Shown: positions 1 to 64,000 of the stretch, piece after piece | Layout of the letters: the number at the start of each line of letters is the position of its first letter | Position numbering within the stretch: the stretch's first letter is position 1 | Source: a virus | Length of the DNA stretch: 64,000 nt | Direction: 5' to 3' (one strand) | IMG/VR virus record: IMGVR_UViG_3300042988_000510 | Span: 26,101 to 90,100 of that record | Notes under the pieces: generated by a model | The model's database searches: none | Told to the model about the DNA's origin: nothing | What the model saw: only the letters and a program-made list of their open reading frames with translations | Translations under genes and position numbers: made by a program

Positions 1-3
1 TAC

Positions 4-18
4 AATAGCACTGCTAGT
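4..18. promoter_or_regulatory. Operator-like palindrome (AATAGCANTGCTATT family), first copy
   Basis: The site reads AATAGCACTGCTAGT, one mismatch from a perfect 15-bp palindrome. It lies 22 bases before the first start codon. The same palindrome recurs at 9588, 11516 and 63118, where it sits in or next to sigma70-like promoter hexamers. Here the last bases (TAGTTA, 15-20) could be a -10; the matching -35 would lie outside the window. It is probably the operator of a phage regulator. Confidence 0.6.
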
Positions 19-39
19 TAACTGGAAAGGAGATGAACT

Positions 40-375
40 ATGTGGTTGTGCTTAAAAGAAGGATTTCTGTCGATTGTTGATAAGGATGTTGCCGAGGGTC
101 AGTTGTTGGTTCGGTCGCGGGTCAAGGAGCACATCACCCGCTACTGGCCTGACGCCGATGTAAAGCGGACGCCTGGTACTCATCGGGACTACCTGTACCG
201 GGCCAGTATCAGCCGAGATGATGTTGCCAAAGTGATTGCGGATTACGTCATGAACGACATCTCCGAGGGCAACTTCAAGGCGTCGGTCACGGATCGCAAG
301 CTCCATAGGGTGCTCATGCGGGCTTGGGGCGTGTTTGCTGAACTGCAGGAGATACCTCCGTACTCTGACGGGTAA
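40..375 (+). CDS. Conserved phage protein of unknown function (111 aa)
   Basis: It starts at an ATG preceded by a strong GGAAAGGAG Shine-Dalgarno. The N-terminus MWLCLKEGFLSIVDK resembles a family of small phage proteins found near replication genes, from memory, without an assigned function. No membrane segment or signal peptide is visible; the protein is soluble and mixed in charge. It is the first gene after the palindromic operator at 4-18, directly upstream of the sliding clamp, so it probably belongs to the early or replication block. I do not recognise a domain that would give a role. Confidence 0.75.
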   Translation: MWLCLKEGFLSIVDKDVAEGQLLVRSRVKEHITRYWPDADVKRTPGTHRDYLYRASISRDDVAKVIADYVMNDISEGNFKASVTDRKLHRVLMRAWGVFAELQEIPPYSDG

Positions 376-424
376 GACCTTGTGGCCAGTGCGGTTTCTG
401 TGTTGGCCATCCTGTCTTGTGGTA

Positions 425-442
425 AAATACCAGCAAAGCTAT
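425..442. promoter_or_regulatory. Degenerate operator-like site before the clamp gene
   Basis: The sequence AATACCAGCAAAGCTATT keeps both ends of the palindrome seen at 9588 and 11516 but has extra bases in the centre. A weak TTGTGG / TATTCA pair surrounds it with 17-bp spacing. It lies directly before the clamp start codon, so a promoter here would leave almost no leader. It may be coincidental. Confidence 0.3.
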
Positions 443-447
443 TCATC

Positions 448-1551
448 ATGATCATTACGGCAACACGCGAAACCCTGCTTGGCCCGCTGACGGCGGCCAT
501 GCCGGCGGTCAAGAAATCGACCCTACCGATCCTCAGCAACATGCTGCTGGACGCGCAGGCCGATGGCTTGCACATAACGGCCACCGATCTGGACACGCAG
601 ATTCGGTGCATGGTGGATGTCACCACTGAGCAACTGGGTGGTGTCACTCTGCCTGCTCGCAAGCTGCTGGACATCGTCAAACTGGCGCCAGCGGGCTCGA
701 CCATCAAACTGGCTACTGCCGATCTGGGCAAGCTCCGGGTGCAGGCGGGACCGTCGCGGTACACGCTGGCCACGTTGCCAGTTGAGAACTTCCCATCGTT
801 CGACCCGGGCGACATCATGCAGACGCTGGAGTTGCCGGCCGATGTCCTGTTGAAGGCGTTCAAGCGGGTGTCCTTCTGCGCGGCGGTCAACGACGTGCGC
901 TACTTCCTCAACGGGGTGGCGATTCGGCTGTTGGCGCATGAACTCGAGACGGCGGCCAGTGACGGTCATCGGCTGGCCGTGATGCAAACCCCATTGGCCG
1001 AACCGCCGGATGTCCCGAGCGACAGGCACCGCATCCTGCCCCGTGATTCGGTGCTGGCCATGATGAAGTTCCTGGCTGATGCCAAGACGGGCGCGGTCAA
1101 GCTCCAGATCGGGGACCGCACTGCGAGTATCACCATCAGTGATCAGCAGTTCTCGACCCGGCTGGTTGAGGGCGCTTATCCCAACATTCAGCGGGTCATA
1201 CCCAAGGACACCACGACGCACTTCATCGTGCCTGTGGCCGATATGCTGGCGTCGATTGCCAGGGCCGGCGTCGTCAGGGAGGGCAAGGACAACCCCATCC
1301 AGGTAGCCATCGAGCAGGACTCCCTGACCATCGAGGCGGCCAATGCTGCAGGCGATGATGCGCGGGAGGTGCTGCCAATCAATCTGGATGGCACTCCACT
1401 GACGTTGGGCTTCAACGGCAGCTATCTGGCCGAGTCGCTGGGTCAAGTCGATGCCGATACCGCCGAGTTCAAACTGCGGGATAACTCCGGGCTGGTGCTG
1501 GACCCCAGTGAGCCGGGGTGGCTGTCGGTTGTCATGCCGATGCGGTTATGA
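448..1551 (+). CDS. dnaN-like: DNA polymerase III beta sliding clamp homologue
   Basis: The 367-aa product matches the bacterial beta clamp in length and layout: three clamp repeats, with the N-terminal segment TLPILSNMLLDA typical of DnaN and the C-terminal PSEPGWLSVVMPMRL matching the conserved clamp tail that ends in MPMRL. The clamp is a ring that tethers the replicative polymerase to DNA. I chose the ATG at 448 over an upstream TTG/GTG (382) because it places the N-terminus (MIITATRETL) where clamp proteins normally start. No good Shine-Dalgarno is seen. A phage clamp suggests partly self-sufficient replication or a decoy for host clamp partners. The stop overlaps the next ATG (ATGA). 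Confidence 0.93.
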   Translation: MIITATRETLLGPLTAAMPAVKKSTLPILSNMLLDAQADGLHITATDLDTQIRCMVDVTTEQLGGVTLPARKLLDIVKLAPAGSTIKLATADLGKLRVQAGPSRYTLATLPVENFPSFDPGDIMQTLELPADVLLKAFKRVSFCAAVNDVRYFLNGVAIRLLAHELETAASDGHRLAVMQTPLAEPPDVPSDRHRILPRDSVLAMMKFLADAKTGAVKLQIGDRTASITISDQQFSTRLVEGAYPNIQRVIPKDTTTHFIVPVADMLASIARAGVVREGKDNPIQVAIEQDSLTIEAANAAGDDAREVLPINLDGTPLTLGFNGSYLAESLGQVDADTAEFKLRDNSGLVLDPSEPGWLSVVMPMRL

Positions 1552-1700
1552 CCATGAAAGTCTGGGAGCAACGGTCGTGGCTGGCCCTGGTGATTTCATC
1601 GATTGCCTATACGGGCCACCATCCTGGTATTGCGTTGTACTGGTCTGTGATGGCATTGCTCTGTTGGGTGTTGAGTATGCGCCTTGAGCGTGACCCATGA
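1548..1700 (+). CDS. Small membrane protein (50 aa)
   Basis: This short gene starts inside the clamp stop (ATGA overlap) and its own stop overlaps the deaminase start, so it is translationally coupled on both sides. The sequence has two hydrophobic stretches (about residues 10-22 and 27-43, rich in I, A, L, V and W), consistent with a two-pass membrane protein. Function is unknown; small membrane genes between replication genes are common in phages. Confidence 0.55.
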   Translation: MTMKVWEQRSWLALVISSIAYTGHHPGIALYWSVMALLCWVLSMRLERDP

Positions 1701-2137
1701 ACCCTCTCAAGTTCATCCCTGTCGCCGAGGCTATGGCGGGTCTGTCCAAGGACCCGCGTACCAAGGTCGGCGCCATCGTGATTGATGACGACGGCAACAT
1801 CCTCTCGACCGGGTGGAACTCATTCCCGCGTGGGGTGGACGACGATCCTGTGCGGTACGCTGATCGAGAGGTTAAGAACCGGTTGGTTTCCCATGCGGAA
1901 TCCAACTGTGTATCGCAGGCTGCCCGCAACGGTGTCCGGCTGAAAGGCTCCAGCATCATCGTGACCGAGTTATTCCCCTGCTCCAACTGCGCCAAGCTGA
2001 TCATTCAAGCCGGCATCCGCCGGGTGTATGCCCCGGTCATGAAGTCACATCACAGTGACCAGTGGTTCGAGGAAAAGGCGATCTCCGATCTGATGTTCGG
2101 TGAGGCTGGGGTTGAGGTGGTGGAGTACGCGCAATGA
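1697..2137 (+). CDS. Deoxycytidylate (dCMP) deaminase
   Basis: This 146-aa protein has the zinc-dependent cytidine/deoxycytidylate deaminase signature: HAE at residues 66-68 (zinc ligand His and proton-shuttling Glu) and PCSNC with Cys95 and Cys98 as further zinc ligands. The N-terminal DPRTKVGAIVID is typical of the ComE/dCMP deaminase group. The enzyme turns dCMP into dUMP, the precursor of dTMP, supplying thymidylate for phage DNA synthesis. Some relatives act on other pyrimidine substrates, so exact specificity is inferred. It overlaps its neighbours by 4 bp, in one operon with the clamp. Confidence 0.9.
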   Translation: MNPLKFIPVAEAMAGLSKDPRTKVGAIVIDDDGNILSTGWNSFPRGVDDDPVRYADREVKNRLVSHAESNCVSQAARNGVRLKGSSIIVTELFPCSNCAKLIIQAGIRRVYAPVMKSHHSDQWFEEKAISDLMFGEAGVEVVEYAQ

Positions 2138-2349
2138 CGAGTGCAGTCAAGGCAGGTGAAAAAACACCCGTTAGGGTGATCTGGAGAACTGGTGACCTAG
2201 ACCAGTGGGAATACTTCTGGCTGATTGAGGCCGGCGAACACTGGGTCACGCTCCAGGGGCGCGATACGCCAGATGGCTTTAAGCATGTTGGGGACACCAT
2301 TATCGTTCCTGCGCGGGATATCCGTGACATGGTTGTGTGCAGCCAATGA
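2134..2349 (+). CDS. Hypothetical protein (71 aa)
   Basis: A short acidic/aromatic protein without a recognisable motif. It starts in an ATGA overlap with the deaminase stop and ends in another overlap with the small terminase gene. The spacing and codon use look coding, but no function can be assigned. Confidence 0.6.
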   Translation: MTSAVKAGEKTPVRVIWRTGDLDQWEYFWLIEAGEHWVTLQGRDTPDGFKHVGDTIIVPARDIRDMVVCSQ

Positions 2350-2960
2350 CCAAGAAAGCCAGTGAGTTGCGAGCCGATGCCGTCAAGGCAGGGAAGAAGA
2401 CTTACACTGGCAGTCCGTGTCGGAGGCATCCTGAGAACCGGGAGCGTCTGGCCAGCAACAACAATTGCATCATCTGCTCGAAGGAGAACTCTCGGGCGCG
2501 TCGGGCCGGTGGTCCAATCAAGGAGGGCGGCCGGCCTTCACTGTTGACCGACGAACTGACCATGCAATTGTGCCAAGCCATCGCGGCTGGCAACTACCTT
2601 GAGACGGCGTGCCAGTTTGCCGGGGTGCGTGTGGGCACGGTTCGGGAGTGGATTTTCATGGGCGTGAGGGCCGAGGACCCAACTGATCCGTATGCCGTGT
2701 TTGCCACCGCCATAAAAAAAGCCGAGGCTCAGGCCGAGATTCAGGGGGTCATGCGAATCCGCAAGGCATCCGAGGAAAGCTGGCAGGCCATGGCCTGGTG
2801 GCTGGAGCGGGCACGCAAGCCGAGGTGGTCACAGCATGTGCAAATTGACGTGAGGCAAATGTCTGATGAGGAACTCGCCGAGCTTATCCTTGGTGGACTT
2901 GGTGGCGGAGGCGCGGAGGCGGGGGATGTCCTTGCCTCCGGCGGTGGAGGCTCAACTTAG
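2346..2960 (+). CDS. Probable terminase small subunit with N-terminal zinc finger
   Basis: The 204-aa product lies directly before, and overlaps, the large terminase gene, the usual place for TerS. Residues about 24-43 have a C-x2-H...C-x2-C pattern (CRRHP and CIIC) that could bind zinc. The middle (GGRPSLLTDELTMQLCQAI to VRVGTVREWI) looks like a helix-turn-helix typical of small terminase subunits that bind the packaging site. The C-terminus is Gly-rich. TerS recognises phage DNA and recruits the large subunit. Identity rests mainly on position and the HTH. Confidence 0.75.
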   Translation: MTKKASELRADAVKAGKKTYTGSPCRRHPENRERLASNNNCIICSKENSRARRAGGPIKEGGRPSLLTDELTMQLCQAIAAGNYLETACQFAGVRVGTVREWIFMGVRAEDPTDPYAVFATAIKKAEAQAEIQGVMRIRKASEESWQAMAWWLERARKPRWSQHVQIDVRQMSDEELAELILGGLGGGGAEAGDVLASGGGGST

Positions 2961-4929
2961 GCAGGAGGCCAGCCGGCGCAGCATGTCCCTGGGTGGCGAC
3001 CAAGCCATCCTGATTCCGGAGGACATGACTTTTCGGGAGTGGTGCGAGACACTGGGCCAGCAGGGGCTTAAGGTCGATGGTCATGCGTTCACCCTGGCGA
3101 ATCGTCGGTCCCTGTGGGAAATCTACGACCACATCCCGACTCACGCCGAGGACGCTTTCGGCAAGACCCTGGTGCTGCAGAAGGGCGCACAGATGGGCCT
3201 GACGGTGTTCGAGATTCTGGCGAACCTCTACATGGCCATCAAGTTCGCCCCGTGCAAGGTGCTGATGTACCTCCCGGATCGCTCGATGGCGGCTTACAAA
3301 TCCTCGCAGCGGTTCATGCCGATCTTGCGGTCGGCGCCGAGCATCTACCCGCTGATCGCCACGGACGGGCGCAACGAGGGCAACACCCTGACCCGGGTCA
3401 TGCCGGGCCTGGGGTCGAATTTCCTGTTCCTGTGGACCTCTGGGCGCGACGGTGGCGTGACCGAGTCATTCCCGGGTGACGTCCTGTCGCTCGATGAATG
3501 CCAGGGCATGACGCTGGAGCAGATAGACCGGGTGCGGGAGCGATTGTCGGCTTCGCGCATCCGCTTCACGCTCATGCTCTCGACGCCGATGTACCCCGAG
3601 ATGGACGTCAATGCCCATTTTCTCAGGGGTACCCAGCACCGGTTCCACACGCGGTGCGGGTGTGACGATGGCGTAGTGCTCACTGACGTGTTTTTGCGGG
3701 CAGCCATCTCCAGTGCCGGCTCGCTGCCGATCAAGTACAACCGGGACCAGTATGACGGGGCGCCCGAGGATTTCGTCTACTTCTGCCCGACCTGTGATGC
3801 CTGGATACCCGATCCGCAGGCGGGTGAGTGGCGGCCGACGCAGCCCGAGGCGACGGCAATCAGCTACCACATGAGCCAGATTCTCAGCCCGACCGTGACG
3901 CCACGGGAAATGATGGAGGCATGGGGCGGGGCCAGGACCATCCCGCAGAAGGAGTCGTTCTTCCGGCGTAAGCTGGGCACTCCCTACATCGACCCCAGCC
4001 AGGCGCCGATCTCGCTGGATTTGCTGCGACGTTGCGTGCAGGAGGGTTTGCGACTGGGTGTTGGGTGGAAGAAGTCCGGCAAGCGCACGGTTATGGGTGT
4101 CGATCAGATGGGCTCGTTCTCCTGCGTCACCATTGCTGAGCGGCTGGATTGCGGCAAGATCGCGGTGATCCATGTGGAGGCAGTGTACGCGCTGGACCCC
4201 TGGTCGCGGCTGGACGAGTTGATGGTGGCCTATGGTGTGCAGATTTGCGTGGCCGAGCAGCTTCCAAGCATCGATTCGGCGCGGCAGTTCGCCAAGCGAT
4301 GGGAGGGGCGGGTGTTTCTCATCACGTCCTATGGTGACATGGAGGATATGGTGGTCTGGGGCGATACCGCGTGGTCCAAGACCGAGGTCAAGACCGACGA
4401 GGCGTTCCGCGACCGGCACACAGTCAGGGCCGATCAGTACCGGGTTATGTCCTGGGCGTTTGCCAGGTTGGCCGAGCAGTTCATCGTGTTCCCCGATCCG
4501 GCCGGCTTGCAGCAGGAGATACTTGAAGCTGGCATGGGTAAGGTCGGGCCGATCCTGGATATGGCATTCCTGCACTACACCAAGACCGGGTTGGTCATTG
4601 ATCAGGACGACGAGGAGCGCAAGACTCGGCGGCGTGTCATCAAGCTCGGCATGGACCCACACTTCAGTTTCGCGCTGATGGCCCTGTGCATCGGCTGGTT
4701 CCGGGCGCATGGCACCGCCACGTTCATCCTGCCGACCGAACCCACGGCTGCCCGGCTGGATATGCCGGGTCTGCCTGAGCACGTCGTCAGCGCGATTGAG
4801 GACGCTACGCAGCCGGGTACGTGCGGGGCTTGTGTCTCATTCGACGCGGCGCGGGGCTGGTGTACCGAGCGGAATCTTTTGGTCCGCAATATCGATCCGG
4901 CATGCGGGTTATTTGATTCCGGTGTATAA
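2926..4929 (+). CDS. Terminase large subunit (GpA-type ATPase/nuclease)
   Basis: The packaging motor protein. From the chosen start, an N-terminal ATPase has a Walker A-like QKGAQMGLT near residue 84 and a Walker B LSLDECQG near residues 186-190, as in the lambda GpA family, followed by a nuclease domain whose first acidic residue is likely the Asp in MGVDQMG near residue 389. The C-terminus (from about nt 4818) is a Cys cluster (CGAC...C...C) that may bind zinc. I chose ATG 2926 because GGAGG lies 6 nt upstream; ATG 2866 is in frame but has a weaker site. The gene overlaps the small subunit by 35 bp. Confidence 0.92.
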   Translation: MSLPPAVEAQLRQEASRRSMSLGGDQAILIPEDMTFREWCETLGQQGLKVDGHAFTLANRRSLWEIYDHIPTHAEDAFGKTLVLQKGAQMGLTVFEILANLYMAIKFAPCKVLMYLPDRSMAAYKSSQRFMPILRSAPSIYPLIATDGRNEGNTLTRVMPGLGSNFLFLWTSGRDGGVTESFPGDVLSLDECQGMTLEQIDRVRERLSASRIRFTLMLSTPMYPEMDVNAHFLRGTQHRFHTRCGCDDGVVLTDVFLRAAISSAGSLPIKYNRDQYDGAPEDFVYFCPTCDAWIPDPQAGEWRPTQPEATAISYHMSQILSPTVTPREMMEAWGGARTIPQKESFFRRKLGTPYIDPSQAPISLDLLRRCVQEGLRLGVGWKKSGKRTVMGVDQMGSFSCVTIAERLDCGKIAVIHVEAVYALDPWSRLDELMVAYGVQICVAEQLPSIDSARQFAKRWEGRVFLITSYGDMEDMVVWGDTAWSKTEVKTDEAFRDRHTVRADQYRVMSWAFARLAEQFIVFPDPAGLQQEILEAGMGKVGPILDMAFLHYTKTGLVIDQDDEERKTRRRVIKLGMDPHFSFALMALCIGWFRAHGTATFILPTEPTAARLDMPGLPEHVVSAIEDATQPGTCGACVSFDAARGWCTERNLLVRNIDPACGLFDSGV

Positions 4930-5113
4930 TAGCAATGCTCGCGTTATTCCGATTAGCAACTGTGGCAACTGCCAGCGGTTCGATCCGAAGAAGCTGGGCG
5001 CTTGCTGGGGGTATTGCCGGTTCCCCTTTCCGAAAAGCAAGCACACGGGGTTGACCATGAACACCGACACATGCCGGCACTGGACAAGGAGAGAACGTGA
5101 ACTTCACAGATGA
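4922..5113 (+). CDS. Small Cys-rich, possibly zinc-binding protein (63 aa)
   Basis: A GTG-started frame overlapping the terminase end and the start of the H-NS-like gene. It carries CGNCQRFDPKKLGAC, then C, then CRHW, a pattern close to the terminase C-terminal cluster (CGACVSFDAARGWC), so the two may share a zinc-binding module. The start is uncertain because no Shine-Dalgarno is evident. It could be a free-standing copy of the terminase tail domain. Confidence 0.45.
   Translation: MYNSNARVIPISNCGNCQRFDPKKLGACWGYCRFPFPKSKHTGLTMNTDTCRHWTRRERELHR
4928..4942. promoter_or_regulatory. Half operator overlapping the terminase stop codon
   Basis: AATAGCAATGCT keeps the left arm and centre of the phage palindrome but loses the right arm. 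It is embedded in the terminase stop codon, and a TATAAT lies at 4925-4930 just before it, though no good -35 is seen 17 bp upstream. A second half-site overlaps the sheath stop at 38946. Confidence 0.35.
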
Positions 5114-5468
5114 CAATGAGATATCGGTGCCTCCGGCCGAATTTTCCCTGCAAGTGATTGAGCATCTGGACCTGGAGGCGCTCCAGGCAGTGGCAGCCAA
5201 GGCGGCCGAGCGGCTGGATAAGGTGCTCGAGGAGACCAGGGTGCACGAACTGGCGATGCTGGACTCGCTGGCCAAGAAGTACGGCGCGACCGTAACTTGG
5301 CCCAAGACCAAGAAGTCCGTGCGTCCGCGTCCGCGCAAGCCGGCGCCGGTACGGTTCATCGATCCGGCCAATCCGGAGAAGACCTGGACCGGCCGTGGTC
5401 GACAGCCGAAGTGGCTGCAGTCGTATGTGGGTCAGGGCCGGGCTCCGAGTGAGTTTCTGGTGTCATGA
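5097..5468 (+). CDS. H-NS-like nucleoid-associated DNA-binding protein
   Basis: A GTG start follows a clear AAGGAGAG site. The N-terminal two-thirds is helical and charged (possible oligomerisation coiled coil, residues 20-65). The C-terminus has the H-NS family DNA-binding motif TWTGRGRQPKWL, preceded by a basic Pro/Arg/Lys linker. H-NS proteins bind AT-rich DNA and silence foreign genes; phage copies can silence host or phage genes or interfere with host H-NS. The stop overlaps the next start. I am fairly sure of the family and unsure of the role. Confidence 0.82.
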   Translation: MNFTDDNEISVPPAEFSLQVIEHLDLEALQAVAAKAAERLDKVLEETRVHELAMLDSLAKKYGATVTWPKTKKSVRPRPRKPAPVRFIDPANPEKTWTGRGRQPKWLQSYVGQGRAPSEFLVS

Positions 5469-5878
5469 TGGGTGAGCGTGCGGCCCAACACCTAATACAG
5501 AATCGCCTGCTTGATTATTTGCGATATCACCATGACGTGACGCCGGCTTCGGCCGCAAAGTCGCTGGGCCTTGATCGGCGTCAGGTGCAGGGCGAACTAT
5601 CGATTCTGGTTGGCCTGGGCCAGGTGTCGTCATCTGTGAACAGTCTCGGTGTGACCAGTTACAGGCTTGTGGAGGCAGTAGTGGAAACCAAACCAGAGCC
5701 CAGGCCGCGCAGTAAGCCGTTCTCGGCGACACGGGTGACTGGGGCTTACGTGAAAAATGGCAACCTGACCATTACGGTCAACCGACGGCTGAACGCCAGG
5801 AGCTTCACGATCAGCAAAAAGGATTTCGACGTGCTGGCGCAAATCTACGGGAAGTCGGGTGTGTTCGGTGATAGCTGA
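5465..5878 (+). CDS. Winged-helix DNA-binding protein (hypothetical)
   Basis: This 137-aa protein begins in an ATGA overlap with the H-NS-like gene. Residues about 10-60 (LIQNRLLDYLRYHHDVTPAS, then SLGLDRRQVQGELSILVGLG) look like a winged helix-turn-helix of the kind used in small transcription regulators. The C-terminal half is basic and could contact DNA. Placed beside the H-NS-like gene, it may be part of a small regulatory pair. No specific target can be named. Confidence 0.6.
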   Translation: MMGERAAQHLIQNRLLDYLRYHHDVTPASAAKSLGLDRRQVQGELSILVGLGQVSSSVNSLGVTSYRLVEAVVETKPEPRPRSKPFSATRVTGAYVKNGNLTITVNRRLNARSFTISKKDFDVLAQIYGKSGVFGDS

Positions 5879-5879
5879 A

Positions 5880-6161
5880 ATGACTCTGGCCCTGGCGGTG
5901 ACATCCTGCGGCTGGGGCCAGCAGCCGATGCTGGATGCGTATGGCAATTCGACCTGCGTCCAGGCGCAGACCGGTGAGTCCCGCAAGGTTGATGGCAGCC
6001 TGGCGGATTGCCCTACCGGCATGATCCCGCTGCTTACCCAGTATGGTCCTGCTTGTGTGCAGAAGGACACGGCGCAACCCTACTTCAACCAGACCGGCAG
6101 TTGCCCGAACGGCACGGCGCGGGGGCTGGATCGGTATGGGAATCGGGCGTGTTTGAAGTAA
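5880..6161 (+). CDS. Secreted or lipoprotein-like Cys-rich protein (hypothetical)
   Basis: The start is placed at ATG 5880, two bases after the preceding stop; in-frame GTGs at 5859 and 5868 are alternatives. The N-terminus MTLALAVTSC resembles a short signal segment with a lipobox-like VTSC. The rest has spaced Cys residues and two similar segments, LDAYGNSTCVQ and LDRYGNRACLK, an internal repeat. It may be exported, but the signal lacks the usual positive residues. Function unknown. Confidence 0.5.
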   Translation: MTLALAVTSCGWGQQPMLDAYGNSTCVQAQTGESRKVDGSLADCPTGMIPLLTQYGPACVQKDTAQPYFNQTGSCPNGTARGLDRYGNRACLK

Positions 6162-6178
6162 CTGAATGACTCAGGCCG

Positions 6179-6419
6179 ACCGGGAGCCACAGACTCAATC
6201 CCGGTACCAATTACGATGCGGAGTAGGTTGGGGGTTCCTGGCCGTTGCCGGGGGAACCCGGCCCGCATCACTTATTTGGGCTGGCAGTTGAGACCGGTCA
6301 TTGGGCCAATGGACGGAAAGCCACTCGCGGGGGAGCTACCGACAAGCCCTTAATCCCGGGGCGCTGCGCGGGTCGCCACCGCAAGCAGCCCGAATCGACC
6401 GCCGGAGCGTATCTCCGGC
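6179..6419 (+). ncRNA. Candidate structured RNA upstream of the tRNA gene
   Basis: The 268-bp gap between 6162 and 6429 has no convincing gene but is packed with stems: 6179-6185 with 6199-6205 (7 bp); 6215-6221 with 6263-6269 (7 bp) enclosing 6232-6238 with 6253-6259 (7 bp) and 6240-6242 with 6247-6249; a CATTG/CAATG hairpin at 6299-6311; 6363-6367 with 6385-6389, continued by 6368-6371 with 6379-6382; and 6401-6407 with 6413-6419 (7 bp, 5-nt loop). It directly precedes a tRNA and a late-promoter-like motif. It does not fold as another tRNA. Strand is assumed from the neighbours. Confidence 0.45.
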
Positions 6420-6429
6420 AACCAATGCC

Positions 6430-6505
6430 GCCGGGCTCGTTCAAACGGTAGGACGTCGCATCCGTAATGCGAATGTTGGGGGTTCGACTCCCTCGCCTGG
6501 CTCCA
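6430..6505 (+). tRNA. tRNA-Thr (anticodon CGT), CCA encoded
   Basis: A complete 76-nt cloverleaf. The acceptor is GCCGGGC (6430-6436) with GCCTGGC (6495-6501), then T73 and an encoded CCA. The D-arm is GTTC/GGAC with GG in the loop, the anticodon stem TCGCA/TGCGA with loop TCCGTAA, the variable loop 5 nt, and the T-arm GGGGG/CCCTC with loop TTCGACT. The anticodon CGT reads ACG (Thr), and the first two acceptor pairs G1-C72 and C2-G71 fit threonine identity. Position 33 is C instead of the near-universal U, so decoding efficiency is uncertain. Confidence 0.85.
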
Positions 6506-6508
6506 ACT

Positions 6509-6531
6509 TCGTGACGACATACTGACCAAAA
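6509..6531 (+). promoter_or_regulatory. Late-promoter-like TCGTGAC motif before portal
   Basis: TCGTGAC is followed by CA at positions 10-11 and TG at 15-16, as in the other copies; the terminal CAT is not kept. It begins right after the tRNA CCA, 40 nt before the portal start. Confidence 0.55.
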
Positions 6532-6548
6532 CACCATAGGGTCATCCC

Positions 6549-8255
6549 ATGTCCGACGCACTCCAGACCGCATTCGACTTTCAGGCTCCAGCCGACGAAC
6601 GCCAGCAGGCGCACACCGAGGCGACCCAGGACGCACTGAACAAGGGGCTGTCCAGCCTTATCCCGCCTGCCGACCTGATGCCGGTCATTGACTGGATCAA
6701 TCAGGACCTGGAGGATCAGGCCATGGCCAAGGCGATGAACAACGTCGTGCAGTTCCCTGGTGGCCGCCAGCGTGACAAGAAAGCCGGCATGAAGTCGGTG
6801 CATCTGGATGATCTGCAACTGTTGATCCGGGGCGAGTGGTATGAGAAGCCTGGCTTCCTGTCACCCGAGGCGATGCGGACCATGATCCAGCAGACGCCGA
6901 TCCTGTCGGCGATTGTCGGCACTCGCATCCGCCAGGTGACACGCTTCTGCCGACCGCAGGAGAGCGGGCGCGGGCCGGGGTTCGAGATTCGCCATGTCGA
7001 CCGCGACCGCGAACTGACTGAATCCGAGCGCGAGTCCGTTATCGTCATGCAGAAGTTTTTCTCGAACTGCGGCATGGAGTTTGATGCACGGCGGCGGCGG
7101 GCGCTCAAGCGCGACAACCTCACCGCGTTCATGTCCAAGCTGGTCCGGGACTCATTGACCATGGACATGACCGCCATCGAAACCGAGATGAAGCGGGACC
7201 GATCCAAGGGTATCGACGGGCTGTATGCCATCGACGGCGCCACGATTCGCCTGTGCGACGAAGACGGCTACCATGGGGATGATTCCATCGTGGCCCTGCA
7301 AGTCGTCAACGGCGCGGTCAGGACGGCTTACACGCCGTTCGATATCATCACCGAGGTGCGCAACCCGCGATCCGACATCGTCATCGGTGGTTATGGGCTG
7401 AGCGAGACGGAGTTGCTGATCAAGGTCACCACTGGTCTGCTCAACGTCCTGAACCTCAACGCCGACTATTTCAACAAGAACTCGATCCCTCCTGGCGTGC
7501 TGCATCTGCATGGCAACTATGCCCAGGAGGACCTGAGCGCATTCCGACGCTACTGGCGAGCGATGATTACCGGTGGCGGCGGCCCTGGCTCCAGCCGGTT
7601 CAGCATGCCGGTGCTGGTGTCCAAGGACCAGGAGTCCAAGGCATCATTCGAGAAGTTCGGGGTGGACGTCGACGACATGCTGTTCGGCAAGTTTGTCACC
7701 TTCCTGACCTCGATTGCCTGCTCGATCTATGCGATGGACCCGAGCGAGATTTCCTTCGAGTCGTTCACCGCCGGCCGGGCGCCGCTGTCTGGTAGCGACA
7801 CCACCGAGAAACTGGCGTCCAGTGTCGACAAGGGGCTGCGGCCGTTGCTGACCTATTTCGAGGACGTGTTCTCGGATTACGTCGTGTCGACCTTCGACAG
7901 CAACTACTGCTTCAGGTGGACCGGGTTGGACGAGGACGACCGGCAGGTGACCGAGGAGCGGGCGCGGCTGGTGCTCACTGTCAATGAGCTACGGGCTCAG
8001 GAGGGGTATGAGAAGCTGGAGGGTCCGTTGGGTGACGCCCCGCTGAATCCTTCCCTGGTTGGGCCTTGGATGCAAATGGCCCAGGCCGGGATGGGTGAGG
8101 ATGTTCCCGGCACCACCGAGGGCGAGGATGGGCAGGAAGGGCAAGCATCACCCGAGGCCGAGGCGCAACTGAATGAGATCGACAGCCTGGCCAGTCAGGT
8201 GGGTGAGGACTTCTGGAAGTCCATGACCGGCGCGACGGTGTTTAAGTTGGGTTAG
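6549..8255 (+). CDS. Portal protein
   Basis: A 568-aa protein in the classic position after terminase and before the Mu F-like head gene. The pattern (acidic Asp/Gln-rich N-terminus, PILSAIVGTRIRQVTRFCRP core, LNLNADYFNKNSIPPGVL, then a C-terminal acidic/Gln tail) matches large myovirus/siphovirus portals. The portal forms the dodecameric ring at one capsid vertex through which DNA is packed and ejected and to which the neck attaches. The end overlaps the tail of a convergent minus-strand gene by 14 bp. Confidence 0.88.
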   Translation: MSDALQTAFDFQAPADERQQAHTEATQDALNKGLSSLIPPADLMPVIDWINQDLEDQAMAKAMNNVVQFPGGRQRDKKAGMKSVHLDDLQLLIRGEWYEKPGFLSPEAMRTMIQQTPILSAIVGTRIRQVTRFCRPQESGRGPGFEIRHVDRDRELTESERESVIVMQKFFSNCGMEFDARRRRALKRDNLTAFMSKLVRDSLTMDMTAIETEMKRDRSKGIDGLYAIDGATIRLCDEDGYHGDDSIVALQVVNGAVRTAYTPFDIITEVRNPRSDIVIGGYGLSETELLIKVTTGLLNVLNLNADYFNKNSIPPGVLHLHGNYAQEDLSAFRRYWRAMITGGGGPGSSRFSMPVLVSKDQESKASFEKFGVDVDDMLFGKFVTFLTSIACSIYAMDPSEISFESFTAGRAPLSGSDTTEKLASSVDKGLRPLLTYFEDVFSDYVVSTFDSNYCFRWTGLDEDDRQVTEERARLVLTVNELRAQEGYEKLEGPLGDAPLNPSLVGPWMQMAQAGMGEDVPGTTEGEDGQEGQASPEAEAQLNEIDSLASQVGEDFWKSMTGATVFKLG

Positions 8256-8619
8256 GCTTGTCCAAGAACGGCTGGATTTCTTCCTCGTAGACCTGTTCCC
8301 AGTCGCCGCCGAGCATTTCCTGTGCGGCGGCTTTGAGGAATTCCTCGCGGGACAGGCCGGTATCGTAGAGGGTTTCCTGGTTCAGGAATTGGGGCTCGAG
8401 CCCGCGATTGTCGGCCAAGTTGCGCAGGTAGACCCGAGGGAATACCCGGGAGTCCGGTTCTGAGTCCGGGTAGATGGCTGCGGCCATGGCCGTGAGTTCG
8501 GCTTGCAGTATCAGGATGTCATCACTTTTCTCGGGGGCATCCGGCAGCACGTCATAGAGCAGGGCGGCGGCCTCATGCGGGGCGAAATGGGTCAGGGTTC
8601 GGAAGTAGGTCATATCCAT
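8242..8619 (-). CDS. Hypothetical accessory protein (125 aa)
   Basis: The last gene of a four-gene minus-strand cassette placed between portal and the head morphogenesis gene. The sequence is acidic and helical with no recognised motif. Its 3' end overlaps the portal stop tail-to-tail, which suggests the cassette was fitted tightly into the operon. Function unknown. Confidence 0.65.
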   Translation of the reverse strand: MDMTYFRTLTHFAPHEAAALLYDVLPDAPEKSDDILILQAELTAMAAAIYPDSEPDSRVFPRVYLRNLADNRGLEPQFLNQETLYDTGLSREEFLKAAAQEMLGGDWEQVYEEEIQPFLDKPNPT

Positions 8620-8628
8620 GGCTGTTTC

Positions 8629-8979
8629 TCAGGTTTTCTGCCCGGGCAGGGCTTGTGCGGCGTACTGTAGCACCTCGACAAAGTGTCCGAGCGACCCGAC
8701 GTGGCCCCAGGTGACATCGTCTGGGCTGGAGCCGTAGTGGTCGTCGTGGGACTCGTGGATGCGGTTCAGGAGTTCCTCTGCCTCCGCATATAGGACCATG
8801 TACCTGTCGAGGGGTTGGATGGAGTTGGGCGATGGCTGTTGCTTTTCGGTTTGCAGCAGTTCCAGCAGACGGATGAGTTCGTTCTCGCAGCATCCGTCCA
8901 AGCCGGGACCACTGATGAAGCCATCAATGATGTCGAACCCGGCTTGCTCTGCGAGTTGGTGGAGGGTTTGGTGTTTCAT
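8629..8979 (-). CDS. Hypothetical accessory protein (116 aa)
   Basis: A soluble acidic protein that starts in an ATGA overlap with the upstream minus-strand gene. The helical middle and the His-rich segment (HESHDDHYG) are visible but do not point to a family I know. It is part of the accessory cassette transcribed from the promoter at 9586-9613. Confidence 0.65.
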   Translation of the reverse strand: MKHQTLHQLAEQAGFDIIDGFISGPGLDGCCENELIRLLELLQTEKQQPSPNSIQPLDRYMVLYAEAEELLNRIHESHDDHYGSSPDDVTWGHVGSLGHFVEVLQYAAQALPGQKT

Positions 8980-9284
8980 GGGGTTTCTCCGGTGGCGGCG
9001 GCTATGGCTGCGCGAATCTTGTCGGCGGCAAGGACCTGTCGCGCATATTTGCTTGCACCTCCCTCGTTGGCTGATGTTTGGGGAACAATGCCGCAGTCAA
9101 CTGCCTCAATCAGTGCCTCAAGCATCTCAGGCGCGGCGGCCATTAGCTTGGCGTTTGCCATTTCAGTATGCCGGTCCAGGCGTCGCCACAACTCGGCGAT
9201 TGCCATTTTTCCGGCAAATACCTCAAGCGATGTCGGCGTGCGATCTTCGACTATGTGCCATGGTCCCGGCGTATGCTTACTCAT
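8976..9284 (-). CDS. Conserved phage accessory protein, HTPGPW type (102 aa)
   Basis: The N-terminus MSKHTPGPW and the central MANAKLMAAAPEMLEAL are hallmarks of a widespread small-protein family in phages and prophages, of unknown function (from memory). It shares this central block with the next gene (NAKLFAAAPELLAVL), and both end in similar RAAIA...TGET segments, so they are paralogues. It overlaps both cassette neighbours. Confidence 0.75.
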   Translation of the reverse strand: MSKHTPGPWHIVEDRTPTSLEVFAGKMAIAELWRRLDRHTEMANAKLMAAAPEMLEALIEAVDCGIVPQTSANEGGASKYARQVLAADKIRAAIAAATGETP

Positions 9285-9558
9285 TGGTTTCTCCTGTGGC
9301 CCTAGCTATGGCTGCACGGGCTTGGTCGTAGCATCCATCTGCGCCTCCGCCAGGGTAGCTTGACAACCAATTAAGCGACCGCTGAAGAACCGCAAGAAGC
9401 TCAGGCGCGGCCGCGAACAATTTCGCATTCGCAGCGCAGGTTTCCTCTGGGCTGTAGTCGACCCGGATCATGAAGTCACCGATGATCTTGTCATTGGCGT
9501 CCAGCACGGTGATCTGGTACGGGCCGACGATCTTGAATGGGGCGGGGCTGTGGGGCAT
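9277..9558 (-). CDS. Conserved phage accessory protein, paralogue of 8976-9284 (93 aa)
   Basis: The first gene of the minus cassette. It has a TTTCCTCC-type Shine-Dalgarno on the minus strand (GGAGGAAACC before ATG). The block NAKLFAAAPELLAVL and the C-terminal ARAAIARATGET match the following gene. A TTGACA-16-TATTCT promoter with the palindromic operator in its spacer lies just upstream. Function unknown. Confidence 0.72.
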   Translation of the reverse strand: MPHSPAPFKIVGPYQITVLDANDKIIGDFMIRVDYSPEETCAANAKLFAAAPELLAVLQRSLNWLSSYPGGGADGCYDQARAAIARATGETNE

Positions 9559-9585
9559 GGTTTCCTCCTGTGATTTCTTGTGGCC

Positions 9586-9613
9586 AGAATAGCACTGCTA
9601 TTCGGCCTGTCAA
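9586..9613 (-). promoter_or_regulatory. Sigma70-like promoter with operator in the spacer (minus cassette)
   Basis: On the minus strand, TTGACA (9613-9608), a 16-bp spacer, then TATTCT (9591-9586). The perfect palindrome AATAGCACTGCTATT occupies 9588-9602 and overlaps the -10, so a protein bound there should block polymerase. Confidence 0.78.
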
Positions 9614-9632
9614 GCGCAATCACTCGGTTTTG

Positions 9633-9655
9633 TCGTGATGCCATCATGATTCCAT
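9633..9655 (+). promoter_or_regulatory. Late-promoter-like TCGTGA motif before head gene
   Basis: TCGTGAT with CA at 10-11, TG at 15-16 and CAT at 21-23. The ATG of the head gene is at position 22, and no Shine-Dalgarno is present, so a transcript starting near the CAT would be leaderless. Confidence 0.6.
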
Positions 9656-10796
9656 GACCCTTCTACTCGATATCACCGACCTTCCGGCCCAGTACGCTAA
9701 CTCGGGGCTGGACCTCATGCACAAGGCCATGGCCGAGGGCGCTGACGGCTTTGTGCCGCACGAAAACCCGTACCTGACCCAGTTGGTCGAGGTGTTCCAT
9801 CAACGCGGCGTGACGCAGCTTGACGCGATGTGGGGCGAGTTACTGGACATCCTGCACGGCAGGCATCCGTTCGACCCGAACGCGGCGCATGGCCGCCTGA
9901 CGCAGGCGGAACTATCGCTTCTGGAGCAGTTGCTGAAAATGGGCGACCCAGATCAGTACACAGTCAACGACTGGATGTTGCTGGTCGACTACTGGCTGGA
10001 GCGGTATCTGCCTCCGACCTTCGCGGTCACCCAGGCGACCTGGCTGACGACACGGGCTGTTTTTATGGGGCGGCTGCAGGCGGTTATGGCCAAGCCAGCC
10101 GATATTGATCAGGCTCTGTCCCTGGCTCCGGCCCAGCCGATGACGGCGCCGATTGCTAAGGTCATCGAGTTCGGTCAGGCGCACGCTACCGAGAGCATCG
10201 TGTCCCTGGGTGATGCCGCCAAGCACAAGGTCAAGAACGCCATCATCAACCATCTCGAGGAGCAGTCCCTGGCGGGGAAGCAGTTCACGACCGGGCTGGA
10301 AGGTTTGCAGTCCAAGCTGTTCGATCAGTTTGGCGACATGAACAAGGATTGGCGCCGGATCGCCATCACCGAGACCGGCGAGATGGCCAATCAGGCGTTT
10401 GTGGCCGGGCAGCCGCCGGGCGCCAAGCTCAAGCGCATCGAGATGTACCGCGATGCCTGCCCGTTCTGCACCAAGATCAACGGGCTGATTGTCACCGTGG
10501 TTCCGCCGGATCAGCGGTTCAAAAATCCGTGGACGCATGTTTGGGTTGGCAAGACCAACATAGGCCGGTCGTCCAGCCCTATGAAGAAGGTGGGCGACAA
10601 GCTGGTCCCGCGTTCGCCCGATGAAATGTGGTGGCCTGCTGCCGGTTTGCAACACCCGAACTGCAGGGGCTCATGGGTGCCAGAACTGGTGGTTCAGCCT
10701 GGGGATGATCCAGAGTTCCACGACTATCTCAAAAACTTATGGCAATCTGCGGATAGCCAACCCACAACGGAGACCGAAGATGCTGCTGTTCTTTAA
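9654..10796 (+). CDS. Minor head/morphogenesis protein (phage Mu gpF-like)
   Basis: A 380-aa protein with a C-terminal domain like Mu gpF/SPP1 gp7: ACPFC near residue 268 and HPNCRG near residue 333, preceded by ITETGEMANQAF. These proteins sit inside or at the neck of the head and are encoded just after the portal. Here the minus cassette 8242-9558 separates them. The start codon coincides with the end of the TCGTGA motif and has no Shine-Dalgarno. Confidence 0.85.
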   Translation: MTLLLDITDLPAQYANSGLDLMHKAMAEGADGFVPHENPYLTQLVEVFHQRGVTQLDAMWGELLDILHGRHPFDPNAAHGRLTQAELSLLEQLLKMGDPDQYTVNDWMLLVDYWLERYLPPTFAVTQATWLTTRAVFMGRLQAVMAKPADIDQALSLAPAQPMTAPIAKVIEFGQAHATESIVSLGDAAKHKVKNAIINHLEEQSLAGKQFTTGLEGLQSKLFDQFGDMNKDWRRIAITETGEMANQAFVAGQPPGAKLKRIEMYRDACPFCTKINGLIVTVVPPDQRFKNPWTHVWVGKTNIGRSSSPMKKVGDKLVPRSPDEMWWPAAGLQHPNCRGSWVPELVVQPGDDPEFHDYLKNLWQSADSQPTTETEDAAVL

Positions 10797-11166
10797 AGCC
10801 CACGTCAAAACCTACACCCGCAAGGACGGGACCGTCGTCAAGGAGCACGATGATAAACGCCATGCTGCCGGAGCGAAGCCTTCGACTTCGCCCAAGGGTG
10901 GCGCCAAGAAGTTACCCGGTCATTGGATGGATGCGCATGACCACGCAGTCGAAGCGTCGTATGCTGCGTGGAATCACGGGGAGCCGCATGAGGATGCGAT
11001 CAAGTCGCTCAAGAACAGCATCAAGCACCACAGGGCTGCGGCCAAGGCCGCAGTGGATGCCGGGGACGATGATGCTGCGCAACTGCATCTAGGCAAGGTC
11101 AAAAATCACCAGCGGTCGATTCAGCAGCATGAGGACCATATGAAAAGATCGAAGGGGGATGGGTGA
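10780..11166 (+). CDS. Hypothetical structural-block protein, His/Lys-rich (128 aa)
   Basis: It starts at ATG 10780 after ACGGAG, overlapping the head gene end. It is rich in His, Lys and Ala with helical C-terminal repeats (AAAKAAVDAGDDDAAQLH). The N-terminus MLLFFK is nearly identical to the next protein's MLLLFK. No known domain. It may be a head-associated accessory protein. Confidence 0.6.
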   Translation: MLLFFKAHVKTYTRKDGTVVKEHDDKRHAAGAKPSTSPKGGAKKLPGHWMDAHDHAVEASYAAWNHGEPHEDAIKSLKNSIKHHRAAAKAAVDAGDDDAAQLHLGKVKNHQRSIQQHEDHMKRSKGDG

Positions 11167-11501
11167 TGTTGCTGCTGTTCAAATCACGCACACCCGAGAC
11201 CCGTGCCGAACTGGCCAAGGAGCACAAGCGACTGGTGGCCGTGCTCCGCTCCCCCTCGCACAAGGACGACCTGGAGGAGGCTGATAAGCAGGAGGAAGAG
11301 CTTGAGGAGTACGACCTGGCCAAGGCCATCACCCGCAGTCGGGCCGACTCGGCGCTCAACTACCGGCTGCAGATGATCGATGCGCAGTTGGGTCCGTTGG
11401 CGGCGGCGTCCAATGTCGACCCGGCGTCCCGGGCACGCTATGAGTCCCTCGTTCAGGAACGCTATACCATCATGGTCGCATTGGGGGATGCGAGTATTTA
11501 G
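11166..11501 (+). CDS. Hypothetical helical protein (111 aa)
   Basis: It starts in an overlap with the preceding stop. The sequence is strongly charged and helical (DDLEEADKQEEELEEYD), likely a coiled coil. The N-terminal MLLLFKSR echoes the previous gene. It closes the head transcription unit before the plus-strand accessory cassette. Function unknown. Confidence 0.65.
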   Translation: MLLLFKSRTPETRAELAKEHKRLVAVLRSPSHKDDLEEADKQEEELEEYDLAKAITRSRADSALNYRLQMIDAQLGPLAAASNVDPASRARYESLVQERYTIMVALGDASI

Positions 11502-11504
11502 TTC

Positions 11505-11532
11505 TTGCTTCTGTGAATAGCATTGCTATTAT
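11505..11532 (+). promoter_or_regulatory. Sigma70-like promoter with operator in the spacer (plus cassette)
   Basis: TTGCTT (11505-11510), 16-bp spacer, TATTAT (11527-11532). The perfect palindrome AATAGCATTGCTATT lies at 11516-11530, overlapping the -10 exactly as at 9588. The first start codon is 34 bp downstream. Confidence 0.75.
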
Positions 11533-11565
11533 GTGCGCGTGTTCAATTCAACCAAGAGACGCGCC

Positions 11566-11982
11566 ATGACTGACCTTCAATCCCAACTCAACCAGTTCAC
11601 TGGAACCGAGACCTACCACCGTCACTTTATCAGCCGCCGGCTGCAGTGGACCGATGGTGTCGAGTTCTTCGCCAAGCATGCTAAGGCGTACTGGCTGATC
11701 GATGCCATTGCCATATGTGTGAACGGCCGTAATGGGCCGGTGCCCGATGCCGTTCCCTGTAAGGGTCCTTTCGGCATCGTCGTGCTTGATGTTGTCGAAA
11801 ACGACAGTAGTCGCTTTGCCATGCTGCAGGTTCTGTCCGACTACGACGAAAACGACGAAAGCGTCGGCGATCAGCTTTGGTCGGCGATTATCGGGGGTAC
11901 CGACTGCCTGGTCGGTCGGTGGCTTTTCTATCTTGTGGCCAACGACCAGCACGTCGTCATGATGCTGCCAAAGGAGTATTGA
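11566..11982 (+). CDS. DUF6876-type protein (138 aa)
   Basis: The pattern FTGTETYHRHFISRRLQWTD followed by KAYWLIDAIA matches, from memory, the DUF6876 family found in phages and mobile elements, of unknown function. It is soluble, with no signal. The ATG at 11566 was chosen over an upstream in-frame start because that one would lie at the predicted transcription start. It is the first gene of an accessory cassette ending at the terminator 13740-13765. Confidence 0.72.
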   Translation: MTDLQSQLNQFTGTETYHRHFISRRLQWTDGVEFFAKHAKAYWLIDAIAICVNGRNGPVPDAVPCKGPFGIVVLDVVENDSSRFAMLQVLSDYDENDESVGDQLWSAIIGGTDCLVGRWLFYLVANDQHVVMMLPKEY

Positions 11983-11985
11983 GCC

Positions 11986-12189
11986 ATGAAAACCCTGCAA
12001 ACCGTGAACGGGCACCAAGTGGTGATCCACGATATGAACGGCACTGGGTCATTCCCGATCAAGGGTACGATCATGAAAAAGCCACCGCATGACGGGAATC
12101 CGCTCAGGTATGAGATTTGGCAGGCCAATGGGCGCGTCAGTGTGTTCAACCCGTCTGGGTGGGATTTGGTCATGGAGGCACGGTCATGA
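11986..12189 (+). CDS. Hypothetical protein (67 aa)
   Basis: A small, probably beta-rich protein (VNGHQVVIHDMNG, NGRVSVFNPSGW). It lies 3 bp after the DUF6876 gene and its stop overlaps the methyltransferase start, so it is co-transcribed with both. No family recognised. Confidence 0.6.
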   Translation: MKTLQTVNGHQVVIHDMNGTGSFPIKGTIMKKPPHDGNPLRYEIWQANGRVSVFNPSGWDLVMEARS

Positions 12190-13715
12190 GCGAGTTGGTC
12201 GAGTCTTTCGAGTTTTTCGCGCCCGTGTCCACCGGCATGATCGAGGGCATGGTGGCAGGCTATCAGGCCATGCGCCACAAGATCGAACAGGTGGCTGCCC
12301 TGTTCCAGGGTGACAGGGCCAAGGTGGTCGACTACTTCATTGACGGCAATCGCCGGATGGATAATTCGCGCTATTCCAGCCTATCGGCCGAGCAGATATT
12401 CCGGCTTGACGGCGCTGTGGCATCGCTCAATGCCGAGTATTGGCGCCGGGCCATGGCGGCTACCGACGTCTGGGATTACATGCCACAGGCGCGGCGGGAC
12501 GAGTGGAACAAATCCATCCTGGATATGACCTGCCCCGACTTCGAGGAAGAAACGGTGCGGGCCACGCTCCAAACCCTGATCCACAGCCGCGCCAAGTTCT
12601 TCGCTGAGCGGGTCGACGGCATCTTTCGGGCGCTGTCGCATGAGCATGTCACCAACAACCCGATGGGGTTCGGCAAGCGCATGATCATCAACTACGCCAT
12701 GGATGGCTTTGGCTCGATCAACAGCAGCCGGGCCGGGTATGTGAACGACTTGCGGTGTGTCATCGCCAAATTCATGGGCCGGGATGAACCGGGCTGGGGG
12801 GCGTCCACCCACATGGTCCGCGACCTGAAGTCGTGCTTTGGCGAGTGGCGGCCGGTCGATGGCAATGCCTTCCGCATCCGGCTGTACAAGAAGGGCACGG
12901 TGCATCTGGAGGTGCATCCGGATATGGCTTGGCGCCTGAACGCGGTGCTGGCCAGTCTGTACCCGGCTGCGATCCCTTCGCAGTTCCGCACACCACCGAA
13001 GACCAAGCCCAAGGACTTTGTCCTGATGGACCGGCCGTTACCGTTTGCCGTGATCGAGGCGCTCTATAACTCGCGGGAGTTCCCGGGCAACAAGATTTCC
13101 TGCTACATCAGCGATAAGCATCTGCGGGCTGAGGTCGGGCATGTGCTGGAGGCGATTGGCGGGGTGCATGTGGGGCTGGGCGATTACCAGTTCGACTTCA
13201 ATCCCAAGGAAGTGATTCAGGAGATCGCCCGCACTGGCTGCATTCCGGACTCGCGCAGCTATCAGTTCTACCCGACGCCGGCCGATCTGGCCGAGAAGGC
13301 GGTGGAGTTGGCTGACATTGGTCCCGAGCACGCCTGCCTGGAGCCCAGCGCCGGCAATGGTGGGCTGGCGGATTTCATGCCCAAGGACCGCACGACCTGT
13401 ATCGAACTTAACGACCTGCGCTGCAAGGTGCTGGATGCCAAAGGCCACAGATGGATGCAGGCCGATTTCCTCGCGCTCGATCTGAACGAGCGATATGACC
13501 GCATCGTCATGAACCCGCCATTTGCTGATAACCGCTGGTGGCGGCACACTGAGAAAGCCGTGAGCCTGCTGAAACCCGGCGGCCGGCTGGTGGCCATCTT
13601 GCCGGAGTCTGCCAAAAAGTCCGACCTGCTACCCGGCGTGGTTAAGCACTGGCACGGTCCATGGTCATTCCCGGGCACGTCCATATCGGTGGTGATGCTG
13701 GTGGTTTTCACTTAA
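12186..13715 (+). CDS. DUF4942 protein with N6-adenine methyltransferase domain
   Basis: The N-terminal two-thirds matches DUF4942 (NPMGFGKRMIINYAMDGFG, with RPL and SCYISDKHLRAEV segments). The C-terminal part is a class I methyltransferase: SAM motif LEPSAGNGGLADF near residue 384 and catalytic NPPF near residue 441, typical of N6-adenine DNA methylases. No restriction partner is adjacent, so it is probably an orphan methylase protecting phage DNA or altering regulation. The ATG at 12186 overlaps the preceding stop (ATGA). Confidence 0.85.
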   Translation: MSELVESFEFFAPVSTGMIEGMVAGYQAMRHKIEQVAALFQGDRAKVVDYFIDGNRRMDNSRYSSLSAEQIFRLDGAVASLNAEYWRRAMAATDVWDYMPQARRDEWNKSILDMTCPDFEEETVRATLQTLIHSRAKFFAERVDGIFRALSHEHVTNNPMGFGKRMIINYAMDGFGSINSSRAGYVNDLRCVIAKFMGRDEPGWGASTHMVRDLKSCFGEWRPVDGNAFRIRLYKKGTVHLEVHPDMAWRLNAVLASLYPAAIPSQFRTPPKTKPKDFVLMDRPLPFAVIEALYNSREFPGNKISCYISDKHLRAEVGHVLEAIGGVHVGLGDYQFDFNPKEVIQEIARTGCIPDSRSYQFYPTPADLAEKAVELADIGPEHACLEPSAGNGGLADFMPKDRTTCIELNDLRCKVLDAKGHRWMQADFLALDLNERYDRIVMNPPFADNRWWRHTEKAVSLLKPGGRLVAILPESAKKSDLLPGVVKHWHGPWSFPGTSISVVMLVVFT

Positions 13716-13739
13716 CGCTTTTCCTGTGAGGCGATCCTT

Positions 13740-13765
13740 GCCCGGCTTCGGTCGGGCTTTTTTTT
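13740..13765 (+). terminator. Intrinsic terminator of the plus accessory cassette
   Basis: Stem 13740-13746 with 13751-13757 (including one G-T pair) closed by a TTCG tetraloop and followed by eight T. It ends the DUF4942 cassette just before the next late-promoter-like motif. Confidence 0.9.
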
Positions 13766-13778
13766 GCCCGGTGGAAAA

Positions 13779-13801
13779 TCGTGACGCCACCATGGCGGCA
13801 T
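13779..13801 (+). promoter_or_regulatory. Late-promoter-like TCGTGAC motif before protease
   Basis: TCGTGAC, CA at 10-11, TG at 15-16, CAT at 21-23; the protease ATG is position 22. It starts 13 bp after the terminator's T-run. No Shine-Dalgarno is present. Confidence 0.65.
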
Positions 13802-14699
13802 GAATGATGAAGCCTTGCTTGCGCACATCCCTGAGCACTTTGCGTTTAACGCACTACTGAAGGCCACGCCTCATGAGGAGAATGGCGGCCGGTTCATTTA
13901 CGTCGAGGCCAGCAAGGAATCCCGCGACCAGCAGGGCGAGATTGTCCTGGCTAAGGCGCTGCAGGAGTCGGTCGACGTATTTATGAAGTTTGGTGTGGTC
14001 GATCTTGACCACAAGTCCATGCCATCCGTGGCCAGGCAGTACGGCATCGAGCATCCGGACGAATGGATCATCGGGCAGCCGAAGCAGGTTAGTTTCGATG
14101 GTGGCACCACCTTCGTCAAGGCGCAGCTACGGCAGGGTGAATCCGTGCTCGCTAACCGCGCCAACCGAGTTTGGGAAGGGCTCACCAAGCTCAACCCGCC
14201 AGACCGCTATTACGCATCCGTTGGTGGATCGGTACTGGCGAAAAGCGTGGAGATTGATCCACTCACGAAAGCCAGGACCCCGGTCATCACCAAGACTCGC
14301 TGGGACAACCTGGCGCTGTCGCTTTCTCCTGTGCATCCGGACCTGAGCCCGGCAACCACCATCCCTGTCGGCACGTTCGCCAAGTCGCTTGGCGGCTTTG
14401 TGCTCTCGAAAACCCTGACGGCTGGTTATGGCACCGACTCGGCTGTATTGGCCGGTGGCGCTGCTCTCCGGCTGCAATCCCTGCACGGATCACCCCTCTC
14501 CTATCTCGACTTTCATCGTGAGCTATCTACCGCGCTGAAAAGTCGTGACAGCAAGCTAGACGGCAACGAGCACCCGCTCAAATCTCGACTTGTCGGTTGG
14601 GCAGAGTCCATCGGCGTGGAGGGTAATCAGGCGGTGTCATGGGTGCATCGGTTTTTGTTCGACGCGGCCAAAGATTTGAAAACTCGGAGATCACGATGA
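13800..14699 (+). CDS. Probable prohead maturation protease (XkdF-like)
   Basis: A 299-aa protein encoded before scaffold and capsid, the usual protease position. Candidate catalytic residues are the His in DLDHKS (near residue 69) and the Ser in YYASVGG (near residue 138), which fit the serine prohead proteases. The C-terminal region has AGYGTDSAVLAGGAALRLQS, almost the same as the N-terminus of the major capsid protein (AGYGTDVAALTGGGALRIQS), an unusual sharing. Family assignment is by context and motif order, so moderately sure. Confidence 0.72.
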   Translation: MNDEALLAHIPEHFAFNALLKATPHEENGGRFIYVEASKESRDQQGEIVLAKALQESVDVFMKFGVVDLDHKSMPSVARQYGIEHPDEWIIGQPKQVSFDGGTTFVKAQLRQGESVLANRANRVWEGLTKLNPPDRYYASVGGSVLAKSVEIDPLTKARTPVITKTRWDNLALSLSPVHPDLSPATTIPVGTFAKSLGGFVLSKTLTAGYGTDSAVLAGGAALRLQSLHGSPLSYLDFHRELSTALKSRDSKLDGNEHPLKSRLVGWAESIGVEGNQAVSWVHRFLFDAAKDLKTRRSR

Positions 14700-15286
14700 G
14701 TGTTTATGACGAACTACTGACCGAACTGGAAACCCTGGCCAAAGCCATGCCCGAGGCCGATGAGAACCTCGAGGAAGAGGGTAAGGCCCATGCTGAGCCG
14801 GACGCCGATGATGAAGGCGGCCCCTCGGATGGTGACGAGGACAACGAGGACAAGCCCATGGCCAAGTCCATGAGTGTCACGCTGCCCGATGGCACCGAGG
14901 CTGAGGCTGTTGATGGTATGGAGTTGATTAAGTCACTCCAAACCCAGTTTCAGTCCCAGATGGACGTGATGACCGAAGGTTCTGGAAAGGTCCTGAAGGT
15001 CATGTCCGTTCACCTCAAGGAACAAGCAGAGCTTATCAAGTCCCTGAAAAGCGACATTGACAGCCTGCGCTCCGAAGGCCGCGGCCGCAAGACCGTGGTC
15101 ACCATGGCCGGCGCCGATCCCGAACCGATGGCCAAGTCCATGGCCGTCACCCCGAGCGAGGTCCTGAGCAAGTGCCTGGACGCACAGAAGGCCGGCAAGT
15201 TGACCGCGCTGGATGTGTCGATGGCCGAGGGCTACCTGAATCGCGGCATGCAGATCCCTGACCGCATCGTCAGTGCCATTTCCTAA
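14696..15286 (+). CDS. Probable scaffold protein
   Basis: A 196-aa acidic, helical protein between protease and capsid. It has an Asp/Glu-rich N-terminal third and a likely coiled coil (residues 75-130), as in scaffolds. PMAKSMSVT (about residue 54) and PMAKSMAVT (about residue 144) are an internal repeat that could be a cleavage or docking site. CGGAGA precedes the start, which overlaps the protease stop. Confidence 0.72.
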   Translation: MSVYDELLTELETLAKAMPEADENLEEEGKAHAEPDADDEGGPSDGDEDNEDKPMAKSMSVTLPDGTEAEAVDGMELIKSLQTQFQSQMDVMTEGSGKVLKVMSVHLKEQAELIKSLKSDIDSLRSEGRGRKTVVTMAGADPEPMAKSMAVTPSEVLSKCLDAQKAGKLTALDVSMAEGYLNRGMQIPDRIVSAIS

Positions 15287-15312
15287 CCCCTGAAATCAAG
15301 AGGAAACCCCAA

Positions 15313-16761
15313 ATGTTGAACCCTAACGCACTCCCCGCGATTTCTGGCGGACAGAGCATCACTGGCGAAATGGCCATGAACGATGTCGCCGATCTGCGCA
15401 AAGCTCTCGAGGCCGGTTACGGCACCGACGTTGCTGCCCTGACCGGTGGCGGCGCCCTGCGTATCCAGTCCCTGGAAAAGACGCTGATGTCTACCATCCA
15501 GGAGAACAAGCACTTCGCCCTGTTCAATGCCCTGGCCAAGAGCAACGCGACCGCGACCGTTGACGAATGGACTGAGCAGTCCGGTGTCGGCGGCTTCCTG
15601 GGTGGCTCGACCAACAGCGAAACCGGCAACATTGCCGCAGCTACTGGCGCGTATGCCCGCAGGACCGGTCAGGTCAAGTACCTGATGACCCGTCGTGAGG
15701 TGTCGTTCGTGGCTACCCTGCAGAACGCCATTGTCGAGGCTGAGGCGGTCGAGCAGCAGAACGGCGCTCTCCAGCTTCTGACCGACGCCGAGTTCCTGGC
15801 ATTCGAGGGTGATTCCACCGTCGTGCCGACCGAGTTCGACGGCATCAAGGCGCTGATCACCGGCCTGGGCTCGTCCGACCACGTTCTGGACGCTCAGGCT
15901 TCTACCCTGGCATCCATCAACCTGGTCAACACCGCTGCCAAGACCATCACCGGCTACGGCAACTTCGGCACACCGACCCATCTGTTCATGTCGCAGGCGG
16001 TTCAGGCTGACTTCGACAACGGTCTGGACCCGGCTTTCCGCGTCCCGCTGACCGACGTGCCGAATGGCGGTCTGATGCTGGGTTCTCCGGTGGTCGGTAT
16101 CCGTACCTCCTGGGGCAACATCGCCACCGTACCGGATGTGTTCATCCGCGACGAGCAGCAGCAGAAGGCGTTTGAGATTGACTTCGCCAGCATCGCGGCT
16201 GCCAACACCTTTGCGCCTGCCAGCGTCACCGTTGCCGCTGCCACTGATGACGCATCCAGCCAGTTCACCAGCGCACGCGCCGGCAACTACTACTGGTACG
16301 TCACGGGCGTCAACGCCAAGGGCCAGTCGGTGGGTGTCAAGACCTCGCAGACCGCAGTTGCGGCCGGCAAGAAAGCGGTCCTGACCATCACTGCCTCCGT
16401 CACGGGTGAGGAAACCGGCTACGCGATCTACCGCAGCCGTCAGAATGGCACCAATGCCACCGCTGACTTCCGTCTGATGGCGCGTGTTGCGAAGGCAGGT
16501 GCTACCACGACCTACACCGACCTGAACCGGGAGATTCCAGGCACCAGCACGGCGTACATCCTCAACATGAGCCCGGGCGCTCAGGCCATCAATTGGCGTC
16601 AGTTCCTGCCGATGCTCAAGTTCCCGCTGTACCCGACTGTGTCCGCGACCGTGCCTTGGGCGCAGTTGCTGTTCGGTTATCTCCGGATCGGCAAGCGCAA
16701 GCACCACGTGGTCATCAAGAACGTGCTCCCCAACAGCGCAGTCTGGCGCCCGTTCGCGTAA
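15313..16761 (+). CDS. Major capsid protein with Ig/Fn3-like insertion
   Basis: A 482-aa protein after scaffold, preceded by AGAGGAAA. The overall layout fits the HK97 fold (N-arm, VEAEAVEQQNG helix, FDGIKALI loop). Residues about 300-410 (VTVAAATDDASS to TTYTDLN) look like an Ig- or Fn3-like beta domain, often displayed on capsid surfaces. The N-terminal AGYGTDVAALTGGGALR segment recurs in the protease. It is the shell subunit; the family call rests on context and composition. Confidence 0.83.
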   Translation: MLNPNALPAISGGQSITGEMAMNDVADLRKALEAGYGTDVAALTGGGALRIQSLEKTLMSTIQENKHFALFNALAKSNATATVDEWTEQSGVGGFLGGSTNSETGNIAAATGAYARRTGQVKYLMTRREVSFVATLQNAIVEAEAVEQQNGALQLLTDAEFLAFEGDSTVVPTEFDGIKALITGLGSSDHVLDAQASTLASINLVNTAAKTITGYGNFGTPTHLFMSQAVQADFDNGLDPAFRVPLTDVPNGGLMLGSPVVGIRTSWGNIATVPDVFIRDEQQQKAFEIDFASIAAANTFAPASVTVAAATDDASSQFTSARAGNYYWYVTGVNAKGQSVGVKTSQTAVAAGKKAVLTITASVTGEETGYAIYRSRQNGTNATADFRLMARVAKAGATTTYTDLNREIPGTSTAYILNMSPGAQAINWRQFLPMLKFPLYPTVSATVPWAQLLFGYLRIGKRKHHVVIKNVLPNSAVWRPFA

Positions 16762-16790
16762 CCGGTTCCTACCTGGGGCTGAAGCCTGTG

Positions 16791-16828
16791 AGGGCGGCGT
16801 GACTTAACCCTGCCGCCTTCACTTTTTT
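16791..16828 (+). terminator. Weak terminator / degenerate late motif after capsid
   Basis: GGCGGC (16793-16798) pairs with GCCGCC (16812-16817), and six T follow at 16823-16828 after a short gap. The loop side also contains GCGTGAC at 16797-16803 with TG at the expected place and lies 43 nt before the next start, so it may be a decayed copy of the late motif. Confidence 0.45.
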
Positions 16829-16839
16829 GAGGGTACTTT

Positions 16840-17040
16840 ATGTTCAAGATCAAGTGTTTTCTCCCCAACGCCAGCGACAGCATCAACGGCATTGCCTTCT
16901 CGCCCTGCGAGGATGGTGGTGTTGAGTCTGTCGATGCCGTATCGGAGGAGGACGCCAGGCAGTTTGAGGGCATCCAGGGTTATGCCCTGATCCCGTCCGA
17001 ACCCACCAAGGCCCGCAAGGGCAAAGCCAAAGAGGAATAA
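16840..17040 (+). CDS. Small hypothetical virion-block protein (66 aa)
   Basis: A short protein with a basic tail (KARKGKAKEE) encoded after the capsid gene. Phages often have a head-tail joining or decoration protein here, but no motif supports a choice. A weak GAGGG lies upstream of the start. Confidence 0.6.
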   Translation: MFKIKCFLPNASDSINGIAFSPCEDGGVESVDAVSEEDARQFEGIQGYALIPSEPTKARKGKAKEE

Positions 17041-17043
17041 ATC

Positions 17044-17550
17044 ATGGCACGCGATGTAGTAGACGAACTCAACCGGGCTATGCCCGCCAATGCCCGGGTC
17101 AAGCTGGGTCAGGTCATGGCCGACATCATTCAGTCCCTGAACGGTGTCAATGAGGCACCGGCCGCGCTGGTGACCTACATCGATGATCTGGCTGGCATGA
17201 TCGATGAAATGGCGACTCGTTTTGACACGCTGTCCACGGCGGTCAATGGTGTTGCTGTTGCGGCCAACACCTTGGCGACTCGACTGGACACCACCAACAC
17301 CGCTGTCAAGGGTCTGGGCACCAAGCTGGACCTGGATGGTGGCGTCACCGACACCAACTATGCCGCCACCGTGACGGGTTCTTTGGTCACCACGATTCAG
17401 GCTGATCTGAACATGGACGTGGTATCGGTCGTCACTGACACGCAGGCTGATCTGAACGCGGATGATGTTGATGCGGCTGGCGATGTCAGTATCGATGCCG
17501 TCACCCCGGTCAAGACGCTTTCTGAGCGTGCTGCCGAGATTGGTGGCTGA
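17044..17550 (+). CDS. Hypothetical coiled-coil protein (168 aa)
   Basis: It follows by 3 bp. Residues 45-100 form a heptad-like stretch with repeated LATRLDTTNTAVKG and MATRFDTLSTAVNG segments, suggesting a trimeric or dimeric coiled coil. The C-terminal part repeats TDTQADLN-type units. It could be a head fibre or connector component, inferred only from context. Confidence 0.6.
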   Translation: MARDVVDELNRAMPANARVKLGQVMADIIQSLNGVNEAPAALVTYIDDLAGMIDEMATRFDTLSTAVNGVAVAANTLATRLDTTNTAVKGLGTKLDLDGGVTDTNYAATVTGSLVTTIQADLNMDVVSVVTDTQADLNADDVDAAGDVSIDAVTPVKTLSERAAEIGG

Positions 17551-17552
17551 TT

Positions 17553-17849
17553 ATGACTGAGACCGTCATTCTCAATCTGATTTCTGCTTTGGTGCATGTG
17601 CTACTGCCCAGCTATACCTGGGACCGGATGCGGGCTGCAGTGGGGCGCTGGGATGACAAGTTCGACGCCACCGGCAAGAAGTTGCCCGGCACCGAAAAAA
17701 AGCAGGGCGTTCTCGACGAACTTGAGTTTCTCGGCATTCGCGGTGCTCAGTGGCTTGTCGGCGCTTTGATCGATCTCGCGGTCATGAAGCTCCGCATCGA
17801 CCAGGGCAAGCCGCTCGATATCGAAGTCAAGAAGCCCGAGGAATCCTGA
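17553..17849 (+). CDS. Hypothetical protein, amphipathic (98 aa)
   Basis: It starts 2 bp after the preceding stop. A hydrophobic N-terminal stretch (VILNLISALVHVLLPS) could anchor it in a membrane, while the rest is soluble and charged. It ends the capsid transcription unit before the terminator at 17866. It could be a holin-related or phage-membrane protein; not decided. Confidence 0.55.
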   Translation: MTETVILNLISALVHVLLPSYTWDRMRAAVGRWDDKFDATGKKLPGTEKKQGVLDELEFLGIRGAQWLVGALIDLAVMKLRIDQGKPLDIEVKKPEES

Positions 17850-17865
17850 CCCGCCATCACCTCGC

Positions 17866-17893
17866 AAAAGCCCGGCACTGACCGGGCTTTTTT
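17866..17893 (+). terminator. Intrinsic terminator after capsid block
   Basis: AAAAGCCCGG pairs with CCGGGCTTTT around a 6-nt loop and is followed by a T-run. It probably works in both directions. The late-type motif begins 2 bp after the T-run. Confidence 0.92.
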
Positions 17894-17895
17894 AA

Positions 17896-17918
17896 TCGTG
17901 ACGGCAAACTGAAGCCAT
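17896..17918 (+). promoter_or_regulatory. Late-promoter-like TCGTGAC motif before lysis cluster
   Basis: TCGTGACGGCA, TG at 15-16 and CAT at 21-23, right after the terminator. The first lysis gene starts 42 nt after the motif start and has CGGAG. Confidence 0.65.
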
Positions 17919-17937
17919 CGAAACAGCGGAGTCGCAC

Positions 17938-18237
17938 ATGAGCAAACTGCAGCAAATCAAAGCGAACTACGGGCTGAGTTCCGACAAGGCGGGCGACCTC
18001 AAGTCGAACGTCTACAACTGGGCCATTGTCGCCGTGATCCTGGATAAGGTCGCCGACCACATCATTGGCATGCAGGCCGGCTGGATTCAGACCGCACTGT
18101 TGATCCTGTTCCTGGCTGCGCTGTCCTACATCTCCAAACTGACTGTGGGCAACATCCCGCCGGCCAATGCGGAGATCATCAATCGCAAGATCGAGGAAAT
18201 GGATGCCGAGGAACTGTTGAGGGCAGGGAGGGAGTGA
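17938..18237 (+). CDS. Holin-like membrane protein (99 aa)
   Basis: Two hydrophobic segments (about residues 26-42 and 49-67) are separated by a short loop, and the C-terminus is charged, the build of a class II holin. It directly precedes the endolysin with a stop/start overlap, strengthening the call. Holins open the inner membrane to time lysis. The sequence itself matches no family I recognise. Confidence 0.68.
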   Translation: MSKLQQIKANYGLSSDKAGDLKSNVYNWAIVAVILDKVADHIIGMQAGWIQTALLILFLAALSYISKLTVGNIPPANAEIINRKIEEMDAEELLRAGRE

Positions 18238-18944
18238 TGGGAATCTTCGATTGGTTTCGGCGCAAGGGCCATATTGCTGACGGCAGCAAAATGGTTCAAC
18301 CACTACCCGCGCAGCCGCTGATTGAAAAGCCTGCGGCTCCGGTTGCGCCTGTAGTCAAAGTCCCCAACCCCATAAGCCCAAAAGCCCCGACGCTGATCAC
18401 GCTGGATCAACTCCGGCGCGGCATGGGCATCAGCCGGGAGCGGGCCGACTATTGGGATGACTGGCTGAATGAAGCCATGAGCCTCTACGGCATCAACACG
18501 CCGAAGCGCATTGCCGCATTTTTGGCGCAAGTCGGGCATGAGTCGACGCGGCTCAAAGATACCAGCGAAATCTGGGGGCCAACACGCGCACAGCGGCGCT
18601 ACGAGGGCCGGCGCGACCTCGGCAACATCTACAAGGGAGACGGCTCCCGCTTTCGCGGCCATGGCCTTATCCAGACCACTGGCCGTTTTAACCACCGCAG
18701 GGTCACGCAAAGACTCCGGGCGCGATTCCCGAACTTGGGCGTTCCCGACTTCGAGGCCGAACCAAACAAACTGACCCTGCCGCGATGGGCGGCGCTGAGT
18801 GCGGCTGACTACTGGGACATGAAAAACCTCAACCCAAAAGCCGACGCGGGGCAGCTCAAGGCGATCACCAAGGCGATCAATGGCGGATATAACGGGTTGG
18901 CAGACCGGCTGAAGCTATGGGACCAGTTCAAGCAAGTCCTATGA
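18237..18944 (+). CDS. Endolysin, glycoside hydrolase family 19 (chitinase-like)
   Basis: A 235-aa protein with a Pro-rich N-terminal linker and a GH19 lysozyme-like domain from about residue 45: FLAQVGHESTRLKDTSEIWG carries the catalytic Glu in HES, and GDGSRFRGHGLIQTTGR is the family signature. It cleaves peptidoglycan glycan strands to release progeny. There is no signal peptide, so it should need the neighbouring holin. The start overlaps the holin stop. Confidence 0.92.
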   Translation: MGIFDWFRRKGHIADGSKMVQPLPAQPLIEKPAAPVAPVVKVPNPISPKAPTLITLDQLRRGMGISRERADYWDDWLNEAMSLYGINTPKRIAAFLAQVGHESTRLKDTSEIWGPTRAQRRYEGRRDLGNIYKGDGSRFRGHGLIQTTGRFNHRRVTQRLRARFPNLGVPDFEAEPNKLTLPRWAALSAADYWDMKNLNPKADAGQLKAITKAINGGYNGLADRLKLWDQFKQVL

Positions 18945-19387
18945 CGCTATCAATCCGCCCATGCACTCTCAAACAGGCCAATGACTTTGTGCGTGAGATG
19001 CACCGGCACCATAAGCCGACCGTTGGACACAAGTTCAGCATTGCGCTGTATGACGATGAACGGATGGTGGGCGTGGTGATTGTCGGTAGGCCAGTTGCGC
19101 GTCGCTTTGACGATGGGCTGACAGCCGAAGTTAATCGATGCTGCACAGACGGCACCGCTAACGCCTGTTCGATGCTGTATGGCGCTGCCCGTCGGGCGGC
19201 AGCCGCCATGGGCTACAAGCGACTGATTACCTACACCCTACCAGATGAAGGCGGTGCGTCATTGCGCGGCGCTGGCTGGCGTCATGTCGGGCTTGCTGGC
19301 GGCGGCAACTGGAACGTGCCATCCAGGCCAAGGCAGGACACGATTGAAACGCTGTCAGTCAAAAAATGGCTGTGGGAAGCAGCATGA
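18941..19387 (+). CDS. XF1762 family protein (GNAT-like)
   Basis: A 148-aa protein with MTLSIRPCTLKQAND, GHKFSIALYD and GAARRAAAAMGYKRLITYTL, which from memory match the phage XF1762 family related to GNAT acetyltransferases. The substrate is unknown. It starts in the endolysin stop (ATGA). Its presence in a lysis operon is typical of small accessory genes in such phages. Confidence 0.78.
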   Translation: MTLSIRPCTLKQANDFVREMHRHHKPTVGHKFSIALYDDERMVGVVIVGRPVARRFDDGLTAEVNRCCTDGTANACSMLYGAARRAAAAMGYKRLITYTLPDEGGASLRGAGWRHVGLAGGGNWNVPSRPRQDTIETLSVKKWLWEAA

Positions 19388-19557
19388 CCACGCCACCCCT
19401 AACCGGCTGTCACGGCATCCTCTGGCACCAAGATACGGTTTGGAAGCGATGCCCGAAAGCGGATGAGTGCAAGCGATACCGAGACCGATATGGCAGTAGC
19501 CCGGTGAGCCGCATGTGCCAAACCGTCGAATTTGAGCATTTTGTGAGGGCGAAATGA
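19384..19557 (+). CDS. Small Cys-containing protein (57 aa)
   Basis: Starts in an ATGA overlap. Its four spaced Cys residues (CHG...CPKADEC...MC) could bind a metal. No known family. Confidence 0.5.
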   Translation: MTTPPLTGCHGILWHQDTVWKRCPKADECKRYRDRYGSSPVSRMCQTVEFEHFVRAK

Positions 19558-19727
19558 ACTGGCGATGGCCAGCTAAGCCGGGAAATGGATTGGTGCCTTG
19601 GTATGTTTTCATGCGTCGCGTGGCATGCCTTCCCGGGTTTCATCTTGCCTGTGCTGTCGCCTGGTTGTTTATTTTTCTGGGGTATGGCTACCGTGACGCT
19701 AAGCGATGGTGGAGAGATTCCGCATGA
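19554..19727 (+). CDS. Small membrane protein (57 aa)
   Basis: Starts in the preceding stop. Residues 28-44 (FHLACAVAWLFIFLGYG) form one membrane segment and the ends are basic and aromatic. Part of the overlapping micro-gene series in the lysis block. Confidence 0.5.
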   Translation: MNWRWPAKPGNGLVPWYVFMRRVACLPGFHLACAVAWLFIFLGYGYRDAKRWWRDSA

Positions 19728-19888
19728 ACCACAAGCGCGGCAAGCCGAAAAACGCGCGGGCGGGCTGCCTGATGTGCAAGCCAAACAAGATGAACGGCTG
19801 GCCGGATAACAGGCTAGGGCATGCCGGGTTTGGCAAATTGCGCCGGGCTGTTCATGCTGCAAGCGACATGAGGGTGTGCCATGACTGA
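19724..19888 (+). CDS. Small zinc-finger-like protein (54 aa)
   Basis: The motif AGCLMCKPNKMNGW, after a basic N-terminus, is common in tiny phage and plasmid proteins, from memory without a function. It starts in an overlap with the previous stop. A two-Cys knuckle may bind zinc or nucleic acid. Confidence 0.6.
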   Translation: MNHKRGKPKNARAGCLMCKPNKMNGWPDNRLGHAGFGKLRRAVHAASDMRVCHD

Positions 19889-20078
19889 ACGCTGCCTGGC
19901 CTGTGGCTCCAGCCAACTGACCGATCACGTTGAGCAGCGGCCGTCTGTTTGGGAGGGCCGCACGGGCACTGTTCCGCTGCGATTCTCGACATGCAATGCC
20001 TGCGGTTGCCAGCTGGTCAACGCGCAGCAGGCTAGTGCCAACAGAAGTGAGATTCTGAAGTTCAGGGAGGAGAAGTAG
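19881..20078 (+). CDS. MqsA/YgiT-type zinc-finger protein (65 aa)
   Basis: CLACGSSQL at the start and CNACGCQLV further on match the N-terminal zinc-binding domain of MqsA/YgiT antitoxins. The HTH half is absent, so it is a stand-alone zinc domain. No toxin partner lies next to it. It may work as a domain fragment or an antitoxin-like decoy; this is inference. Confidence 0.62.
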   Translation: MTERCLACGSSQLTDHVEQRPSVWEGRTGTVPLRFSTCNACGCQLVNAQQASANRSEILKFREEK

Positions 20079-20083
20079 GTGCT

Positions 20084-20284
20084 GTGATTGCCACGGTTGA
20101 ATACCTGAAGCGCAGAGGCACTACCGCCAGGGGCGTCGTCATCGAGAGAACCGACACGACGGCCTACACCTGGGACCCCTTCAGCACCGCTGACACAGAC
20201 TACCGGCCCGTCTCCCGTTATGTCGACAACGGCAACCGCCATGAGCGGCGGAAGAAGGCAGCCTTGCTGCGGAGGAAATCATGA
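20084..20284 (+). CDS. Hypothetical basic protein (66 aa)
   Basis: GTG start after GGGAGGAGAAG. It has a basic tail (ERRKKAALLRRKS) that could bind nucleic acid. No motif recognised. Confidence 0.5.
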   Translation: MIATVEYLKRRGTTARGVVIERTDTTAYTWDPFSTADTDYRPVSRYVDNGNRHERRKKAALLRRKS

Positions 20285-20427
20285 GCGGCTCCATCGACAT
20301 CCTCATCCTGGTCCTGACCGGGATCATCATCTTGGATGAACTGGTGAAGCGCCGGCCTATGTCCCTCATCTATGTGCCGGTGCTGGTGTGGTTGGTGACG
20401 GGGATAATCGCGGAGAGGTGGGTATGA
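20281..20427 (+). CDS. Small two-pass membrane protein (48 aa)
   Basis: Overlaps the previous stop. Two hydrophobic stretches (LILVLTGIIIL and IYVPVLVWLVTGIIA) flank a KRR loop, a holin-like small protein. No family recognised. Confidence 0.5.
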   Translation: MSGSIDILILVLTGIIILDELVKRRPMSLIYVPVLVWLVTGIIAERWV

Positions 20428-20567
20428 AGGCTCCAGACGACCTTGAGTTCATCGTCCTGTTGGTCGCGCTGGCTATAGCCGTGACCATCTTGCGCGGCCA
20501 GATGCCTGGCCCACTGGATCGGGACAGGCTGAATCAACTGCAGATCGATGGGAGTTATGCGAGGTGA
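20424..20567 (+). CDS. Small single-pass membrane protein (47 aa), possible i-spanin-like
   Basis: N-terminal membrane segment (FIVLLVALAIAVTIL) then a charged tail. It directly precedes the lipoprotein at 20569, which could make it an inner-membrane partner, but the tail is very short for a spanin. Confidence 0.45.
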   Translation: MKAPDDLEFIVLLVALAIAVTILRGQMPGPLDRDRLNQLQIDGSYAR

Positions 20568-20568
20568 C

Positions 20569-20835
20569 ATGAAGTACGGATTCGTTCTTCTTCTGTTGGC
20601 TGGCTGCACTCCGGCCGTTCAGGTCAATCACGAAGTTCCGCAGTTGGACGCGCTCAGTCAGGGTGTCAAGAGGCTGGTGGTCGAGAACTGCAAGCCAAAA
20701 CCTCGGCCGACGCTGGCCATGCCCGCCATTCCGCAAGATGTCGTCATCGACATTCACGGCGACAAGATCGTCGTCAATGAGGGCGGGAGGATCGTGTTGG
20801 AGAATTTCGTCAAGGCGCGTGAGCTTTTGAAATGA
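20569..20835 (+). CDS. Small lipoprotein, possible o-spanin
   Basis: A signal peptide MKYGFVLLLLAGC has a lipobox ending at Cys13, so the mature part should be acylated and sent to the outer membrane. The Pro-rich middle (CKPKPRPTLAMPAIP) is compatible with an Rz1-like spanin. It sits in the lysis operon after a small membrane protein. Spanin function is a guess from context. Confidence 0.6.
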   Translation: MKYGFVLLLLAGCTPAVQVNHEVPQLDALSQGVKRLVVENCKPKPRPTLAMPAIPQDVVIDIHGDKIVVNEGGRIVLENFVKARELLK

Positions 20836-20844
20836 GTTTGAACC

Positions 20845-21072
20845 ATGTTCTCAGTTAGGCAGAAGAGGGAAATAGCGGATGCCGTTCAGAGGGTTCTGCG
20901 CGAGACAGGCCATCCAGAACTACCCGAAGGCGAGATTCAATTCAGCCTTCACGTAGACGGCGCGGAATCTTGGAGTTGGGCCGACATCCGAAACAACGGG
21001 GCCATCGCCGCGCCAGGAGTCAATCCCTGGAGTGAACCGCAGGATCAGGCAAGGGAGTTGCTCAAGCCATGA
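20845..21072 (+). CDS. Hypothetical protein (75 aa)
   Basis: A soluble, acidic protein. It ends with ARELLKP while the previous one ends with ARELLK, a shared short C-terminal tag. No known domain. Confidence 0.5.
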   Translation: MFSVRQKREIADAVQRVLRETGHPELPEGEIQFSLHVDGAESWSWADIRNNGAIAAPGVNPWSEPQDQARELLKP

Positions 21073-21164
21073 TTGCCGTCAGTCTGGCCGCATCGATGCT
21101 TTACGGGGTGTTCATGCTTGTCATGATCGTGGCCATCCTTTCGCGTGGGAGGGAGGACGATTGA
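21069..21164 (+). CDS. Micro membrane protein (31 aa)
   Basis: Starts in an ATGA overlap; nearly all of residues 1-24 is hydrophobic (LYGVFMLVMIVAIL) with a charged tail. Too short to be certain it is made. Confidence 0.4.
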   Translation: MIAVSLAASMLYGVFMLVMIVAILSRGREDD

Positions 21165-21342
21165 ACGTGTTCTGGTTGTTGTTTTGGTTGTTGCCATGAC
21201 CGGTTGTCAACCGATTCGCTCATGGTCCCGTCAGTGCGAGCTTAGGCCGCGCATGGAGGGCGAGGTCATGCTCAACAACACCGAGAGCACTGAAGAGGCT
21301 GGAATGCAGAAGTTCCGAATGTACCTGACGTGCCCGATTTAA
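21145..21342 (+). CDS. Second small lipoprotein (65 aa)
   Basis: GTG start; a strong signal stretch VLVVVLVVAMTGC ends at a lipobox Cys. The mature part is short and charged. Together with the gene at 20569 this makes two lipoproteins in the lysis block, one of which may be the o-spanin. Start codon choice is uncertain. Confidence 0.55.
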   Translation: MGGRTIERVLVVVLVVAMTGCQPIRSWSRQCELRPRMEGEVMLNNTESTEEAGMQKFRMYLTCPI

Positions 21343-21356
21343 CCACTGACTGTGCA

Positions 21357-21632
21357 ATGGCTGACATGAGTGACTGGGACGGAAAAGAGCGCCGAGAACT
21401 ACCTCACAGGTATGAGGTGCTGGAGGTCTTACGTGATGAGATGGACGCTCGGGATGCTCGGCTAATTTCCCGGCTAGACAAGATCGCCGATAACCAATTT
21501 GAAATGAAAAGCAAAATCCAATCATGGGAAACAGGTGCCGCGATTGTCCGCTGGCTGGCCATCTCAACCGTCGCTGCTGTCTCTGGCGGTATGGCCCTGT
21601 ACGAAAAATTCCGGACCCACTGGCAGCCATGA
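21357..21632 (+). CDS. Membrane-anchored coiled-coil protein (XhlA/holin-like, 91 aa)
   Basis: Residues 10-60 are charged and helical (DEMDARDARLISRLDKIADN) and a C-terminal membrane segment follows (WLAISTVAAVSGGMALY), the layout of hemolysin-XhlA type proteins used with holins. An upstream GTG (21330) is possible, but ATG 21357 is preferred because the segment before it looks non-native. Confidence 0.55.
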   Translation: MADMSDWDGKERRELPHRYEVLEVLRDEMDARDARLISRLDKIADNQFEMKSKIQSWETGAAIVRWLAISTVAAVSGGMALYEKFRTHWQP

Positions 21633-21784
21633 GCTTCAGCGTCAAGTTTTCTCTGGGTGTCCTTGGCATCATGATGGGTGTCATGACTGTTTTTGCGGCT
21701 GACATGCTGATGAATAACGGGCGGATGATTGCTCATTCCCTCCATGCCCGAACGCCGGAGTGCTCTGGATCATGTCATGGCTGA
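21629..21784 (+). CDS. Small secreted or membrane protein (51 aa)
   Basis: Overlaps the previous stop. An N-terminal hydrophobic segment (FSLGVLGIMMGVMTVFA) is followed by a short tail with two Cys. No family recognised. Confidence 0.45.
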   Translation: MSFSVKFSLGVLGIMMGVMTVFAADMLMNNGRMIAHSLHARTPECSGSCHG

Positions 21785-21936
21785 GAAACATGACGCTGCG
21801 CGAGCCTCTCCCGGGCTGGCATTGTCGCGTCTGTAAGCAACCAATCGACTCCGCGCAACTGCGGGTTGATCCTGGTGCCCAGCTTTGCTGGCATTGCCAG
21901 TGGCAGCTAAAGGACGCAGTCGAAGGCCGGCGCTGA
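21772..21936 (+). CDS. Small zinc-ribbon protein (54 aa)
   Basis: CRVC and CWHC, about 20 residues apart, look like a zinc ribbon. It overlaps the previous gene by 13 bp and ends 2 bp before the next late-type motif, closing the lysis transcription unit. Confidence 0.5.
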   Translation: MSWLRNMTLREPLPGWHCRVCKQPIDSAQLRVDPGAQLCWHCQWQLKDAVEGRR

Positions 21937-21938
21937 TG

Positions 21939-21961
21939 TCGTGACGGCAGACTGATGGCGT
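21939..21961 (+). promoter_or_regulatory. Late-promoter-like TCGTGAC motif before fibre block
   Basis: TCGTGACGGCA, TG at 15-16 and CGT (not CAT) at 21-23. It begins 2 bp after the preceding stop and lies 44 nt before the start at 21983, which has CTGGAG. Confidence 0.65.
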
Positions 21962-21982
21962 CACCTCTCTGGAGCATGCCTG

Positions 21983-23308
21983 ATGTCCCGCACCGATAAC
22001 GAAGGCCGCGCCTATGTCGCCACCGATCCTGATGTACCGCTCAATGTCGAACTAGAGAACGAGGTCGGCGGCCCGCTGGATGTCAGTGTTGTTGGCGGGA
22101 TGAATCTGGGGTCCGTGTCGATTGACTCGCTGCCTCACGCTAACATGGGAGCGTTTGGTGATCTGGAAACGATGGCGCTGACTCCGGTCCTGCAGTTGTC
22201 GTTCGCTACCGGACTCCGCGACCAGCTGATCACGTCAGCGACTGCCAATAGCGGCACTGTGGACAGCGACACGGGCCGGCTGCGGCTGCAGACGGGTACT
22301 AACGCGGCGGGCTCCGCGATTGCCTCCAGCGTCCGTCCTGTGGCCTATCGGCCAGGGCAGGGTGTCACCGCCCGATTCACCCCCATCTGGACCACGGCGG
22401 CTGCAAGTTCCCGGCAAATCGCCGGCATGGGTACGCCGACTGACGGCTATTTTGTCGGCTACAACGGCGTCGATTTCGGCATCTGCCACCGCCTAGCTGG
22501 CGTCGATGCTTGGGTGACTCAGGCCAACTGGAACGGCGACAAGTGCAACGGCTCTGGCGCATCTGGCCTGACCTTGGACCATACCAAGGGCAACGTCTGG
22601 CAAATCAAATATCCGTATCTGGGTCACGGGAACATCCGCGTTTACGTGCTCGACCCGACCACGTCGTTGTGGATTCTGGCTCACACCATCCGCTACGCCA
22701 ATGCCAGTGCTCTGCCGCAGTTGACCAACCCGATGCTGAGTTTCCGGGCTGAGGCGGTCAACACGGGGAACACCTCGAACCTCATTAGTTATGTCACTTG
22801 CGCTGCCGCTTTCATCGATGGCGTGCGCGAGTACCTGGGGCCGGCGTTTGGCTGGGATTCGGGTAAGTCATCGATCACAGCCGAAACCAACCTGCTGTCG
22901 ATTCGCAACGCGACCACAGTCAATGGCGTGCCGAATCGCGGCTTGATCCGGCTACGGCAGATCAGCTACTCGTCGGACGCCAACTCTGGCTATGCCACGA
23001 TCCGCATCCGGCGCGGCGCGACTGTAGGTGGAACCCCATCATTTGCTGCGGTGTCCGGCACGATTGCGGGCGGCGGCGCCACCCTGACCAACGCCCAATC
23101 CACCGCCAGTGTCGACACGGCTGGCACTACAGCCACAGGGGGAACAGTCCAATGGAACGCGGTCTGCTTCAATGACTCGGCTGGCGTCATCGACCTGACG
23201 CCGTTCAACATCTTTATCAGCCCCGGCGAGACGATCACCATCTCCGGTGCGGCCACGAATTCCAGCACGCAGGCTGTTGCGGTCAACTGGAACGAGGACG
23301 TGCAGTGA
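21983..23308 (+). CDS. Structural protein, probable head or tail decoration/fibre (441 aa)
   Basis: A long beta-rich protein with Gly/Thr/Ser/Asn-rich segments (TGTNAAGSAIASS, GTIAGGGATLTNAQ) and no signal, as in secreted-looking virion structural proteins. It begins the fibre block behind the motif at 21939. I cannot say which part of the particle it joins. Confidence 0.6.
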   Translation: MSRTDNEGRAYVATDPDVPLNVELENEVGGPLDVSVVGGMNLGSVSIDSLPHANMGAFGDLETMALTPVLQLSFATGLRDQLITSATANSGTVDSDTGRLRLQTGTNAAGSAIASSVRPVAYRPGQGVTARFTPIWTTAAASSRQIAGMGTPTDGYFVGYNGVDFGICHRLAGVDAWVTQANWNGDKCNGSGASGLTLDHTKGNVWQIKYPYLGHGNIRVYVLDPTTSLWILAHTIRYANASALPQLTNPMLSFRAEAVNTGNTSNLISYVTCAAAFIDGVREYLGPAFGWDSGKSSITAETNLLSIRNATTVNGVPNRGLIRLRQISYSSDANSGYATIRIRRGATVGGTPSFAAVSGTIAGGGATLTNAQSTASVDTAGTTATGGTVQWNAVCFNDSAGVIDLTPFNIFISPGETITISGAATNSSTQAVAVNWNEDVQ

Positions 23309-24300
23309 CAAACTGCACAGCAACAGTTGGCGTCTACGCCAAGGGGCCAAAGGGAGACGTAGGCCCTATCGGTGATGTCACGCCGGAAGCCGAGGCGGCG
23401 CGTGACGCGGCCATCTTCGCGCAAACCGCTGCGGCCACATCGCTCATCGAGGCGCAAAAAGCCGCTATTGTGGCGCTCAATTACGAAGAGATCGTACTTG
23501 ACTCGGCCTCGGTAGCGTCGGCGAGCGCCGCAAGCGCCACTACTGCCGCAAGTACGGTTCTGGGCCAGATATCACTCGCCACCACCAGTGCGCAAGAGGC
23601 GGCCGCATCAGAATCGGTGGCCACGGCTGCGGCATCCACCGCGCTATCTCATCGCAATACCGCAGGTGCCAGCGCCGATTCTGCCGGTGCCTCTGCCTTG
23701 GCGGCTCAGACTAGTGCCTCCAGCGCCCAGTCAAGCGCCTCCAGTGCCCAGTCAAGCTCACAAACTGCGTCCACCAAGGCCGGTGAGGCGGCTGAATCCG
23801 CCACCACAGCCCTGACGGGCACAACCACCGCGCTGCTTGAAGCCCAGTCGTCTGCACTGCTGGCAAGCAACGCCAAGGACACCTCGGTATCGGCCAAGGA
23901 CGTGTCCGTGTCTCAGTCAGAGCTTGCCGTCGCAGCTGCGGCTACGGCAGTCGCCAAGGCTGACGAGGCATCACAGAGTGCCGCCTTAGCTGCCCAGGCC
24001 GACGCTGTTTGGCAAAACATTGAAGCCCAGGTAACCACACCGTTGGTGCAAGTGGCGACCAACCTAATTACCACGCAAGCCATCGTGGCCCAGGCGATTG
24101 CCGAACCGGTCGACACCGTTTTTGACCTTCGCCATGATTTTGACGCGCCGTACTCCTACTGCGGCAAAGCGGCAGACGGTTCGCTTGACTCTGCCGAGGT
24201 CTGGACTATCACCCGTATCGAACTCGCCACCGATGGCACGACTACCGTTACCCATGCCTACGGGGCGTGGACCGACCGATTAACCGCCACCTACACATAG
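23305..24300 (+). CDS. Collagen-like/coiled-coil fibre protein (331 aa)
   Basis: GTG start overlapping the previous stop. A short collagen-like GPKGDVGPIGD near residue 14 is followed by a very long Ala/Ser/Thr-rich helical stretch (about residues 25-265) that would form a trimeric coiled coil; SASSAQSSASSAQ repeats are visible. This is a typical fibre shaft; the short C-terminal part is probably the tip. Confidence 0.68.
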   Translation: MTNCTATVGVYAKGPKGDVGPIGDVTPEAEAARDAAIFAQTAAATSLIEAQKAAIVALNYEEIVLDSASVASASAASATTAASTVLGQISLATTSAQEAAASESVATAAASTALSHRNTAGASADSAGASALAAQTSASSAQSSASSAQSSSQTASTKAGEAAESATTALTGTTTALLEAQSSALLASNAKDTSVSAKDVSVSQSELAVAAAATAVAKADEASQSAALAAQADAVWQNIEAQVTTPLVQVATNLITTQAIVAQAIAEPVDTVFDLRHDFDAPYSYCGKAADGSLDSAEVWTITRIELATDGTTTVTHAYGAWTDRLTATYT

Positions 24301-24302
24301 CC

Positions 24303-24788
24303 ATGCCTGTACTCACTCAAGCCCCACAATCCGTTCTTGACCCAGCCACCGCCTATGAGCGGCTCGCCTTTCGTTTTTCGCTGACTGCCACCCTTACCGA
24401 TGGTGAAGTCACTGATGGCAATCTGAGCATTCACGCCACTAAATACCGAAAGGTCGATGGCCAAGTCGATGTGCATGGTGTTCAGCAGCAGGCCGAGAAA
24501 GGGGCTAGCCTGAACTGGGGGCAGAATTCTGACGATGATGCCTTGATGCGGGAGATGGCCGAGACTGTGGCGGTATTTGCCAACAAGACCCAAGGAAATC
24601 TGACGCTGAATGTCGCATGGCGCGAACAGGCCGGCGATATTGTTGGCATGGTGCATGCTGCGATAGGCGATTGGACGTATGCCACCGGCAACAGCAACGA
24701 CGCCGAAGCATCTGACCCAGCCTTTGCCGAGGCATTTCAGGGTGTGCTGACATCGCTCGCCATCTGGTGCGCTAACCGGGGCTGGTAA
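24303..24788 (+). CDS. Hypothetical protein of fibre block (161 aa)
   Basis: Starts 2 bp after the fibre shaft gene. Soluble, Asp/Gln/Asn/Ala-rich. Position between two fibre genes suggests a fibre chaperone or cap, but no motif confirms this. Confidence 0.55.
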   Translation: MPVLTQAPQSVLDPATAYERLAFRFSLTATLTDGEVTDGNLSIHATKYRKVDGQVDVHGVQQQAEKGASLNWGQNSDDDALMREMAETVAVFANKTQGNLTLNVAWREQAGDIVGMVHAAIGDWTYATGNSNDAEASDPAFAEAFQGVLTSLAIWCANRGW

Positions 24789-26071
24789 TGGCTGTTTATT
24801 ACGCACAGAACGGCAGCGTCAATATCAATTCCGCGAACCAGTGGAACACTGCGGCCAATGGCTCAGGATCATTCCTGACGTGGCCACCGGCGTCGAATGA
24901 TGTGCTGATGGCGAATGGCAAAACGTCTATAACGATCAACGTCAACACGACTGTTTCTCAGATCCGCAATGATGCGGCGAACGGGGCAGCGGCAGGTGGA
25001 ACATTTCTGCTCGCAGACGGCATCACTACAACGGCAAACGGCCACGCTGGTACCGCCAATTTATTTACATTTTCGGGCGCTGGCGGGACCAATACCTACA
25101 TTATAGGTACAGTATATGGTGGATCATCTTCTGGCATAAACGGTCTTCGCCATACCGGAGTTGGCACTATCCATGTCACTGGCGGTGTAACGGGTGGCAC
25201 CGCCTCTGATACCTATGGATACTATTCGACTGTCGCTGGAACGCTCAACGTCACGGGTCCGGTAAGTTGTGGAACAGCCTCAACCGCTGTCGGTATTCTT
25301 GCCGCTGGTGGAGGGGTTTTATCCGTTACGGGCAATGTTGCTGCTGGACCATATACGGCTGGAAACGGCATAAACATACTGACCGCAACTATTCAAGCAA
25401 CCATCACTGGCGATTGCACAGCATCAACAACGGTTCCGGCTATCAGTTGTGCGGCGCTATCATCTACAGTCAAAATAAACGGATCGCTGATAAGTGCCTC
25501 AAACGGCATCTTCCCAGTAGCCGGGCCATTTTTGTTGAATAGCGGATCGACGAATACCGTACGCGTTCGTGATTATGCGTCTGCTGAACAAACATATCTT
25601 CCAGTTGCTTACGCCACGACTTACGGCATGCCAGCAACTACGGATGTCAGGTACAACACCACCTATAACCTCGGCACTCTGACCGGCACACTGCGAGTCC
25701 CGTCTGCGTCTAGCGTCGTATCCGGCGTTCTTGTGGATAACACCACCGGCACCGCTAATTTACTGACAGCGGCGGATGTCCGCGCTGCGCTCGGCCTTGC
25801 ATCCGCGAATCTCGACACGCAACTGGACGCAATACCGACAGCGGCGGAAATCTGGGGCTATACCACTCGCGAACTAACAACTAGCGCGGGCGGGGCCACG
25901 GCTCAGGACGTGTGGGAGTACGCGACTCGCTCACTCACAGAAGCGCCTGACGTGCCAACCGTGGAAGAAATAGCGGCAGAAGTGCGAACCGAACTGACAC
26001 CAGAACTCTCCCGTGTGGCGAATTGCGCCACCGTCGAATCAACGGGCGACCAACTGGCGGGGCTGTTGTAA
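24788..26071 (+). CDS. Probable tail/fibre beta-helix protein (427 aa)
   Basis: Overlaps the previous stop. A repetitive Gly/Thr/Asn-rich region (residues 60-260, e.g. GTVYGGSSSGINGLRHTG) looks like a parallel beta-solenoid. A C-terminal repeat WGYTTRELT / WEYATRSLT is seen. Likely a fibre that contacts the host surface. Confidence 0.62.
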   Translation: MAVYYAQNGSVNINSANQWNTAANGSGSFLTWPPASNDVLMANGKTSITINVNTTVSQIRNDAANGAAAGGTFLLADGITTTANGHAGTANLFTFSGAGGTNTYIIGTVYGGSSSGINGLRHTGVGTIHVTGGVTGGTASDTYGYYSTVAGTLNVTGPVSCGTASTAVGILAAGGGVLSVTGNVAAGPYTAGNGINILTATIQATITGDCTASTTVPAISCAALSSTVKINGSLISASNGIFPVAGPFLLNSGSTNTVRVRDYASAEQTYLPVAYATTYGMPATTDVRYNTTYNLGTLTGTLRVPSASSVVSGVLVDNTTGTANLLTAADVRAALGLASANLDTQLDAIPTAAEIWGYTTRELTTSAGGATAQDVWEYATRSLTEAPDVPTVEEIAAEVRTELTPELSRVANCATVESTGDQLAGLL

Positions 26072-26132
26072 GCATGACGCATCACCGCATCGTTAGCCCT
26101 TATTGCCAATCACTTTTCTCCGTGAGGAATCC

Positions 26133-29084
26133 ATGAGCCTCGAAACCGAAGTCGCGTCTTTAACCACAGCCACCACCAATCTGCTGAATGCAGTCACCAC
26201 CAGCAAAGACACGCTGGATCAGGCTGTGGCGACTGCCCAAGCCAAAGCGATTCTGGCGCAGGATGCCGCTGATACCGCCACGGGTCAGGCCAATAGCACG
26301 TTCTCGTCGGCGCTTACTGCTCAGACCGCAGCAGCCAATGCCGTGGCCGTGACCACGGGCGGCACTGCGTCACTGACGTCATCCGCAGGGAGAATCCCGA
26401 TTGCCGATGCCGCTGGCAAGATCGATCCTGGGTATGTAGACCTGCTGGCGGGCGGGGTGCTGCCGCTGCATCGATCCCCCAATGCCATTACGGCGATGTT
26501 CATCTATGACACCAGCAAGGACTCGGATGGGGGCGCCTGGACTGAGCGGTGCCAACATCTGTCCTGGTATCAGGAAAGCATCAATGGCAAATGGCTTGGG
26601 GCTCACCCCAGCGAGTTGTCGGCCCGGTGCCACAATGCGGTACTCGGCACCGAGAAGGTTTCCAACGGTGACTTCACCACCGATTTGACGGGATGGACCG
26701 CCTCGGCTGGTGCATCAGTGGTATCCAGCGCGCTCAATCTGGTCACCAGCAGTGCCACAGATGAGACATGCAAGCAGACGCTCACCACGGTTGCTTCGAC
26801 TAATTATGTTCTGACGTTCACCAAGGTTAGTGCCCCGGGAAACGCGACCGATCTCAGTATCACTGTCGGCACCAGTGACGGCGGCAGCCAGTTGTTGAAT
26901 CTGGCCAGCATCGGTGCGCTTGGTGCTGGGACTTACTCTTATGCGTTCACCGCCACGACGGCCACCAGCTTCCTGCGGTTCACCAATGCCACCGATACGG
27001 CGGCGACGGTCATCATCGATAGTGTGACTGTCAAGCCGGTAACGACTCAAGTATCCACGACCGGTGACTACTTTCAACTCACGACAGATGGCAAGTTTTA
27101 CTCGTTGAATGCCGGTTCTGGCACGACTCAGGTTTACCGGGGCAACAAGCGGGCGTTCCCTAAGTTGGCGGCGATTGTCGCTGAGGCAACCAATCTCACG
27201 ATCTACGACCTGACGGAAGCGGGCAGGCCGATGTGGATGCGGTTTTTTGGGCAGAGTGGTATATCCATGGTGATATACAGTGCTGCCTCTTGTGTGTCGG
27301 CGCTAAACGGCATCATGCTGGTCGGTGACTCTACGTTCGACTTGAACAGGATAGATTTCTTGCGGGATAACGGAAACAGGTTTGGCAATACGAATGTAAG
27401 TGCCCCGTACAAGGGCAACATCGCATCACGGAATGCCTTATTGGGTTGGTCTGCGGTTGATTCTAGTCTGGGCTGGATTGCATCCCGAGCTATCAACGCG
27501 GTCGCCATGACGGTCCTACCCGATGCTCCAACCCATCCGGCGACTGGACTGAAAATCCCTACCATTGCCGTAGCCACGGGGGGCGGGATCAGTATCATTC
27601 AGAATTCTGGAGTAGTCAGGAGTTCATCCAGCACGTCCGCCTTTACCCAGGTCACCCTCACGCCTCAGTTTCTATCTGCGGGTCGCGCTGATGCGGTTTG
27701 GTATTACGCGGCATCCCCTGGTGCCTTGGGTGCCTCGTTTGCCTTATCCACCAAAAACGCGAGTACCGCCACCGATTTCAACGTCGGTAACACGACGCTG
27801 CTGAGGGCCAGAGACCGTTCGACTCTGACTCGCACATCAAGTGCCATTGTGCAGATGCTGCGCAACAATGAAGGCGCTATCGGCAAAGGCATCGCGGCGA
27901 CAGTCTCCGATACTTACAACACCGGTTGGATGGTTGGCGATATTCGGCGGGCGTATCTAGCTAACTCAAAAACCGCTGATCGCAGTTACAAGGGGGCGAC
28001 GGCAACTGAGACCGGTACGGTAACCAGCGCGGTCGCCAACACCTCCACCGACCTTCTGGCCTACTCTGGGTTTAGTGGGTCGAACTATATCCGGGAAGCG
28101 TACTCGGCTGACTTGGACTTCGGCACTGGCGAGTGGACGTGCAGCGCGTGGGTGAATATCCCCACCGGAAATGCGGCTGCGGGGACGATTGTTTGCCGAG
28201 AGCACAGTTCGGGGGCTTACATTCGGCTGGGCATCAACGCCACGAATAAGCTGGTTGCCACGGTTTACGATGGCACTACTACCCGCACTGCCACCACATC
28301 GATGAGCTACAACTCGGCCACATGGGTTAAGGCCCGCGCCAACTACACCACTGACGGCAGGGTTGCCATCGCGGTGAACGGGGTTGAGGTCGTGGCTACT
28401 ACGGGCGCGGCGCTCCTCACCCTGAACAATGGCAGTGCGGTGCTGACTATGGGCAACTCCTACGCCCTCGATGCACCGTTCCCTGGCTCCATCACTCTGT
28501 TGAAGTTTTCGGCATCGGTACCCAGTGCAGAGCAGGCCCTGTTCATGTACGAGCAGGAGAAGCATCTGTTCAGCGCGTCGGCTAAGTGTGTGCTCCCGGC
28601 AAGCACAAACGTCCTGGACATGGCTTACGACGATGAAACCGATACGTGGGCTACGTTGCAGGCTACGCATGAGTCCACATGGTCTGGTCTGGTTCGTGCC
28701 TCAACGCAAACCCCGAGCGCAGGGTCATTCGCAAAAACCGCAGCGGGCGCTGGCAACAAGTTGCTGTCACGCACAACGGTCAGTCCGGGTGTTGACGTGC
28801 AAATGCCTTCTCGCGTGCTGAGACGAGAGCTTCGCCGCCGGCGAGAGGCCGCGAGCCAGGACCTTGTGGCGTTCGATTTTGATGCCGTGACTTCGCAGAC
28901 CGATTTCGTGTTGCCCGTAGGGTATGTCGCACGGGTGGTGTACTCGGCTGGGGCGCAGAAACGCATCGGTAGCACCAAGGATTATGTGCTCGTCAGTGAT
29001 GGGTTCCGTGAAACCGTCCGCTTTGCCGTCGCTCCGGGGAACACTGTCTGGGTCCAAATTCACGCAGTCCGCGAGGTGGCGTAA
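26133..29084 (+). CDS. Large tail fibre/spike with LamG-like domain (983 aa)
   Basis: GTGAGGAAT precedes the start. The N-terminal module (MSLETEVASLTTATTNLLNA) is shared with the 1320-aa spike at 29534, so both probably bind the same virion socket. A LamG/concanavalin-like carbohydrate-binding region is seen at about residues 640-820 (LDFGTGEWTCSAWVNIPTG, TDGRVAIAVNGVEV). Likely an adsorption protein. Confidence 0.75.
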   Translation: MSLETEVASLTTATTNLLNAVTTSKDTLDQAVATAQAKAILAQDAADTATGQANSTFSSALTAQTAAANAVAVTTGGTASLTSSAGRIPIADAAGKIDPGYVDLLAGGVLPLHRSPNAITAMFIYDTSKDSDGGAWTERCQHLSWYQESINGKWLGAHPSELSARCHNAVLGTEKVSNGDFTTDLTGWTASAGASVVSSALNLVTSSATDETCKQTLTTVASTNYVLTFTKVSAPGNATDLSITVGTSDGGSQLLNLASIGALGAGTYSYAFTATTATSFLRFTNATDTAATVIIDSVTVKPVTTQVSTTGDYFQLTTDGKFYSLNAGSGTTQVYRGNKRAFPKLAAIVAEATNLTIYDLTEAGRPMWMRFFGQSGISMVIYSAASCVSALNGIMLVGDSTFDLNRIDFLRDNGNRFGNTNVSAPYKGNIASRNALLGWSAVDSSLGWIASRAINAVAMTVLPDAPTHPATGLKIPTIAVATGGGISIIQNSGVVRSSSSTSAFTQVTLTPQFLSAGRADAVWYYAASPGALGASFALSTKNASTATDFNVGNTTLLRARDRSTLTRTSSAIVQMLRNNEGAIGKGIAATVSDTYNTGWMVGDIRRAYLANSKTADRSYKGATATETGTVTSAVANTSTDLLAYSGFSGSNYIREAYSADLDFGTGEWTCSAWVNIPTGNAAAGTIVCREHSSGAYIRLGINATNKLVATVYDGTTTRTATTSMSYNSATWVKARANYTTDGRVAIAVNGVEVVATTGAALLTLNNGSAVLTMGNSYALDAPFPGSITLLKFSASVPSAEQALFMYEQEKHLFSASAKCVLPASTNVLDMAYDDETDTWATLQATHESTWSGLVRASTQTPSAGSFAKTAAGAGNKLLSRTTVSPGVDVQMPSRVLRRELRRRREAASQDLVAFDFDAVTSQTDFVLPVGYVARVVYSAGAQKRIGSTKDYVLVSDGFRETVRFAVAPGNTVWVQIHAVREVA

Positions 29085-29530
29085 TGAGTTCCTTCATCAA
29101 TATGTTGGCAAACGATATTTGGTCCGAGCAGGACATCACTAACCGCACCGAAGCCATGGTCCGCGCTGTCATGCCCCTGCAAGATGAGTTGGTCCTGAAC
29201 CGCAAGGTCCAAGGCGCGGCGCTGGGCCAGTACGAACTGACCGCACAGGATCAGACCGACATGGGGCGACTGGCGCAAGCCGGGTTTAGCGCCCAGCAGG
29301 AAGGGATCGCCGCTCGGGCTGACATGACCCTGTTGCTTCATGTCTTTGAGGTGGAGGCTGCGATAACGCGGCTGGACCGGCCGGAGGTTGCTCCCGAGGA
29401 CGAGACCTATGAGGCCGATCAGGCTGAAAGGACCGAGGCGATGGGGGTAGTCAGTGGGGCATCGGAAGAAGTGTTGATCTGGGTCGAAGCCAGAAGACCA
29501 CCCGTTGAGTCCATTCAAGACGCGGAGTAA
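29084..29530 (+). CDS. Hypothetical protein, possible fibre assembly helper (148 aa)
   Basis: Starts in an overlap with the fibre stop. Acidic and helical with no known motif. Its placement between two large receptor-binding proteins sharing the same anchor suggests a chaperone or linker. Confidence 0.55.
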   Translation: MSSFINMLANDIWSEQDITNRTEAMVRAVMPLQDELVLNRKVQGAALGQYELTAQDQTDMGRLAQAGFSAQQEGIAARADMTLLLHVFEVEAAITRLDRPEVAPEDETYEADQAERTEAMGVVSGASEEVLIWVEARRPPVESIQDAE

Positions 29531-29533
29531 TTC

Positions 29534-32500
29534 ATGTCCCTCGACAGCGAAGTCCAAGCCCTGACGAGTGCCGCAATCGATCTGTTTGATGCGGTCACCG
29601 ACACGAAGGCTATAGCAGAAGAGGCAGTCTCCCAGGCGACATCCCAGGCGGTATTGGCAGACCAAAGCGCGGAAGCCGCCCTTGCAGTCAAGCAAGACCT
29701 GGAGGCAAACTGGTCTGACAAGCTGCTACAGGCAGCAAGTGAGGCGGCCCTGGCGACGCAAAAGGCTTCTGAAGCTCAAGGCTTTGCTGCTACCGCAGAG
29801 GCCAGTGCCGCGCTTGCGATGACCGTGGCGACTCCCACGGCGGATACCGTCAGTGCTCTCAGGGAGTTAGCTGACCCGCTTGCTGTTCGGGTCATAACGG
29901 TTTTTGGGTTCGGCGCTTCGGGTGATGGTGGCGGTGGCTTCTGGCGCTACGATCCGGCGTCCAGTGACGCGGACAATGGCGGCACGGTAGTCAAGCCGAC
30001 AGCGATAGCCAGTAACGATCCTGGCCGATGGCTCAGGGTTTTCAGCGGCAATGTCGATTTGGCGTGGTTCGGTGCCGTTCGTGACGGGGTGACGGACGAT
30101 TACGCGGCATGGGTAGCGGCCAACTCAGCCGCGTCTGATCTTGGGGTTGGTATTGCGCTGACTTCGGGTGACAGTGCCATAAAGCAGGCGATCACCCTGA
30201 CCGTGCCCGTACATTTCACTGAGGGCGCCAAGATCGTGCCTTACCCGACGTGGGATGTGTCTGGGGCAACCACGTGGTCGGATACTGTAACCTATGCCAA
30301 GGACGACATTGTTCTTTACCGGGGCGAATACTACAAATCGGTAATCAATAACAATTTATCCACCATCACGGATTTGATCCCGCGCAGGTCAAATATAAGC
30401 CCGGAAGGTGGTAATACGGCATACTGGACTCGCCATGTGACGCTGACCCTATCTGCTGGGTACTATGCCGGCGACTATCAGCACGTATTCAATACCACCA
30501 CCGGTGGCGGGATAGTTATAACCACAGGCAGGTTTTCTGATAGTAGCGTACTATCCCCTGCTCACTGGGGTGCGAAGGTTGGTGGGCTTGTCGATTGCAC
30601 ACTGGCCTTGCAGTCGTGTTTTAACTCGGTCAAATATGCTTCAGAGCAGGCGTTCAATCCGGTCACGGTAGCCGGCATGTCGAACATGGGGGGTAATGTA
30701 TTTATTCCCCAGGGCGTGTGGCGGATGACCGCAGGCGCCGTGATGTGGTCTGGCACTGTGGTGAATGGCGTCGGGAAGGGGTCCGTATTAAGGCTGGATG
30801 ATAACGTCGATGACGTTATTATGCTGCAGATGGGGTGTGGCACTTTCGTTGGGGGAAACACCTCCGCTAACTACAGTGTCTTTACTAGCGTAAATCGCCT
30901 TGCATTTGTGGGGCTGGGCGCCAGGACTCAAGCGGTTGGCCTGCATCCGCAGACCGGACTGTTTGGTGGCGTGTATAAGGACCTGTATTTCTGCACGCGG
31001 TACGGGTTCAGAATGGTGAATGTCCAGTACACGCAATCTTCTGTTTTCGATAACATCCAGACGTTCGGTAACTTAACCAACCAAAATATAGGTTATGTCG
31101 ACCAGATTTTACGGCTGCAAGGCAATACCAACGTAATCAAAAATCTTGCCAAGGAAATTGGCACCGGCAATTCGTTCGATCCGTATGTGTTGGTGACCGG
31201 TCCTTCGGTGGGCGTGGTGCATACCACGTCTGACGGCACGCTTGGGACGTGGAAGCAGAACGACGAACTGAGCCACATGCACATGTTCGGCGGGGCTTAC
31301 GGGAACGGCAAACGGGTGTTGGTGGGTGATGCCGGGATGTGCCGGGTCAGTGAGGATTCGGAGGTCACCGAGTATCTCAAGGACGCTCACACGTCGGCGC
31401 TCTGGTCTGTTGCGTACAACGGGACCGATACATGGGTCGCCGTGGGTGAACAAGGGGCCATGGCGTATTGCCGTGACTCTGCGCTGGCGCCCGATGTATA
31501 CCGGTCAGGCGGATTCATGGGGTATATCGCCGGTACGACATTGACAGTGACGCGAGCGGGTGTCGCTTTAATCGTGGCGGGTCATAGTTTGTTCCCTGAT
31601 CACGGAATTCTTCCTGGCACTTACATCGTGAGCCAGCTAGGCGGCACCGCCGGCGGGGTCGGCACTTATGAGGTCAGCCGGTCGCAGACGGTCGGTGCGT
31701 CTGGCAGTGTGTACTATATGACGGCCGATTCTTGGGTGCCCCTGCCGTATCTCACAAAATCGAAACTCAAAAGCGTTTGTTATGGCGGTGGGTTGTGGGT
31801 CGCAGTCGGGTTCCGCTACTCCCCGACCGGGAATTACACGGAAATCCTCACAAGTCCTGACGGCGCGACGTGGACGGACGTTGCCAACACCCTGACGTTC
31901 AATGCTCGGGGCGCCTGTTATGGCAACGGATTGTTCGTCATCGTGGGTGATAGCGGGAAAATCGCCACTTCTACGGACGGTGCAACCTGGACACTGCAAA
32001 CGTCAGGGGTATCAACCAAACTCAACGGCGTGGCCTATCACGACAATACCTATATGGCGGTTGGCGCCTCGGGTGCGGTGCTGGCATCCACGGACGGAAT
32101 AACATGGACGGCTCGCACATCCAACACTACGGCGGAACTGTACGACGCCACCTACTCCGGTTCGCTCTGGCTGGTTTGCGGGTATCCAAACAAAATCACC
32201 ATCAGCCCGGACGGGGTAACATGGACAGCTTATGACGGTGGCGCTGGTTACGTGCCCTTGGGTCCCAGCGTGTTCTACACGGTCGTGTGGGACGGCGCAC
32301 AATTTGTGCTTGGCTCATCCGCAAACGGTGATCCAGTACCAAACGATGTTATTAACACGACTATATCGGGAGCAGGCGGCAATCAGTTTGAGCATATTTT
32401 GTTTGAGCAGGTTTGCAGTCGCAATAAAAGCCTATTGACCCTGGAATATGCTCGCAAGACTCGCATCAAGGGTATTTGGTTTGAAGCGGCGGGTGTATCC

Positions 32501-33496
32501 AGGTATTTTGAGTTGCTAAGCACCACTAGCGTGGACGTGGACCAGTTCAATACTGTGATCGGCACGGCTTCCAGGACTCTCAAGATCAGCGGCCTCAGCA
32601 GTCTGTACGTGAATGGTTCGGTTGATCTGATTTTTGATAAGGTCAATAAAGACCCCTCGGCAGAAATGGGGGCGCTGGAGACCACATCCGGTGACCTTTT
32701 TGCCGATACATATCCCAACGGGCGCAGTGGTGAGAGCATCACTACCTTGCGGTCGCCCACACTTCAGGGAAGTACGCAGTACCGGGCCTTGACGAGGCAG
32801 GAGAACCAGCGGAACGGCGGGCAGATCATGGTCAACACCAATTTCGCCCATAATGGCTGGGGTTGGAATATAACCGGGACACAACCGACTCCGGTTTATT
32901 CTGCTTCATCGCAAGGCGCTGGTAAGGTGATGTCGCTTGTGTGGGAAACTGGCGGGGGCGTTACCTGGCGTCAGCGCATTACCGTAGGCGCAGAGATGGT
33001 GGGTACGCCGGTCACTGTGCAGGTTTCCGGCAACATTCTCGACTACCAGTTGGCCAGCACTGCGGCGGCAATAATCCCTTACATCAATGGGGCCGGCATA
33101 TCGTCCACAAACAACGTCAGCCAAATCACAGGCAAGCGGGGCTGGTGTACCAACAGCCTGACCGCATATATCGGAGCAGCGGGGACGTTGGACGTTGGCT
33201 TTGTCATCTTCGGAAGTGCCGGAGTGACCACCCTGATATCAGATTGCACCGCGTCTTTTGGCAATGCCGCTGCCACAGCTTCACCGATAGTGGGGTGCCT
33301 GGAACTCTCCAGCGTAAATCCAGCCACCGGAATACTCACGCTCAACTCCGCCTCGATTCTGGCTGGGTCGGGATCGCCCGAGGGTGTGGTGACGGCGCCT
33401 GCGGGGTCCTTGTACCTTTGCACGGACGGGGGTGTGGGTGGCTCGATTTTCGTGAAGGAGTCTGGGACCGGCAACACGGGCTGGACAGCGAAGTAG
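29534..33496 (+). CDS. Large tail spike (pectate-lyase-like with BNR-type repeats, 1320 aa)
   Basis: N-terminal anchor MSLDSEVQALTSAAIDLF and coiled coil (to about residue 110), then a domain start typical of tail spikes (AWFGAVRDGVTDD), a beta-helix region, and about four blade-like repeats near residues 745-915 (SPDGATWTD, STDGATWTLQ, STDGITWTAR, SPDGVTWTAY). This suggests a polysaccharide-degrading or binding spike. It is the largest gene in the window. Confidence 0.78.
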   Translation: MSLDSEVQALTSAAIDLFDAVTDTKAIAEEAVSQATSQAVLADQSAEAALAVKQDLEANWSDKLLQAASEAALATQKASEAQGFAATAEASAALAMTVATPTADTVSALRELADPLAVRVITVFGFGASGDGGGGFWRYDPASSDADNGGTVVKPTAIASNDPGRWLRVFSGNVDLAWFGAVRDGVTDDYAAWVAANSAASDLGVGIALTSGDSAIKQAITLTVPVHFTEGAKIVPYPTWDVSGATTWSDTVTYAKDDIVLYRGEYYKSVINNNLSTITDLIPRRSNISPEGGNTAYWTRHVTLTLSAGYYAGDYQHVFNTTTGGGIVITTGRFSDSSVLSPAHWGAKVGGLVDCTLALQSCFNSVKYASEQAFNPVTVAGMSNMGGNVFIPQGVWRMTAGAVMWSGTVVNGVGKGSVLRLDDNVDDVIMLQMGCGTFVGGNTSANYSVFTSVNRLAFVGLGARTQAVGLHPQTGLFGGVYKDLYFCTRYGFRMVNVQYTQSSVFDNIQTFGNLTNQNIGYVDQILRLQGNTNVIKNLAKEIGTGNSFDPYVLVTGPSVGVVHTTSDGTLGTWKQNDELSHMHMFGGAYGNGKRVLVGDAGMCRVSEDSEVTEYLKDAHTSALWSVAYNGTDTWVAVGEQGAMAYCRDSALAPDVYRSGGFMGYIAGTTLTVTRAGVALIVAGHSLFPDHGILPGTYIVSQLGGTAGGVGTYEVSRSQTVGASGSVYYMTADSWVPLPYLTKSKLKSVCYGGGLWVAVGFRYSPTGNYTEILTSPDGATWTDVANTLTFNARGACYGNGLFVIVGDSGKIATSTDGATWTLQTSGVSTKLNGVAYHDNTYMAVGASGAVLASTDGITWTARTSNTTAELYDATYSGSLWLVCGYPNKITISPDGVTWTAYDGGAGYVPLGPSVFYTVVWDGAQFVLGSSANGDPVPNDVINTTISGAGGNQFEHILFEQVCSRNKSLLTLEYARKTRIKGIWFEAAGVSRYFELLSTTSVDVDQFNTVIGTASRTLKISGLSSLYVNGSVDLIFDKVNKDPSAEMGALETTSGDLFADTYPNGRSGESITTLRSPTLQGSTQYRALTRQENQRNGGQIMVNTNFAHNGWGWNITGTQPTPVYSASSQGAGKVMSLVWETGGGVTWRQRITVGAEMVGTPVTVQVSGNILDYQLASTAAAIIPYINGAGISSTNNVSQITGKRGWCTNSLTAYIGAAGTLDVGFVIFGSAGVTTLISDCTASFGNAAATASPIVGCLELSSVNPATGILTLNSASILAGSGSPEGVVTAPAGSLYLCTDGGVGGSIFVKESGTGNTGWTAK

Positions 33497-33514
33497 GGGC
33501 GCGATTGATCTAAG

Positions 33515-33537
33515 TCGTGACCTCACAATGGGGTCAT
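33515..33537 (+). promoter_or_regulatory. Late-promoter-like TCGTGAC motif before neck genes
   Basis: TCGTGAC, CA at 10-11, TG at 15-16, CAT at 21-23. It starts 41 nt before the neck gene, which has TGAGGA. Confidence 0.62.
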
Positions 33538-33555
33538 TCCATCTGAGGATGACCC

Positions 33556-34623
33556 ATGTCTTTTCTTTACCCCGCCACCGATAACCTCATTACCGTCACG
33601 CTGGAGCGTGATGGCGCGGCCTATCCGATTCCATCTGGCGCTGCCGTGACCGCAGCGTTTTACAGTTTGGATGGTGTGCAGTTGCTGACCGACCTGGTTG
33701 CTGGCACGTCAACGACCAACCAGGCCGACTGGCCTCATGGCGTGGCTGCATTCGAGTTCGGCGCCGACCAGACATCCGGCATAACTGCAACCAACGTCCA
33801 GCTTCGTGTGTTCGTGCTCGTCAACGGACAAGAAGAGGAATGGACGGTCCTGTTTGAGTTGGCGCAGCCCGGGACCGAGAGCGCCCTGTTCCCTGAGCGA
33901 CTGACGGCGGTAGCCAGCCTGCAGGCGCAGCTTGCTGGCATGGGGTACACGGTGTCGGAGTCGGATGTCTGGTCGGCCATCAAGGCGGCCGAGGCTGATG
34001 CTCAACACAGGCTCCGCGTGTTTCTGCGACCGACATACGTCCTGCCGTTCCCGGTGCCATCTACCGATCTGGCGGCGGTCCCGGATGGTACGCCATGGGT
34101 TGAGGAGCCTGGCTACGATTACGAGCCCGACCTGTTTCAGGGTGAGGGCTGGGGGTATTTGGTCACCCGGCACAAGCCGATCCTGTCGGTCGACTACATC
34201 CAGTTCGCCTATCCGCAGCCGTTAAGCACTGTCTGGAACCTGCCCATGGAGTGGGTGCGGCTGGACAAGAAGTACGGCCACATCCGTATCGTGCCTGCGG
34301 GAACGTCCTACAGCGCCCCGTTCAGTGCTTGGATGATGCAGGTTCTCGGCGGTGGGCGGAACATTCCGCAGATGATTCGGGTGCGTTACCGGGCCGGGCT
34401 GGAAAATGCCGCTATGCAATATCCCGATCTGGTGGATGCCGTCAAGAAAATGGCGATCCTGCGCATGGTTGAGACGCAGATGCCGGGCACGTCCGAGTCC
34501 ATCTCAGCAGATGGCTTGAGCCAGTCGAAGTCTTTGGACCTCAATCAGTACCGGGATGCTATCAAGTCCAAGCTCGACGCGGTGTCCGAGTCCATCCATG
34601 GCATCAAACTGATGGTGATGTGA
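33556..34623 (+). CDS. Head-tail connector or neck protein (355 aa)
   Basis: The first gene after the fibre block and before tail genes. The N-terminal half looks like a beta domain, the C-terminal half helical (VDAVKKMAILRMVETQMPG), as in head-completion proteins. No exact family known to me. The position in a myovirus order (connector, completion, terminator, sheath) supports a neck role. Confidence 0.62.
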   Translation: MSFLYPATDNLITVTLERDGAAYPIPSGAAVTAAFYSLDGVQLLTDLVAGTSTTNQADWPHGVAAFEFGADQTSGITATNVQLRVFVLVNGQEEEWTVLFELAQPGTESALFPERLTAVASLQAQLAGMGYTVSESDVWSAIKAAEADAQHRLRVFLRPTYVLPFPVPSTDLAAVPDGTPWVEEPGYDYEPDLFQGEGWGYLVTRHKPILSVDYIQFAYPQPLSTVWNLPMEWVRLDKKYGHIRIVPAGTSYSAPFSAWMMQVLGGGRNIPQMIRVRYRAGLENAAMQYPDLVDAVKKMAILRMVETQMPGTSESISADGLSQSKSLDLNQYRDAIKSKLDAVSESIHGIKLMVM

Positions 34624-35273
34624 TGCAGTTGGAGCCGGCCAAGTTCAACAGGTTGTTGAATGACCTGGGGCAGTCGTTCTCGCTGCGTCGGGCATCCGCG
34701 TGTCCGTGCATTGAGCTTGAGACCAATGCGCCGAAACCCAACTGCCCGCACTGTAAGGGTATCGGTTGGCTTTGGGGTGTGGCGGTCACTGGCACGTCCG
34801 GGATTGCCGCGCAGAAGATCCAGCGCGAGTGGGCCAACTTCGGGCTATGGCAGTCGGGTGATGTCGTGCTGACCATCCCCTCTGATTCACCCCTGTACGC
34901 CATGGGTCCGTATGACCGGGTGGTCATGCTTGACTCGACCGAGGCTTTCAGCTTCGTGCGGCGCCGGGGCATCGATGACACGCAACCGGTGGCCTGGGCC
35001 AGTCTGGAGCGCGTCTACTGGCTCGATGAAGACGAGGAGCAGGTGACCAGTACCTTGCCGGGCATTTCCGGTTCGACGCTGACCTGGGGCGATCCGGAGG
35101 TCGATGACGCGATTCCGGCCGCCGGCCAGCAATACTCTATCACCGGCCGCAAGCATCCCGAGTTCTACATGCTGCAGGAACTGACTCAGGACCGATCTCA
35201 TCATCACGGCCGGGACCTGCCTCGCCGAGTGGTGCTGCGCAAGCTCGATTTGTTGGGGCGGCGCGATGGCTGA
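34623..35273 (+). CDS. Neck/tail completion protein with Cys-rich N-terminus (216 aa)
   Basis: ATG overlaps the previous stop. The N-terminal CPCIEL...CPHCKGIGWLWG matches the zinc-like motif seen in phage neck proteins (from memory), where it supports head-tail joining. The remainder is beta-rich. Confidence 0.65.
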   Translation: MQLEPAKFNRLLNDLGQSFSLRRASACPCIELETNAPKPNCPHCKGIGWLWGVAVTGTSGIAAQKIQREWANFGLWQSGDVVLTIPSDSPLYAMGPYDRVVMLDSTEAFSFVRRRGIDDTQPVAWASLERVYWLDEDEEQVTSTLPGISGSTLTWGDPEVDDAIPAAGQQYSITGRKHPEFYMLQELTQDRSHHHGRDLPRRVVLRKLDLLGRRDG

Positions 35274-36105
35274 TTATCTGATCAAGGTCGATATGGGTGA
35301 CCTGGCTGCTGCGGGTCCCATCGATAAGACTGTGTTCCCGCATCTAAACCAGGCGGTGCAGTTCTACGTCAACCAGGCGCACGCCAGTTGGGTCGAGTCG
35401 ATCCGCACGGCACAGGGCGTCTGGAAAGGTGACAAGGAGCGCTACGAGGACAGCCTGCAATCGGTGATGCTCTCCGACTTTGCCGGGGAAGTCTGGACCG
35501 ATCTCAATCTGGCCGAGGACATTGACACCGGGCGGCCCGAGCGCGATCTCAAGAAGATGCTCGACACCTCGCTCAAGGTGCGGGTCAGTCAGAAAGGGTA
35601 TCGGTACCTGATCATTCCGTTCCGGCACAACATCCCGGGGAATGCCGCATGGAATCAGGCCATGCCCGGCAAGATTTACCTCATGGCCAAGAAGATGTCA
35701 CAGTCCAAGGTGACGGGTCAGATCATGCGGCCGACCGGGCAGGGCTCCAAGGGTCCGTTCCTGTCTGATCCCAAGACCAAGGGGCCGATGATGGTGCCCG
35801 GTCATTCCTACCAATGGGGCGACCGGCTGCCGGCTGGGTTGGCTCCGAAGCTGAAGGCATTTCATGCCACCGATCCGTTTGCCGGTATGGTGCGGATGGC
35901 GGCCAATTCCCCCAAGGCAAAGTCATCATCCTACATGACCTTCCGCGTCATGTCGGAAGCCCCGCAACAAGCCCGCAAGTGGCTGGTCGCACCTAAGCCC
36001 GGGCTGTTCCTGGCCAAGCAAATCGCGGCCAAGATCGAGAAACTGGCCGAGCAATCGTTTCAGTACGCAATCGAACAGGATTTCAAGCAGGCCGGGCTCG
36101 AGTAG
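35266..36105 (+). CDS. Tail completion protein (HK97 gp10-like position, 279 aa)
   Basis: Overlaps the previous gene by 8 bp. It has a long helical N-terminus and a basic middle (KGYRYLIIPFRHNIPGN) as seen in gp10-type tail completion proteins. The identity is from position. Confidence 0.6.
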   Translation: MADYLIKVDMGDLAAAGPIDKTVFPHLNQAVQFYVNQAHASWVESIRTAQGVWKGDKERYEDSLQSVMLSDFAGEVWTDLNLAEDIDTGRPERDLKKMLDTSLKVRVSQKGYRYLIIPFRHNIPGNAAWNQAMPGKIYLMAKKMSQSKVTGQIMRPTGQGSKGPFLSDPKTKGPMMVPGHSYQWGDRLPAGLAPKLKAFHATDPFAGMVRMAANSPKAKSSSYMTFRVMSEAPQQARKWLVAPKPGLFLAKQIAAKIEKLAEQSFQYAIEQDFKQAGLE

Positions 36106-36117
36106 CCATCCAAATCG

Positions 36118-36140
36118 TCGTGACATCACCATGATGTCAT
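36118..36140 (+). promoter_or_regulatory. Late-promoter-like TCGTGAC motif before tail terminator
   Basis: TCGTGAC, CA at 10-11, TG at 15-16, CAT at 21-23. The next ATG is position 22, with no Shine-Dalgarno. GACATCA and TGATGTC form a 7-bp hairpin within it. Confidence 0.62.
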
Positions 36141-36999
36141 GATTCAGTTCCTTCATGCTCTGCCCTGCGGCAATGCCGTCAGTATCACCCTGGACCCGCA
36201 CGGCGTCCCGTGGGTGCTGCTGCGTCGTACCGATGACGAGTTTGTCGGCTATCCAGATGGCGAGGCGGTTCTGGTGCGGGCCGGCGACGGCACTGAGACC
36301 AGTCACACGGTCATCGACTACTCCGGCTTGGTCAATGGCGAGACCGTCTGGTACCAGATGTTCTTCCAGTCCGACGATGGCTGGTACACCGTCGAGGACC
36401 CGGAAAGCGTCACCCCGACTTACGAGACTCAGCCCGGTTTCCAGATACCCGATCCCGTCACGCTGGTCCGCAGTCGTCTTGACCTGGGTGTCCAGTCGGA
36501 AGTCGCGGCCGGCAACTTGACGCATCCTCGCGGCAAGATCGACATCCTCCGCTCCCCTCCGATCATCGACAACGTGGTGTTCCCCTGCATCACGGTGCTG
36601 CTCGAGAGTACGACACCGGAAGAGCGGGGCATCGGCGACATCGTTCAGCCCGATTGGTTTGATCCCGATGCGGATCGCTGGGAGTCCTACACCGGCTGGC
36701 TGGACCGCACACGCATCCAGATTGGCGTCTGGAGTCTCAATGCCGAGGAGCGCGACGACGTGCGGAGGGCGGTGCAGAAAATCCTGACCACGAACCTGCC
36801 CATCTTCGACGATGCCGGCCTGCTGCTGATCGAGTTCCCACCGTCTGAATCCTTTGATCCGGCCAGCTTTGGCGTGCCGGTCTACCAGTCCGTCTTTGCC
36901 TTCTCCTGTCTGCATCCCAGTCTGGTGCGCGACCGGTATCTCCCCATCCATTCCATCGAGGTTAACACCAATGGCGAAAGAACCAATCCCAATGAATGA
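36139..36999 (+). CDS. Probable tail terminator or neck protein (286 aa)
   Basis: Encoded directly before the sheath, the usual place of the terminator protein that caps the tail tube. N-terminal beta domain; the region 130-270 (DDVRRAVQKILTTNLPIF) is alpha/beta as in terminators. No motif proves it. The start codon overlaps the motif and lacks a Shine-Dalgarno. Confidence 0.6.
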   Translation: MIQFLHALPCGNAVSITLDPHGVPWVLLRRTDDEFVGYPDGEAVLVRAGDGTETSHTVIDYSGLVNGETVWYQMFFQSDDGWYTVEDPESVTPTYETQPGFQIPDPVTLVRSRLDLGVQSEVAAGNLTHPRGKIDILRSPPIIDNVVFPCITVLLESTTPEERGIGDIVQPDWFDPDADRWESYTGWLDRTRIQIGVWSLNAEERDDVRRAVQKILTTNLPIFDDAGLLLIEFPPSESFDPASFGVPVYQSVFAFSCLHPSLVRDRYLPIHSIEVNTNGERTNPNE

Positions 37000-37204
37000 G
37001 CTTGAGCCCATTGCCGATTCTGCCCCTATCGAGAACCAGGACATCGCACTGGATGACTGGGCATCGGCCAAGTCTCGGTCGCTGGGTAAACGCGTCGAAG
37101 CCCTGGCGGCCTTCTACAAGCTGTGCCAGCAGAAGGGTGTGGGCCGGGCCACCCCGGAAAAGTTCGAGGCTGACTTCCAGGTCTTTCTGAAATCCCCTGC
37201 ATAA
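36971..37204 (+). CDS. Hypothetical small protein before sheath (77 aa)
   Basis: Starts inside the previous gene (29-bp overlap) after GAGG. Acidic N-terminus, helical middle (RSLGKRVEALAAFYKLCQQKG). No family recognised. It may help sheath assembly because it is directly upstream of it. Confidence 0.55.
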   Translation: MAKEPIPMNELEPIADSAPIENQDIALDDWASAKSRSLGKRVEALAAFYKLCQQKGVGRATPEKFEADFQVFLKSPA

Positions 37205-37216
37205 CGGAGAACTATC

Positions 37217-38947
37217 ATGTCGGTATTTTTCAATGGGCGCTTGCTGGTCACCCCGACCGTCGAGAGCGCCATCTACGATCAGGGGATGGCGACCGCGTTC
37301 CCGGGCCGGGCTGGTAATGTCCTGGCGATTCTCGGCACGTCCGAGGGCGGCGCTCCCAAGACCCCGCTGTTTTTCGATTCTCCGGTTACCGCTCGCCGCA
37401 CACTGATTGGCGGCGATCTGATCCGTGCCGTCGAGTACGCATTCAACCCCTCTGCCGAGACAGGTTCGCCGTCACGGGTGGCGGTGGTGCGGGTTGAGGC
37501 GGCGGTTCAATCCTCGCTGATGCTCAAGGATGGCTCGAGCAACAACGTCATCGAGTTGAAGTCCGCCAACTACGGCGCCTTCACAAATGGCATCAAGGCC
37601 ACCATCGAGTCTGGCACCAGTTCTGGCAAGAAGGCGACGGTGCAATGGGAGTCGATGTACTTCTCGAAAGACAACATCGCTCGCACGCCCTTCACTGTTC
37701 GCTACTCCGGCGCCAATGCCACCGCGACGGTCACCGTCACCGCGACCACGCTGGTCCTGACTGCCGCAGCCACAGTCACGCTGACCCTTGCTAACTACCG
37801 ATCCGTTCGGGAACTGTGTGACGCCATCAATGCCCAGTCTGGCTACTCGGCGATTGCCTCCATGCCCAGCATTGCCGTGATTGGCACGCTGGACGGCATG
37901 GCTGCGACGTCGTGCAAGTCTACCGACCTGGCGATCAAGGCCGATCTGCAAGCCGTTGTTGACTGGTTCAACAGTGCGGCACGGGAACTGGTGACCGCCA
38001 CCCGGCAGACGGGCGCTCTCGCGGTTCCGGCCAACCTGACCGGCACATATCTGTCCGGCGGTTCCAACGGTTCCGCACCGACCAATGACGACTGGCAGGA
38101 CGCCTTCGATGCGCTCCAAGGCGCTGATGTGCAGTGGCTTGTTCCTCTGAGTGCCTCGGCCAGCATCTGGACCATGGCTGATGCCCACGCCCAGTTCATG
38201 TCGGGTCCTGGCAAGTCCGAACGCCGGGCCTTTGTCGGTGGCGACGTGGTGTCTGGCTCCCTGGATACCGCCATCAGCGACCACAAGGACAAGGCCATCG
38301 CGCTCAACTCTGACCGCACTGCCCTGGTGTTCCCACCGAAGCTGGATTACGTCGATGACGTGTTGACCACGTTGCCGGCTTACTTCACTGCGGCGCAGGT
38401 CGCTGGTGGGTTCTCGGCCATGAATGTCGGCAACACCATGACCAACAAGGTCATGACTCTGCAAGGCATCGATCCGGTGGTGACCAACCCCTACGATACC
38501 GACACGCTGATCAATTCCGGCGTGCTGACCGTCAAGAAAAGCCGGCGCGGCTACGTCGTGGCCAAGGCGGTTTCGACTTGGCTCAGCAATGCCAATTACA
38601 ACCGCGTCGAAATCTCGACCGGCTGGGCGCTGGACTATGTCGCTCGCACGGTGCGTGAGGCGCTGGAGACGTTCGTGGGCCGCAAGGCATCGCCGATCAC
38701 CCTGCACGAAGCCATCACCACCACCGACTCGGTGTTGCGTGAACTGGCGCGTCCTGAGCCGGTTGGTATCGGTGTCATCGTCGGCGACGAAGCCAGCCCG
38801 GCGTATCGCGGCATCACTGCCGAGATTCAGGGTGACATCCTCCGTGTCTGGTTTGAGTGCAGCCCGGTTATTCCGATCAACTTCGTTCTGGTCGGCATCT
38901 ACGCCAAAGCCTACAGCGGGCAGGCGACGGCTGTTTCCAACGGTTAA
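37217..38947 (+). CDS. Tail sheath protein
   Basis: A 576-aa protein after AACGGAG. The order sheath, tube, chaperone, tape measure and the C-terminal domain (GITAEIQGDILRVWFECSPV with FVLVGIYAK) match contractile-tail sheaths. The sheath polymerises around the tube and contracts to drive injection. The stop overlaps a half operator. Confidence 0.87.
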   Translation: MSVFFNGRLLVTPTVESAIYDQGMATAFPGRAGNVLAILGTSEGGAPKTPLFFDSPVTARRTLIGGDLIRAVEYAFNPSAETGSPSRVAVVRVEAAVQSSLMLKDGSSNNVIELKSANYGAFTNGIKATIESGTSSGKKATVQWESMYFSKDNIARTPFTVRYSGANATATVTVTATTLVLTAAATVTLTLANYRSVRELCDAINAQSGYSAIASMPSIAVIGTLDGMAATSCKSTDLAIKADLQAVVDWFNSAARELVTATRQTGALAVPANLTGTYLSGGSNGSAPTNDDWQDAFDALQGADVQWLVPLSASASIWTMADAHAQFMSGPGKSERRAFVGGDVVSGSLDTAISDHKDKAIALNSDRTALVFPPKLDYVDDVLTTLPAYFTAAQVAGGFSAMNVGNTMTNKVMTLQGIDPVVTNPYDTDTLINSGVLTVKKSRRGYVVAKAVSTWLSNANYNRVEISTGWALDYVARTVREALETFVGRKASPITLHEAITTTDSVLRELARPEPVGIGVIVGDEASPAYRGITAEIQGDILRVWFECSPVIPINFVLVGIYAKAYSGQATAVSNG

Positions 38948-38960
38948 TAGCATTGCTCAG
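38946..38960. promoter_or_regulatory. Half operator overlapping the sheath stop codon
   Basis: AATAGCATTGCT keeps the left arm and centre of the palindrome, then CAG instead of ATT. Like the site at 4928, it overlaps a TAA stop. Promoter hexamers are not evident. Confidence 0.35.
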
Positions 38961-38971
38961 GAGTAAACCAA

Positions 38972-39403
38972 GTGGCAACTGAACACAGAATAGTCAACTC
39001 GGGCAACCGAATTGAAATCCAGTTCGACGGCAAAATCGTCGGGCTGCTGCAAAACCTGCGCATGAGCGATGATTTCGGGCATGAGCCGGCCAGCGGTATC
39101 GGGGACATTCACGTCCAGGAATACGTTCCCGCCCTGGCGCGACATTCCTTGAGCGCGTCGACCATGGTCCTGTTTACCAAGAACCTCCGCGACTCGAATG
39201 TTTCGATGGAGAACGCTGACGCGGTGCTCAAGGGCATGGTCTATGACATCGTCGTCTACGGCCGTGATCCGAAAAACTCTGGGGTGCTGCGCAAGTACAT
39301 CAACTGCTCCTATACAGGCGGAGACGTCGAGGTCGCCAAGCATCAAATCGTGGTGGCCAATGCGCAGTTCGTGGCTCTTGACGTGAGCGGGACCAAAATC
39401 TGA
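38972..39403 (+). CDS. Tail tube protein
   Basis: GTG start after CAGGAG. The 143-aa size and position directly after the sheath fit the tube subunit of myoviruses. The tube is the channel for DNA. The sequence is beta-rich (HRIVNSGNRIEIQFDGKIVG). Identity is from order and length. Confidence 0.78.
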   Translation: MATEHRIVNSGNRIEIQFDGKIVGLLQNLRMSDDFGHEPASGIGDIHVQEYVPALARHSLSASTMVLFTKNLRDSNVSMENADAVLKGMVYDIVVYGRDPKNSGVLRKYINCSYTGGDVEVAKHQIVVANAQFVALDVSGTKI

Positions 39404-39756
39404 TGCGTCCTGATACTCACGTTGTTGAAGTCGAGGGCGTCGGCTCGTTCGAGGTCCGGCGCCCGATCATGCGGACGGCTATCCGGATCGAGGTCGAGTA
39501 TTCCCGGCTCACTGAGGGCCTGGAGACCGTCCCGGACGAACTGTCCTTCCTGTGCCGCATCATGGCCTATCTCAAGGTCATGATTGTCTCGGGTCCGGAC
39601 GACTGGGATGTCGACAACTGCGACCCGTACACTGAGACGGAAGTCACCCGGCTCCGGGAGGTTTACGACGCGCTGAACGCGGCCGAAGCTCGATTTCGCA
39701 GCAAGTCAGACCCAAAGCCTCAAGCAGAGGGCGAGGGACCTCAGTCAGGCGATTGA
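39403..39756 (+). CDS. Tail assembly chaperone, short (pre-frameshift) form
   Basis: Sits between tube and tape measure, where tail chaperones (lambda G/GT type) are encoded. The 117-aa product ends at TGA 39754-39756. A second open frame continues downstream in the +1/-2 frame to 40012, so a longer fusion is expected. These proteins bind the tape measure during tail building. Confidence 0.8.
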   Translation: MRPDTHVVEVEGVGSFEVRRPIMRTAIRIEVEYSRLTEGLETVPDELSFLCRIMAYLKVMIVSGPDDWDVDNCDPYTETEVTRLREVYDALNAAEARFRSKSDPKPQAEGEGPQSGD

Positions 39757-40012
39757 TTGGTGGTATCGGGATCGCTACCGGCTGACGGTCACTGATGGGC
39801 GGTATCTCGATGCCAGCTATGACGACATGCTGCTCGACTTCTGGGCCAACTACTATGCCCAGATGAAAGCCAGCGGCAAGGAGCAACTGTTCGAGAACGA
39901 TGATTTTGACCTGGACGTCAAGCGCATCATGGACGAACTGGAAGCTCAGGATGATGGTTGGGAGCCTGTCGAGGACTGGAGCCTGGACAAGCAAGGTCTG
40001 CTGGATGATTGA
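39730..40012 (+). CDS. Tail chaperone frameshift extension (T-like part)
   Basis: The frame -2 relative to 39403 is open from 39677 to 40012 and encodes AIDWWYRDRYRLTVTDGRY and further acidic sequence that looks protein-like but has no good start of its own. GGGCGA at 39729-39734 lies inside the overlap and could be the slip site; I recall this hexamer for the Mu -2 shift, but not with full certainty. The fusion would be about 200 aa. Confidence 0.65.
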
Positions 40013-40017
40013 GAAAG

Positions 40018-40042
40018 AGCCCCGCGAGTCGGGGCTTTTTTT
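40018..40042 (+). terminator. Intrinsic terminator before tape measure unit
   Basis: AGCCCCG (40018-40024) pairs with CGGGGCT (40030-40036) around a 5-nt loop; T-run to 40042. The late motif starts 2 bp later. Confidence 0.92.
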
Positions 40043-40043
40043 A

Positions 40044-40066
40044 TCGTGACGCGAAACTGTACCCAT
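40044..40066 (+). promoter_or_regulatory. Late-promoter-like TCGTGAC motif before tape measure
   Basis: TCGTGACG, A at 11, TG at 15-16 and CAT at 21-23. It follows a terminator and lies 42 nt before the tape measure start. Confidence 0.65.
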
Positions 40067-40085
40067 CTCACTCCGGGACCATGAC

Positions 40086-43000
40086 ATGACGCTGAAAGTT
40101 GGCATACAGGCAGACGTTGATGGCGCGATCAGCAGCCTCAATAAGCTCAAGCGGGCGCTGGGCGAAGTTGGCGCGGCCGGCAAGAGTCTGAATGAGGTCG
40201 GCAAGCAGTTCAGCGGCGATGCCTACAAGAAACTGGGAGGGGTGGCCGACCATTTTGATCAGGTAAGCGACAACTTCCACGCTATGCGCCGTGATGCCGA
40301 AATGCGGCGCGTCACGTCCATGGCAGCCAGGCACGGGTTTAAGCAGGATGACCCACTGTCCTACGTCGAACACATCGCCGGCTTTTATGCCAACAAGCAA
40401 AAGGGTCAGGCGCTACAGTCCAAGTTTGCCCTGAACCTGGCCAATGGCCCGGGCGCCGGTTCCGTCATTGATGGCGCGAACATGGCGGCGCAGATGGGCG
40501 GCGGTGGTTCCGGTGGTGACAGCGGCGGGTCAGGTAGCAACGGAGCCTTCATTGCTCGCAACCTGAAATGGGCGGCCGGCGGCATGCTGGGTCTGGCTGG
40601 CATCAATTCGGTGCGGCAGATCATCGGTTCCGGCATGAATGACACCGAGGCACTGCGTAACAGTTCCGAGAGCATCTTCAAACGGGTTGGTACCGTTGAC
40701 TCATTTCAGCAGTTAGAGGTAGAGCTAAAACAGCTTTCCGAGGCGCTGCAACTCAGTTCGGTCGAAACAGCCAAGCTGGCCGACGACTTCATTAAGGCGT
40801 CTGGCGCCACCGGAAACTACCGCGAGCAAATGGCGCGGTCGGTGACATTCGGTCGCGGGCTTGGCATGGACCCAGGCATATCCTCCCGGCTGTTTGCGCA
40901 AGCCTCATTGAGCGGCTATGGCACTGACAAGTCGTCCCAACGTGAGTTTGCCGCGCTGCTGGCGCACACGATTGCATCCAGTCATCTGTTCGCTCGATCT
41001 GAGCAGATCATGGAGGATATGGTCGGCCATATTGGCGAAGTTGCGTCGCGGGAAGGTAGGACCGCATCGACCTCCGAGATGGGCGCGTATGGCTCCATTC
41101 TGGGTGCGCTCTACAAGAACCCGGCCATGGCGGGCGGCGGCGGGCAATCCTTCATGCAGGGGCTCAAGGGGTTAGGCACCGGCGGCGGCATCGACAAGGA
41201 GATGTTCGCATGGCAAGCCTTCGGCGGCTGGGCGAACAACGACTTCGTCAACATGCAGGCGATCCAGGATGCCAGCCTGTTCGCCACCCGCAAGGATATT
41301 TTTGGCTCCGGTGACGACGAGACCACCAAACTCGAGCAGATGTGGCCCGAGGTGCTGCGTCAGGCAAATTTCATCCCGGGCAAGTCTGGTCAGGACAAGA
41401 AGATCGCGTTCGTCCTCAAGCAGTTGACGGGCATGAATATGGGCCTGGGAGAGTCAGGGGTTCGTTTGCTCAATGGCGGCATGGGGCACTTCAAGGAATT
41501 CAAGGGTTGGTCCGAGGCGGCCACCCGCATGAAGCTCGACGACATCAACCCTGAGTCGTTTGGCGAACTGGCCAGGCTGTATGAGAACCGGGACATGGCA
41601 AGCTGGCGCTCGATTGCCGGCCAATATACCGCTGGCGGCAAGGTCAGTGGCAAGGACCTGGAATCACTCCAGAAGGCCATCGACAGCAAGGATGACAATG
41701 CCTTGCGCGAGATTTTGCCGGCCATCGTCGCCCGCACGGGGGCTCCGGAAACGCCGGCTGAGGCCGACCGTGAGGCCAAGGTCAGTTTGGAGAGGGCCAT
41801 TCAGAACCTGGTCGAGCCGATGACCGATCTGAAGACGACCATCCAGACGTTCCTCAACCGGCTACTGCCCGGCAATGCGGATGCCACATCGCCAATCCTG
41901 AACGACTTGGCTGATTGGGTTTTTGGTGAGGGCAGATCGCCCAGTGATGCCTGGAGTGACATCAAGAAGAACCTATTTGGCGGTGGGATTCCAGGGATAA
42001 GCGATGCAGGGGCATCCGCAGACATTACCCGATATCACAATGGTGGCATAGCTGGCCTGCGACCCGGGGAAGTGCCGGCCATTTTGGAGCAGGGAGAGAT
42101 AATCCTTCCAACTTACCTCACTGACGCTCAAAAAAAGATTCGCGGCCTCCGGAACAACAACCCGGGCAATATGGACCGCATCAAGGGGAGGCCATGGGAG
42201 GGTGAGGTACCTGGCGCTGACAGCCGGTTTGCGTCATTTGCGACGGCGGAACATGGCTTGAGGGCTGGAGCGAAAAACATTATTGCCAAAAAAAGGAGAG
42301 GCGTTAAAACATTAAAGGATTTGCTGTACATCTATGCGCCTCCGCATGAGAACGATACAGAGGCGTATATCAAGAAGGTTTCTGAAGCAACTGGAATTGA
42401 CCCAGCGACCGAAATAGACCTGGCAAACCGTGATGTGCTCTTAAAGCTATTGCCAGCCATCATTCAGCATGAAAACGGCATGCAGCCCTATCCGCAAGAT
42501 GCCATCACGGCCGGCGTGGATGCTGCGCTTGGCTTGAAAGATTTGCCTCTACCATCCGCAAGCAGCCCGCTGCGCACAGTAACAAGAGGGCGGGCGGGTC
42601 GACCAGACTACCAGCGACCTGGCATAGCGGGAAAGTCGGATGGATATGCACTGCCAAGCAATGTCAGGTTGACTGATCGGGCGGCGCAACGTGGTCTTTC
42701 TGGTGTCGACCCATTGGTTGTTCAATCCATTTTGGCTGCGGCGGGCAAATACCCGGGGCGGGTTGATATCTTTTCGTCAACCAGACCAAAGATATTAGCC
42801 AATGGCAAGCGCGACAAGGGCAATCACTCTGCTGGCTATGCCATCGATTATCGACTCTATGACGCGAACGGTAATGTGCTGCCGGAGCATAACGACCCAT
42901 TGCCAAAATGGCACGGTGGCGGTTCCAAATACGCACACATCTACGAGCGGTTTGCTCAGGACGCGGCAGCATGGGGCGAGCATGTAAGCCCAGGTTTTGC

Positions 43001-43421
43001 TGATGAAGTGCGCTGGGGCGGCAACTTCGGCGAGGGCGATTGGCAGCACTTTGACCGAATGCGGAAGTTTGGCCGAGGCGCGGCGCTTGGCGACTTAAAG
43101 CACGGGCGAAAACTCGCGCTTGGCGGTCAATCAAGCCCGCTTATCGGTGGTGATTGGGAATCACATTATGCTGCGGTTTATGGCGACCAAGCGCCTAAGA
43201 CCCCGACGGAGGCTGATAGGGCAGTGCGTGATGCGACGACACAGGCCCAGGCCAATGCCCGGGTTGACGGGCAGCACACTCTGGATATCGTCCTACGCAA
43301 TTCCGAGGGCAAGATGTTCTATACGCGGAAAGGCATGGCACTGTCCGAGCCAAAGGTGTTTGGGTCTGATGGTGAGCGCAAGGTCTGGAACGACACGGCG
43401 ATCATGCCGTCTGGCATCTAA
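40086..43421 (+). CDS. Tape measure protein with two peptidoglycan-hydrolase-like modules
   Basis: A 1111-aa protein, helical N-terminally (ISSLNKLKRALGEVG), then a Gly-rich stretch and further helices, typical of tape measures that set tail length. C-terminally, RNNNPGNM near residue 689 starts a lysozyme/transglycosylase-like domain as in virion hydrolases. At about residue 912, GNHSAGYAIDYRLYD and later GDWQHFD give a His-Asp...His pattern of M15/LAS metallopeptidases. This suggests two enzymes for crossing the cell wall. Overlaps the hub gene by 1 bp. Confidence 0.83.
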   Translation: MTLKVGIQADVDGAISSLNKLKRALGEVGAAGKSLNEVGKQFSGDAYKKLGGVADHFDQVSDNFHAMRRDAEMRRVTSMAARHGFKQDDPLSYVEHIAGFYANKQKGQALQSKFALNLANGPGAGSVIDGANMAAQMGGGGSGGDSGGSGSNGAFIARNLKWAAGGMLGLAGINSVRQIIGSGMNDTEALRNSSESIFKRVGTVDSFQQLEVELKQLSEALQLSSVETAKLADDFIKASGATGNYREQMARSVTFGRGLGMDPGISSRLFAQASLSGYGTDKSSQREFAALLAHTIASSHLFARSEQIMEDMVGHIGEVASREGRTASTSEMGAYGSILGALYKNPAMAGGGGQSFMQGLKGLGTGGGIDKEMFAWQAFGGWANNDFVNMQAIQDASLFATRKDIFGSGDDETTKLEQMWPEVLRQANFIPGKSGQDKKIAFVLKQLTGMNMGLGESGVRLLNGGMGHFKEFKGWSEAATRMKLDDINPESFGELARLYENRDMASWRSIAGQYTAGGKVSGKDLESLQKAIDSKDDNALREILPAIVARTGAPETPAEADREAKVSLERAIQNLVEPMTDLKTTIQTFLNRLLPGNADATSPILNDLADWVFGEGRSPSDAWSDIKKNLFGGGIPGISDAGASADITRYHNGGIAGLRPGEVPAILEQGEIILPTYLTDAQKKIRGLRNNNPGNMDRIKGRPWEGEVPGADSRFASFATAEHGLRAGAKNIIAKKRRGVKTLKDLLYIYAPPHENDTEAYIKKVSEATGIDPATEIDLANRDVLLKLLPAIIQHENGMQPYPQDAITAGVDAALGLKDLPLPSASSPLRTVTRGRAGRPDYQRPGIAGKSDGYALPSNVRLTDRAAQRGLSGVDPLVVQSILAAAGKYPGRVDIFSSTRPKILANGKRDKGNHSAGYAIDYRLYDANGNVLPEHNDPLPKWHGGGSKYAHIYERFAQDAAAWGEHVSPGFADEVRWGGNFGEGDWQHFDRMRKFGRGAALGDLKHGRKLALGGQSSPLIGGDWESHYAAVYGDQAPKTPTEADRAVRDATTQAQANARVDGQHTLDIVLRNSEGKMFYTRKGMALSEPKVFGSDGERKVWNDTAIMPSGI

Positions 43422-44809
43422 TGGCAGCCAAGATTCGGCATTACCGGCCCGACATCCGGATTATCGTCCGGCACTCGGTGCATATCGAGCAGCAGTTGGG
43501 TGACATCGGTTCGGTCACGATCAGCAAGAGCATCGAAGCGCCCTGCGGCGAGTTCAGTATCACGTTCCCGGATCACCCGTTCCATAACGGCACGGTGCCG
43601 ATCATTGGCGGGCCACTGATTGTCTCGCGGCGGTCGCTTTACGACATCCTCGACATCCTCGACCCCATCGAGATTCAGATGAAACGCTGGCAGGAGGAGG
43701 ACCCGACCGATCAGGACTGGGTCACTGTGCTGCGCGGTTTCGTCCGAGCGATTGGCCGGAATGAGGAAGTCGGCGGTGACGGCCGGGTGCAACGGTCGGT
43801 GGTGATTGCCGGCCAAGATTGCGGCGCGGCGTTCCTCATGGAGCAGTTGGGGCAGTACATCTCGATTGCCGAGAACCCCGGGAATACCTCGCCGACATGG
43901 ATGAAGTACCTCCAGGAGTTCGACCTCAGCCCAACCCCTATGGCGCTTGCGCCGTTTGTCTGGGATGTGGCTGAAAGCACCACCAAGGACATCATGGCTA
44001 CGGCCGGCTGGGCGTTCACACCCCTGCTTTATGTGGAAAAAGGCTATGCGCTGCCTTGGGTGGCGTTCAGTTCCGAGGGCTCGGTGTGGGAACTGATGAA
44101 ACGCTACTCGGCCGCGCCTTGGAACGAACTTTTCGTGCGCGAGGGCAAGAAGTCTCCCGAATTGGTGTTCCGCCCCACTCCGTGGGCGGATGCCACCGGC
44201 AGATGGCTGCCAGACACCAACCTGGACAGCGTGAGTTTCTGGGAAATACCCATGCGCAATATCATCGCCCTGTCCGCACACCGGGATGATGTGGATCAGG
44301 TCCAGCATGTCTTTGTGCAGAACGCCAACGACCATTTGAGCGCCGGCTATTACGTCTTGCTGGAAGGTCACGGTAATTTCAACGAGGAACTGCGACCAAA
44401 GTTCGGCGACCGCATTCAGACCGTACAGGAGTTTGTCGGCCCAGCCACATCGCCCATGAGCCTCCCGGAGCAGGAGCAGGAGCAGGCTTATATCGACTAC
44501 CACGCCTGGCTCATCGAGCGCACCGAGTGGCTGGTCAAAGCCGGTCAGGACGTCTACAAGCTCGAAAAGGGCTCCATCACGATTAAGGGTGATCCGCACA
44601 TCCGTGTGGGCGATTACATCTCCGTGCAGCGTGGCGCCATCCACTGGACCGGCTATGTTGTCGGGGTTTCGCACAAGTTCGCTCCCTACAAGAACTACTT
44701 GACGACCATCGATTACATCCGCTCCGACCAGTGGATTCAGCGGCAGAAGGTCCAGGAGCAGATCGGCGGCGCTGGCGTTTGGGATTTGGAACGGAAGCAA
44801 GAGGCATGA
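43421..44809 (+). CDS. Baseplate hub protein (462 aa)
   Basis: The next gene after the tape measure. The pattern (GDIGSVTISKSIEAPCGEFS, then a hub-like beta domain) and length fit the gp27/gpD hub that holds the tail spike. The C-terminal region has IKGDPHIRVGDYISVQRG. Identity is by position and fold impression. Confidence 0.7.
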   Translation: MAAKIRHYRPDIRIIVRHSVHIEQQLGDIGSVTISKSIEAPCGEFSITFPDHPFHNGTVPIIGGPLIVSRRSLYDILDILDPIEIQMKRWQEEDPTDQDWVTVLRGFVRAIGRNEEVGGDGRVQRSVVIAGQDCGAAFLMEQLGQYISIAENPGNTSPTWMKYLQEFDLSPTPMALAPFVWDVAESTTKDIMATAGWAFTPLLYVEKGYALPWVAFSSEGSVWELMKRYSAAPWNELFVREGKKSPELVFRPTPWADATGRWLPDTNLDSVSFWEIPMRNIIALSAHRDDVDQVQHVFVQNANDHLSAGYYVLLEGHGNFNEELRPKFGDRIQTVQEFVGPATSPMSLPEQEQEQAYIDYHAWLIERTEWLVKAGQDVYKLEKGSITIKGDPHIRVGDYISVQRGAIHWTGYVVGVSHKFAPYKNYLTTIDYIRSDQWIQRQKVQEQIGGAGVWDLERKQEA

Positions 44810-45894
44810 TCAGCAATACCCAATCCACTAACACCCTGCGGCTGGCCAAGGTCACGCATGTGCATCCCGAGGGTCAGAAGCTCGAAGTCCTGTTCCTCGA
44901 TAACGGCGACTACGGTCGTGACGTGCAGGTCATGTCGCCCTATGCCGGTACGGACTTCGGTTTTACCGGTGGCATCCCGGCGCCCGAGGAAGAGGGCCAC
45001 GAACCAAATCGTCGAACCGATCCCAACAAGCGCGACATCATCGCGGTGATTGCCAACCTGCAGGGCCGGCACTTGTGCCTGGGTTACTTGTACCCACAAG
45101 TGACGCACATGGCCTTCACTAAAGACTCAGACAAAAACCGCATGATCGAGCGGCACACGTCGGATTGGTATCGGACGGTGGATGACGAAGGCAACATGGA
45201 TATGGTGCATCCGGCCCTGGCAGTAGCTTTTCCCACGACCTTTATTCGCATGGGTGTCGGGCCAATTCCGGCGGTTCTGACAGGGCGAGACTATGACGGC
45301 CGGTGGGCACTCAAGCGTAATTTGTTCATGCCGGCGATGATCACGATTGCCGCCCCGGCTGGAGTGTTGATTGCCGGCGGCGATGAAACTATTGAGCTGG
45401 GTGGCGCGGCCAGTTTTGCTGCGTCTGGTGCGGCATCTTCAGCGCCGGCTGGCGGCGCCATGCTCATGTCAGCCGAGGAGCCCGTTGATTGGATCGCGGC
45501 GGCGGCCCTAGCGGATGCCCCGGCCGAGTGCGTCGACGAGAACGAGAATAACATCTGTGACGATTTGGAGCGCCTCCGTGAGAGATATACGGTCGTGCTA
45601 CGCATGGGTTCAGGTGGCTGCTTTGTGCGCAGCAAACGACACAGCATAGACATAGCTGTGGACGAGTTAAAGCCAGCGTTCGTGTTCCGCACGAAAACCG
45701 GAACATTTTCGATCTCTGATGACCGCATCAGCGCCTATATCGGAGGGTCCTCCGGCATAAACATCGAGAAAGACCGCATCACGTTGCAGGTTGGCAACAC
45801 CAAATTGGAACTGACGGCGGACGGCATCACTACGACCGGCAACATGACCACCGAGGGCGTCCACACCGATGCCAACGGCGTTCATGCGTCGTGA
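44806..45894 (+). CDS. Baseplate spike protein (gpV-like, 362 aa)
   Basis: Starts ATGA-overlapped with the hub. The N-terminus has an OB-like domain (VTHVHPEGQKLEVLFLDNGD), the middle a hydrophobic/Ala-Gly stretch, and the C-terminus repetitive beta segments (DRITLQVGNTKLELTADGI) as in spikes. This is the membrane-piercing tip. The stop overlaps the next late-type motif. Confidence 0.72.
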   Translation: MISNTQSTNTLRLAKVTHVHPEGQKLEVLFLDNGDYGRDVQVMSPYAGTDFGFTGGIPAPEEEGHEPNRRTDPNKRDIIAVIANLQGRHLCLGYLYPQVTHMAFTKDSDKNRMIERHTSDWYRTVDDEGNMDMVHPALAVAFPTTFIRMGVGPIPAVLTGRDYDGRWALKRNLFMPAMITIAAPAGVLIAGGDETIELGGAASFAASGAASSAPAGGAMLMSAEEPVDWIAAAALADAPAECVDENENNICDDLERLRERYTVVLRMGSGGCFVRSKRHSIDIAVDELKPAFVFRTKTGTFSISDDRISAYIGGSSGINIEKDRITLQVGNTKLELTADGITTTGNMTTEGVHTDANGVHAS

Positions 45895-45911
45895 CTGGAT
45901 ACTTAGGTCAT
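45889..45911 (+). promoter_or_regulatory. Late-promoter-like TCGTGAC motif before baseplate gene
   Basis: TCGTGAC, A at 11, T at 15 and CAT at 21-23; TG is TT here. The TGA inside the motif is the preceding stop. The next ATG is position 22. Confidence 0.52.
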
Positions 45912-46446
45912 GGCAGCACTCATTCCAGCACCGTCACAGAAAGACCGCCCGGTCGGCTTGGTCGTGCTCGACACGGGGTTTGTCGGCATCCCGATCCCCT
46001 GGTTGTATCTGTTCTACCCGAGACCGGAGGATTTGCAGTACACGCATCCCAGCCGAGGAACCGTCATCCAGACCATGGACGGCGGCTTTGTCGATGACTT
46101 CGGTGAGGGCCTGACTGACATCATTGTCACCGGCAACACCGGCTGGAATGGCGGCTTGTTGCCTGGCGAGATCAAGTTTTACGCGCTCCGCGACATGGTG
46201 GTTATCCGCTATCACCAGATGCGCAAGGCCAAGGCCGATGCGGGCCTGCCGATTGACTCGGTCAAGATGTACTGGGCGGACACACTGAATCTTCTGGTCT
46301 ACGAGGTCTACCCGGTCAGTTTCACTGCCCGCAAGAATCGACAGAGACCGCTGCTCTACCAGTTCACGTTGCGATTGACCGGCCTGAACCGGGTCTTTGG
46401 CCTGGCCGATCTGATCCCGGGCGGGCTTGGCGGGATACCTACATGA
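45910..46446 (+). CDS. Baseplate-associated protein (178 aa)
   Basis: Follows the spike. The region LVVLDTGFVGIPIPWLYLFY and the basic C-terminus are seen; no family is certain. Genes here (between spike and wedge) usually encode baseplate adaptor proteins. The start overlaps the motif. Confidence 0.6.
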   Translation: MAALIPAPSQKDRPVGLVVLDTGFVGIPIPWLYLFYPRPEDLQYTHPSRGTVIQTMDGGFVDDFGEGLTDIIVTGNTGWNGGLLPGEIKFYALRDMVVIRYHQMRKAKADAGLPIDSVKMYWADTLNLLVYEVYPVSFTARKNRQRPLLYQFTLRLTGLNRVFGLADLIPGGLGGIPT

Positions 46447-47084
46447 CGCCGGCTTACGCCACACTGTTCAACCCTTCGGCTGCGGCTGGCCTGGCTATTG
46501 CGCGGCTCCGGGAAACGGCGAACCTGCTCACTGCTGAGGGTATACGCGGCAAGGACCCCAGTTTTGAGGAGTGGGTGACCATTGTCGACATTGACCGGGT
46601 GTTGCCAGAGACGCCATCGCCAGGGCGCTTGGCGCCGCTGCTGCGGGCGGCTGGACGAGTGGCGACCTGTGCGGCTGTTTTGATTGACGCATCAAGTGAC
46701 TCCCTGAAAACGGGCAACCAGCAGTCATTGGAAACGGCGGCGGCTTTTGCTCGGGCTTCCTGTGTGCTGACGCAGACGCTGGCATCCCGCCAGTTAAATC
46801 TGCCATCCGACTTTGCCAACCTGTTTTCCGGGCTGGACGCTCAGCGATGGAGTCGGTGGTTGAGATCCGTGCACGCCGATATCAGCCTGTCTCTGCGGGA
46901 GCATTTGGCGGAACTGATGGTGGCCGACTGGACCGAGGACAGTCAGATGCGCAGCATCCGGGCCGACTCTGACGGATCGGCTGTTATAGCCATGCTATCC
47001 AATGACCCGATGCTGCATTCGTCATCCTGGGACGTCGAGTCATTGGCTGAACGGCTGGCGGCCGGTATCGAGGTGTCCCTGTGA
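46443..47084 (+). CDS. Hypothetical baseplate-block protein (213 aa)
   Basis: Overlaps the previous stop. Ala/Leu-rich and mostly helical. No motif recognised, role inferred only from its place before the wedge genes. Confidence 0.55.
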   Translation: MTPAYATLFNPSAAAGLAIARLRETANLLTAEGIRGKDPSFEEWVTIVDIDRVLPETPSPGRLAPLLRAAGRVATCAAVLIDASSDSLKTGNQQSLETAAAFARASCVLTQTLASRQLNLPSDFANLFSGLDAQRWSRWLRSVHADISLSLREHLAELMVADWTEDSQMRSIRADSDGSAVIAMLSNDPMLHSSSWDVESLAERLAAGIEVSL

Positions 47085-47683
47085 GCCAACTCCGGGATTA
47101 CCGTATCCAGCAGGGAGATAGCCTGCGTTCGATTGCCTATCGGCAGTACCACGACGCCAGTCGCTGGCGCGAAATCGCCGACCTGAACGGTCTGCGTTAC
47201 CCGCACGTTATCGACTCACTGAGCCCGTCAGATCGCCTACCGGGTACCGTCATCCTGGGTGACACCATCCGGCTGCGGACACCGGCTTATGCGCTGTCCG
47301 ATCCTCCGGCAAATGTCCTGTTCGGTCAAGACCTCAATCTGGATCGCGGATCGCTGCAGGCGGTTGATGGCGATCTGGCATTGACGGCTGGCATTGATAA
47401 TTTCCGGCAGTCCCTGCAGCACCGGGTCAAGACCTTAACGGGTGAACTGCTGTACTACCCGGCCTATGGCTGCAATGTGCAACTGGCCCTCGGCCTAAAG
47501 CTGGAGCCATTGATCACGCTGATGGGTGCGGCCTGGGTTCAGGAATCCCTGCGGCAGGAGACTCGACTATCATCCGTCGACCGCGTCATTGCCCAAGCGT
47601 CCGGGGATAGTCTTGAAGTGAGTGCCCACGTGACCGCTATCGGACAAAACACACCCGTTGATCTGAATTTAGTGGTGCCCTGA
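47081..47683 (+). CDS. Baseplate wedge: LysM-gp25/W fusion (200 aa)
   Basis: GTG start. Residues 1-65 carry a LysM-like module (IQQGDSLRSIAYRQY, LNGLRYPHVID) that may bind peptidoglycan. Residues 95-200 match the gp25/GPW wedge (GIDNFRQSLQHRVKTLTGEL). In many phages these are separate proteins, so this is a fusion. The wedge starts sheath assembly. Confidence 0.82.
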   Translation: MSQLRDYRIQQGDSLRSIAYRQYHDASRWREIADLNGLRYPHVIDSLSPSDRLPGTVILGDTIRLRTPAYALSDPPANVLFGQDLNLDRGSLQAVDGDLALTAGIDNFRQSLQHRVKTLTGELLYYPAYGCNVQLALGLKLEPLITLMGAAWVQESLRQETRLSSVDRVIAQASGDSLEVSAHVTAIGQNTPVDLNLVVP

Positions 47684-48780
47684 TGTATCAGCCCAAGGCG
47701 TTTTTTGACATCGCATCCGACATGGTGGAAGCCTGTCGGACATCCTCCGATGACCTGACCGATTTCAATATCGGCTCGGTTGTTCGGACCTTGCTGGAGG
47801 CGCACGCGACCGGCATCGAAGACCTCTATATCGCGTTCAGCCAGGGTGTGCAGGATGCCATTCCGGCCGCGCTTTATGCCGCCTTCGATTTTGAGCGGCT
47901 ACCGGCGGCGAATGCCCGGGGCAAGATTCGGGTGACTATTACCGGGTCGGTCGCGGATTTTGTACTGCCTGCTGGCTCGCGGTTATCCACGGCCGGCGGC
48001 GAGGCCAATTTCGAGACGGATGCCGAACTTACCATTCTGGCTGGCGAGACGGTCGGCGAAGTCTCTGCGGTGTGCATGACCAGTGGCGTGGTCGGCAATG
48101 TTCCGGCCAACACCATCACACTGTTGACTGGTGCAAGTCTGTCAGTGCTCGCAGTCACCAACCCGATTGCTTTCAGCCAGGGTTCGGACGTCGAAAGCGA
48201 TGCGCAGATGAAGGCGCGATTCCAGGCGTTTATTTCCTCGATTGCCCGCGCCACTCCGGCCAGTCTGGAGTATGCCGCCCGCGTCCAGAAAATATACAAC
48301 GACGACGGCACGATCCTTGAGCAAGTGGCCCGGGTAGCGATCCAGGAGTATGCAGGCTATGTCAGGTTGTTCATCTATAACGGGTCCGGGTCGACTTCAA
48401 ATGCGCTGGTGGATCAGGTGCAGAAGGCCATTGATGGCTACTACGACCCCACTACCGAAAGCACGGTCCCTGGTTATCGGGCTGCGGGTGTGTTTGTCTG
48501 GGTTGGCGCCATGGCTGAGAAGTCGGTATCTCTGACTGCGAGCGTCAATCTGTTGCCCGGCTACGGGCCGACTGCGACCATGGAAACGGCGGTCAGGACC
48601 GCTCTGGAGTATGCCATCCGCACCAGTCCGTCTGGTGAGCCACTGACCGTGGCCAAATTGCAAAATGCGGTCTTGGCTACCCCGGGTGTGCGTGACGTGC
48701 TGATTACCCCTGCGCAATCGATTGCCTGCGCGGCCAATGAGGCACTCATCCCTGGAACACTGACTATCCAATGGACCTGA
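47683..48780 (+). CDS. Baseplate J-like wedge protein (365 aa)
   Basis: It matches the P2 J/T4 gp6 family in length and pattern (FEAD-type segments, GSDVESDAQMKARFQAFISS). Baseplate J links wedges around the hub. The start overlaps the previous stop. Confidence 0.88.
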   Translation: MYQPKAFFDIASDMVEACRTSSDDLTDFNIGSVVRTLLEAHATGIEDLYIAFSQGVQDAIPAALYAAFDFERLPAANARGKIRVTITGSVADFVLPAGSRLSTAGGEANFETDAELTILAGETVGEVSAVCMTSGVVGNVPANTITLLTGASLSVLAVTNPIAFSQGSDVESDAQMKARFQAFISSIARATPASLEYAARVQKIYNDDGTILEQVARVAIQEYAGYVRLFIYNGSGSTSNALVDQVQKAIDGYYDPTTESTVPGYRAAGVFVWVGAMAEKSVSLTASVNLLPGYGPTATMETAVRTALEYAIRTSPSGEPLTVAKLQNAVLATPGVRDVLITPAQSIACAANEALIPGTLTIQWT

Positions 48781-49787
48781 GAAAATCCACGCTCAGATAC
48801 CTGCACTCGGTTTTCGATGATGACCCGGGCGCGACCCTTGGGCTGACGGTCGAGAACGAGAGCGCATTTTCCTGGGCGGTGTCGGGCGAAACGCTGACGG
48901 TTGACGGGCAGGCCATCGTCCTTCGTGGCCATAGCCTGGCGGACACGGCACAGCATCTGCGTTCACTGGGTCTATCCGCATCCGTGCCTGCCGCACTGGA
49001 GTCCCGCAGCGCGGTGTCGCTGATCGACGGGGCGGGGCAGGGCACGACGGTTCAGCTGCAAGTACAGAACTCGATCCTGTGGGCGCTGAGTCTACCGGGC
49101 GCCTTGGCGCAGCTTGAAGGTCAGCGATTTATTACCGATGCACTGGCGCAACTCAATTTCATGACGGCCGGCGGCGGCTGGCTCGATCTGTGGGGCCGAT
49201 ATTTCGACGTGCCCCGGCTGGATGACCAGACGGACGCCGAGTATGCCGAGTTCATCAAGCGGGAAGTCTTGCGGCCGAGGTCCAGTGTGTTCGCCATCCA
49301 GACCGCCGTTCGGGACTGGACCGGGCGCAGCATTGTGATTCGGGAGCCTCATAAGGAGCTTTTCATCTGGGACAAGTCTCGCTGGGACGGTACCGATTCG
49401 CGTTGGCAGGACGGGCGTTTCTACACGTTCGGCACCTTCGAGCCCCGAGCGCCGATTGATGACTGGTCGTCCATCGTGCCCGTGATCCAGCGCAATCGCG
49501 CACTGGGAAGCGTCATGCTTCCTCCGGTTTGGGGCCTGGATGCAGTCGTGCTGACGATCAATCCAGGACCGATCCCGGTTGGGTTCTCTGGTCTGTCTGA
49601 AGTCAGGACGAGCACGGTTGACGGCGAACTGGCGGGCAATGCAGGTGCTGGCATGGCTATCACGCAATCCGTACCCGTGTTTCCTCCGGCCGCCCGCTGG
49701 ACTGATGTCGGCGCATGGGATACCCGAACCTGGCAGCAGGGCGCGAACCCCTATGGCGTGGGCGTAGCCATCAGCAGTTCGTCGTGA
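48771..49787 (+). CDS. Tail/baseplate protein (P2 I-like position, 338 aa)
   Basis: Overlaps J by 10 bp. N-terminal and middle domains look like tail protein I (DALAQLNFMTAGGGWLDLWG, QTAVRDWTGRSI). It should link baseplate to fibres. The stop overlaps a late-type motif. Confidence 0.68.
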   Translation: MDLRKSTLRYLHSVFDDDPGATLGLTVENESAFSWAVSGETLTVDGQAIVLRGHSLADTAQHLRSLGLSASVPAALESRSAVSLIDGAGQGTTVQLQVQNSILWALSLPGALAQLEGQRFITDALAQLNFMTAGGGWLDLWGRYFDVPRLDDQTDAEYAEFIKREVLRPRSSVFAIQTAVRDWTGRSIVIREPHKELFIWDKSRWDGTDSRWQDGRFYTFGTFEPRAPIDDWSSIVPVIQRNRALGSVMLPPVWGLDAVVLTINPGPIPVGFSGLSEVRTSTVDGELAGNAGAGMAITQSVPVFPPAARWTDVGAWDTRTWQQGANPYGVGVAISSSS

Positions 49788-49804
49788 CGGCATCCTGAGC
49801 ACAT
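49782..49804 (+). promoter_or_regulatory. Late-promoter-like TCGTGAC motif before fibre operon
   Basis: TCGTGACGGCA, TG at 15-16 and CAT at 21-23. The TGA is the upstream stop. The next gene starts 41 nt downstream with CAGGA. Confidence 0.62.
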
Positions 49805-49822
49805 CACCACTCAGGACGTATC

Positions 49823-50311
49823 ATGGCATCAGTATTTCCCGACGTAGGCCGGGCCTTTCTAGCTCAGGCAGCAAAACTACAGGCCAGCAACATCTATGTA
49901 GCGATGGGCAGCGGTTCGGCCGGATGGGACACGACCATGGTCGACCCCACAACCGGGCTGACTGCATTGCAGGCCGAGATTGGTCGGCGGCCTGTGTATC
50001 GAGTCGCGTATGCCGCAACCACGGGCAGCGGTTCACCGATTGTCACTGACCTGGGTACTTTCTACGAGACGGCGACCCCAACCAACTACCTTTACGTCCT
50101 GGGTCAGTTCGAGTATGCCGATGGCGCCGACGAAACCATGCGTGAGATTGGGATTTTCGGCGGCGTGACTGTGCAGGCCGGGCAAGAGGGCAATTTCGTG
50201 TCAGGGGCGCAAGTCACCAATGCCGGCCGACTGATGGCCGTGACCCGGTTCGAGGGCATCGTCAAATCGCCGACGCTGAAATACAGCTTCGAGTTCGTGA
50301 TTGAGCTATGA
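49823..50311 (+). CDS. Tail protein, probable fibre-adaptor (162 aa)
   Basis: The first gene of the last tail unit. Beta-rich (VTVQAGQEGNFVSGAQVTN) with no signal. It is followed in overlap by the DUF4815 gene, so it probably joins the baseplate-fibre interface. Confidence 0.6.
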   Translation: MASVFPDVGRAFLAQAAKLQASNIYVAMGSGSAGWDTTMVDPTTGLTALQAEIGRRPVYRVAYAATTGSGSPIVTDLGTFYETATPTNYLYVLGQFEYADGADETMREIGIFGGVTVQAGQEGNFVSGAQVTNAGRLMAVTRFEGIVKSPTLKYSFEFVIEL

Positions 50312-52368
50312 GCACTATCCCCGGCACCGACCTGACCGTCCCGGCCGATTACTACAATCGGCATGATGACGCTGCGCATTACGATGAGCATCTGCTAATT
50401 GCTGGGCGCATCGGCCAGTCTGCCGAAATCAACGAGATTCAGTCTCGGGTTAAAGCACGGATTAAGGGCCTGGGCGACCATTTGCTCAAGGATGGTGACA
50501 TCAAGTCCGGCGGCGACATTATTGTCACGTCGACAACAGGCGGCATTGCTCAGATCGCGGCCGAAGCGGCGGAAATCTGGCTAGACGGCGCTGAGCGCAG
50601 CATCCCGGCGCGAAGTTTCGGTGTCCCGGCGACAGGCACGATTGAGATTGGCGTCTGGCTGCTGCGATCCATCGTCGATTACGATGTCGACCCAAGCCTG
50701 CGTGATCCCGCCATTGGGCTGCGACTATCCGGCGAACCCGGGGCGGCGCGATTGAAAGTGCAGCCAACCTGGGGCCATGCCGGCGACGGGCAGGCTGGCG
50801 AGTTTTATGCCGTGCATCGACTGGTCGAAGGTGTCTTGCTGGCCCGATCGCAGACGCCTGAATCGAATGCCGTAGCCACGGCCATTGCCCGCTATGACCG
50901 GCAGTCCACCGGTGGATCGTATGTCGTGTCCGGTTTTCGGCTGACGGCAACCCCAGACGGCACGGAACTGGCGCAGACCTATGCACTCTCGGCCGGCACT
51001 GCGCGGGTAGCCGGGATTGAAATCATCGCCTCCGGCGGGCAGTACATCCAGTTTGAGGGCTTGCCGGATGTCGAGACTATCGATGAGGAGCGATACGATT
51101 CGGACGGCACATCCGGCCAGACCATCAAGGTGCGACATGGGCCGATTGCCGCACTCAACCGGGTCAGTGTCACCAAGTCGGTGGTGGAAGAGTCTGTCAC
51201 TCGCTCGGTCAATGCCAATGATCCATTATCAAAGACCAGCGTGATCGCGGTATCCGAGGTCAAGCAAGGCGGGACCACCTACGTTGCTGGTGTCAACTAT
51301 TCGCTGTCGAATGACGGAATCACATGGCTGTCCGGTGGGCCGACCACGGGCACCACGTACACCGTCAGTTTCACCTACGCCAAGAACGTCACCAGCACAG
51401 CGACAATCTCTGCCGACAACCTGGGTGTCGTCATCCCTGAGACAAATGTCTCCGGCGCCAACCTGATCGAAATTGGCTACGACTACTCGCTACCTCGGAT
51501 TGACCGCATCTGCATCGACACAGACGGCCAGTGGCGACTGTTGCGCGGTATTTCTGCGCGGTTTGGCTCGACGCCGGCCGTAACTGAGGTTCCCAGCACT
51601 ATGCTGGGGATTGCCAGCATCTACCAGACCTGGATTCCTGGCGCGAGGCGTGTCATCAATGACGCCGAGAAAGTGGTGTCCATGGCGAGACTGGAAGCGC
51701 ATGACCGCGACATCCAGACGCTCTACCAACTCATTTCGGCCAACAACCTGAGCAACGACCTGGCGGCCTTTTCGGCGCGGGAGCCCTTGGGGCGGCGCGG
51801 CATTTTTGTCGATCCGCTGCTGAACGATCTGAGTCGGGATATTGGTGTGACGCAGACCGCACAAATCACGGGCGGCACGCTGACGCTTGGCGTGTCTGTG
51901 ACCGTGACTGATGTCAGTCTGCCCGGCCTAATCACGCTGGCGCCATCCGGGTTTGTGCATCGTGTTGAGCAGCCGCTGTCGTCCAGCAATATGCAGATCA
52001 ACCCGTATCTAGTGTATCTGCCGGTGGCATCGTATGCCGACCTGAGCCCGTCCTTCGATTATTACGCCGAGGACAGGGAGTCCATCTTGGACCCTGCCTA
52101 CGTTGATGTCTACCGGTATCGGTACGGCAACCCGCACGGCTGGACGCCGGAACTCAAAGCGGAATACAAGGAAGTGGGGTACATCCGGGAAAAACTGATC
52201 GGCGAGGAAAGCACTGGCGAGACAATCACGACAACGCGCACCGAGGATGCGCGGTACATGCGCGGCCTGAGCGTGAATTTCACTCTGCGCCGATGGTCGC
52301 CGTCCGAGAATCTGGTCACCGTCAAGATTGATGGGCGCGAAGTTGATTTTGCAGAGCGAGACGCATGA
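50308..52368 (+). CDS. DUF4815 tail protein (686 aa)
   Basis: The N-terminal region VPADYYNRHDDAAHYDEHLL and RVKARIKGLGDHLLKDGDI matches, from memory, the DUF4815 phage tail domain. The C-terminus is beta-rich with long loops. It is a large virion protein of the baseplate periphery or fibre network. Function unknown. Confidence 0.75.
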   Translation: MSTIPGTDLTVPADYYNRHDDAAHYDEHLLIAGRIGQSAEINEIQSRVKARIKGLGDHLLKDGDIKSGGDIIVTSTTGGIAQIAAEAAEIWLDGAERSIPARSFGVPATGTIEIGVWLLRSIVDYDVDPSLRDPAIGLRLSGEPGAARLKVQPTWGHAGDGQAGEFYAVHRLVEGVLLARSQTPESNAVATAIARYDRQSTGGSYVVSGFRLTATPDGTELAQTYALSAGTARVAGIEIIASGGQYIQFEGLPDVETIDEERYDSDGTSGQTIKVRHGPIAALNRVSVTKSVVEESVTRSVNANDPLSKTSVIAVSEVKQGGTTYVAGVNYSLSNDGITWLSGGPTTGTTYTVSFTYAKNVTSTATISADNLGVVIPETNVSGANLIEIGYDYSLPRIDRICIDTDGQWRLLRGISARFGSTPAVTEVPSTMLGIASIYQTWIPGARRVINDAEKVVSMARLEAHDRDIQTLYQLISANNLSNDLAAFSAREPLGRRGIFVDPLLNDLSRDIGVTQTAQITGGTLTLGVSVTVTDVSLPGLITLAPSGFVHRVEQPLSSSNMQINPYLVYLPVASYADLSPSFDYYAEDRESILDPAYVDVYRYRYGNPHGWTPELKAEYKEVGYIREKLIGEESTGETITTTRTEDARYMRGLSVNFTLRRWSPSENLVTVKIDGREVDFAERDA

Positions 52369-54170
52369 GCACACCTATCCAGGCCGATAGCGACGGCATC
52401 ATCAATGGCACGCTGACCATTCCCGGCGGCATCATTCCCGTCGGGTCCAAGAAAGTCGAGTTTTTTGGCGGCGCTGACCCGGACCCCAGTTACGCGGCGG
52501 CGCAGTTTGTGTCGGCCGGGGTCATCACTGTCACACAACGGCAGCAGGTTATTCGGCGCGTATGGGAACGGCTCAGGGCCAAGACTGGCGCAATTTTTGT
52601 GCAGCAGGGGGCCTACATTGACCCACTAGCGCAATCTTTCGCGGTACCGGCCGCCTGCCAACTCAGTTACGCTGACCTCTGGTTCGATGTCGCCAAAGGT
52701 GGCAGCGATGTTGTGATCCAAATCCGCGACATGATCAATGGCTACCCTGGCCCGCAAGTCATGGCCGAGTCTATTCTGTCTCCGGATCAGATCATCCTGG
52801 CCAGGGACGCATCCGGCAATGACCTGTCGGGCGTGCGTGACTTGATCCTGACCAATCGTGGGTCCGGCGGCACTGACGGCACATACAATCTGTCTTTCAC
52901 GGGCGGCGGCGGCAGTGGCGCGGCCGGCACCTACCGCGTCGTCGACGGGCGCGTGGTCGACATGACTATCACCGCTCACGGGCTGGGCTACACCAGCGCA
53001 CCGACTGTCGGCTTCCCGTCAGTTGGCCTGGTCGGCGCGGCTGGCACGGCCACCATTGGCAATTTCACCCGGTTCAGATTCCCGCCCATTACCGCCGTGC
53101 CTGACATGCAGTATTGCATCGTTGCCATGTGCAATGACGCGGTGTGGCGCTTGCGTGTGGCTGGCTTGGGCGAAGTAGACGGCCCAACACAGCAACGCAT
53201 CAGTGCGCAGCCGTATATCGTCGGCGTGCTGTTTTCCAGTTCAAACAACCAGACGTGGACTGCGCATCAGGACAAGGACCTGCAGTTCCGACTAGGCGGT
53301 CCCTCGCATACCGTCACCACGCGCACGGTGCGACTCTCTCCGCAAGGCAAGCTGACTTCGGCGACGATTGCCGCAGCGGGGGCGAATGGCACCAATGGCA
53401 CGTTCCCGCTAGAAATCACCGGAACCGGTCTAGGCGCCAAGGGCACGTTCACTGTGTCCGGACAATCTGTCACGGCCATTGATATCACCGAACCGGGTAG
53501 CGGCTACACTGCCGGGACCACGCTGGGGCTTGACGCATCGGCGGGTCTGACCGGGGCAGCGGCAACGGCCGTGTTGACCGACTATCCTGTCACCAACTGC
53601 GATTACATCGGCCTGATGGGCGCCATGGACCTGCCCAGCAACGACACGTCGATCCAGTTCAGGGCCACCCTACCGACCGCCGAGACCGTCAATCTGACAC
53701 TCAACGATTTCACATTGCTGCCCTCGCGCATCACCGGCAACATCGTGATCGAGGCTATCCTGACCGGCACCGAGTCACTGACGCCGGTCCTGTACCCGGA
53801 CCTGCAGATTCTGGCCGGCACCACTAATCTTTCCTCGGTCTACGAAAGCCGGACAGTCAATATCACCAAGCGATCAGGTAGCACCGCACCGACCAAGGTG
53901 GTCCTGCTTTACGACTGGCGGGCTCCCGGCGGCGCCACAGTGACGGCGGAAGTGCGGGATGATGAAAATGACGCATGGGTCCCTCTGGTATTAGATGATA
54001 CAGCCGGGCTGTTGCCGATGGCAGACGACTGGAGTGAGCGACTGTTGACGATTGACGACCTGGATACCGCCAACACCAGTACCAAGCTCCGCATCACCCT
54101 GACCGGGACCGCATGGGCTAGGCCGGAGATTCGTAGGCTCAGACTGATTTGTCAGGAGAACACACCCTGA
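52365..54170 (+). CDS. Large tail-associated protein (601 aa)
   Basis: Starts ATGA-overlapped with the DUF4815 gene, an arrangement that suggests the two products interact. Gly/Ala/Thr-rich beta sequences (GGSGAAGTYRVVDGRVVD) with internal similarity between residues 170-215 and 335-390. Probably a tail-fibre component. Confidence 0.65.
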   Translation: MSTPIQADSDGIINGTLTIPGGIIPVGSKKVEFFGGADPDPSYAAAQFVSAGVITVTQRQQVIRRVWERLRAKTGAIFVQQGAYIDPLAQSFAVPAACQLSYADLWFDVAKGGSDVVIQIRDMINGYPGPQVMAESILSPDQIILARDASGNDLSGVRDLILTNRGSGGTDGTYNLSFTGGGGSGAAGTYRVVDGRVVDMTITAHGLGYTSAPTVGFPSVGLVGAAGTATIGNFTRFRFPPITAVPDMQYCIVAMCNDAVWRLRVAGLGEVDGPTQQRISAQPYIVGVLFSSSNNQTWTAHQDKDLQFRLGGPSHTVTTRTVRLSPQGKLTSATIAAAGANGTNGTFPLEITGTGLGAKGTFTVSGQSVTAIDITEPGSGYTAGTTLGLDASAGLTGAAATAVLTDYPVTNCDYIGLMGAMDLPSNDTSIQFRATLPTAETVNLTLNDFTLLPSRITGNIVIEAILTGTESLTPVLYPDLQILAGTTNLSSVYESRTVNITKRSGSTAPTKVVLLYDWRAPGGATVTAEVRDDENDAWVPLVLDDTAGLLPMADDWSERLLTIDDLDTANTSTKLRITLTGTAWARPEIRRLRLICQENTP

Positions 54171-55294
54171 TGGCTGACACCACCACCAACCTTTCGGCGC
54201 CCAAGCCGATAGCATCGAATCAGCTTTCGACCGATGTTGACCGGCTCAGAACGGCGCTAGACACCCTGGACACGGCGATTGCCACCAAGGCGGCCACGAG
54301 CGCCCTGACTGCGCATATCGCGCTGAAAAACCCGCACGGGGCGGCGGCGGCCGACGTGGGCGCGGTCCCGGCGCTCTCGAATGCCGTCACCGATGACTAT
54401 CTGGGCAATCGCACTGCGAACCCCGATCTTGCGCCCTCGGGTAGCGTCGGTAATTTGACGCAGTGGGTGAGTTGGTTCGCCAATCGCATCAAGACCGTCA
54501 CCGGCAAGGCGTCATGGCTGGATGCCCCGGCCACCACGCTCGAAGCGGCGGCCAGTCATGCGGCATCCCAGTCCAACCCGCACGGCACGACTGCAGCACA
54601 GATCGGGGCGCTGGCCAACGTAGCGAATGTCGTCAATGACACGCTCATCGGCAGCCGAACCGTCAACCAGGCACTGGCGAGCCCGGCCAACACCGGTACG
54701 CTGACGCAGATTGTGTCCTGGTTCGCCGGGCGCATTGTCGCCATCACCGGCCGCACCAACTGGTTTGAGGCTCCCGCTATCACGCTGGCATCGACATCAA
54801 ATCACGTTTCCAACACGTCCAACCCGCACGCGACCACGGCGGCGCAAGTCGGGGCTCCCACGACTGCAGGTGTCGGCGCCACCGGAACCTGGGGTATAAG
54901 TATCAGCGGATCGGCCGCATCAGCGGCTGCCTGCTCTGGCAATGCCGCCACTGCGACCAGTCTCGCTACGGCCCGGACCATCAACGGGGTGTCTTTTGAT
55001 GGGTCGCAAAACATCACCATCACAATGATCAAGTCAATCCAGCGCGGACAAAGCCCCGGCACAGCCAATCGCACGGTCACAATTACGGCGGTTGATCCGG
55101 AGAAGTCGGTAGTGATTGCGAACTGCGCAACCGGGGGATACACGGACAGTGGGAGTTACCAGGCGACCGATGCACAGGTTCTCGATGGCTGCTACTTATT
55201 GAACAGCACGACACTGCAAATTATCGCTGGCAACAGGTTGGGGGCAAATTTGGCTTCAGCAACCGTATGCTGGCAGGTCGTTGAGTACATGTGA
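54170..55294 (+). CDS. Tail fibre with tandem repeats (374 aa)
   Basis: Three repeats of NPHG/A-x-TAAQ type (KNPHGAAAADVGA, SNPHGTTAAQIGA, SNPHATTAAQVGA) and the segment WVSWFANRI / IVSWFAGRI indicate internal duplication typical of fibre shafts. The C-terminal part (GVSFDGSQNITITM) resembles fibre tip domains. Likely host-binding. Confidence 0.72.
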   Translation: MADTTTNLSAPKPIASNQLSTDVDRLRTALDTLDTAIATKAATSALTAHIALKNPHGAAAADVGAVPALSNAVTDDYLGNRTANPDLAPSGSVGNLTQWVSWFANRIKTVTGKASWLDAPATTLEAAASHAASQSNPHGTTAAQIGALANVANVVNDTLIGSRTVNQALASPANTGTLTQIVSWFAGRIVAITGRTNWFEAPAITLASTSNHVSNTSNPHATTAAQVGAPTTAGVGATGTWGISISGSAASAAACSGNAATATSLATARTINGVSFDGSQNITITMIKSIQRGQSPGTANRTVTITAVDPEKSVVIANCATGGYTDSGSYQATDAQVLDGCYLLNSTTLQIIAGNRLGANLASATVCWQVVEYM

Positions 55295-55337
55295 TCGTGT
55301 TCGGGTAAAGTAGCGCGAAACTCAGCGACAGTTTTTG

Positions 55338-55359
55338 TGGACCATATACTGGACCATAT
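55338..55359. repeat. Direct repeats, candidate integrase arm sites (attP region)
   Basis: TGGACCATAT occurs twice, 12 bp apart, with a third partial GACCA at 55364. They lie in the 307-bp gap before the integrase gene (55602), where attP is expected. No core repeat to a host gene can be shown within this window. Confidence 0.45.
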
Positions 55360-55453
55360 TGCAGACCAAGATAAAGTATTTTGTTTGAAATCAGAGACTT
55401 ATGACAGAAAGACTGCTTGTGATCGATAAATAGGATACGGATTTTCCGGTTTA

Positions 55454-55530
55454 TTCTGACGGAAACCGGGACCACGAAAGCCGCGCCGCGCAAGGGTTGC
55501 GGCTTTTTTGTTGGTCAAAATCCGTCAGAA
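55454..55530. terminator. Terminator within a wide inverted repeat upstream of integrase
   Basis: AAGCCGC (55478-55484) pairs with GCGGCTT (55499-55505), T-run to 55509. Outside it, TTCTGACGGA (55454-55463) and TCCGTCAGAA (55521-55530) form a perfect 10-bp inverted repeat. The outer arms may be integrase or regulator sites. Confidence 0.7.
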
Positions 55531-55601
55531 CGACATAGAATTAGTCATGGTGGATGCGTACCACAGCACGTACCACGCCGCTGCCTGACTCAAAATGTCC
55601 C

Positions 55602-56768
55602 ATGCCGCTGACCGACACGCAAATCCGCAACGCCAGGCCCCAAGACAAGCCTATCCAGCTAGTCGACGGGTTTGGGTTGTATCTCGAAGTCCGGCCCACG
55701 GGCGCCCGGCACTGGCGGATGCGCTACCGGCTGGATGGCAAGGAGTCTCGCATCTCCATCGGGCAGTACCCGCTCATGAGCCTCAAGGATGCGCGTGCTG
55801 AGCGTGAGCGCATACGAGCACTGCTGGCCGAGGGTATCAGCCCTATCGAGGAAAAACGGGCCGAGAAAGCCATCAGGCGCAAGCAGGCGCGGGACACGTT
55901 CGAGCAAATCGCCCGGGAGTGGCTGGACCGCCGGGCTGGCAAGTGGACGCCGTACTATCAGAAGGGTGTGCTGTCGTGCCTGGAGCAGAATGCGTTTCCG
56001 GCTATCGGCTCGCTCCCGATCCGGCGGGTGACTTCGGCGCACATCCTGTCAATCTTGCAGGCCATGGAGGAACGTGGGGTCCACACGTATGCGATCCAGC
56101 TTCGGCAGTGGATCAGCGCCATTTTCCGGCATGCGATTGTCACGCTCCGGGCCGACGTTGACCCGGCGGCGCCATTGAAGGGTGCCATTGACCGGCCGGT
56201 GATCCAGCATGCCAGATGCCTATCGCGGGAAGAGATCGATGCTTTTCGGGAGGCTGTGGATGCTTACAAGGGCAACCGCACCACGGTCTTGGCTCTCAAG
56301 TTATTGCTCTACACCTTCGTCAGAACTATCGAGGCCAGGACGGCGCGGTGGGAGGATATTCAGGGCGGCTTGTGGGTTATCCCTGCGGGCCGGATGAAGA
56401 TGCGGCGCACGCACTCTGTCCCACTATCAAAGCAGGCACGGGCGGTTATCGATGAGTTGCGGACCATCACTGGCAGCAATCAATGGCTGTTCCCAGGGAC
56501 CCGCGATCCCACGACCCACATGAGCGGGACCACGGTCAACCGGGCGCTGGAGTATATGGGTGTGGCTGCGACTGGGCATGACTTCCGGGCCACGGCGTCC
56601 ACATGGCTGAACGAGATGGGCTTTCGGCTGGATGTGATCGAGCGGCAGTTAGCCCACGTCGAGGCCAATCAGACCCGTCGCGCATATAACCACGCTTTGT
56701 ACCTGGATGAGCGGCGCGACATGATGCAGAAGTGGGCTGACTGGGTGGACTCAAGCTGCGCGGTTTAG
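55602..56768 (+). CDS. int: Tyrosine integrase (P4-type, DUF4102 N-terminus)
   Basis: A 388-aa recombinase. The N-terminal MPLTDTQIRNARPQDKPIQL is the arm-binding DUF4102 domain. Catalytic residues are Arg in FVRTIEAR (near 243), HDFR near residue 326 and Tyr in RRAYNH near residue 364. It inserts and excises the element at attP/attB, with AlpA-like factors. I chose ATG 55602 as the domain starts there; upstream in-frame ATG 55554 is also possible. It is full length, so probably active. Confidence 0.9.
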   Translation: MPLTDTQIRNARPQDKPIQLVDGFGLYLEVRPTGARHWRMRYRLDGKESRISIGQYPLMSLKDARAERERIRALLAEGISPIEEKRAEKAIRRKQARDTFEQIAREWLDRRAGKWTPYYQKGVLSCLEQNAFPAIGSLPIRRVTSAHILSILQAMEERGVHTYAIQLRQWISAIFRHAIVTLRADVDPAAPLKGAIDRPVIQHARCLSREEIDAFREAVDAYKGNRTTVLALKLLLYTFVRTIEARTARWEDIQGGLWVIPAGRMKMRRTHSVPLSKQARAVIDELRTITGSNQWLFPGTRDPTTHMSGTTVNRALEYMGVAATGHDFRATASTWLNEMGFRLDVIERQLAHVEANQTRRAYNHALYLDERRDMMQKWADWVDSSCAV

Positions 56769-56942
56769 CCGGACCTGCTCGGCAATCCACTCCTGTACTT
56801 CGGAGAGTAGCCAGCGCGGATGACCTGTGCCATGCGGCCGAATCGGTTGGGGGAATTTCTTCTGGGCAACCCATTCGTCGATTTTGGTGTTGCCGTACCC
56901 GATCATGTCGGACACGTCAGAGATTTTAAGCAGTCGCTCCAT
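56751..56942 (-). CDS. AlpA-family regulator / excisionase-like (63 aa)
   Basis: ISDVSDMIGYGNTKIDEWV followed by KKFPQPIRP is the AlpA winged-helix pattern found in P4-type excisionases that steer an adjacent integrase. It converges with the integrase gene (18-bp overlap at the 3' ends). Probably controls excision. Confidence 0.82.
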   Translation of the reverse strand: MERLLKISDVSDMIGYGNTKIDEWVAQKKFPQPIRPHGTGHPRWLLSEVQEWIAEQVRLNRAA

Positions 56943-57201
56943 TCTGCCTCCTCACCGCGAGCAGTCGGTATTTCCCGGTCGGCAGCTTTTTTGCTGCGTC
57001 AAGCAGGCCGATAATTGCCTTGCCTGATATCTCAAAATCGCCTCCTTCAATGGCATCTTGCTTATCGGCCTCTGCTTCCAACCGATCAATCAATCCCTGG
57101 CTGGCCTGCCTAACAGCACCATCCCATTCGTCCGGGAATCCAGAATTGAGAAAGTTTTGTAAAGCGCAGGCAGCTTCTTGCAATAACTCACGATTGCTCA
57201 T
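56926..57201 (-). CDS. Accessory protein, RELLQ family (91 aa)
   Basis: Starts with MSNRELLQEAACAL, similar to the start of the 57610 gene. The remainder is acidic and helical. One of a string of overlapping minus-strand genes with shared modules; function unknown. Confidence 0.6.
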   Translation of the reverse strand: MSNRELLQEAACALQNFLNSGFPDEWDGAVRQASQGLIDRLEAEADKQDAIEGGDFEISGKAIIGLLDAAKKLPTGKYRLLAVRRQNGATA

Positions 57202-57430
57202 CATCCAACCTCACGGCGTAAAGATTGTATCTTCCACTTTCAAGGCCATCCGTCATCCATCGGTTAGTTAGGATTCCGTTTTTAAGCTCAATCCAGCCAC
57301 GCACCACCGGCTCCGGCTTGGCCAGTTCGGCGCGTATCTCATCCAGCAAATCCCAGTCTGCCACGTCAACCATCCGGCAATCTTCCATCGCATTTAGCGC
57401 CCAATGCAACAACTCACGTTCACGATTCAT
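57188..57430 (-). CDS. Accessory protein (80 aa)
   Basis: MNRERELLHWALNAM resembles the RELLQ-type start of neighbours. C-terminal RYNLYAVRLDD is similar to KYRLLAVRRQN in the next gene, a shared ending. Function unknown. Confidence 0.58.
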   Translation of the reverse strand: MNRERELLHWALNAMEDCRMVDVADWDLLDEIRAELAKPEPVVRGWIELKNGILTNRWMTDGLESGRYNLYAVRLDDEQS

Positions 57431-57620
57431 TTATCTTCTCCAGCAATTCAACCGCTTCAGTTCCGCCCATTGTCTGCACCAATTCTGATATGCGCTCTCG
57501 CTCTATATCCACGCAAATCCACGCAAATAACAGGGCGCTGGTAGTGAGTACCGTCCTTTTGTCTCCACTTGGCCATTCAAAAAACTTCTCGGCCTCGGCT
57601 TTGATTTGCTCACGGTTCAT
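57420..57620 (-). CDS. Accessory protein (66 aa)
   Basis: Short helical acidic protein, overlapping both neighbours. No family recognised. Confidence 0.55.
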   Translation of the reverse strand: MNREQIKAEAEKFFEWPSGDKRTVLTTSALLFAWICVDIERERISELVQTMGGTEAVELLEKINES

Positions 57621-58125
57621 TGATTTGCTCCCCGTATTTGGCGATAGCGGCGCGGGCTATTTCCCCATGCCATATCAGCATGTCATACGTGCTTTTGTGG
57701 CGGCCCATCGACACATCTGCAATTGACTCAAGCGCATCAAGCAACACCTTCGTCCGATCATCTACACCGAATACATATGTCTTGATGCCGCTTTCGTAGC
57801 CTTTGGCGTAGGTGATCACAAGGTCCGCGTCCCGTTCCTGCCGTTTTTCGAGTTCGTTGGTCAATATCTCGTTTGCTTTACGCTCAGATTCAAGTGTGGC
57901 TATCGCTGACATATAGTCTGACTCGAGCTGCCGGTGACGCCGTATCTGCGACTCAAGCGATTTGACCAAAACCTTATAGGAGCTGCATCTTTTGCACGGT
58001 TCATCCTGCTCCTCCTGTTTTTCAAGCTCGGCGCGGATGTCTATGTAAGTCTGCTCCGCTGCATAACCCCTGATTCCGCTTATTTCCAACGCCGCAATCG
58101 CCCTCTGCAACAATTCTCTACTCAT
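57610..58125 (-). CDS. Accessory coiled-coil protein (171 aa)
   Basis: MSRELLQRAIAAL start, a CKRC pair near residue 44 and a coiled coil (residues 50-100). The end RAAIAKYGE is shared with other genes in the string. Function unknown. Confidence 0.6.
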   Translation of the reverse strand: MSRELLQRAIAALEISGIRGYAAEQTYIDIRAELEKQEEQDEPCKRCSSYKVLVKSLESQIRRHRQLESDYMSAIATLESERKANEILTNELEKRQERDADLVITYAKGYESGIKTYVFGVDDRTKVLLDALESIADVSMGRHKSTYDMLIWHGEIARAAIAKYGEQINEP

Positions 58126-58436
58126 ATCCCCTCCTCGTATTTAGCGATGGCGAACTTAACGCAGCTAGTGATTACACTCATATCCCTGGTGTGTCGCCTC
58201 TCGGATACTGCCAGCACCGCTCTTAACGTCGATAGCAACACTCTCGACCGCTCACGCTCTACAACCAGAGCATCTACTGTAGCCGCATATCTATCATCAA
58301 ACCCAGCCGCAAGGGCTTTCCCTCTTTCGCGTACACGCTCTTCTGCTTGCGCGGCGTCCCATGCTTCTTGCACCATTTTCTTTTTTGAGAAAAAGGCACC
58401 GTCTCGATTTTCGGACCACCATTTTTCAAATGTCAT
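58122..58436 (-). CDS. Accessory protein, MTFEKWW family (104 aa)
   Basis: Begins MTFEKWWSENRDGAF, the same type of start as the 58433 gene, and ends FAIAKYEEG. The middle is helical. It is a diverged tandem duplicate of its neighbour. Confidence 0.6.
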   Translation of the reverse strand: MTFEKWWSENRDGAFFSKKKMVQEAWDAAQAEERVRERGKALAAGFDDRYAATVDALVVERERSRVLLSTLRAVLAVSERRHTRDMSVITSCVKFAIAKYEEGI

Positions 58437-58675
58437 CTTGATTCCTCATATTTGGTGATGGCGGCACGGGCTCGATTTTTTGCCCACCACTCAAAATGAT
58501 CTTTTAGTCCTTCGCCCCATTCCCGTGGTCTAGCATTCATGATGTTTTTCAACTCATCAACCAACTCCTTCGCCCGCTCCCGATCTACCTCTTGCGCGGC
58601 TTTCCATGCAGCATGTGCCGTGTCTTTATGGTAATGCCACGCGTTTTGATTCTCCCACCATTCTTCAAAAGTCAT
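58433..58675 (-). CDS. Accessory protein, MTFEEWW family (80 aa)
   Basis: Begins MTFEEWWENQNAWH and ends RAAITKYEES. Paralogue of 58122-58436 (both overlap neighbours by 4 bp). Function unknown. Confidence 0.6.
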   Translation of the reverse strand: MTFEEWWENQNAWHYHKDTAHAAWKAAQEVDRERAKELVDELKNIMNARPREWGEGLKDHFEWWAKNRARAAITKYEESR

Positions 58676-58830
58676 TTCAGCCTCTTTAGGTTTTTCAGTT
58701 TACATTCACCAACCGATCGTTTTGCCGGCCTGACTGTTCTGGTGCACATATCGTTGTACCGCATATATGGGCTACCTTTTGGATGGCCCGCATTCCAGTG
58801 GTTCAGACAGCCCTTGCAATGCGGTGTCAT
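58672..58830 (-). CDS. Small Cys-rich protein (52 aa)
   Basis: GGAG lies 6 nt before the ATG. CKGCLNHW near the start and two later Cys suggest a small zinc knuckle. The stop overlaps the next start (ATGA). Too short for most gene finders. Confidence 0.55.
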   Translation of the reverse strand: MTPHCKGCLNHWNAGHPKGSPYMRYNDMCTRTVRPAKRSVGECKLKNLKRLK

Positions 58831-58889
58831 CTCAAACTCCACAATGCCGCTACTAGCAGAACGGATATTAGGATAATGTTCTCAATCAT
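58827..58889 (-). CDS. Possible 20-aa membrane micropeptide
   Basis: MIENIILISVLLVAALWSLR is nearly all one membrane span, and both ends overlap neighbouring genes by a few bases. It could be real coupled translation or chance. Confidence 0.3.
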   Translation of the reverse strand: MIENIILISVLLVAALWSLR

Positions 58890-59070
58890 TGGCGTCACTC
58901 GGTATCCTGTAATCATAGCTGTCATCTACGCATAGATGGCTATAATATTGAGTGTTCGGCCCTCCATTGTTCCTGTTAAGGAATCTCTCACACATTGATC
59001 GCACTGGGCAAATTGCGCGGGTATCCCAGTGTTCACCAACGCACCGCGCCACGTCATTTAATAGTTTCAC
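58882..59070 (-). CDS. Small Cys-rich protein (62 aa)
   Basis: Four Cys at spacing that could bind metal. Overlaps the 3' end of the next upstream gene. No family recognised. Confidence 0.5.
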   Translation of the reverse strand: MKLLNDVARCVGEHWDTRAICPVRSMCERFLNRNNGGPNTQYYSHLCVDDSYDYRIPSDAND

Positions 59071-59509
59071 ACATCACCCCATCAACCAATTGCAAAACCT
59101 TATCAGGACTAAATGAGCGGTCCCTGTAAAACCAGTTTGATTCAACCACACCGGCCTCTGCGCCGAAGTACGTTGATGATCCTGACCGGCGATCCGGTGC
59201 AAGCTGGATTAGGTAGCCTTCATGTGATTCGTCATTAAAAGCAAAGTAGGTTTGCCTGCTGAGCTTGTATATCTGCCCTGTCCAGCCTACCGCGTCATAA
59301 CTCAGGCAATTATCACTCGGCTTGCGGGCTATCGTGCGTCCTGTATAGCGCCCCTGCTTGTCAATTTGAAACCATGAAAAGCCCTGCATGGTTTGCCCTG
59401 AGTACGAATTGATTACAGGGCCGACGAAGGTGCTTCCGAGTACGTTATCACCCGATGGAGGCGGCGAGAGGGCGTGCAAGGCGGCGGCTAATGTGAGTGA
59501 CTTAATCAT
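59054..59509 (-). CDS. Secreted protein, hypothetical (151 aa)
   Basis: The N-terminus MIKSLTLAAALHALSPPPSG looks like a signal peptide. The rest is polar and aromatic with no known domain. The DNA of its start is partly repeated at 60698-60727, upstream of queD. Confidence 0.6.
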   Translation of the reverse strand: MIKSLTLAAALHALSPPPSGDNVLGSTFVGPVINSYSGQTMQGFSWFQIDKQGRYTGRTIARKPSDNCLSYDAVGWTGQIYKLSRQTYFAFNDESHEGYLIQLAPDRRSGSSTYFGAEAGVVESNWFYRDRSFSPDKVLQLVDGVMCETIK

Positions 59510-59510
59510 G
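59481..59510. repeat. Direct repeat copy A (flanks queD-dpdA)
   Basis: This 30-bp segment matches 60698-60727 at 24 positions, and both encode the start of the same signal-peptide-like sequence on the minus strand. The pair encloses the queD-dpdA cassette. Confidence 0.55.
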
Positions 59511-59545
59511 TATATGCTCCGCGATTGTCTTTATGTAAACCTTGA

Positions 59546-60253
59546 CTACCATGGGTAAATGCTATGTCGTGAATTGTGCATTTCAATGCGCTCGACAAGA
59601 ACCTGTGTTCTCGCCTCCTTTGTTGCAGGCAGATATGTCCCTTTCCATTTCTTGTCTATCCCGATATTGCGGGCGACATTCGTAGAGTCGGCACTCGAGA
59701 AGGGCCACTCCGTATAAATCCTCGGATTCAACATTCGCAATCCGTGTAGCTTGCAGTTTGGCCTCCCATCTTCGTCGCAAATATGCGGCAGGACATCCAT
59801 AAGACGCGCATTCAATTTGGCTACATTGGATGCGTCATATTCACCGCTACTGCCAAGCGCGACTAGGGGCCATTCGCGTGAAAGCCTAACCAACCTATCA
59901 ATGGATTCATTTGTATGCCAAACGGCAGCGCCTTCATGCCGGTGGAATGGCCACTCACGCAAAAGCGCATCGTTATCTTCTTCTGAGCCTTCTATCACGT
60001 CTGGAATGACGGCAAAATCGAACCCTGGGTGACGCACCCACTTACCAACGTAAGCGTAATAATCCAGCCATTTAACGGGCTTTCCAGCTTTCCATAGCGA
60101 GAATGCACCGTTATCCAGCGCAAAGGATTGCGTACAGCCGGCCGCAACTTCCGTCTGGTCAGGGTGAGCAAAGCTGATGAAAGCATGCCGTCCAGTCCAT
60201 GCGCGAACCGCGCATGTCTCTGGAGTGATCGGCCCGCCATGGTAGTGAATCAC
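59546..60253 (-). CDS. dpdA: DpdA-like DNA transglycosylase (7-deazaguanine insertion)
   Basis: A 235-aa protein with the queuine tRNA-ribosyltransferase-like TIM-barrel pattern of phage DpdA: start MIHYHGGPITPETCAVRAW, FALDNGAFSLW (Asp47) and FAVIPDVIEG (Asp85) as likely catalytic acids. DpdA exchanges guanine in DNA for a 7-deazaguanine base such as preQ0, protecting DNA from restriction. It directly follows queD on the same strand with an overlap, matching known pathway pairs. Other pathway genes (folE, queE, queC) are not in the window and may be host-supplied. Confidence 0.8.
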   Translation of the reverse strand: MIHYHGGPITPETCAVRAWTGRHAFISFAHPDQTEVAAGCTQSFALDNGAFSLWKAGKPVKWLDYYAYVGKWVRHPGFDFAVIPDVIEGSEEDNDALLREWPFHRHEGAAVWHTNESIDRLVRLSREWPLVALGSSGEYDASNVAKLNARLMDVLPHICDEDGRPNCKLHGLRMLNPRIYTEWPFSSADSTNVARNIGIDKKWKGTYLPATKEARTQVLVERIEMHNSRHSIYPW

Positions 60254-60651
60254 TCCTTGTGTACTCCGTGATAAAGCCCTTCACCATTCACCGCCATAGC
60301 CCAACAACGATCTGTTTCCCAAACTTTCACCGAGTGCAGGTATTGCAATTCTGGCGCTTTCAAAATCCACTCTGCGATATTCTCGGCTGTCGGATTATCA
60401 ATAATGTCGTTTAGGTATTGATGGTCAAGCTGTTTGATGATTGGATTCATCAACTTGTCTACCTTGGCGAAGTCCAATCCAGCACAAAAGCCATTCGGCT
60501 CAAATGTGTCTCCGCGAACTTCGACCTCGACTCGATAGTTATGCCCATGAAGTCTGTAACACTGGTGGTCTTCTGGCATGCGCAAAAGCCTGTGAGCAGC
60601 GGAAAATGTGTAAATCCTGCCGATGCGTGAATACTGCCAAGTACGCTTCAT
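60250..60651 (-). CDS. queD: QueD: 6-carboxy-tetrahydropterin synthase
   Basis: A 133-aa protein of the 6-pyruvoyl-tetrahydropterin synthase family: FSAAH (His20), CYRLHGHNY with catalytic Cys31 and zinc ligands His35 and His37, LDHQYL (His77) and VWETD (Glu112). QueD makes 6-carboxy-5,6,7,8-tetrahydropterin from dihydroneopterin triphosphate in preQ0 synthesis. Paired with dpdA it would feed deazaguanine DNA modification. The ATG at 60651 follows an in-frame GTG at 60654. Confidence 0.9.
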   Translation of the reverse strand: MKRTWQYSRIGRIYTFSAAHRLLRMPEDHQCYRLHGHNYRVEVEVRGDTFEPNGFCAGLDFAKVDKLMNPIIKQLDHQYLNDIIDNPTAENIAEWILKAPELQYLHSVKVWETDRCWAMAVNGEGLYHGVHKE

Positions 60652-60666
60652 CACAATGACCTCTAG

Positions 60667-60726
60667 TTATAAATTATCGCTACAGAATCGCCTTGCGGCG
60701 GCGGCTAGTGTGAGTGCGGCTATCAT
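60667..60726 (-). pseudogene. Decayed signal-peptide start (19 aa remnant)
   Basis: Encodes MIAALTLAAAARRFCSDNL, resembling the start of the 59054-59509 protein. It is probably a leftover of a duplicated gene rather than a working peptide. Confidence 0.4.
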
Positions 60727-60727
60727 G
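60698..60727. repeat. Direct repeat copy B (flanks queD-dpdA)
   Basis: The partner of 59481-59510 (24 of 30 identical). It lies just upstream of queD on the minus strand. Confidence 0.55.
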
Positions 60728-60728
60728 G

Positions 60729-61082
60729 TTAATCTCCATCCCAAATTCCATCAGGGCGCATTTTTGCCAGCGCAAGCAGATGGAATAGCGCGCGTTTTGC
60801 ATTGCCTTCTGTTGGTTTCCAATAGTCATCATCAACGTCGTCACCAAGAACGACTACGGCCATAGTAAGGTGCGGGATACTTTCGGCGCCAGTCATGCCG
60901 TAAATACTGCGGATACCAGCGCCGCCAAGACAATCAAAATGCTTTCCGTAGTTATAGGTTACGTTTAAACTCGCTTCCCGCGTGCCCCCGATGGCATAGG
61001 TTCCGCCCTTCATGTGGTGCGGTTCGTCAAGCTCCAGGGTCTTGCGGGTTACTGGGTCCACTAGTCGTATGTCATAGCTCAT
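60729..61082 (-). CDS. Conserved phage hypothetical protein (117 aa)
   Basis: MSYDIRLVDPVTRKTLELDE and LFHLLALAKMRPDGIWDGD, from memory, match a family of phage proteins of unknown function. Soluble, with Asp/Gly-rich regions. It lies upstream of the QueD-DpdA pair in the same direction. Confidence 0.65.
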   Translation of the reverse strand: MSYDIRLVDPVTRKTLELDEPHHMKGGTYAIGGTREASLNVTYNYGKHFDCLGGAGIRSIYGMTGAESIPHLTMAVVVLGDDVDDDYWKPTEGNAKRALFHLLALAKMRPDGIWDGD

Positions 61083-61339
61083 TGAGCCACCTTCAGTCGC
61101 TCAGCCAGCGCCATCAGTGCTTCCCGGGTTTCACCGGAGTAGGTCATGGCCATGCCTTCGGTGGTTTGCACGATTGCGGCACGTTCATTTGCTGCCGCGT
61201 GGCGTGCTTGATACTCAAGCTGTTCGTGGGCATTTGAGGCAGATATCCAGGCGAACTCCATATCCGCCTGGTTCATTTTCATGCGGGTTTCGACGGGTAG
61301 TTGTTCCCACCATTGTCTGAATTTCGACAGTACGCTCAT
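61079..61339 (-). CDS. Hypothetical protein (86 aa)
   Basis: A helical Ala/Glu-rich protein that overlaps the next gene by 4 bp. No family recognised. Confidence 0.55.
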   Translation of the reverse strand: MSVLSKFRQWWEQLPVETRMKMNQADMEFAWISASNAHEQLEYQARHAAANERAAIVQTTEGMAMTYSGETREALMALAERLKVAQ

Positions 61340-61357
61340 GTTTGGCCCTCGGTTGAG

Positions 61358-61507
61358 TTAGTTGGCCCGTATCGTGGGCGATCCGGCATCCTCACTCACT
61401 GGAGCAAGACACGAGATATGTGAGCGGATGCTGCCGGGGTTTGCCATGGCCTTGCGGCGTGGACGCATCCGCACTCCCGGCTGACCGGATGCGTCCCAGT
61501 GTTTCAT
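61358..61507 (-). CDS. Possible small basic protein coupled to helicase (49 aa)
   Basis: Starts in the helicase stop (ATGA). Arg/Pro/Ser-rich with no known motif. Its DNA contains the 11-bp inverted repeat at 61461-61496, so it may be a non-coding hairpin region instead. Confidence 0.35.
   Translation of the reverse strand: MKHWDASGQPGVRMRPRRKAMANPGSIRSHISCLAPVSEDAGSPTIRAN
61461..61496. repeat. Perfect 11-bp inverted repeat after helicase
   Basis: GGACGCATCCG (61461-61471) pairs with CGGATGCGTCC (61486-61496) around a 14-nt loop. No T-run follows, so it is not a normal terminator; it may be a protein site or an mRNA stabiliser. Confidence 0.6.
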
Positions 61508-63042
61508 GCGGCTTTTTTGCCTTTCTTGCTTTCTGGCTTTTTCTCAATCAGCAGGTCGGACTGGATGAACCGCAGTTCCCGTTTGGCCCGGGTGATGCCG
61601 ACGTAGCGCAGGTTGGTTTCCTGCTCGAGTTGCCATGCTTGTTTTGCACACTTCAGCGGGATCAGATCGGCGTCGAGGAACCAGACCCGGTCGGACTCAA
61701 GTCCCTTGGATTTGTGGATTGAGCAGAGCGTGATGGCCTGCCGGTTCTTGTCGTCATCCGAGAACATGGCTTCGATGCTGCGGATCAGGTCCGGGACTGT
61801 CTTGACGGTGGTGCGCTCGACGATGGCATGGATGCAGTTCACTTTGTCGTTGACCGCCTCGACCATGTCGTCACGCTCATCCTTGGCCCACCGCTTGACC
61901 TCGGTCTGCTGCCACTCGCCCAGCTTTTCGAGCAAGCCGTGAGCGCCCTTGATGCCTTTCGGCTGGAGCTTCTCGATCAGCTTGACCAGACCGCCACCGA
62001 TGTCTCGGCCGAGGATGCGGGCCGGGATGCCTTGCGAGATCAGCTTCCAAGCCAGGGAGATAACCGGGGCGTTCCGGCGGCAGATCACCATGTCGCCGCC
62101 CTGGAGTTCGGTCAATTCCCAGGCCGCTACCTGCTGGACCTCGCCGTCTGGCGCTGTCTCGGATGCCTCGATGCTCGGCATGACCTGCTGGGCTGCTGCT
62201 ACCACGGCTTTGGCGCATCGGTAGCTGATGGAAAGGGGCAGTTCGTCCGCATCGAACTTGTGGCGCAAGGTGTTCATCGCCTCGGCGTCCGATCCGCTGA
62301 AGCCGTAGACCGCCTGGCTTTTATCGCCGACCGCGATCAGTCGGCCGCCTTCTTTCAGGACCAAGCTGACCAGCTTGGTCCGCACCGGGCTGACGTCCTG
62401 GGCTTCGTTGACGAAGACCCAGTCGTAGCGGTCGTTCGAGAACTCGCGGATCGCCGGTATGTAGATCTGGTCGTCGAAGTCGATGACCCGCTTGTCGGCG
62501 GCCAGGTTGATGCTGGCCTGCACGCAGACCCGGGTGTAGTCGATCACCGTCTGCCTGACGTACTTGTCGACCGGAACCCCGAAGTGCTCGATCAGGTACT
62601 GCCAGGACTCGGCGTTATCCTCCATCAGCGGCACACCCTTGCAGCCCTGCGGCACCAGTCCCATGCGGCGCACGTAGCCACACAGGGCCATGACCGGCTC
62701 GGCAAATTCCCGGTAGTCGAACTTGTCGACGATCTGTTCGCGGACCAGCTTGCGGAGCTTGCCGCTATCGAGGATCGGGCGATTGATGCGGCTGGCCAGG
62801 ATGCTGTGGCCAAGACCGTTGAATGTCTTGACGTCGACGTGCTTGGGGGCACGCTGCTGGAGTTCGTCGGCGATTGATCGGTTGAATGCCAGCATCAGGA
62901 CCGACCGGCCTTCCGGGATCAGTTCCAGGGCCTTAATGATCGTCGTGGTTTTTCCACTCCCGGCGCAGGCTTGTATAACAGCACTGCCTGTACCGTCGGT
63001 GATGAAATCGAATACCGCTTGCTGGTACTTGCTTGGTTTCAT
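61504..63042 (-). CDS. UvrD/Rep-like SF1 DNA helicase
   Basis: A 512-aa SF1A helicase: motif I ACAGSGKTTT (Lys31), motif II region VNEAQD near residue 212, motif III-like GDKSQAVYGF, motif V SIHKSKGLESDRVWF and motif VI YVGITRAKREL. It would unwind DNA during replication or repair. Motif II has Asn where DE is usual (NEAQD), an odd change at a metal-binding position. The start at 63042 (MKPSKYQQAVFDF) is preferred to an upstream TTG as it places the Q-motif correctly. A promoter-like site with operator lies upstream at 63091-63132. Confidence 0.88.
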   Translation of the reverse strand: MKPSKYQQAVFDFITDGTGSAVIQACAGSGKTTTIIKALELIPEGRSVLMLAFNRSIADELQQRAPKHVDVKTFNGLGHSILASRINRPILDSGKLRKLVREQIVDKFDYREFAEPVMALCGYVRRMGLVPQGCKGVPLMEDNAESWQYLIEHFGVPVDKYVRQTVIDYTRVCVQASINLAADKRVIDFDDQIYIPAIREFSNDRYDWVFVNEAQDVSPVRTKLVSLVLKEGGRLIAVGDKSQAVYGFSGSDAEAMNTLRHKFDADELPLSISYRCAKAVVAAAQQVMPSIEASETAPDGEVQQVAAWELTELQGGDMVICRRNAPVISLAWKLISQGIPARILGRDIGGGLVKLIEKLQPKGIKGAHGLLEKLGEWQQTEVKRWAKDERDDMVEAVNDKVNCIHAIVERTTVKTVPDLIRSIEAMFSDDDKNRQAITLCSIHKSKGLESDRVWFLDADLIPLKCAKQAWQLEQETNLRYVGITRAKRELRFIQSDLLIEKKPESKKGKKAA

Positions 63043-63090
63043 GGCTTGTCTCGGTGGTTGCCCCGGGCGGAATGCTTGGGGCTTGGGGGA

Positions 63091-63132
63091 ATGATGCGCT
63101 TGATGGGGCGTCAAGTCAATAGCATTGCTATT
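63091..63132 (-). promoter_or_regulatory. Operator and sigma70-like promoter before helicase
   Basis: The perfect palindrome AATAGCATTGCTATT is at 63118-63132. On the minus strand, TTGACT (63119-63114), 17 bp and CATCAT (63096-63091) form a weak promoter whose -35 overlaps the palindrome. Confidence 0.55.
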
Positions 63133-63191
63133 CAGTTTGGTGCGCTTCTATGCCTTGCTATGCCTTCCGATTCATCCCGAATCATTGCCTT

Positions 63192-63596
63192 GGTGAAAAC
63201 CCACCGGTACGCGGATCGATACAATCCGCGCCCGCTGTGCTTTCCACTGTTTTTCAATCTAACCCAGCGCATTGCGCGTCACATCGATCTCTTGCTGCGC
63301 GATTGGTGGAAAACCCACCGGTATCCGGCACTGTCACCAATGCCGGACCCGCTTTGCTTTCCAGTGCCTGGCCTTGCTCATCCGTGCCTATCGTCGCGCT
63401 CCACTGCATATCAGTGCCCTGGTGAAAACCCACCGGGAGAGCGGCTGTCTCCAACCGCTAACCCGCTTTGCTTTCCAACTCAGTGCATATCCCTACACTG
63501 CAGCACTACGCCCATCGCGGCCGATCTATTCGCTCCGTTTGGCAGGAAAACCCACCGAAAGCGACTCTCGAAAGAGCCGCTGACGCTTTGCTTTCC
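63192..63596. repeat. Four structured repeats (~115-bp period) with covarying hairpins
   Basis: Units at 63192-63245, 63305-63362, 63421-63476 and 63541-63596. Each begins with GGTG-AAAACCCACCGG-type sequence and ends with GCTTTGCTTTCC (first unit GCTGTGCTTTCC). Between them lies a hairpin whose arms differ but still pair: 63210-63216/63224-63230, 63324-63330/63341-63347, 63440-63444/63455-63459 and 63560-63568/63573-63581 (one mismatch). Loops of units 2 and 3 are alike (ctgtcaccaa, ctgtctccaa). The spacers are unrelated. No gene fits; an RNA array or replication element is likely. Confidence 0.8.
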
Positions 63597-63661
63597 CTTT
63601 CGGTTCTGAGCACATCGGCTTGGCGCTATGCGCTGCACATACGAGCAGTGCCTGTATTCGC

Positions 63662-63997
63662 TTACACGCCTGTCCGCACACCGGCCGGCATGCGCTGAGA
63701 GACGGCTGGCGGCTGATTGGCGGGGTTCACCCGGATGGGTGACTTGTCCTTAATGCTCTCCCGCTTGACGATGATTCTGGCCTGGACCTGATCGGCATCC
63801 CGCATGGTTTTGGTATCTGCCGGGGTGTTCTTGCTCAGGATCAAGGCCCGTTTCAACTTCTTGTCGGCGGATGACATATAGCTCTCGACCTGGGCCGCAT
63901 TTTCACTCGGCAGGAGGATGCGGTAGTTGCCCTTGGTCTGCGCCAGATACTTGCCCTCGCGGAGCAAGATTTTCCTGACGTAATCCACAGCCGACAA
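63662..63997 (-). CDS. Hypothetical protein, possibly partial at window edge (111 aa)
   Basis: The frame starts at a TTG at 63997 or continues outside the window. It is basic/helical (YMSSADKKLKRALILSKN) and ends 66 bases before the structured repeats. No family recognised. Confidence 0.5.
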   Translation of the reverse strand: MSAVDYVRKILLREGKYLAQTKGNYRILLPSENAAQVESYMSSADKKLKRALILSKNTPADTKTMRDADQVQARIIVKRESIKDKSPIRVNPANQPPAVSQRMPAGVRTGV

Positions 63998-64000
63998 TTC

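Follow-up and report, generated by a model that had tools for sequence, protein, structure and literature searches.

A repeated motif proposed as the late promoter common to ~90-kb myoviruses of one family, and a cysteine-rich candidate activator with relatives on small plasmids

The stretch of DNA analysed here (the window) comprises 64,000 nucleotides, namely positions 26101-90100 of the 90,100-base virus record IMGVR_UViG_3300042988_000510. The record belongs to a myovirus with genes for TerL, the portal, a protease, the major head protein, sheath and baseplate proteins, and an integrase. In the window, ten copies of one motif open gene blocks for portal, head, prohead protease, sheath-region, tail and baseplate proteins. 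They are listed below, in window coordinates, together with one additional match to the motif core.

6508..6531, + strand: proposed late-promoter copy before the portal gene (ATG 6549, leader class); it starts 4 nt after a tRNA-Thr
9632..9655, + strand: proposed late-promoter copy; ATG 9654, at motif position 21, putative leaderless class
13778..13801, + strand: proposed late-promoter copy before the prohead protease (ATG 13800, putative leaderless class), with a terminator at 13740-13757 just upstream
17895..17918, + strand: proposed late-promoter copy directly after a terminator; ATG 17938 with a Shine-Dalgarno sequence
21938..21961, + strand: proposed late-promoter copy before a structural block; ATG 21983 with a Shine-Dalgarno sequence
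33514..33537, + strand: proposed late-promoter copy; ATG 33556 with a Shine-Dalgarno sequence, and a stem running from position 13 towards the start codon
36117..36140, + strand: proposed late-promoter copy; ATG 36139, putative leaderless class, with an N-terminus kept by orthologues
40043..40066, + strand: proposed late-promoter copy directly after a terminator; ATG 40086
45888..45911, + strand: proposed late-promoter copy before a baseplate-region gene; ATG 45910, putative leaderless class
49781..49804, + strand: proposed late-promoter copy overlapping the stop codon of the upstream gene; ATG 49823 with a Shine-Dalgarno sequence
14542..14557, + strand: putative extra core match inside the protease gene, about 96 nt before the next ORF (14639)

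The original prediction, made from the sequence of the window, had described a 23-bp motif, opening with TCGTGAC and closing with CAT, whose ten copies begin at 6509, 9633, 13779, 17896, 21939, 33515, 36118, 40044, 45889 and 49782. All ten are found there, five matching the 23-mer exactly and five with one or two mismatches, the number of exact matches expected in shuffled sequences being 0.00. When the full 90.1-kb record is scanned with a position weight matrix built from the ten, these sites score 26.5-34.0 bits, all on the + strand, all other positions of the record reach at most 14.5 bits (the next two scores being 14.5 and 10.3), and each of the ten still ranks within the top 10 when left out of the matrix. 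That the repeated motif is real can be taken as practically certain. The placement of the sites before structural blocks was likewise borne out, as was the position of three of them directly after an intrinsic terminator, which is program-predicted for 13779 and read in the sequence for 17896 and 40044. The search of the whole genome added an eleventh site outside the window, at genome position 16125 (14.5 bits), 42 nt upstream of an ORF of 2355 aa whose product carries an ADP-ribosyltransferase domain at its C-terminus; this site fits a late role, since that product is probably a packaged polyvalent protein. The core of the motif, TCGTGAYNNNANNNT, occurs in this phage 12 times on the + strand, never on the - strand, and never in the reversed control.

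Searches with TerL and the capsid protein retrieved eight named relatives (Mecenats66, Touem01, ST4, Dolphis, Jeremy, phiT5282EW, fHe-Yen8-01 and PHB04) and dozens of IMG/VR contigs; the family is one of ~90-kb myoviruses, several of which carry an integrase. Across the loci of ~70 relatives, 222 non-redundant sites were collected, compared to 1 in the reversed-sequence control. In most relatives, a genome has 8-15 core matches, with a maximum of 28, and most of these lie on the late strand; reversed controls give 0-1. Few matches were found in Mecenats66 (2), in the IMG/VR record G007 (3) and in two short IMG/VR fragments (1 and 4), and the phages P1 and T7 have 1 and 3, respectively. Where late genes are inverted, the motif is inverted with them, giving back-to-back copies that each face their own gene, and the motif is kept in phages of several proteobacterial hosts. 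A late promoter assisted by a phage activator is well supported by this strand behaviour, the divergent copies and the sites located after terminators, as well as by the restricted distance to the start codon (see below) and the conservation across hosts. We therefore hold, with high confidence, that the motif is a late promoter shared by this phage family.

The 222 sites yield a refined motif, GTCGTGAC-N2-[cANMAT]. In an alignment of 205 sites, the conserved columns are -1 to 7, A10 and 13-14, with weaker conservation at 20-23 and none upstream of the box, i.e. of position -1. A GTC-GT-GAC box adjoins, across a 2-nt gap, a -10-like hexamer at positions 9-14 that reads c A N M A T and whose A10 and T14 are conserved at 100%. 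Positions 9-14 are probably a -10 hexamer, with the transcription start (+1) at about position 21. Numbered from this inferred start, the GTCGTGAC box would lie at about -22 to -15, in place of a -35 element, and the invariant A10 and T14 would correspond to -11 and -7, the two positions on which sigma70-type melting depends most. The original prediction had seen no normal -10 box in the motif, a view at odds with the hexamer just described. Its closing CAT does not belong to the motif proper either: the strongly conserved part ends at T14, and the CAT is mostly start codon, contributing the first two bases of the ATG at 9633, 13779, 36118 and 45889. Some copies have a terminator T-run that stops only a few bases short of the box, which leaves no room for a -35 element upstream; T-runs at most 15 nt upstream accompany 21 of the 222 sites, versus 1 of 222 random places. 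The base at -12 is mostly C rather than T, which is poor for sigma70. In the AT-richer Mecenats66, TATAAT, TAAAAT or TAGAAT was read by eye in a comparable place before several late genes. A literature search for the letters of the motif, or for a described promoter of these phages, returned nothing relevant.

The closest parallel is found in phage P1, whose 11 late promoters carry a short inverted-repeat box at -22 that replaces the -35 element upstream of the -10, and are activated by one phage protein, Lpa, acting with the host RNA polymerase (PMC10695390, PMC8198154). LPpac, taken from the P1 record, reads ATGTGACTT-N4-TACCCT. With the numbering from the inferred +1, the present sites would resemble the Lpa promoters in having a box at -22 to -15 and a -10 but no -35, whereas the box sequence and its spacing differ. 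No Lpa homologue was detected in five phage proteomes (phmmer, E<=1), which places this promoter class outside the P1 Lpa family, and the profile of the cysteine-rich family introduced below (A3) gave a negative score against Lpa. We know of no leaderless arrangement in P1.

A different role for the motif, as a repressor or stoperator site or as a translational operator in RNA rather than a promoter, would sit well with the integrase-bearing members of the family, with the short palindrome formed by the GTC-GT-GAC box and with stems that, in some copies, connect the motif with the start codon. It is nevertheless very unlikely in view of the strand of the motif, which follows the gene, of the sites that immediately follow terminators, so that transcription must begin anew there, of core positions that act like a -10 hexamer, and of pairing between variable positions inside the motif, which stays near the shuffled expectation. 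This last result, obtained on 204 sites, also led to the rejection of a full palindromic hairpin inside the motif, an idea prompted by the copy at 36118, and of an N4-type hairpin promoter.

The distance between the motif and the gene is restricted. Counted from the motif start, with a choice of start codon that favoured ATG at 19-25, the start codon falls at 20-24 nt in 140 of the 222 sites (98 at 21 and 33 at 22), at 25-34 in 2 and beyond in 62, and 18 sites have none within reach; at random places, an ATG that opens an ORF would fall in the 20-24 range in 2.6% of cases. The close starts with an ORF of at least 100 aa are ATG in 137 cases and GTG in 1. A Shine-Dalgarno sequence accompanies 6 of the 140 close sites versus 43 of the 64 far ones, and none of those in the far class begins before position 21. 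Besides, in this far class, which is free of the ATG constraint, positions 20 and 21 are C (47%) and A (48%), as in a CA initiator. It is the agreement between the spacing classes, the absence of Shine-Dalgarno sequences before position 21 and the CA at 20/21 that places +1 at ~21. A T4-like start at position 13 was considered and rejected, owing to the same Shine-Dalgarno limit and CA initiator, and also to the stems, which would then mask the start within the late RNA itself.

Since +1 at ~21 would coincide with the close ATG, most late mRNAs would be leaderless, and the close-class transcripts are likely to begin with a 5'-terminal AUG devoid of a Shine-Dalgarno sequence. Most orthologue families keep one start class, and the N-termini of orthologues align from the close ATG, as exemplified by M-I-x4-P-L-x2-G-N-A in a family with 46 close-start members; the portal genes have the corresponding start residue in both classes. 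Leaderless translation is reported to drop as the start codon lies further from the 5' end, and also when AUG is changed to GUG, and the lambda cI mRNA is leaderless, with its AUG at or very near the 5' end and no Shine-Dalgarno sequence (PMC9031893). Unlike for lambda cI, a whole phage family would here translate its structural genes mainly in the leaderless mode. To our knowledge, leaderless phage mRNAs such as that of cI are otherwise isolated cases.

The leader-class sites display another feature. Stems of at least 8 bp are found in 19 of 57 leaders, compared to ~3% in shuffled sequences; their 5' arms mostly begin at positions 12-16, upstream of the inferred +1, and their 3' arms often end at or near the ATG. 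In RNA folding predictions, a cut at position 21 opens the start region by 0.122, versus 0.041 in control genes (p=9e-6). Shuffling the 5' arm only, however, keeps most of this accessibility gain (0.090 versus 0.122), so that gating by a hairpin would concern a subset at best. The precedent is that of the T4 genes e, soc, 49 and I-TevI, whose start site is masked in long transcripts and free in late ones, the stem being closed in read-through RNA only and the late start removing its 5' arm (PMC3014915). In T4, such gating is known for few genes, whereas here it fits about one third of the leader-class sites, most late genes apparently having a 5'-terminal AUG. Whether a subset of the leader sites uses hairpin gating of the T4 gene e type is, in our judgement, evenly balanced. 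Some leaders contain terminator-like hairpins downstream of the motif, which is odd for a promoter.

As to what recognises the motif, the original prediction had proposed a phage-specific RNA polymerase or a late activator, whose gene might lie outside the window. Strand, terminators, spacing and conservation speak for the activator, and the polymerase half of the proposal found no support. Promoters of phage-encoded polymerases are of comparable compact size, and a single- or multi-subunit enzyme of the T7, N4 or phiKZ kind, reading one compact ~23-bp element, would explain this compactness and the restricted distance to the start. Yet no T7-type polymerase (PF00940) was detected in this phage and seven named relatives (T7 control 1e-109), nor any Rpb2 (beta-subunit) domain in this phage, a search that a very diverged polymerase could escape, and the core splits into a box and a -10-like hexamer with sigma70-type melting positions; we regard a phage polymerase as highly improbable. 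A phage sigma factor, T4 gp55-like or ECF-like, directing the host polymerase to the whole element is slightly less remote but still improbable: the C at -12 and the strict box would suit an alternative sigma as well as an activator, whereas the 2-nt gap between box and -10 is unlike the usual -35/-10 spacing, and sigma region 2 in this phage and region 4 in eight phages were searched for and not detected, bearing in mind that gp55-like proteins may be too diverged.

Two adjacent genes, at genome positions 14179-14670 and 14613-14969, encode cysteine-rich proteins, and both are conserved in the named relatives. Of 50,697 phage records, only nine contain either gene, and these nine are the ones in which the close TerL relatives were found. 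The product of the first has an invariant CxxC...CxRC...CxSC-NR pattern and a confident predicted model (pLDDT 89), with no match in Pfam, PHROGs, NCBIfam or PDB and none in a fold search with the model. Ordinary sigma70-like boxes stand upstream of its gene, as expected for a gene that would be switched on before the late phase. The protein is also present in Mecenats66, which has few full motif copies. We consider this protein, on sequence grounds and with moderate confidence, the best candidate for the late activator.

The candidate is not confined to phages. Searches with the cysteine-rich phage protein retrieved three E. coli plasmids and a 112-kb Rhodovastum plasmid, the latter being itself a prophage of the family, and a further search with the 375-aa plasmid protein, which matches the profile of the phage protein at 69 bits, found relatives on 53 plasmids; those of the cysteine-rich protein are located on non-mobilizable enterobacterial plasmids. 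Eight plasmids of 11.8-27 kb from Escherichia, Serratia, Enterobacter and Citrobacter, several of them closely related, were read, and each contains 2-4 copies of the motif, for a total of 22 sites scoring 17 bits or more over 121 kb, against at most 7.7 bits in reversed controls. In three bacterial loci (L339, L349 and L350), the gene encoding the cysteine-rich protein is immediately preceded by the motif. As plasmids and phages have little else visibly in common, this joint occurrence suggests that the protein and the motif work together.

It is also here that another activator, the cysteine-rich protein merely travelling along, can be weighed. The second cysteine-rich gene, encoding a zinc-ribbon-like protein of 118 aa, shares the same nine phage records, and AraC proteins are present in Touem01, PHB04 and ST4; an AraC-type activator was nonetheless set aside, no AraC domain being found in this phage, and the profile of the 118-aa family gives a negative score against the plasmid protein, in which the module of the first protein is present and does accompany the motif. 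Such an alternative thus appears unlikely, though less so than a phage sigma factor. A reading of the plasmid protein as a fusion of both cysteine-rich proteins was dropped, the second module finding no confirmation.

The late activators Ogr of phage P2 and Delta of P4 are small, cysteine-rich, zinc-binding proteins, carried by a helper phage and by a satellite able to live as a plasmid. The present system resembles them in that a cysteine-rich candidate activator is encoded both by phages and by small plasmids. The sites of Ogr and Delta read TGT-N12-ACA near -55, whereas the box described here touches the -10, and neither cysteine-rich protein matches the Ogr/Delta family in a Pfam scan (E<=1). 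The enterobacterial plasmids carry VapE/DUF927-type replication genes and a DNA invertase, which suggest that they are phage satellites, a possibility that we rate at somewhat below even. A literature search on Ogr/P4 and on this group of plasmids gave nothing usable.

Taken together, these observations lead to a model that we infer from sequence and regard, as a whole, as fairly probable. A phage activator, for which the cysteine-rich protein encoded at 14179-14670 is the candidate, would bind the GTC-GT-GAC box and aid the host RNA polymerase, which would start at about position 21 on the CA initiator. For most late genes, the A of the ATG would lie at or within 3 nt of +1, thereby giving a leaderless mRNA; the remaining genes would have a leader of at least 20 nt, usually with a Shine-Dalgarno sequence, and about one third of these would have their start site masked in read-through RNA only, by a stem with its 5' arm upstream of +1. 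In both classes, efficient late protein synthesis would come only from transcripts begun at the late promoter. In its broadest form, the proposal is of an undescribed family of cysteine-rich activators with its own promoter class, GTCGTGAC adjoining a -10, common to ~90-kb phages and possible satellite plasmids, in which late translation is tied to the transcription start, for the most part by leaderless mRNAs and in the other cases by stems that the start disrupts; this we advance tentatively, with slightly less than even confidence.

For a large and almost unstudied phage family, the model offers a testable account of late regulation, in which leaderless translation is proposed as the main mode for structural genes. 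The occurrence of the candidate activator and of its target promoter on small plasmids would moreover point to a possible helper-satellite relationship like that of P2 and P4.

Beyond the window, a copy of the late-promoter candidate motif lies 42 nt upstream of a large ORF of the same phage genome:

L007:3168-10235 (genome 16167-23234): ORF of 2355 aa

This ORF harbors DUF5710 and, at its C-terminal end, an ADP-ribosyltransferase domain, and relatives of it occur in the phages Touem01, ST4, and Mecenats66. Within the window, a weaker motif-like site (12.2 bits) was detected at 16797, immediately past the major head gene, with an ATG 43 nt downstream. At three loci of relatives, a hairpin stands between the motif and the ATG:

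L204 3896, minus strand: terminator-like hairpin with T-run
L201 16103, minus strand: terminator-like hairpin with T-run
L203 43388, minus strand: terminator-like hairpin with T-run

As for the 118-aa Cys-rich protein encoded beside the candidate activator module, its relative in fHe-Yen8-01 (L318 789-1050) is annotated as "particle associated" and may therefore be packaged.

The Cys-rich module was also found, together with 2-4 motif copies per plasmid, on eight non-mobilizable enterobacterial plasmids (L352, L353, and L355-L360: AP027466, NZ_CP033380, NZ_KM107845, NZ_OX291797, OW849322, NZ_CP137194, NZ_CP018944, and CP056414), all of 11.8-14.8 kb except one of 27 kb. The latter (L359, pEC224_4) is annotated with blaCTX-M-14 at 2762-3637, adjoining ISEcp1 and other insertion elements. 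On L352, AACCAAACC / GGTTTGG stretches come after both motif copies:

L352 1056, plus strand: motif copy
L352 7239, plus strand: motif copy

These stretches might be invertase crossover sites, one being close to the invertase gene, and this plasmid may have a promoter that points toward an invertible stretch of DNA. The annotated plasmids also possess a DNA invertase/recombinase and replication genes of the VapE/DUF927/primase type; ProQ/FinO or lytic transglycosylase proteins are frequently present as well. The motif-bearing plasmids are possibly phage satellites.
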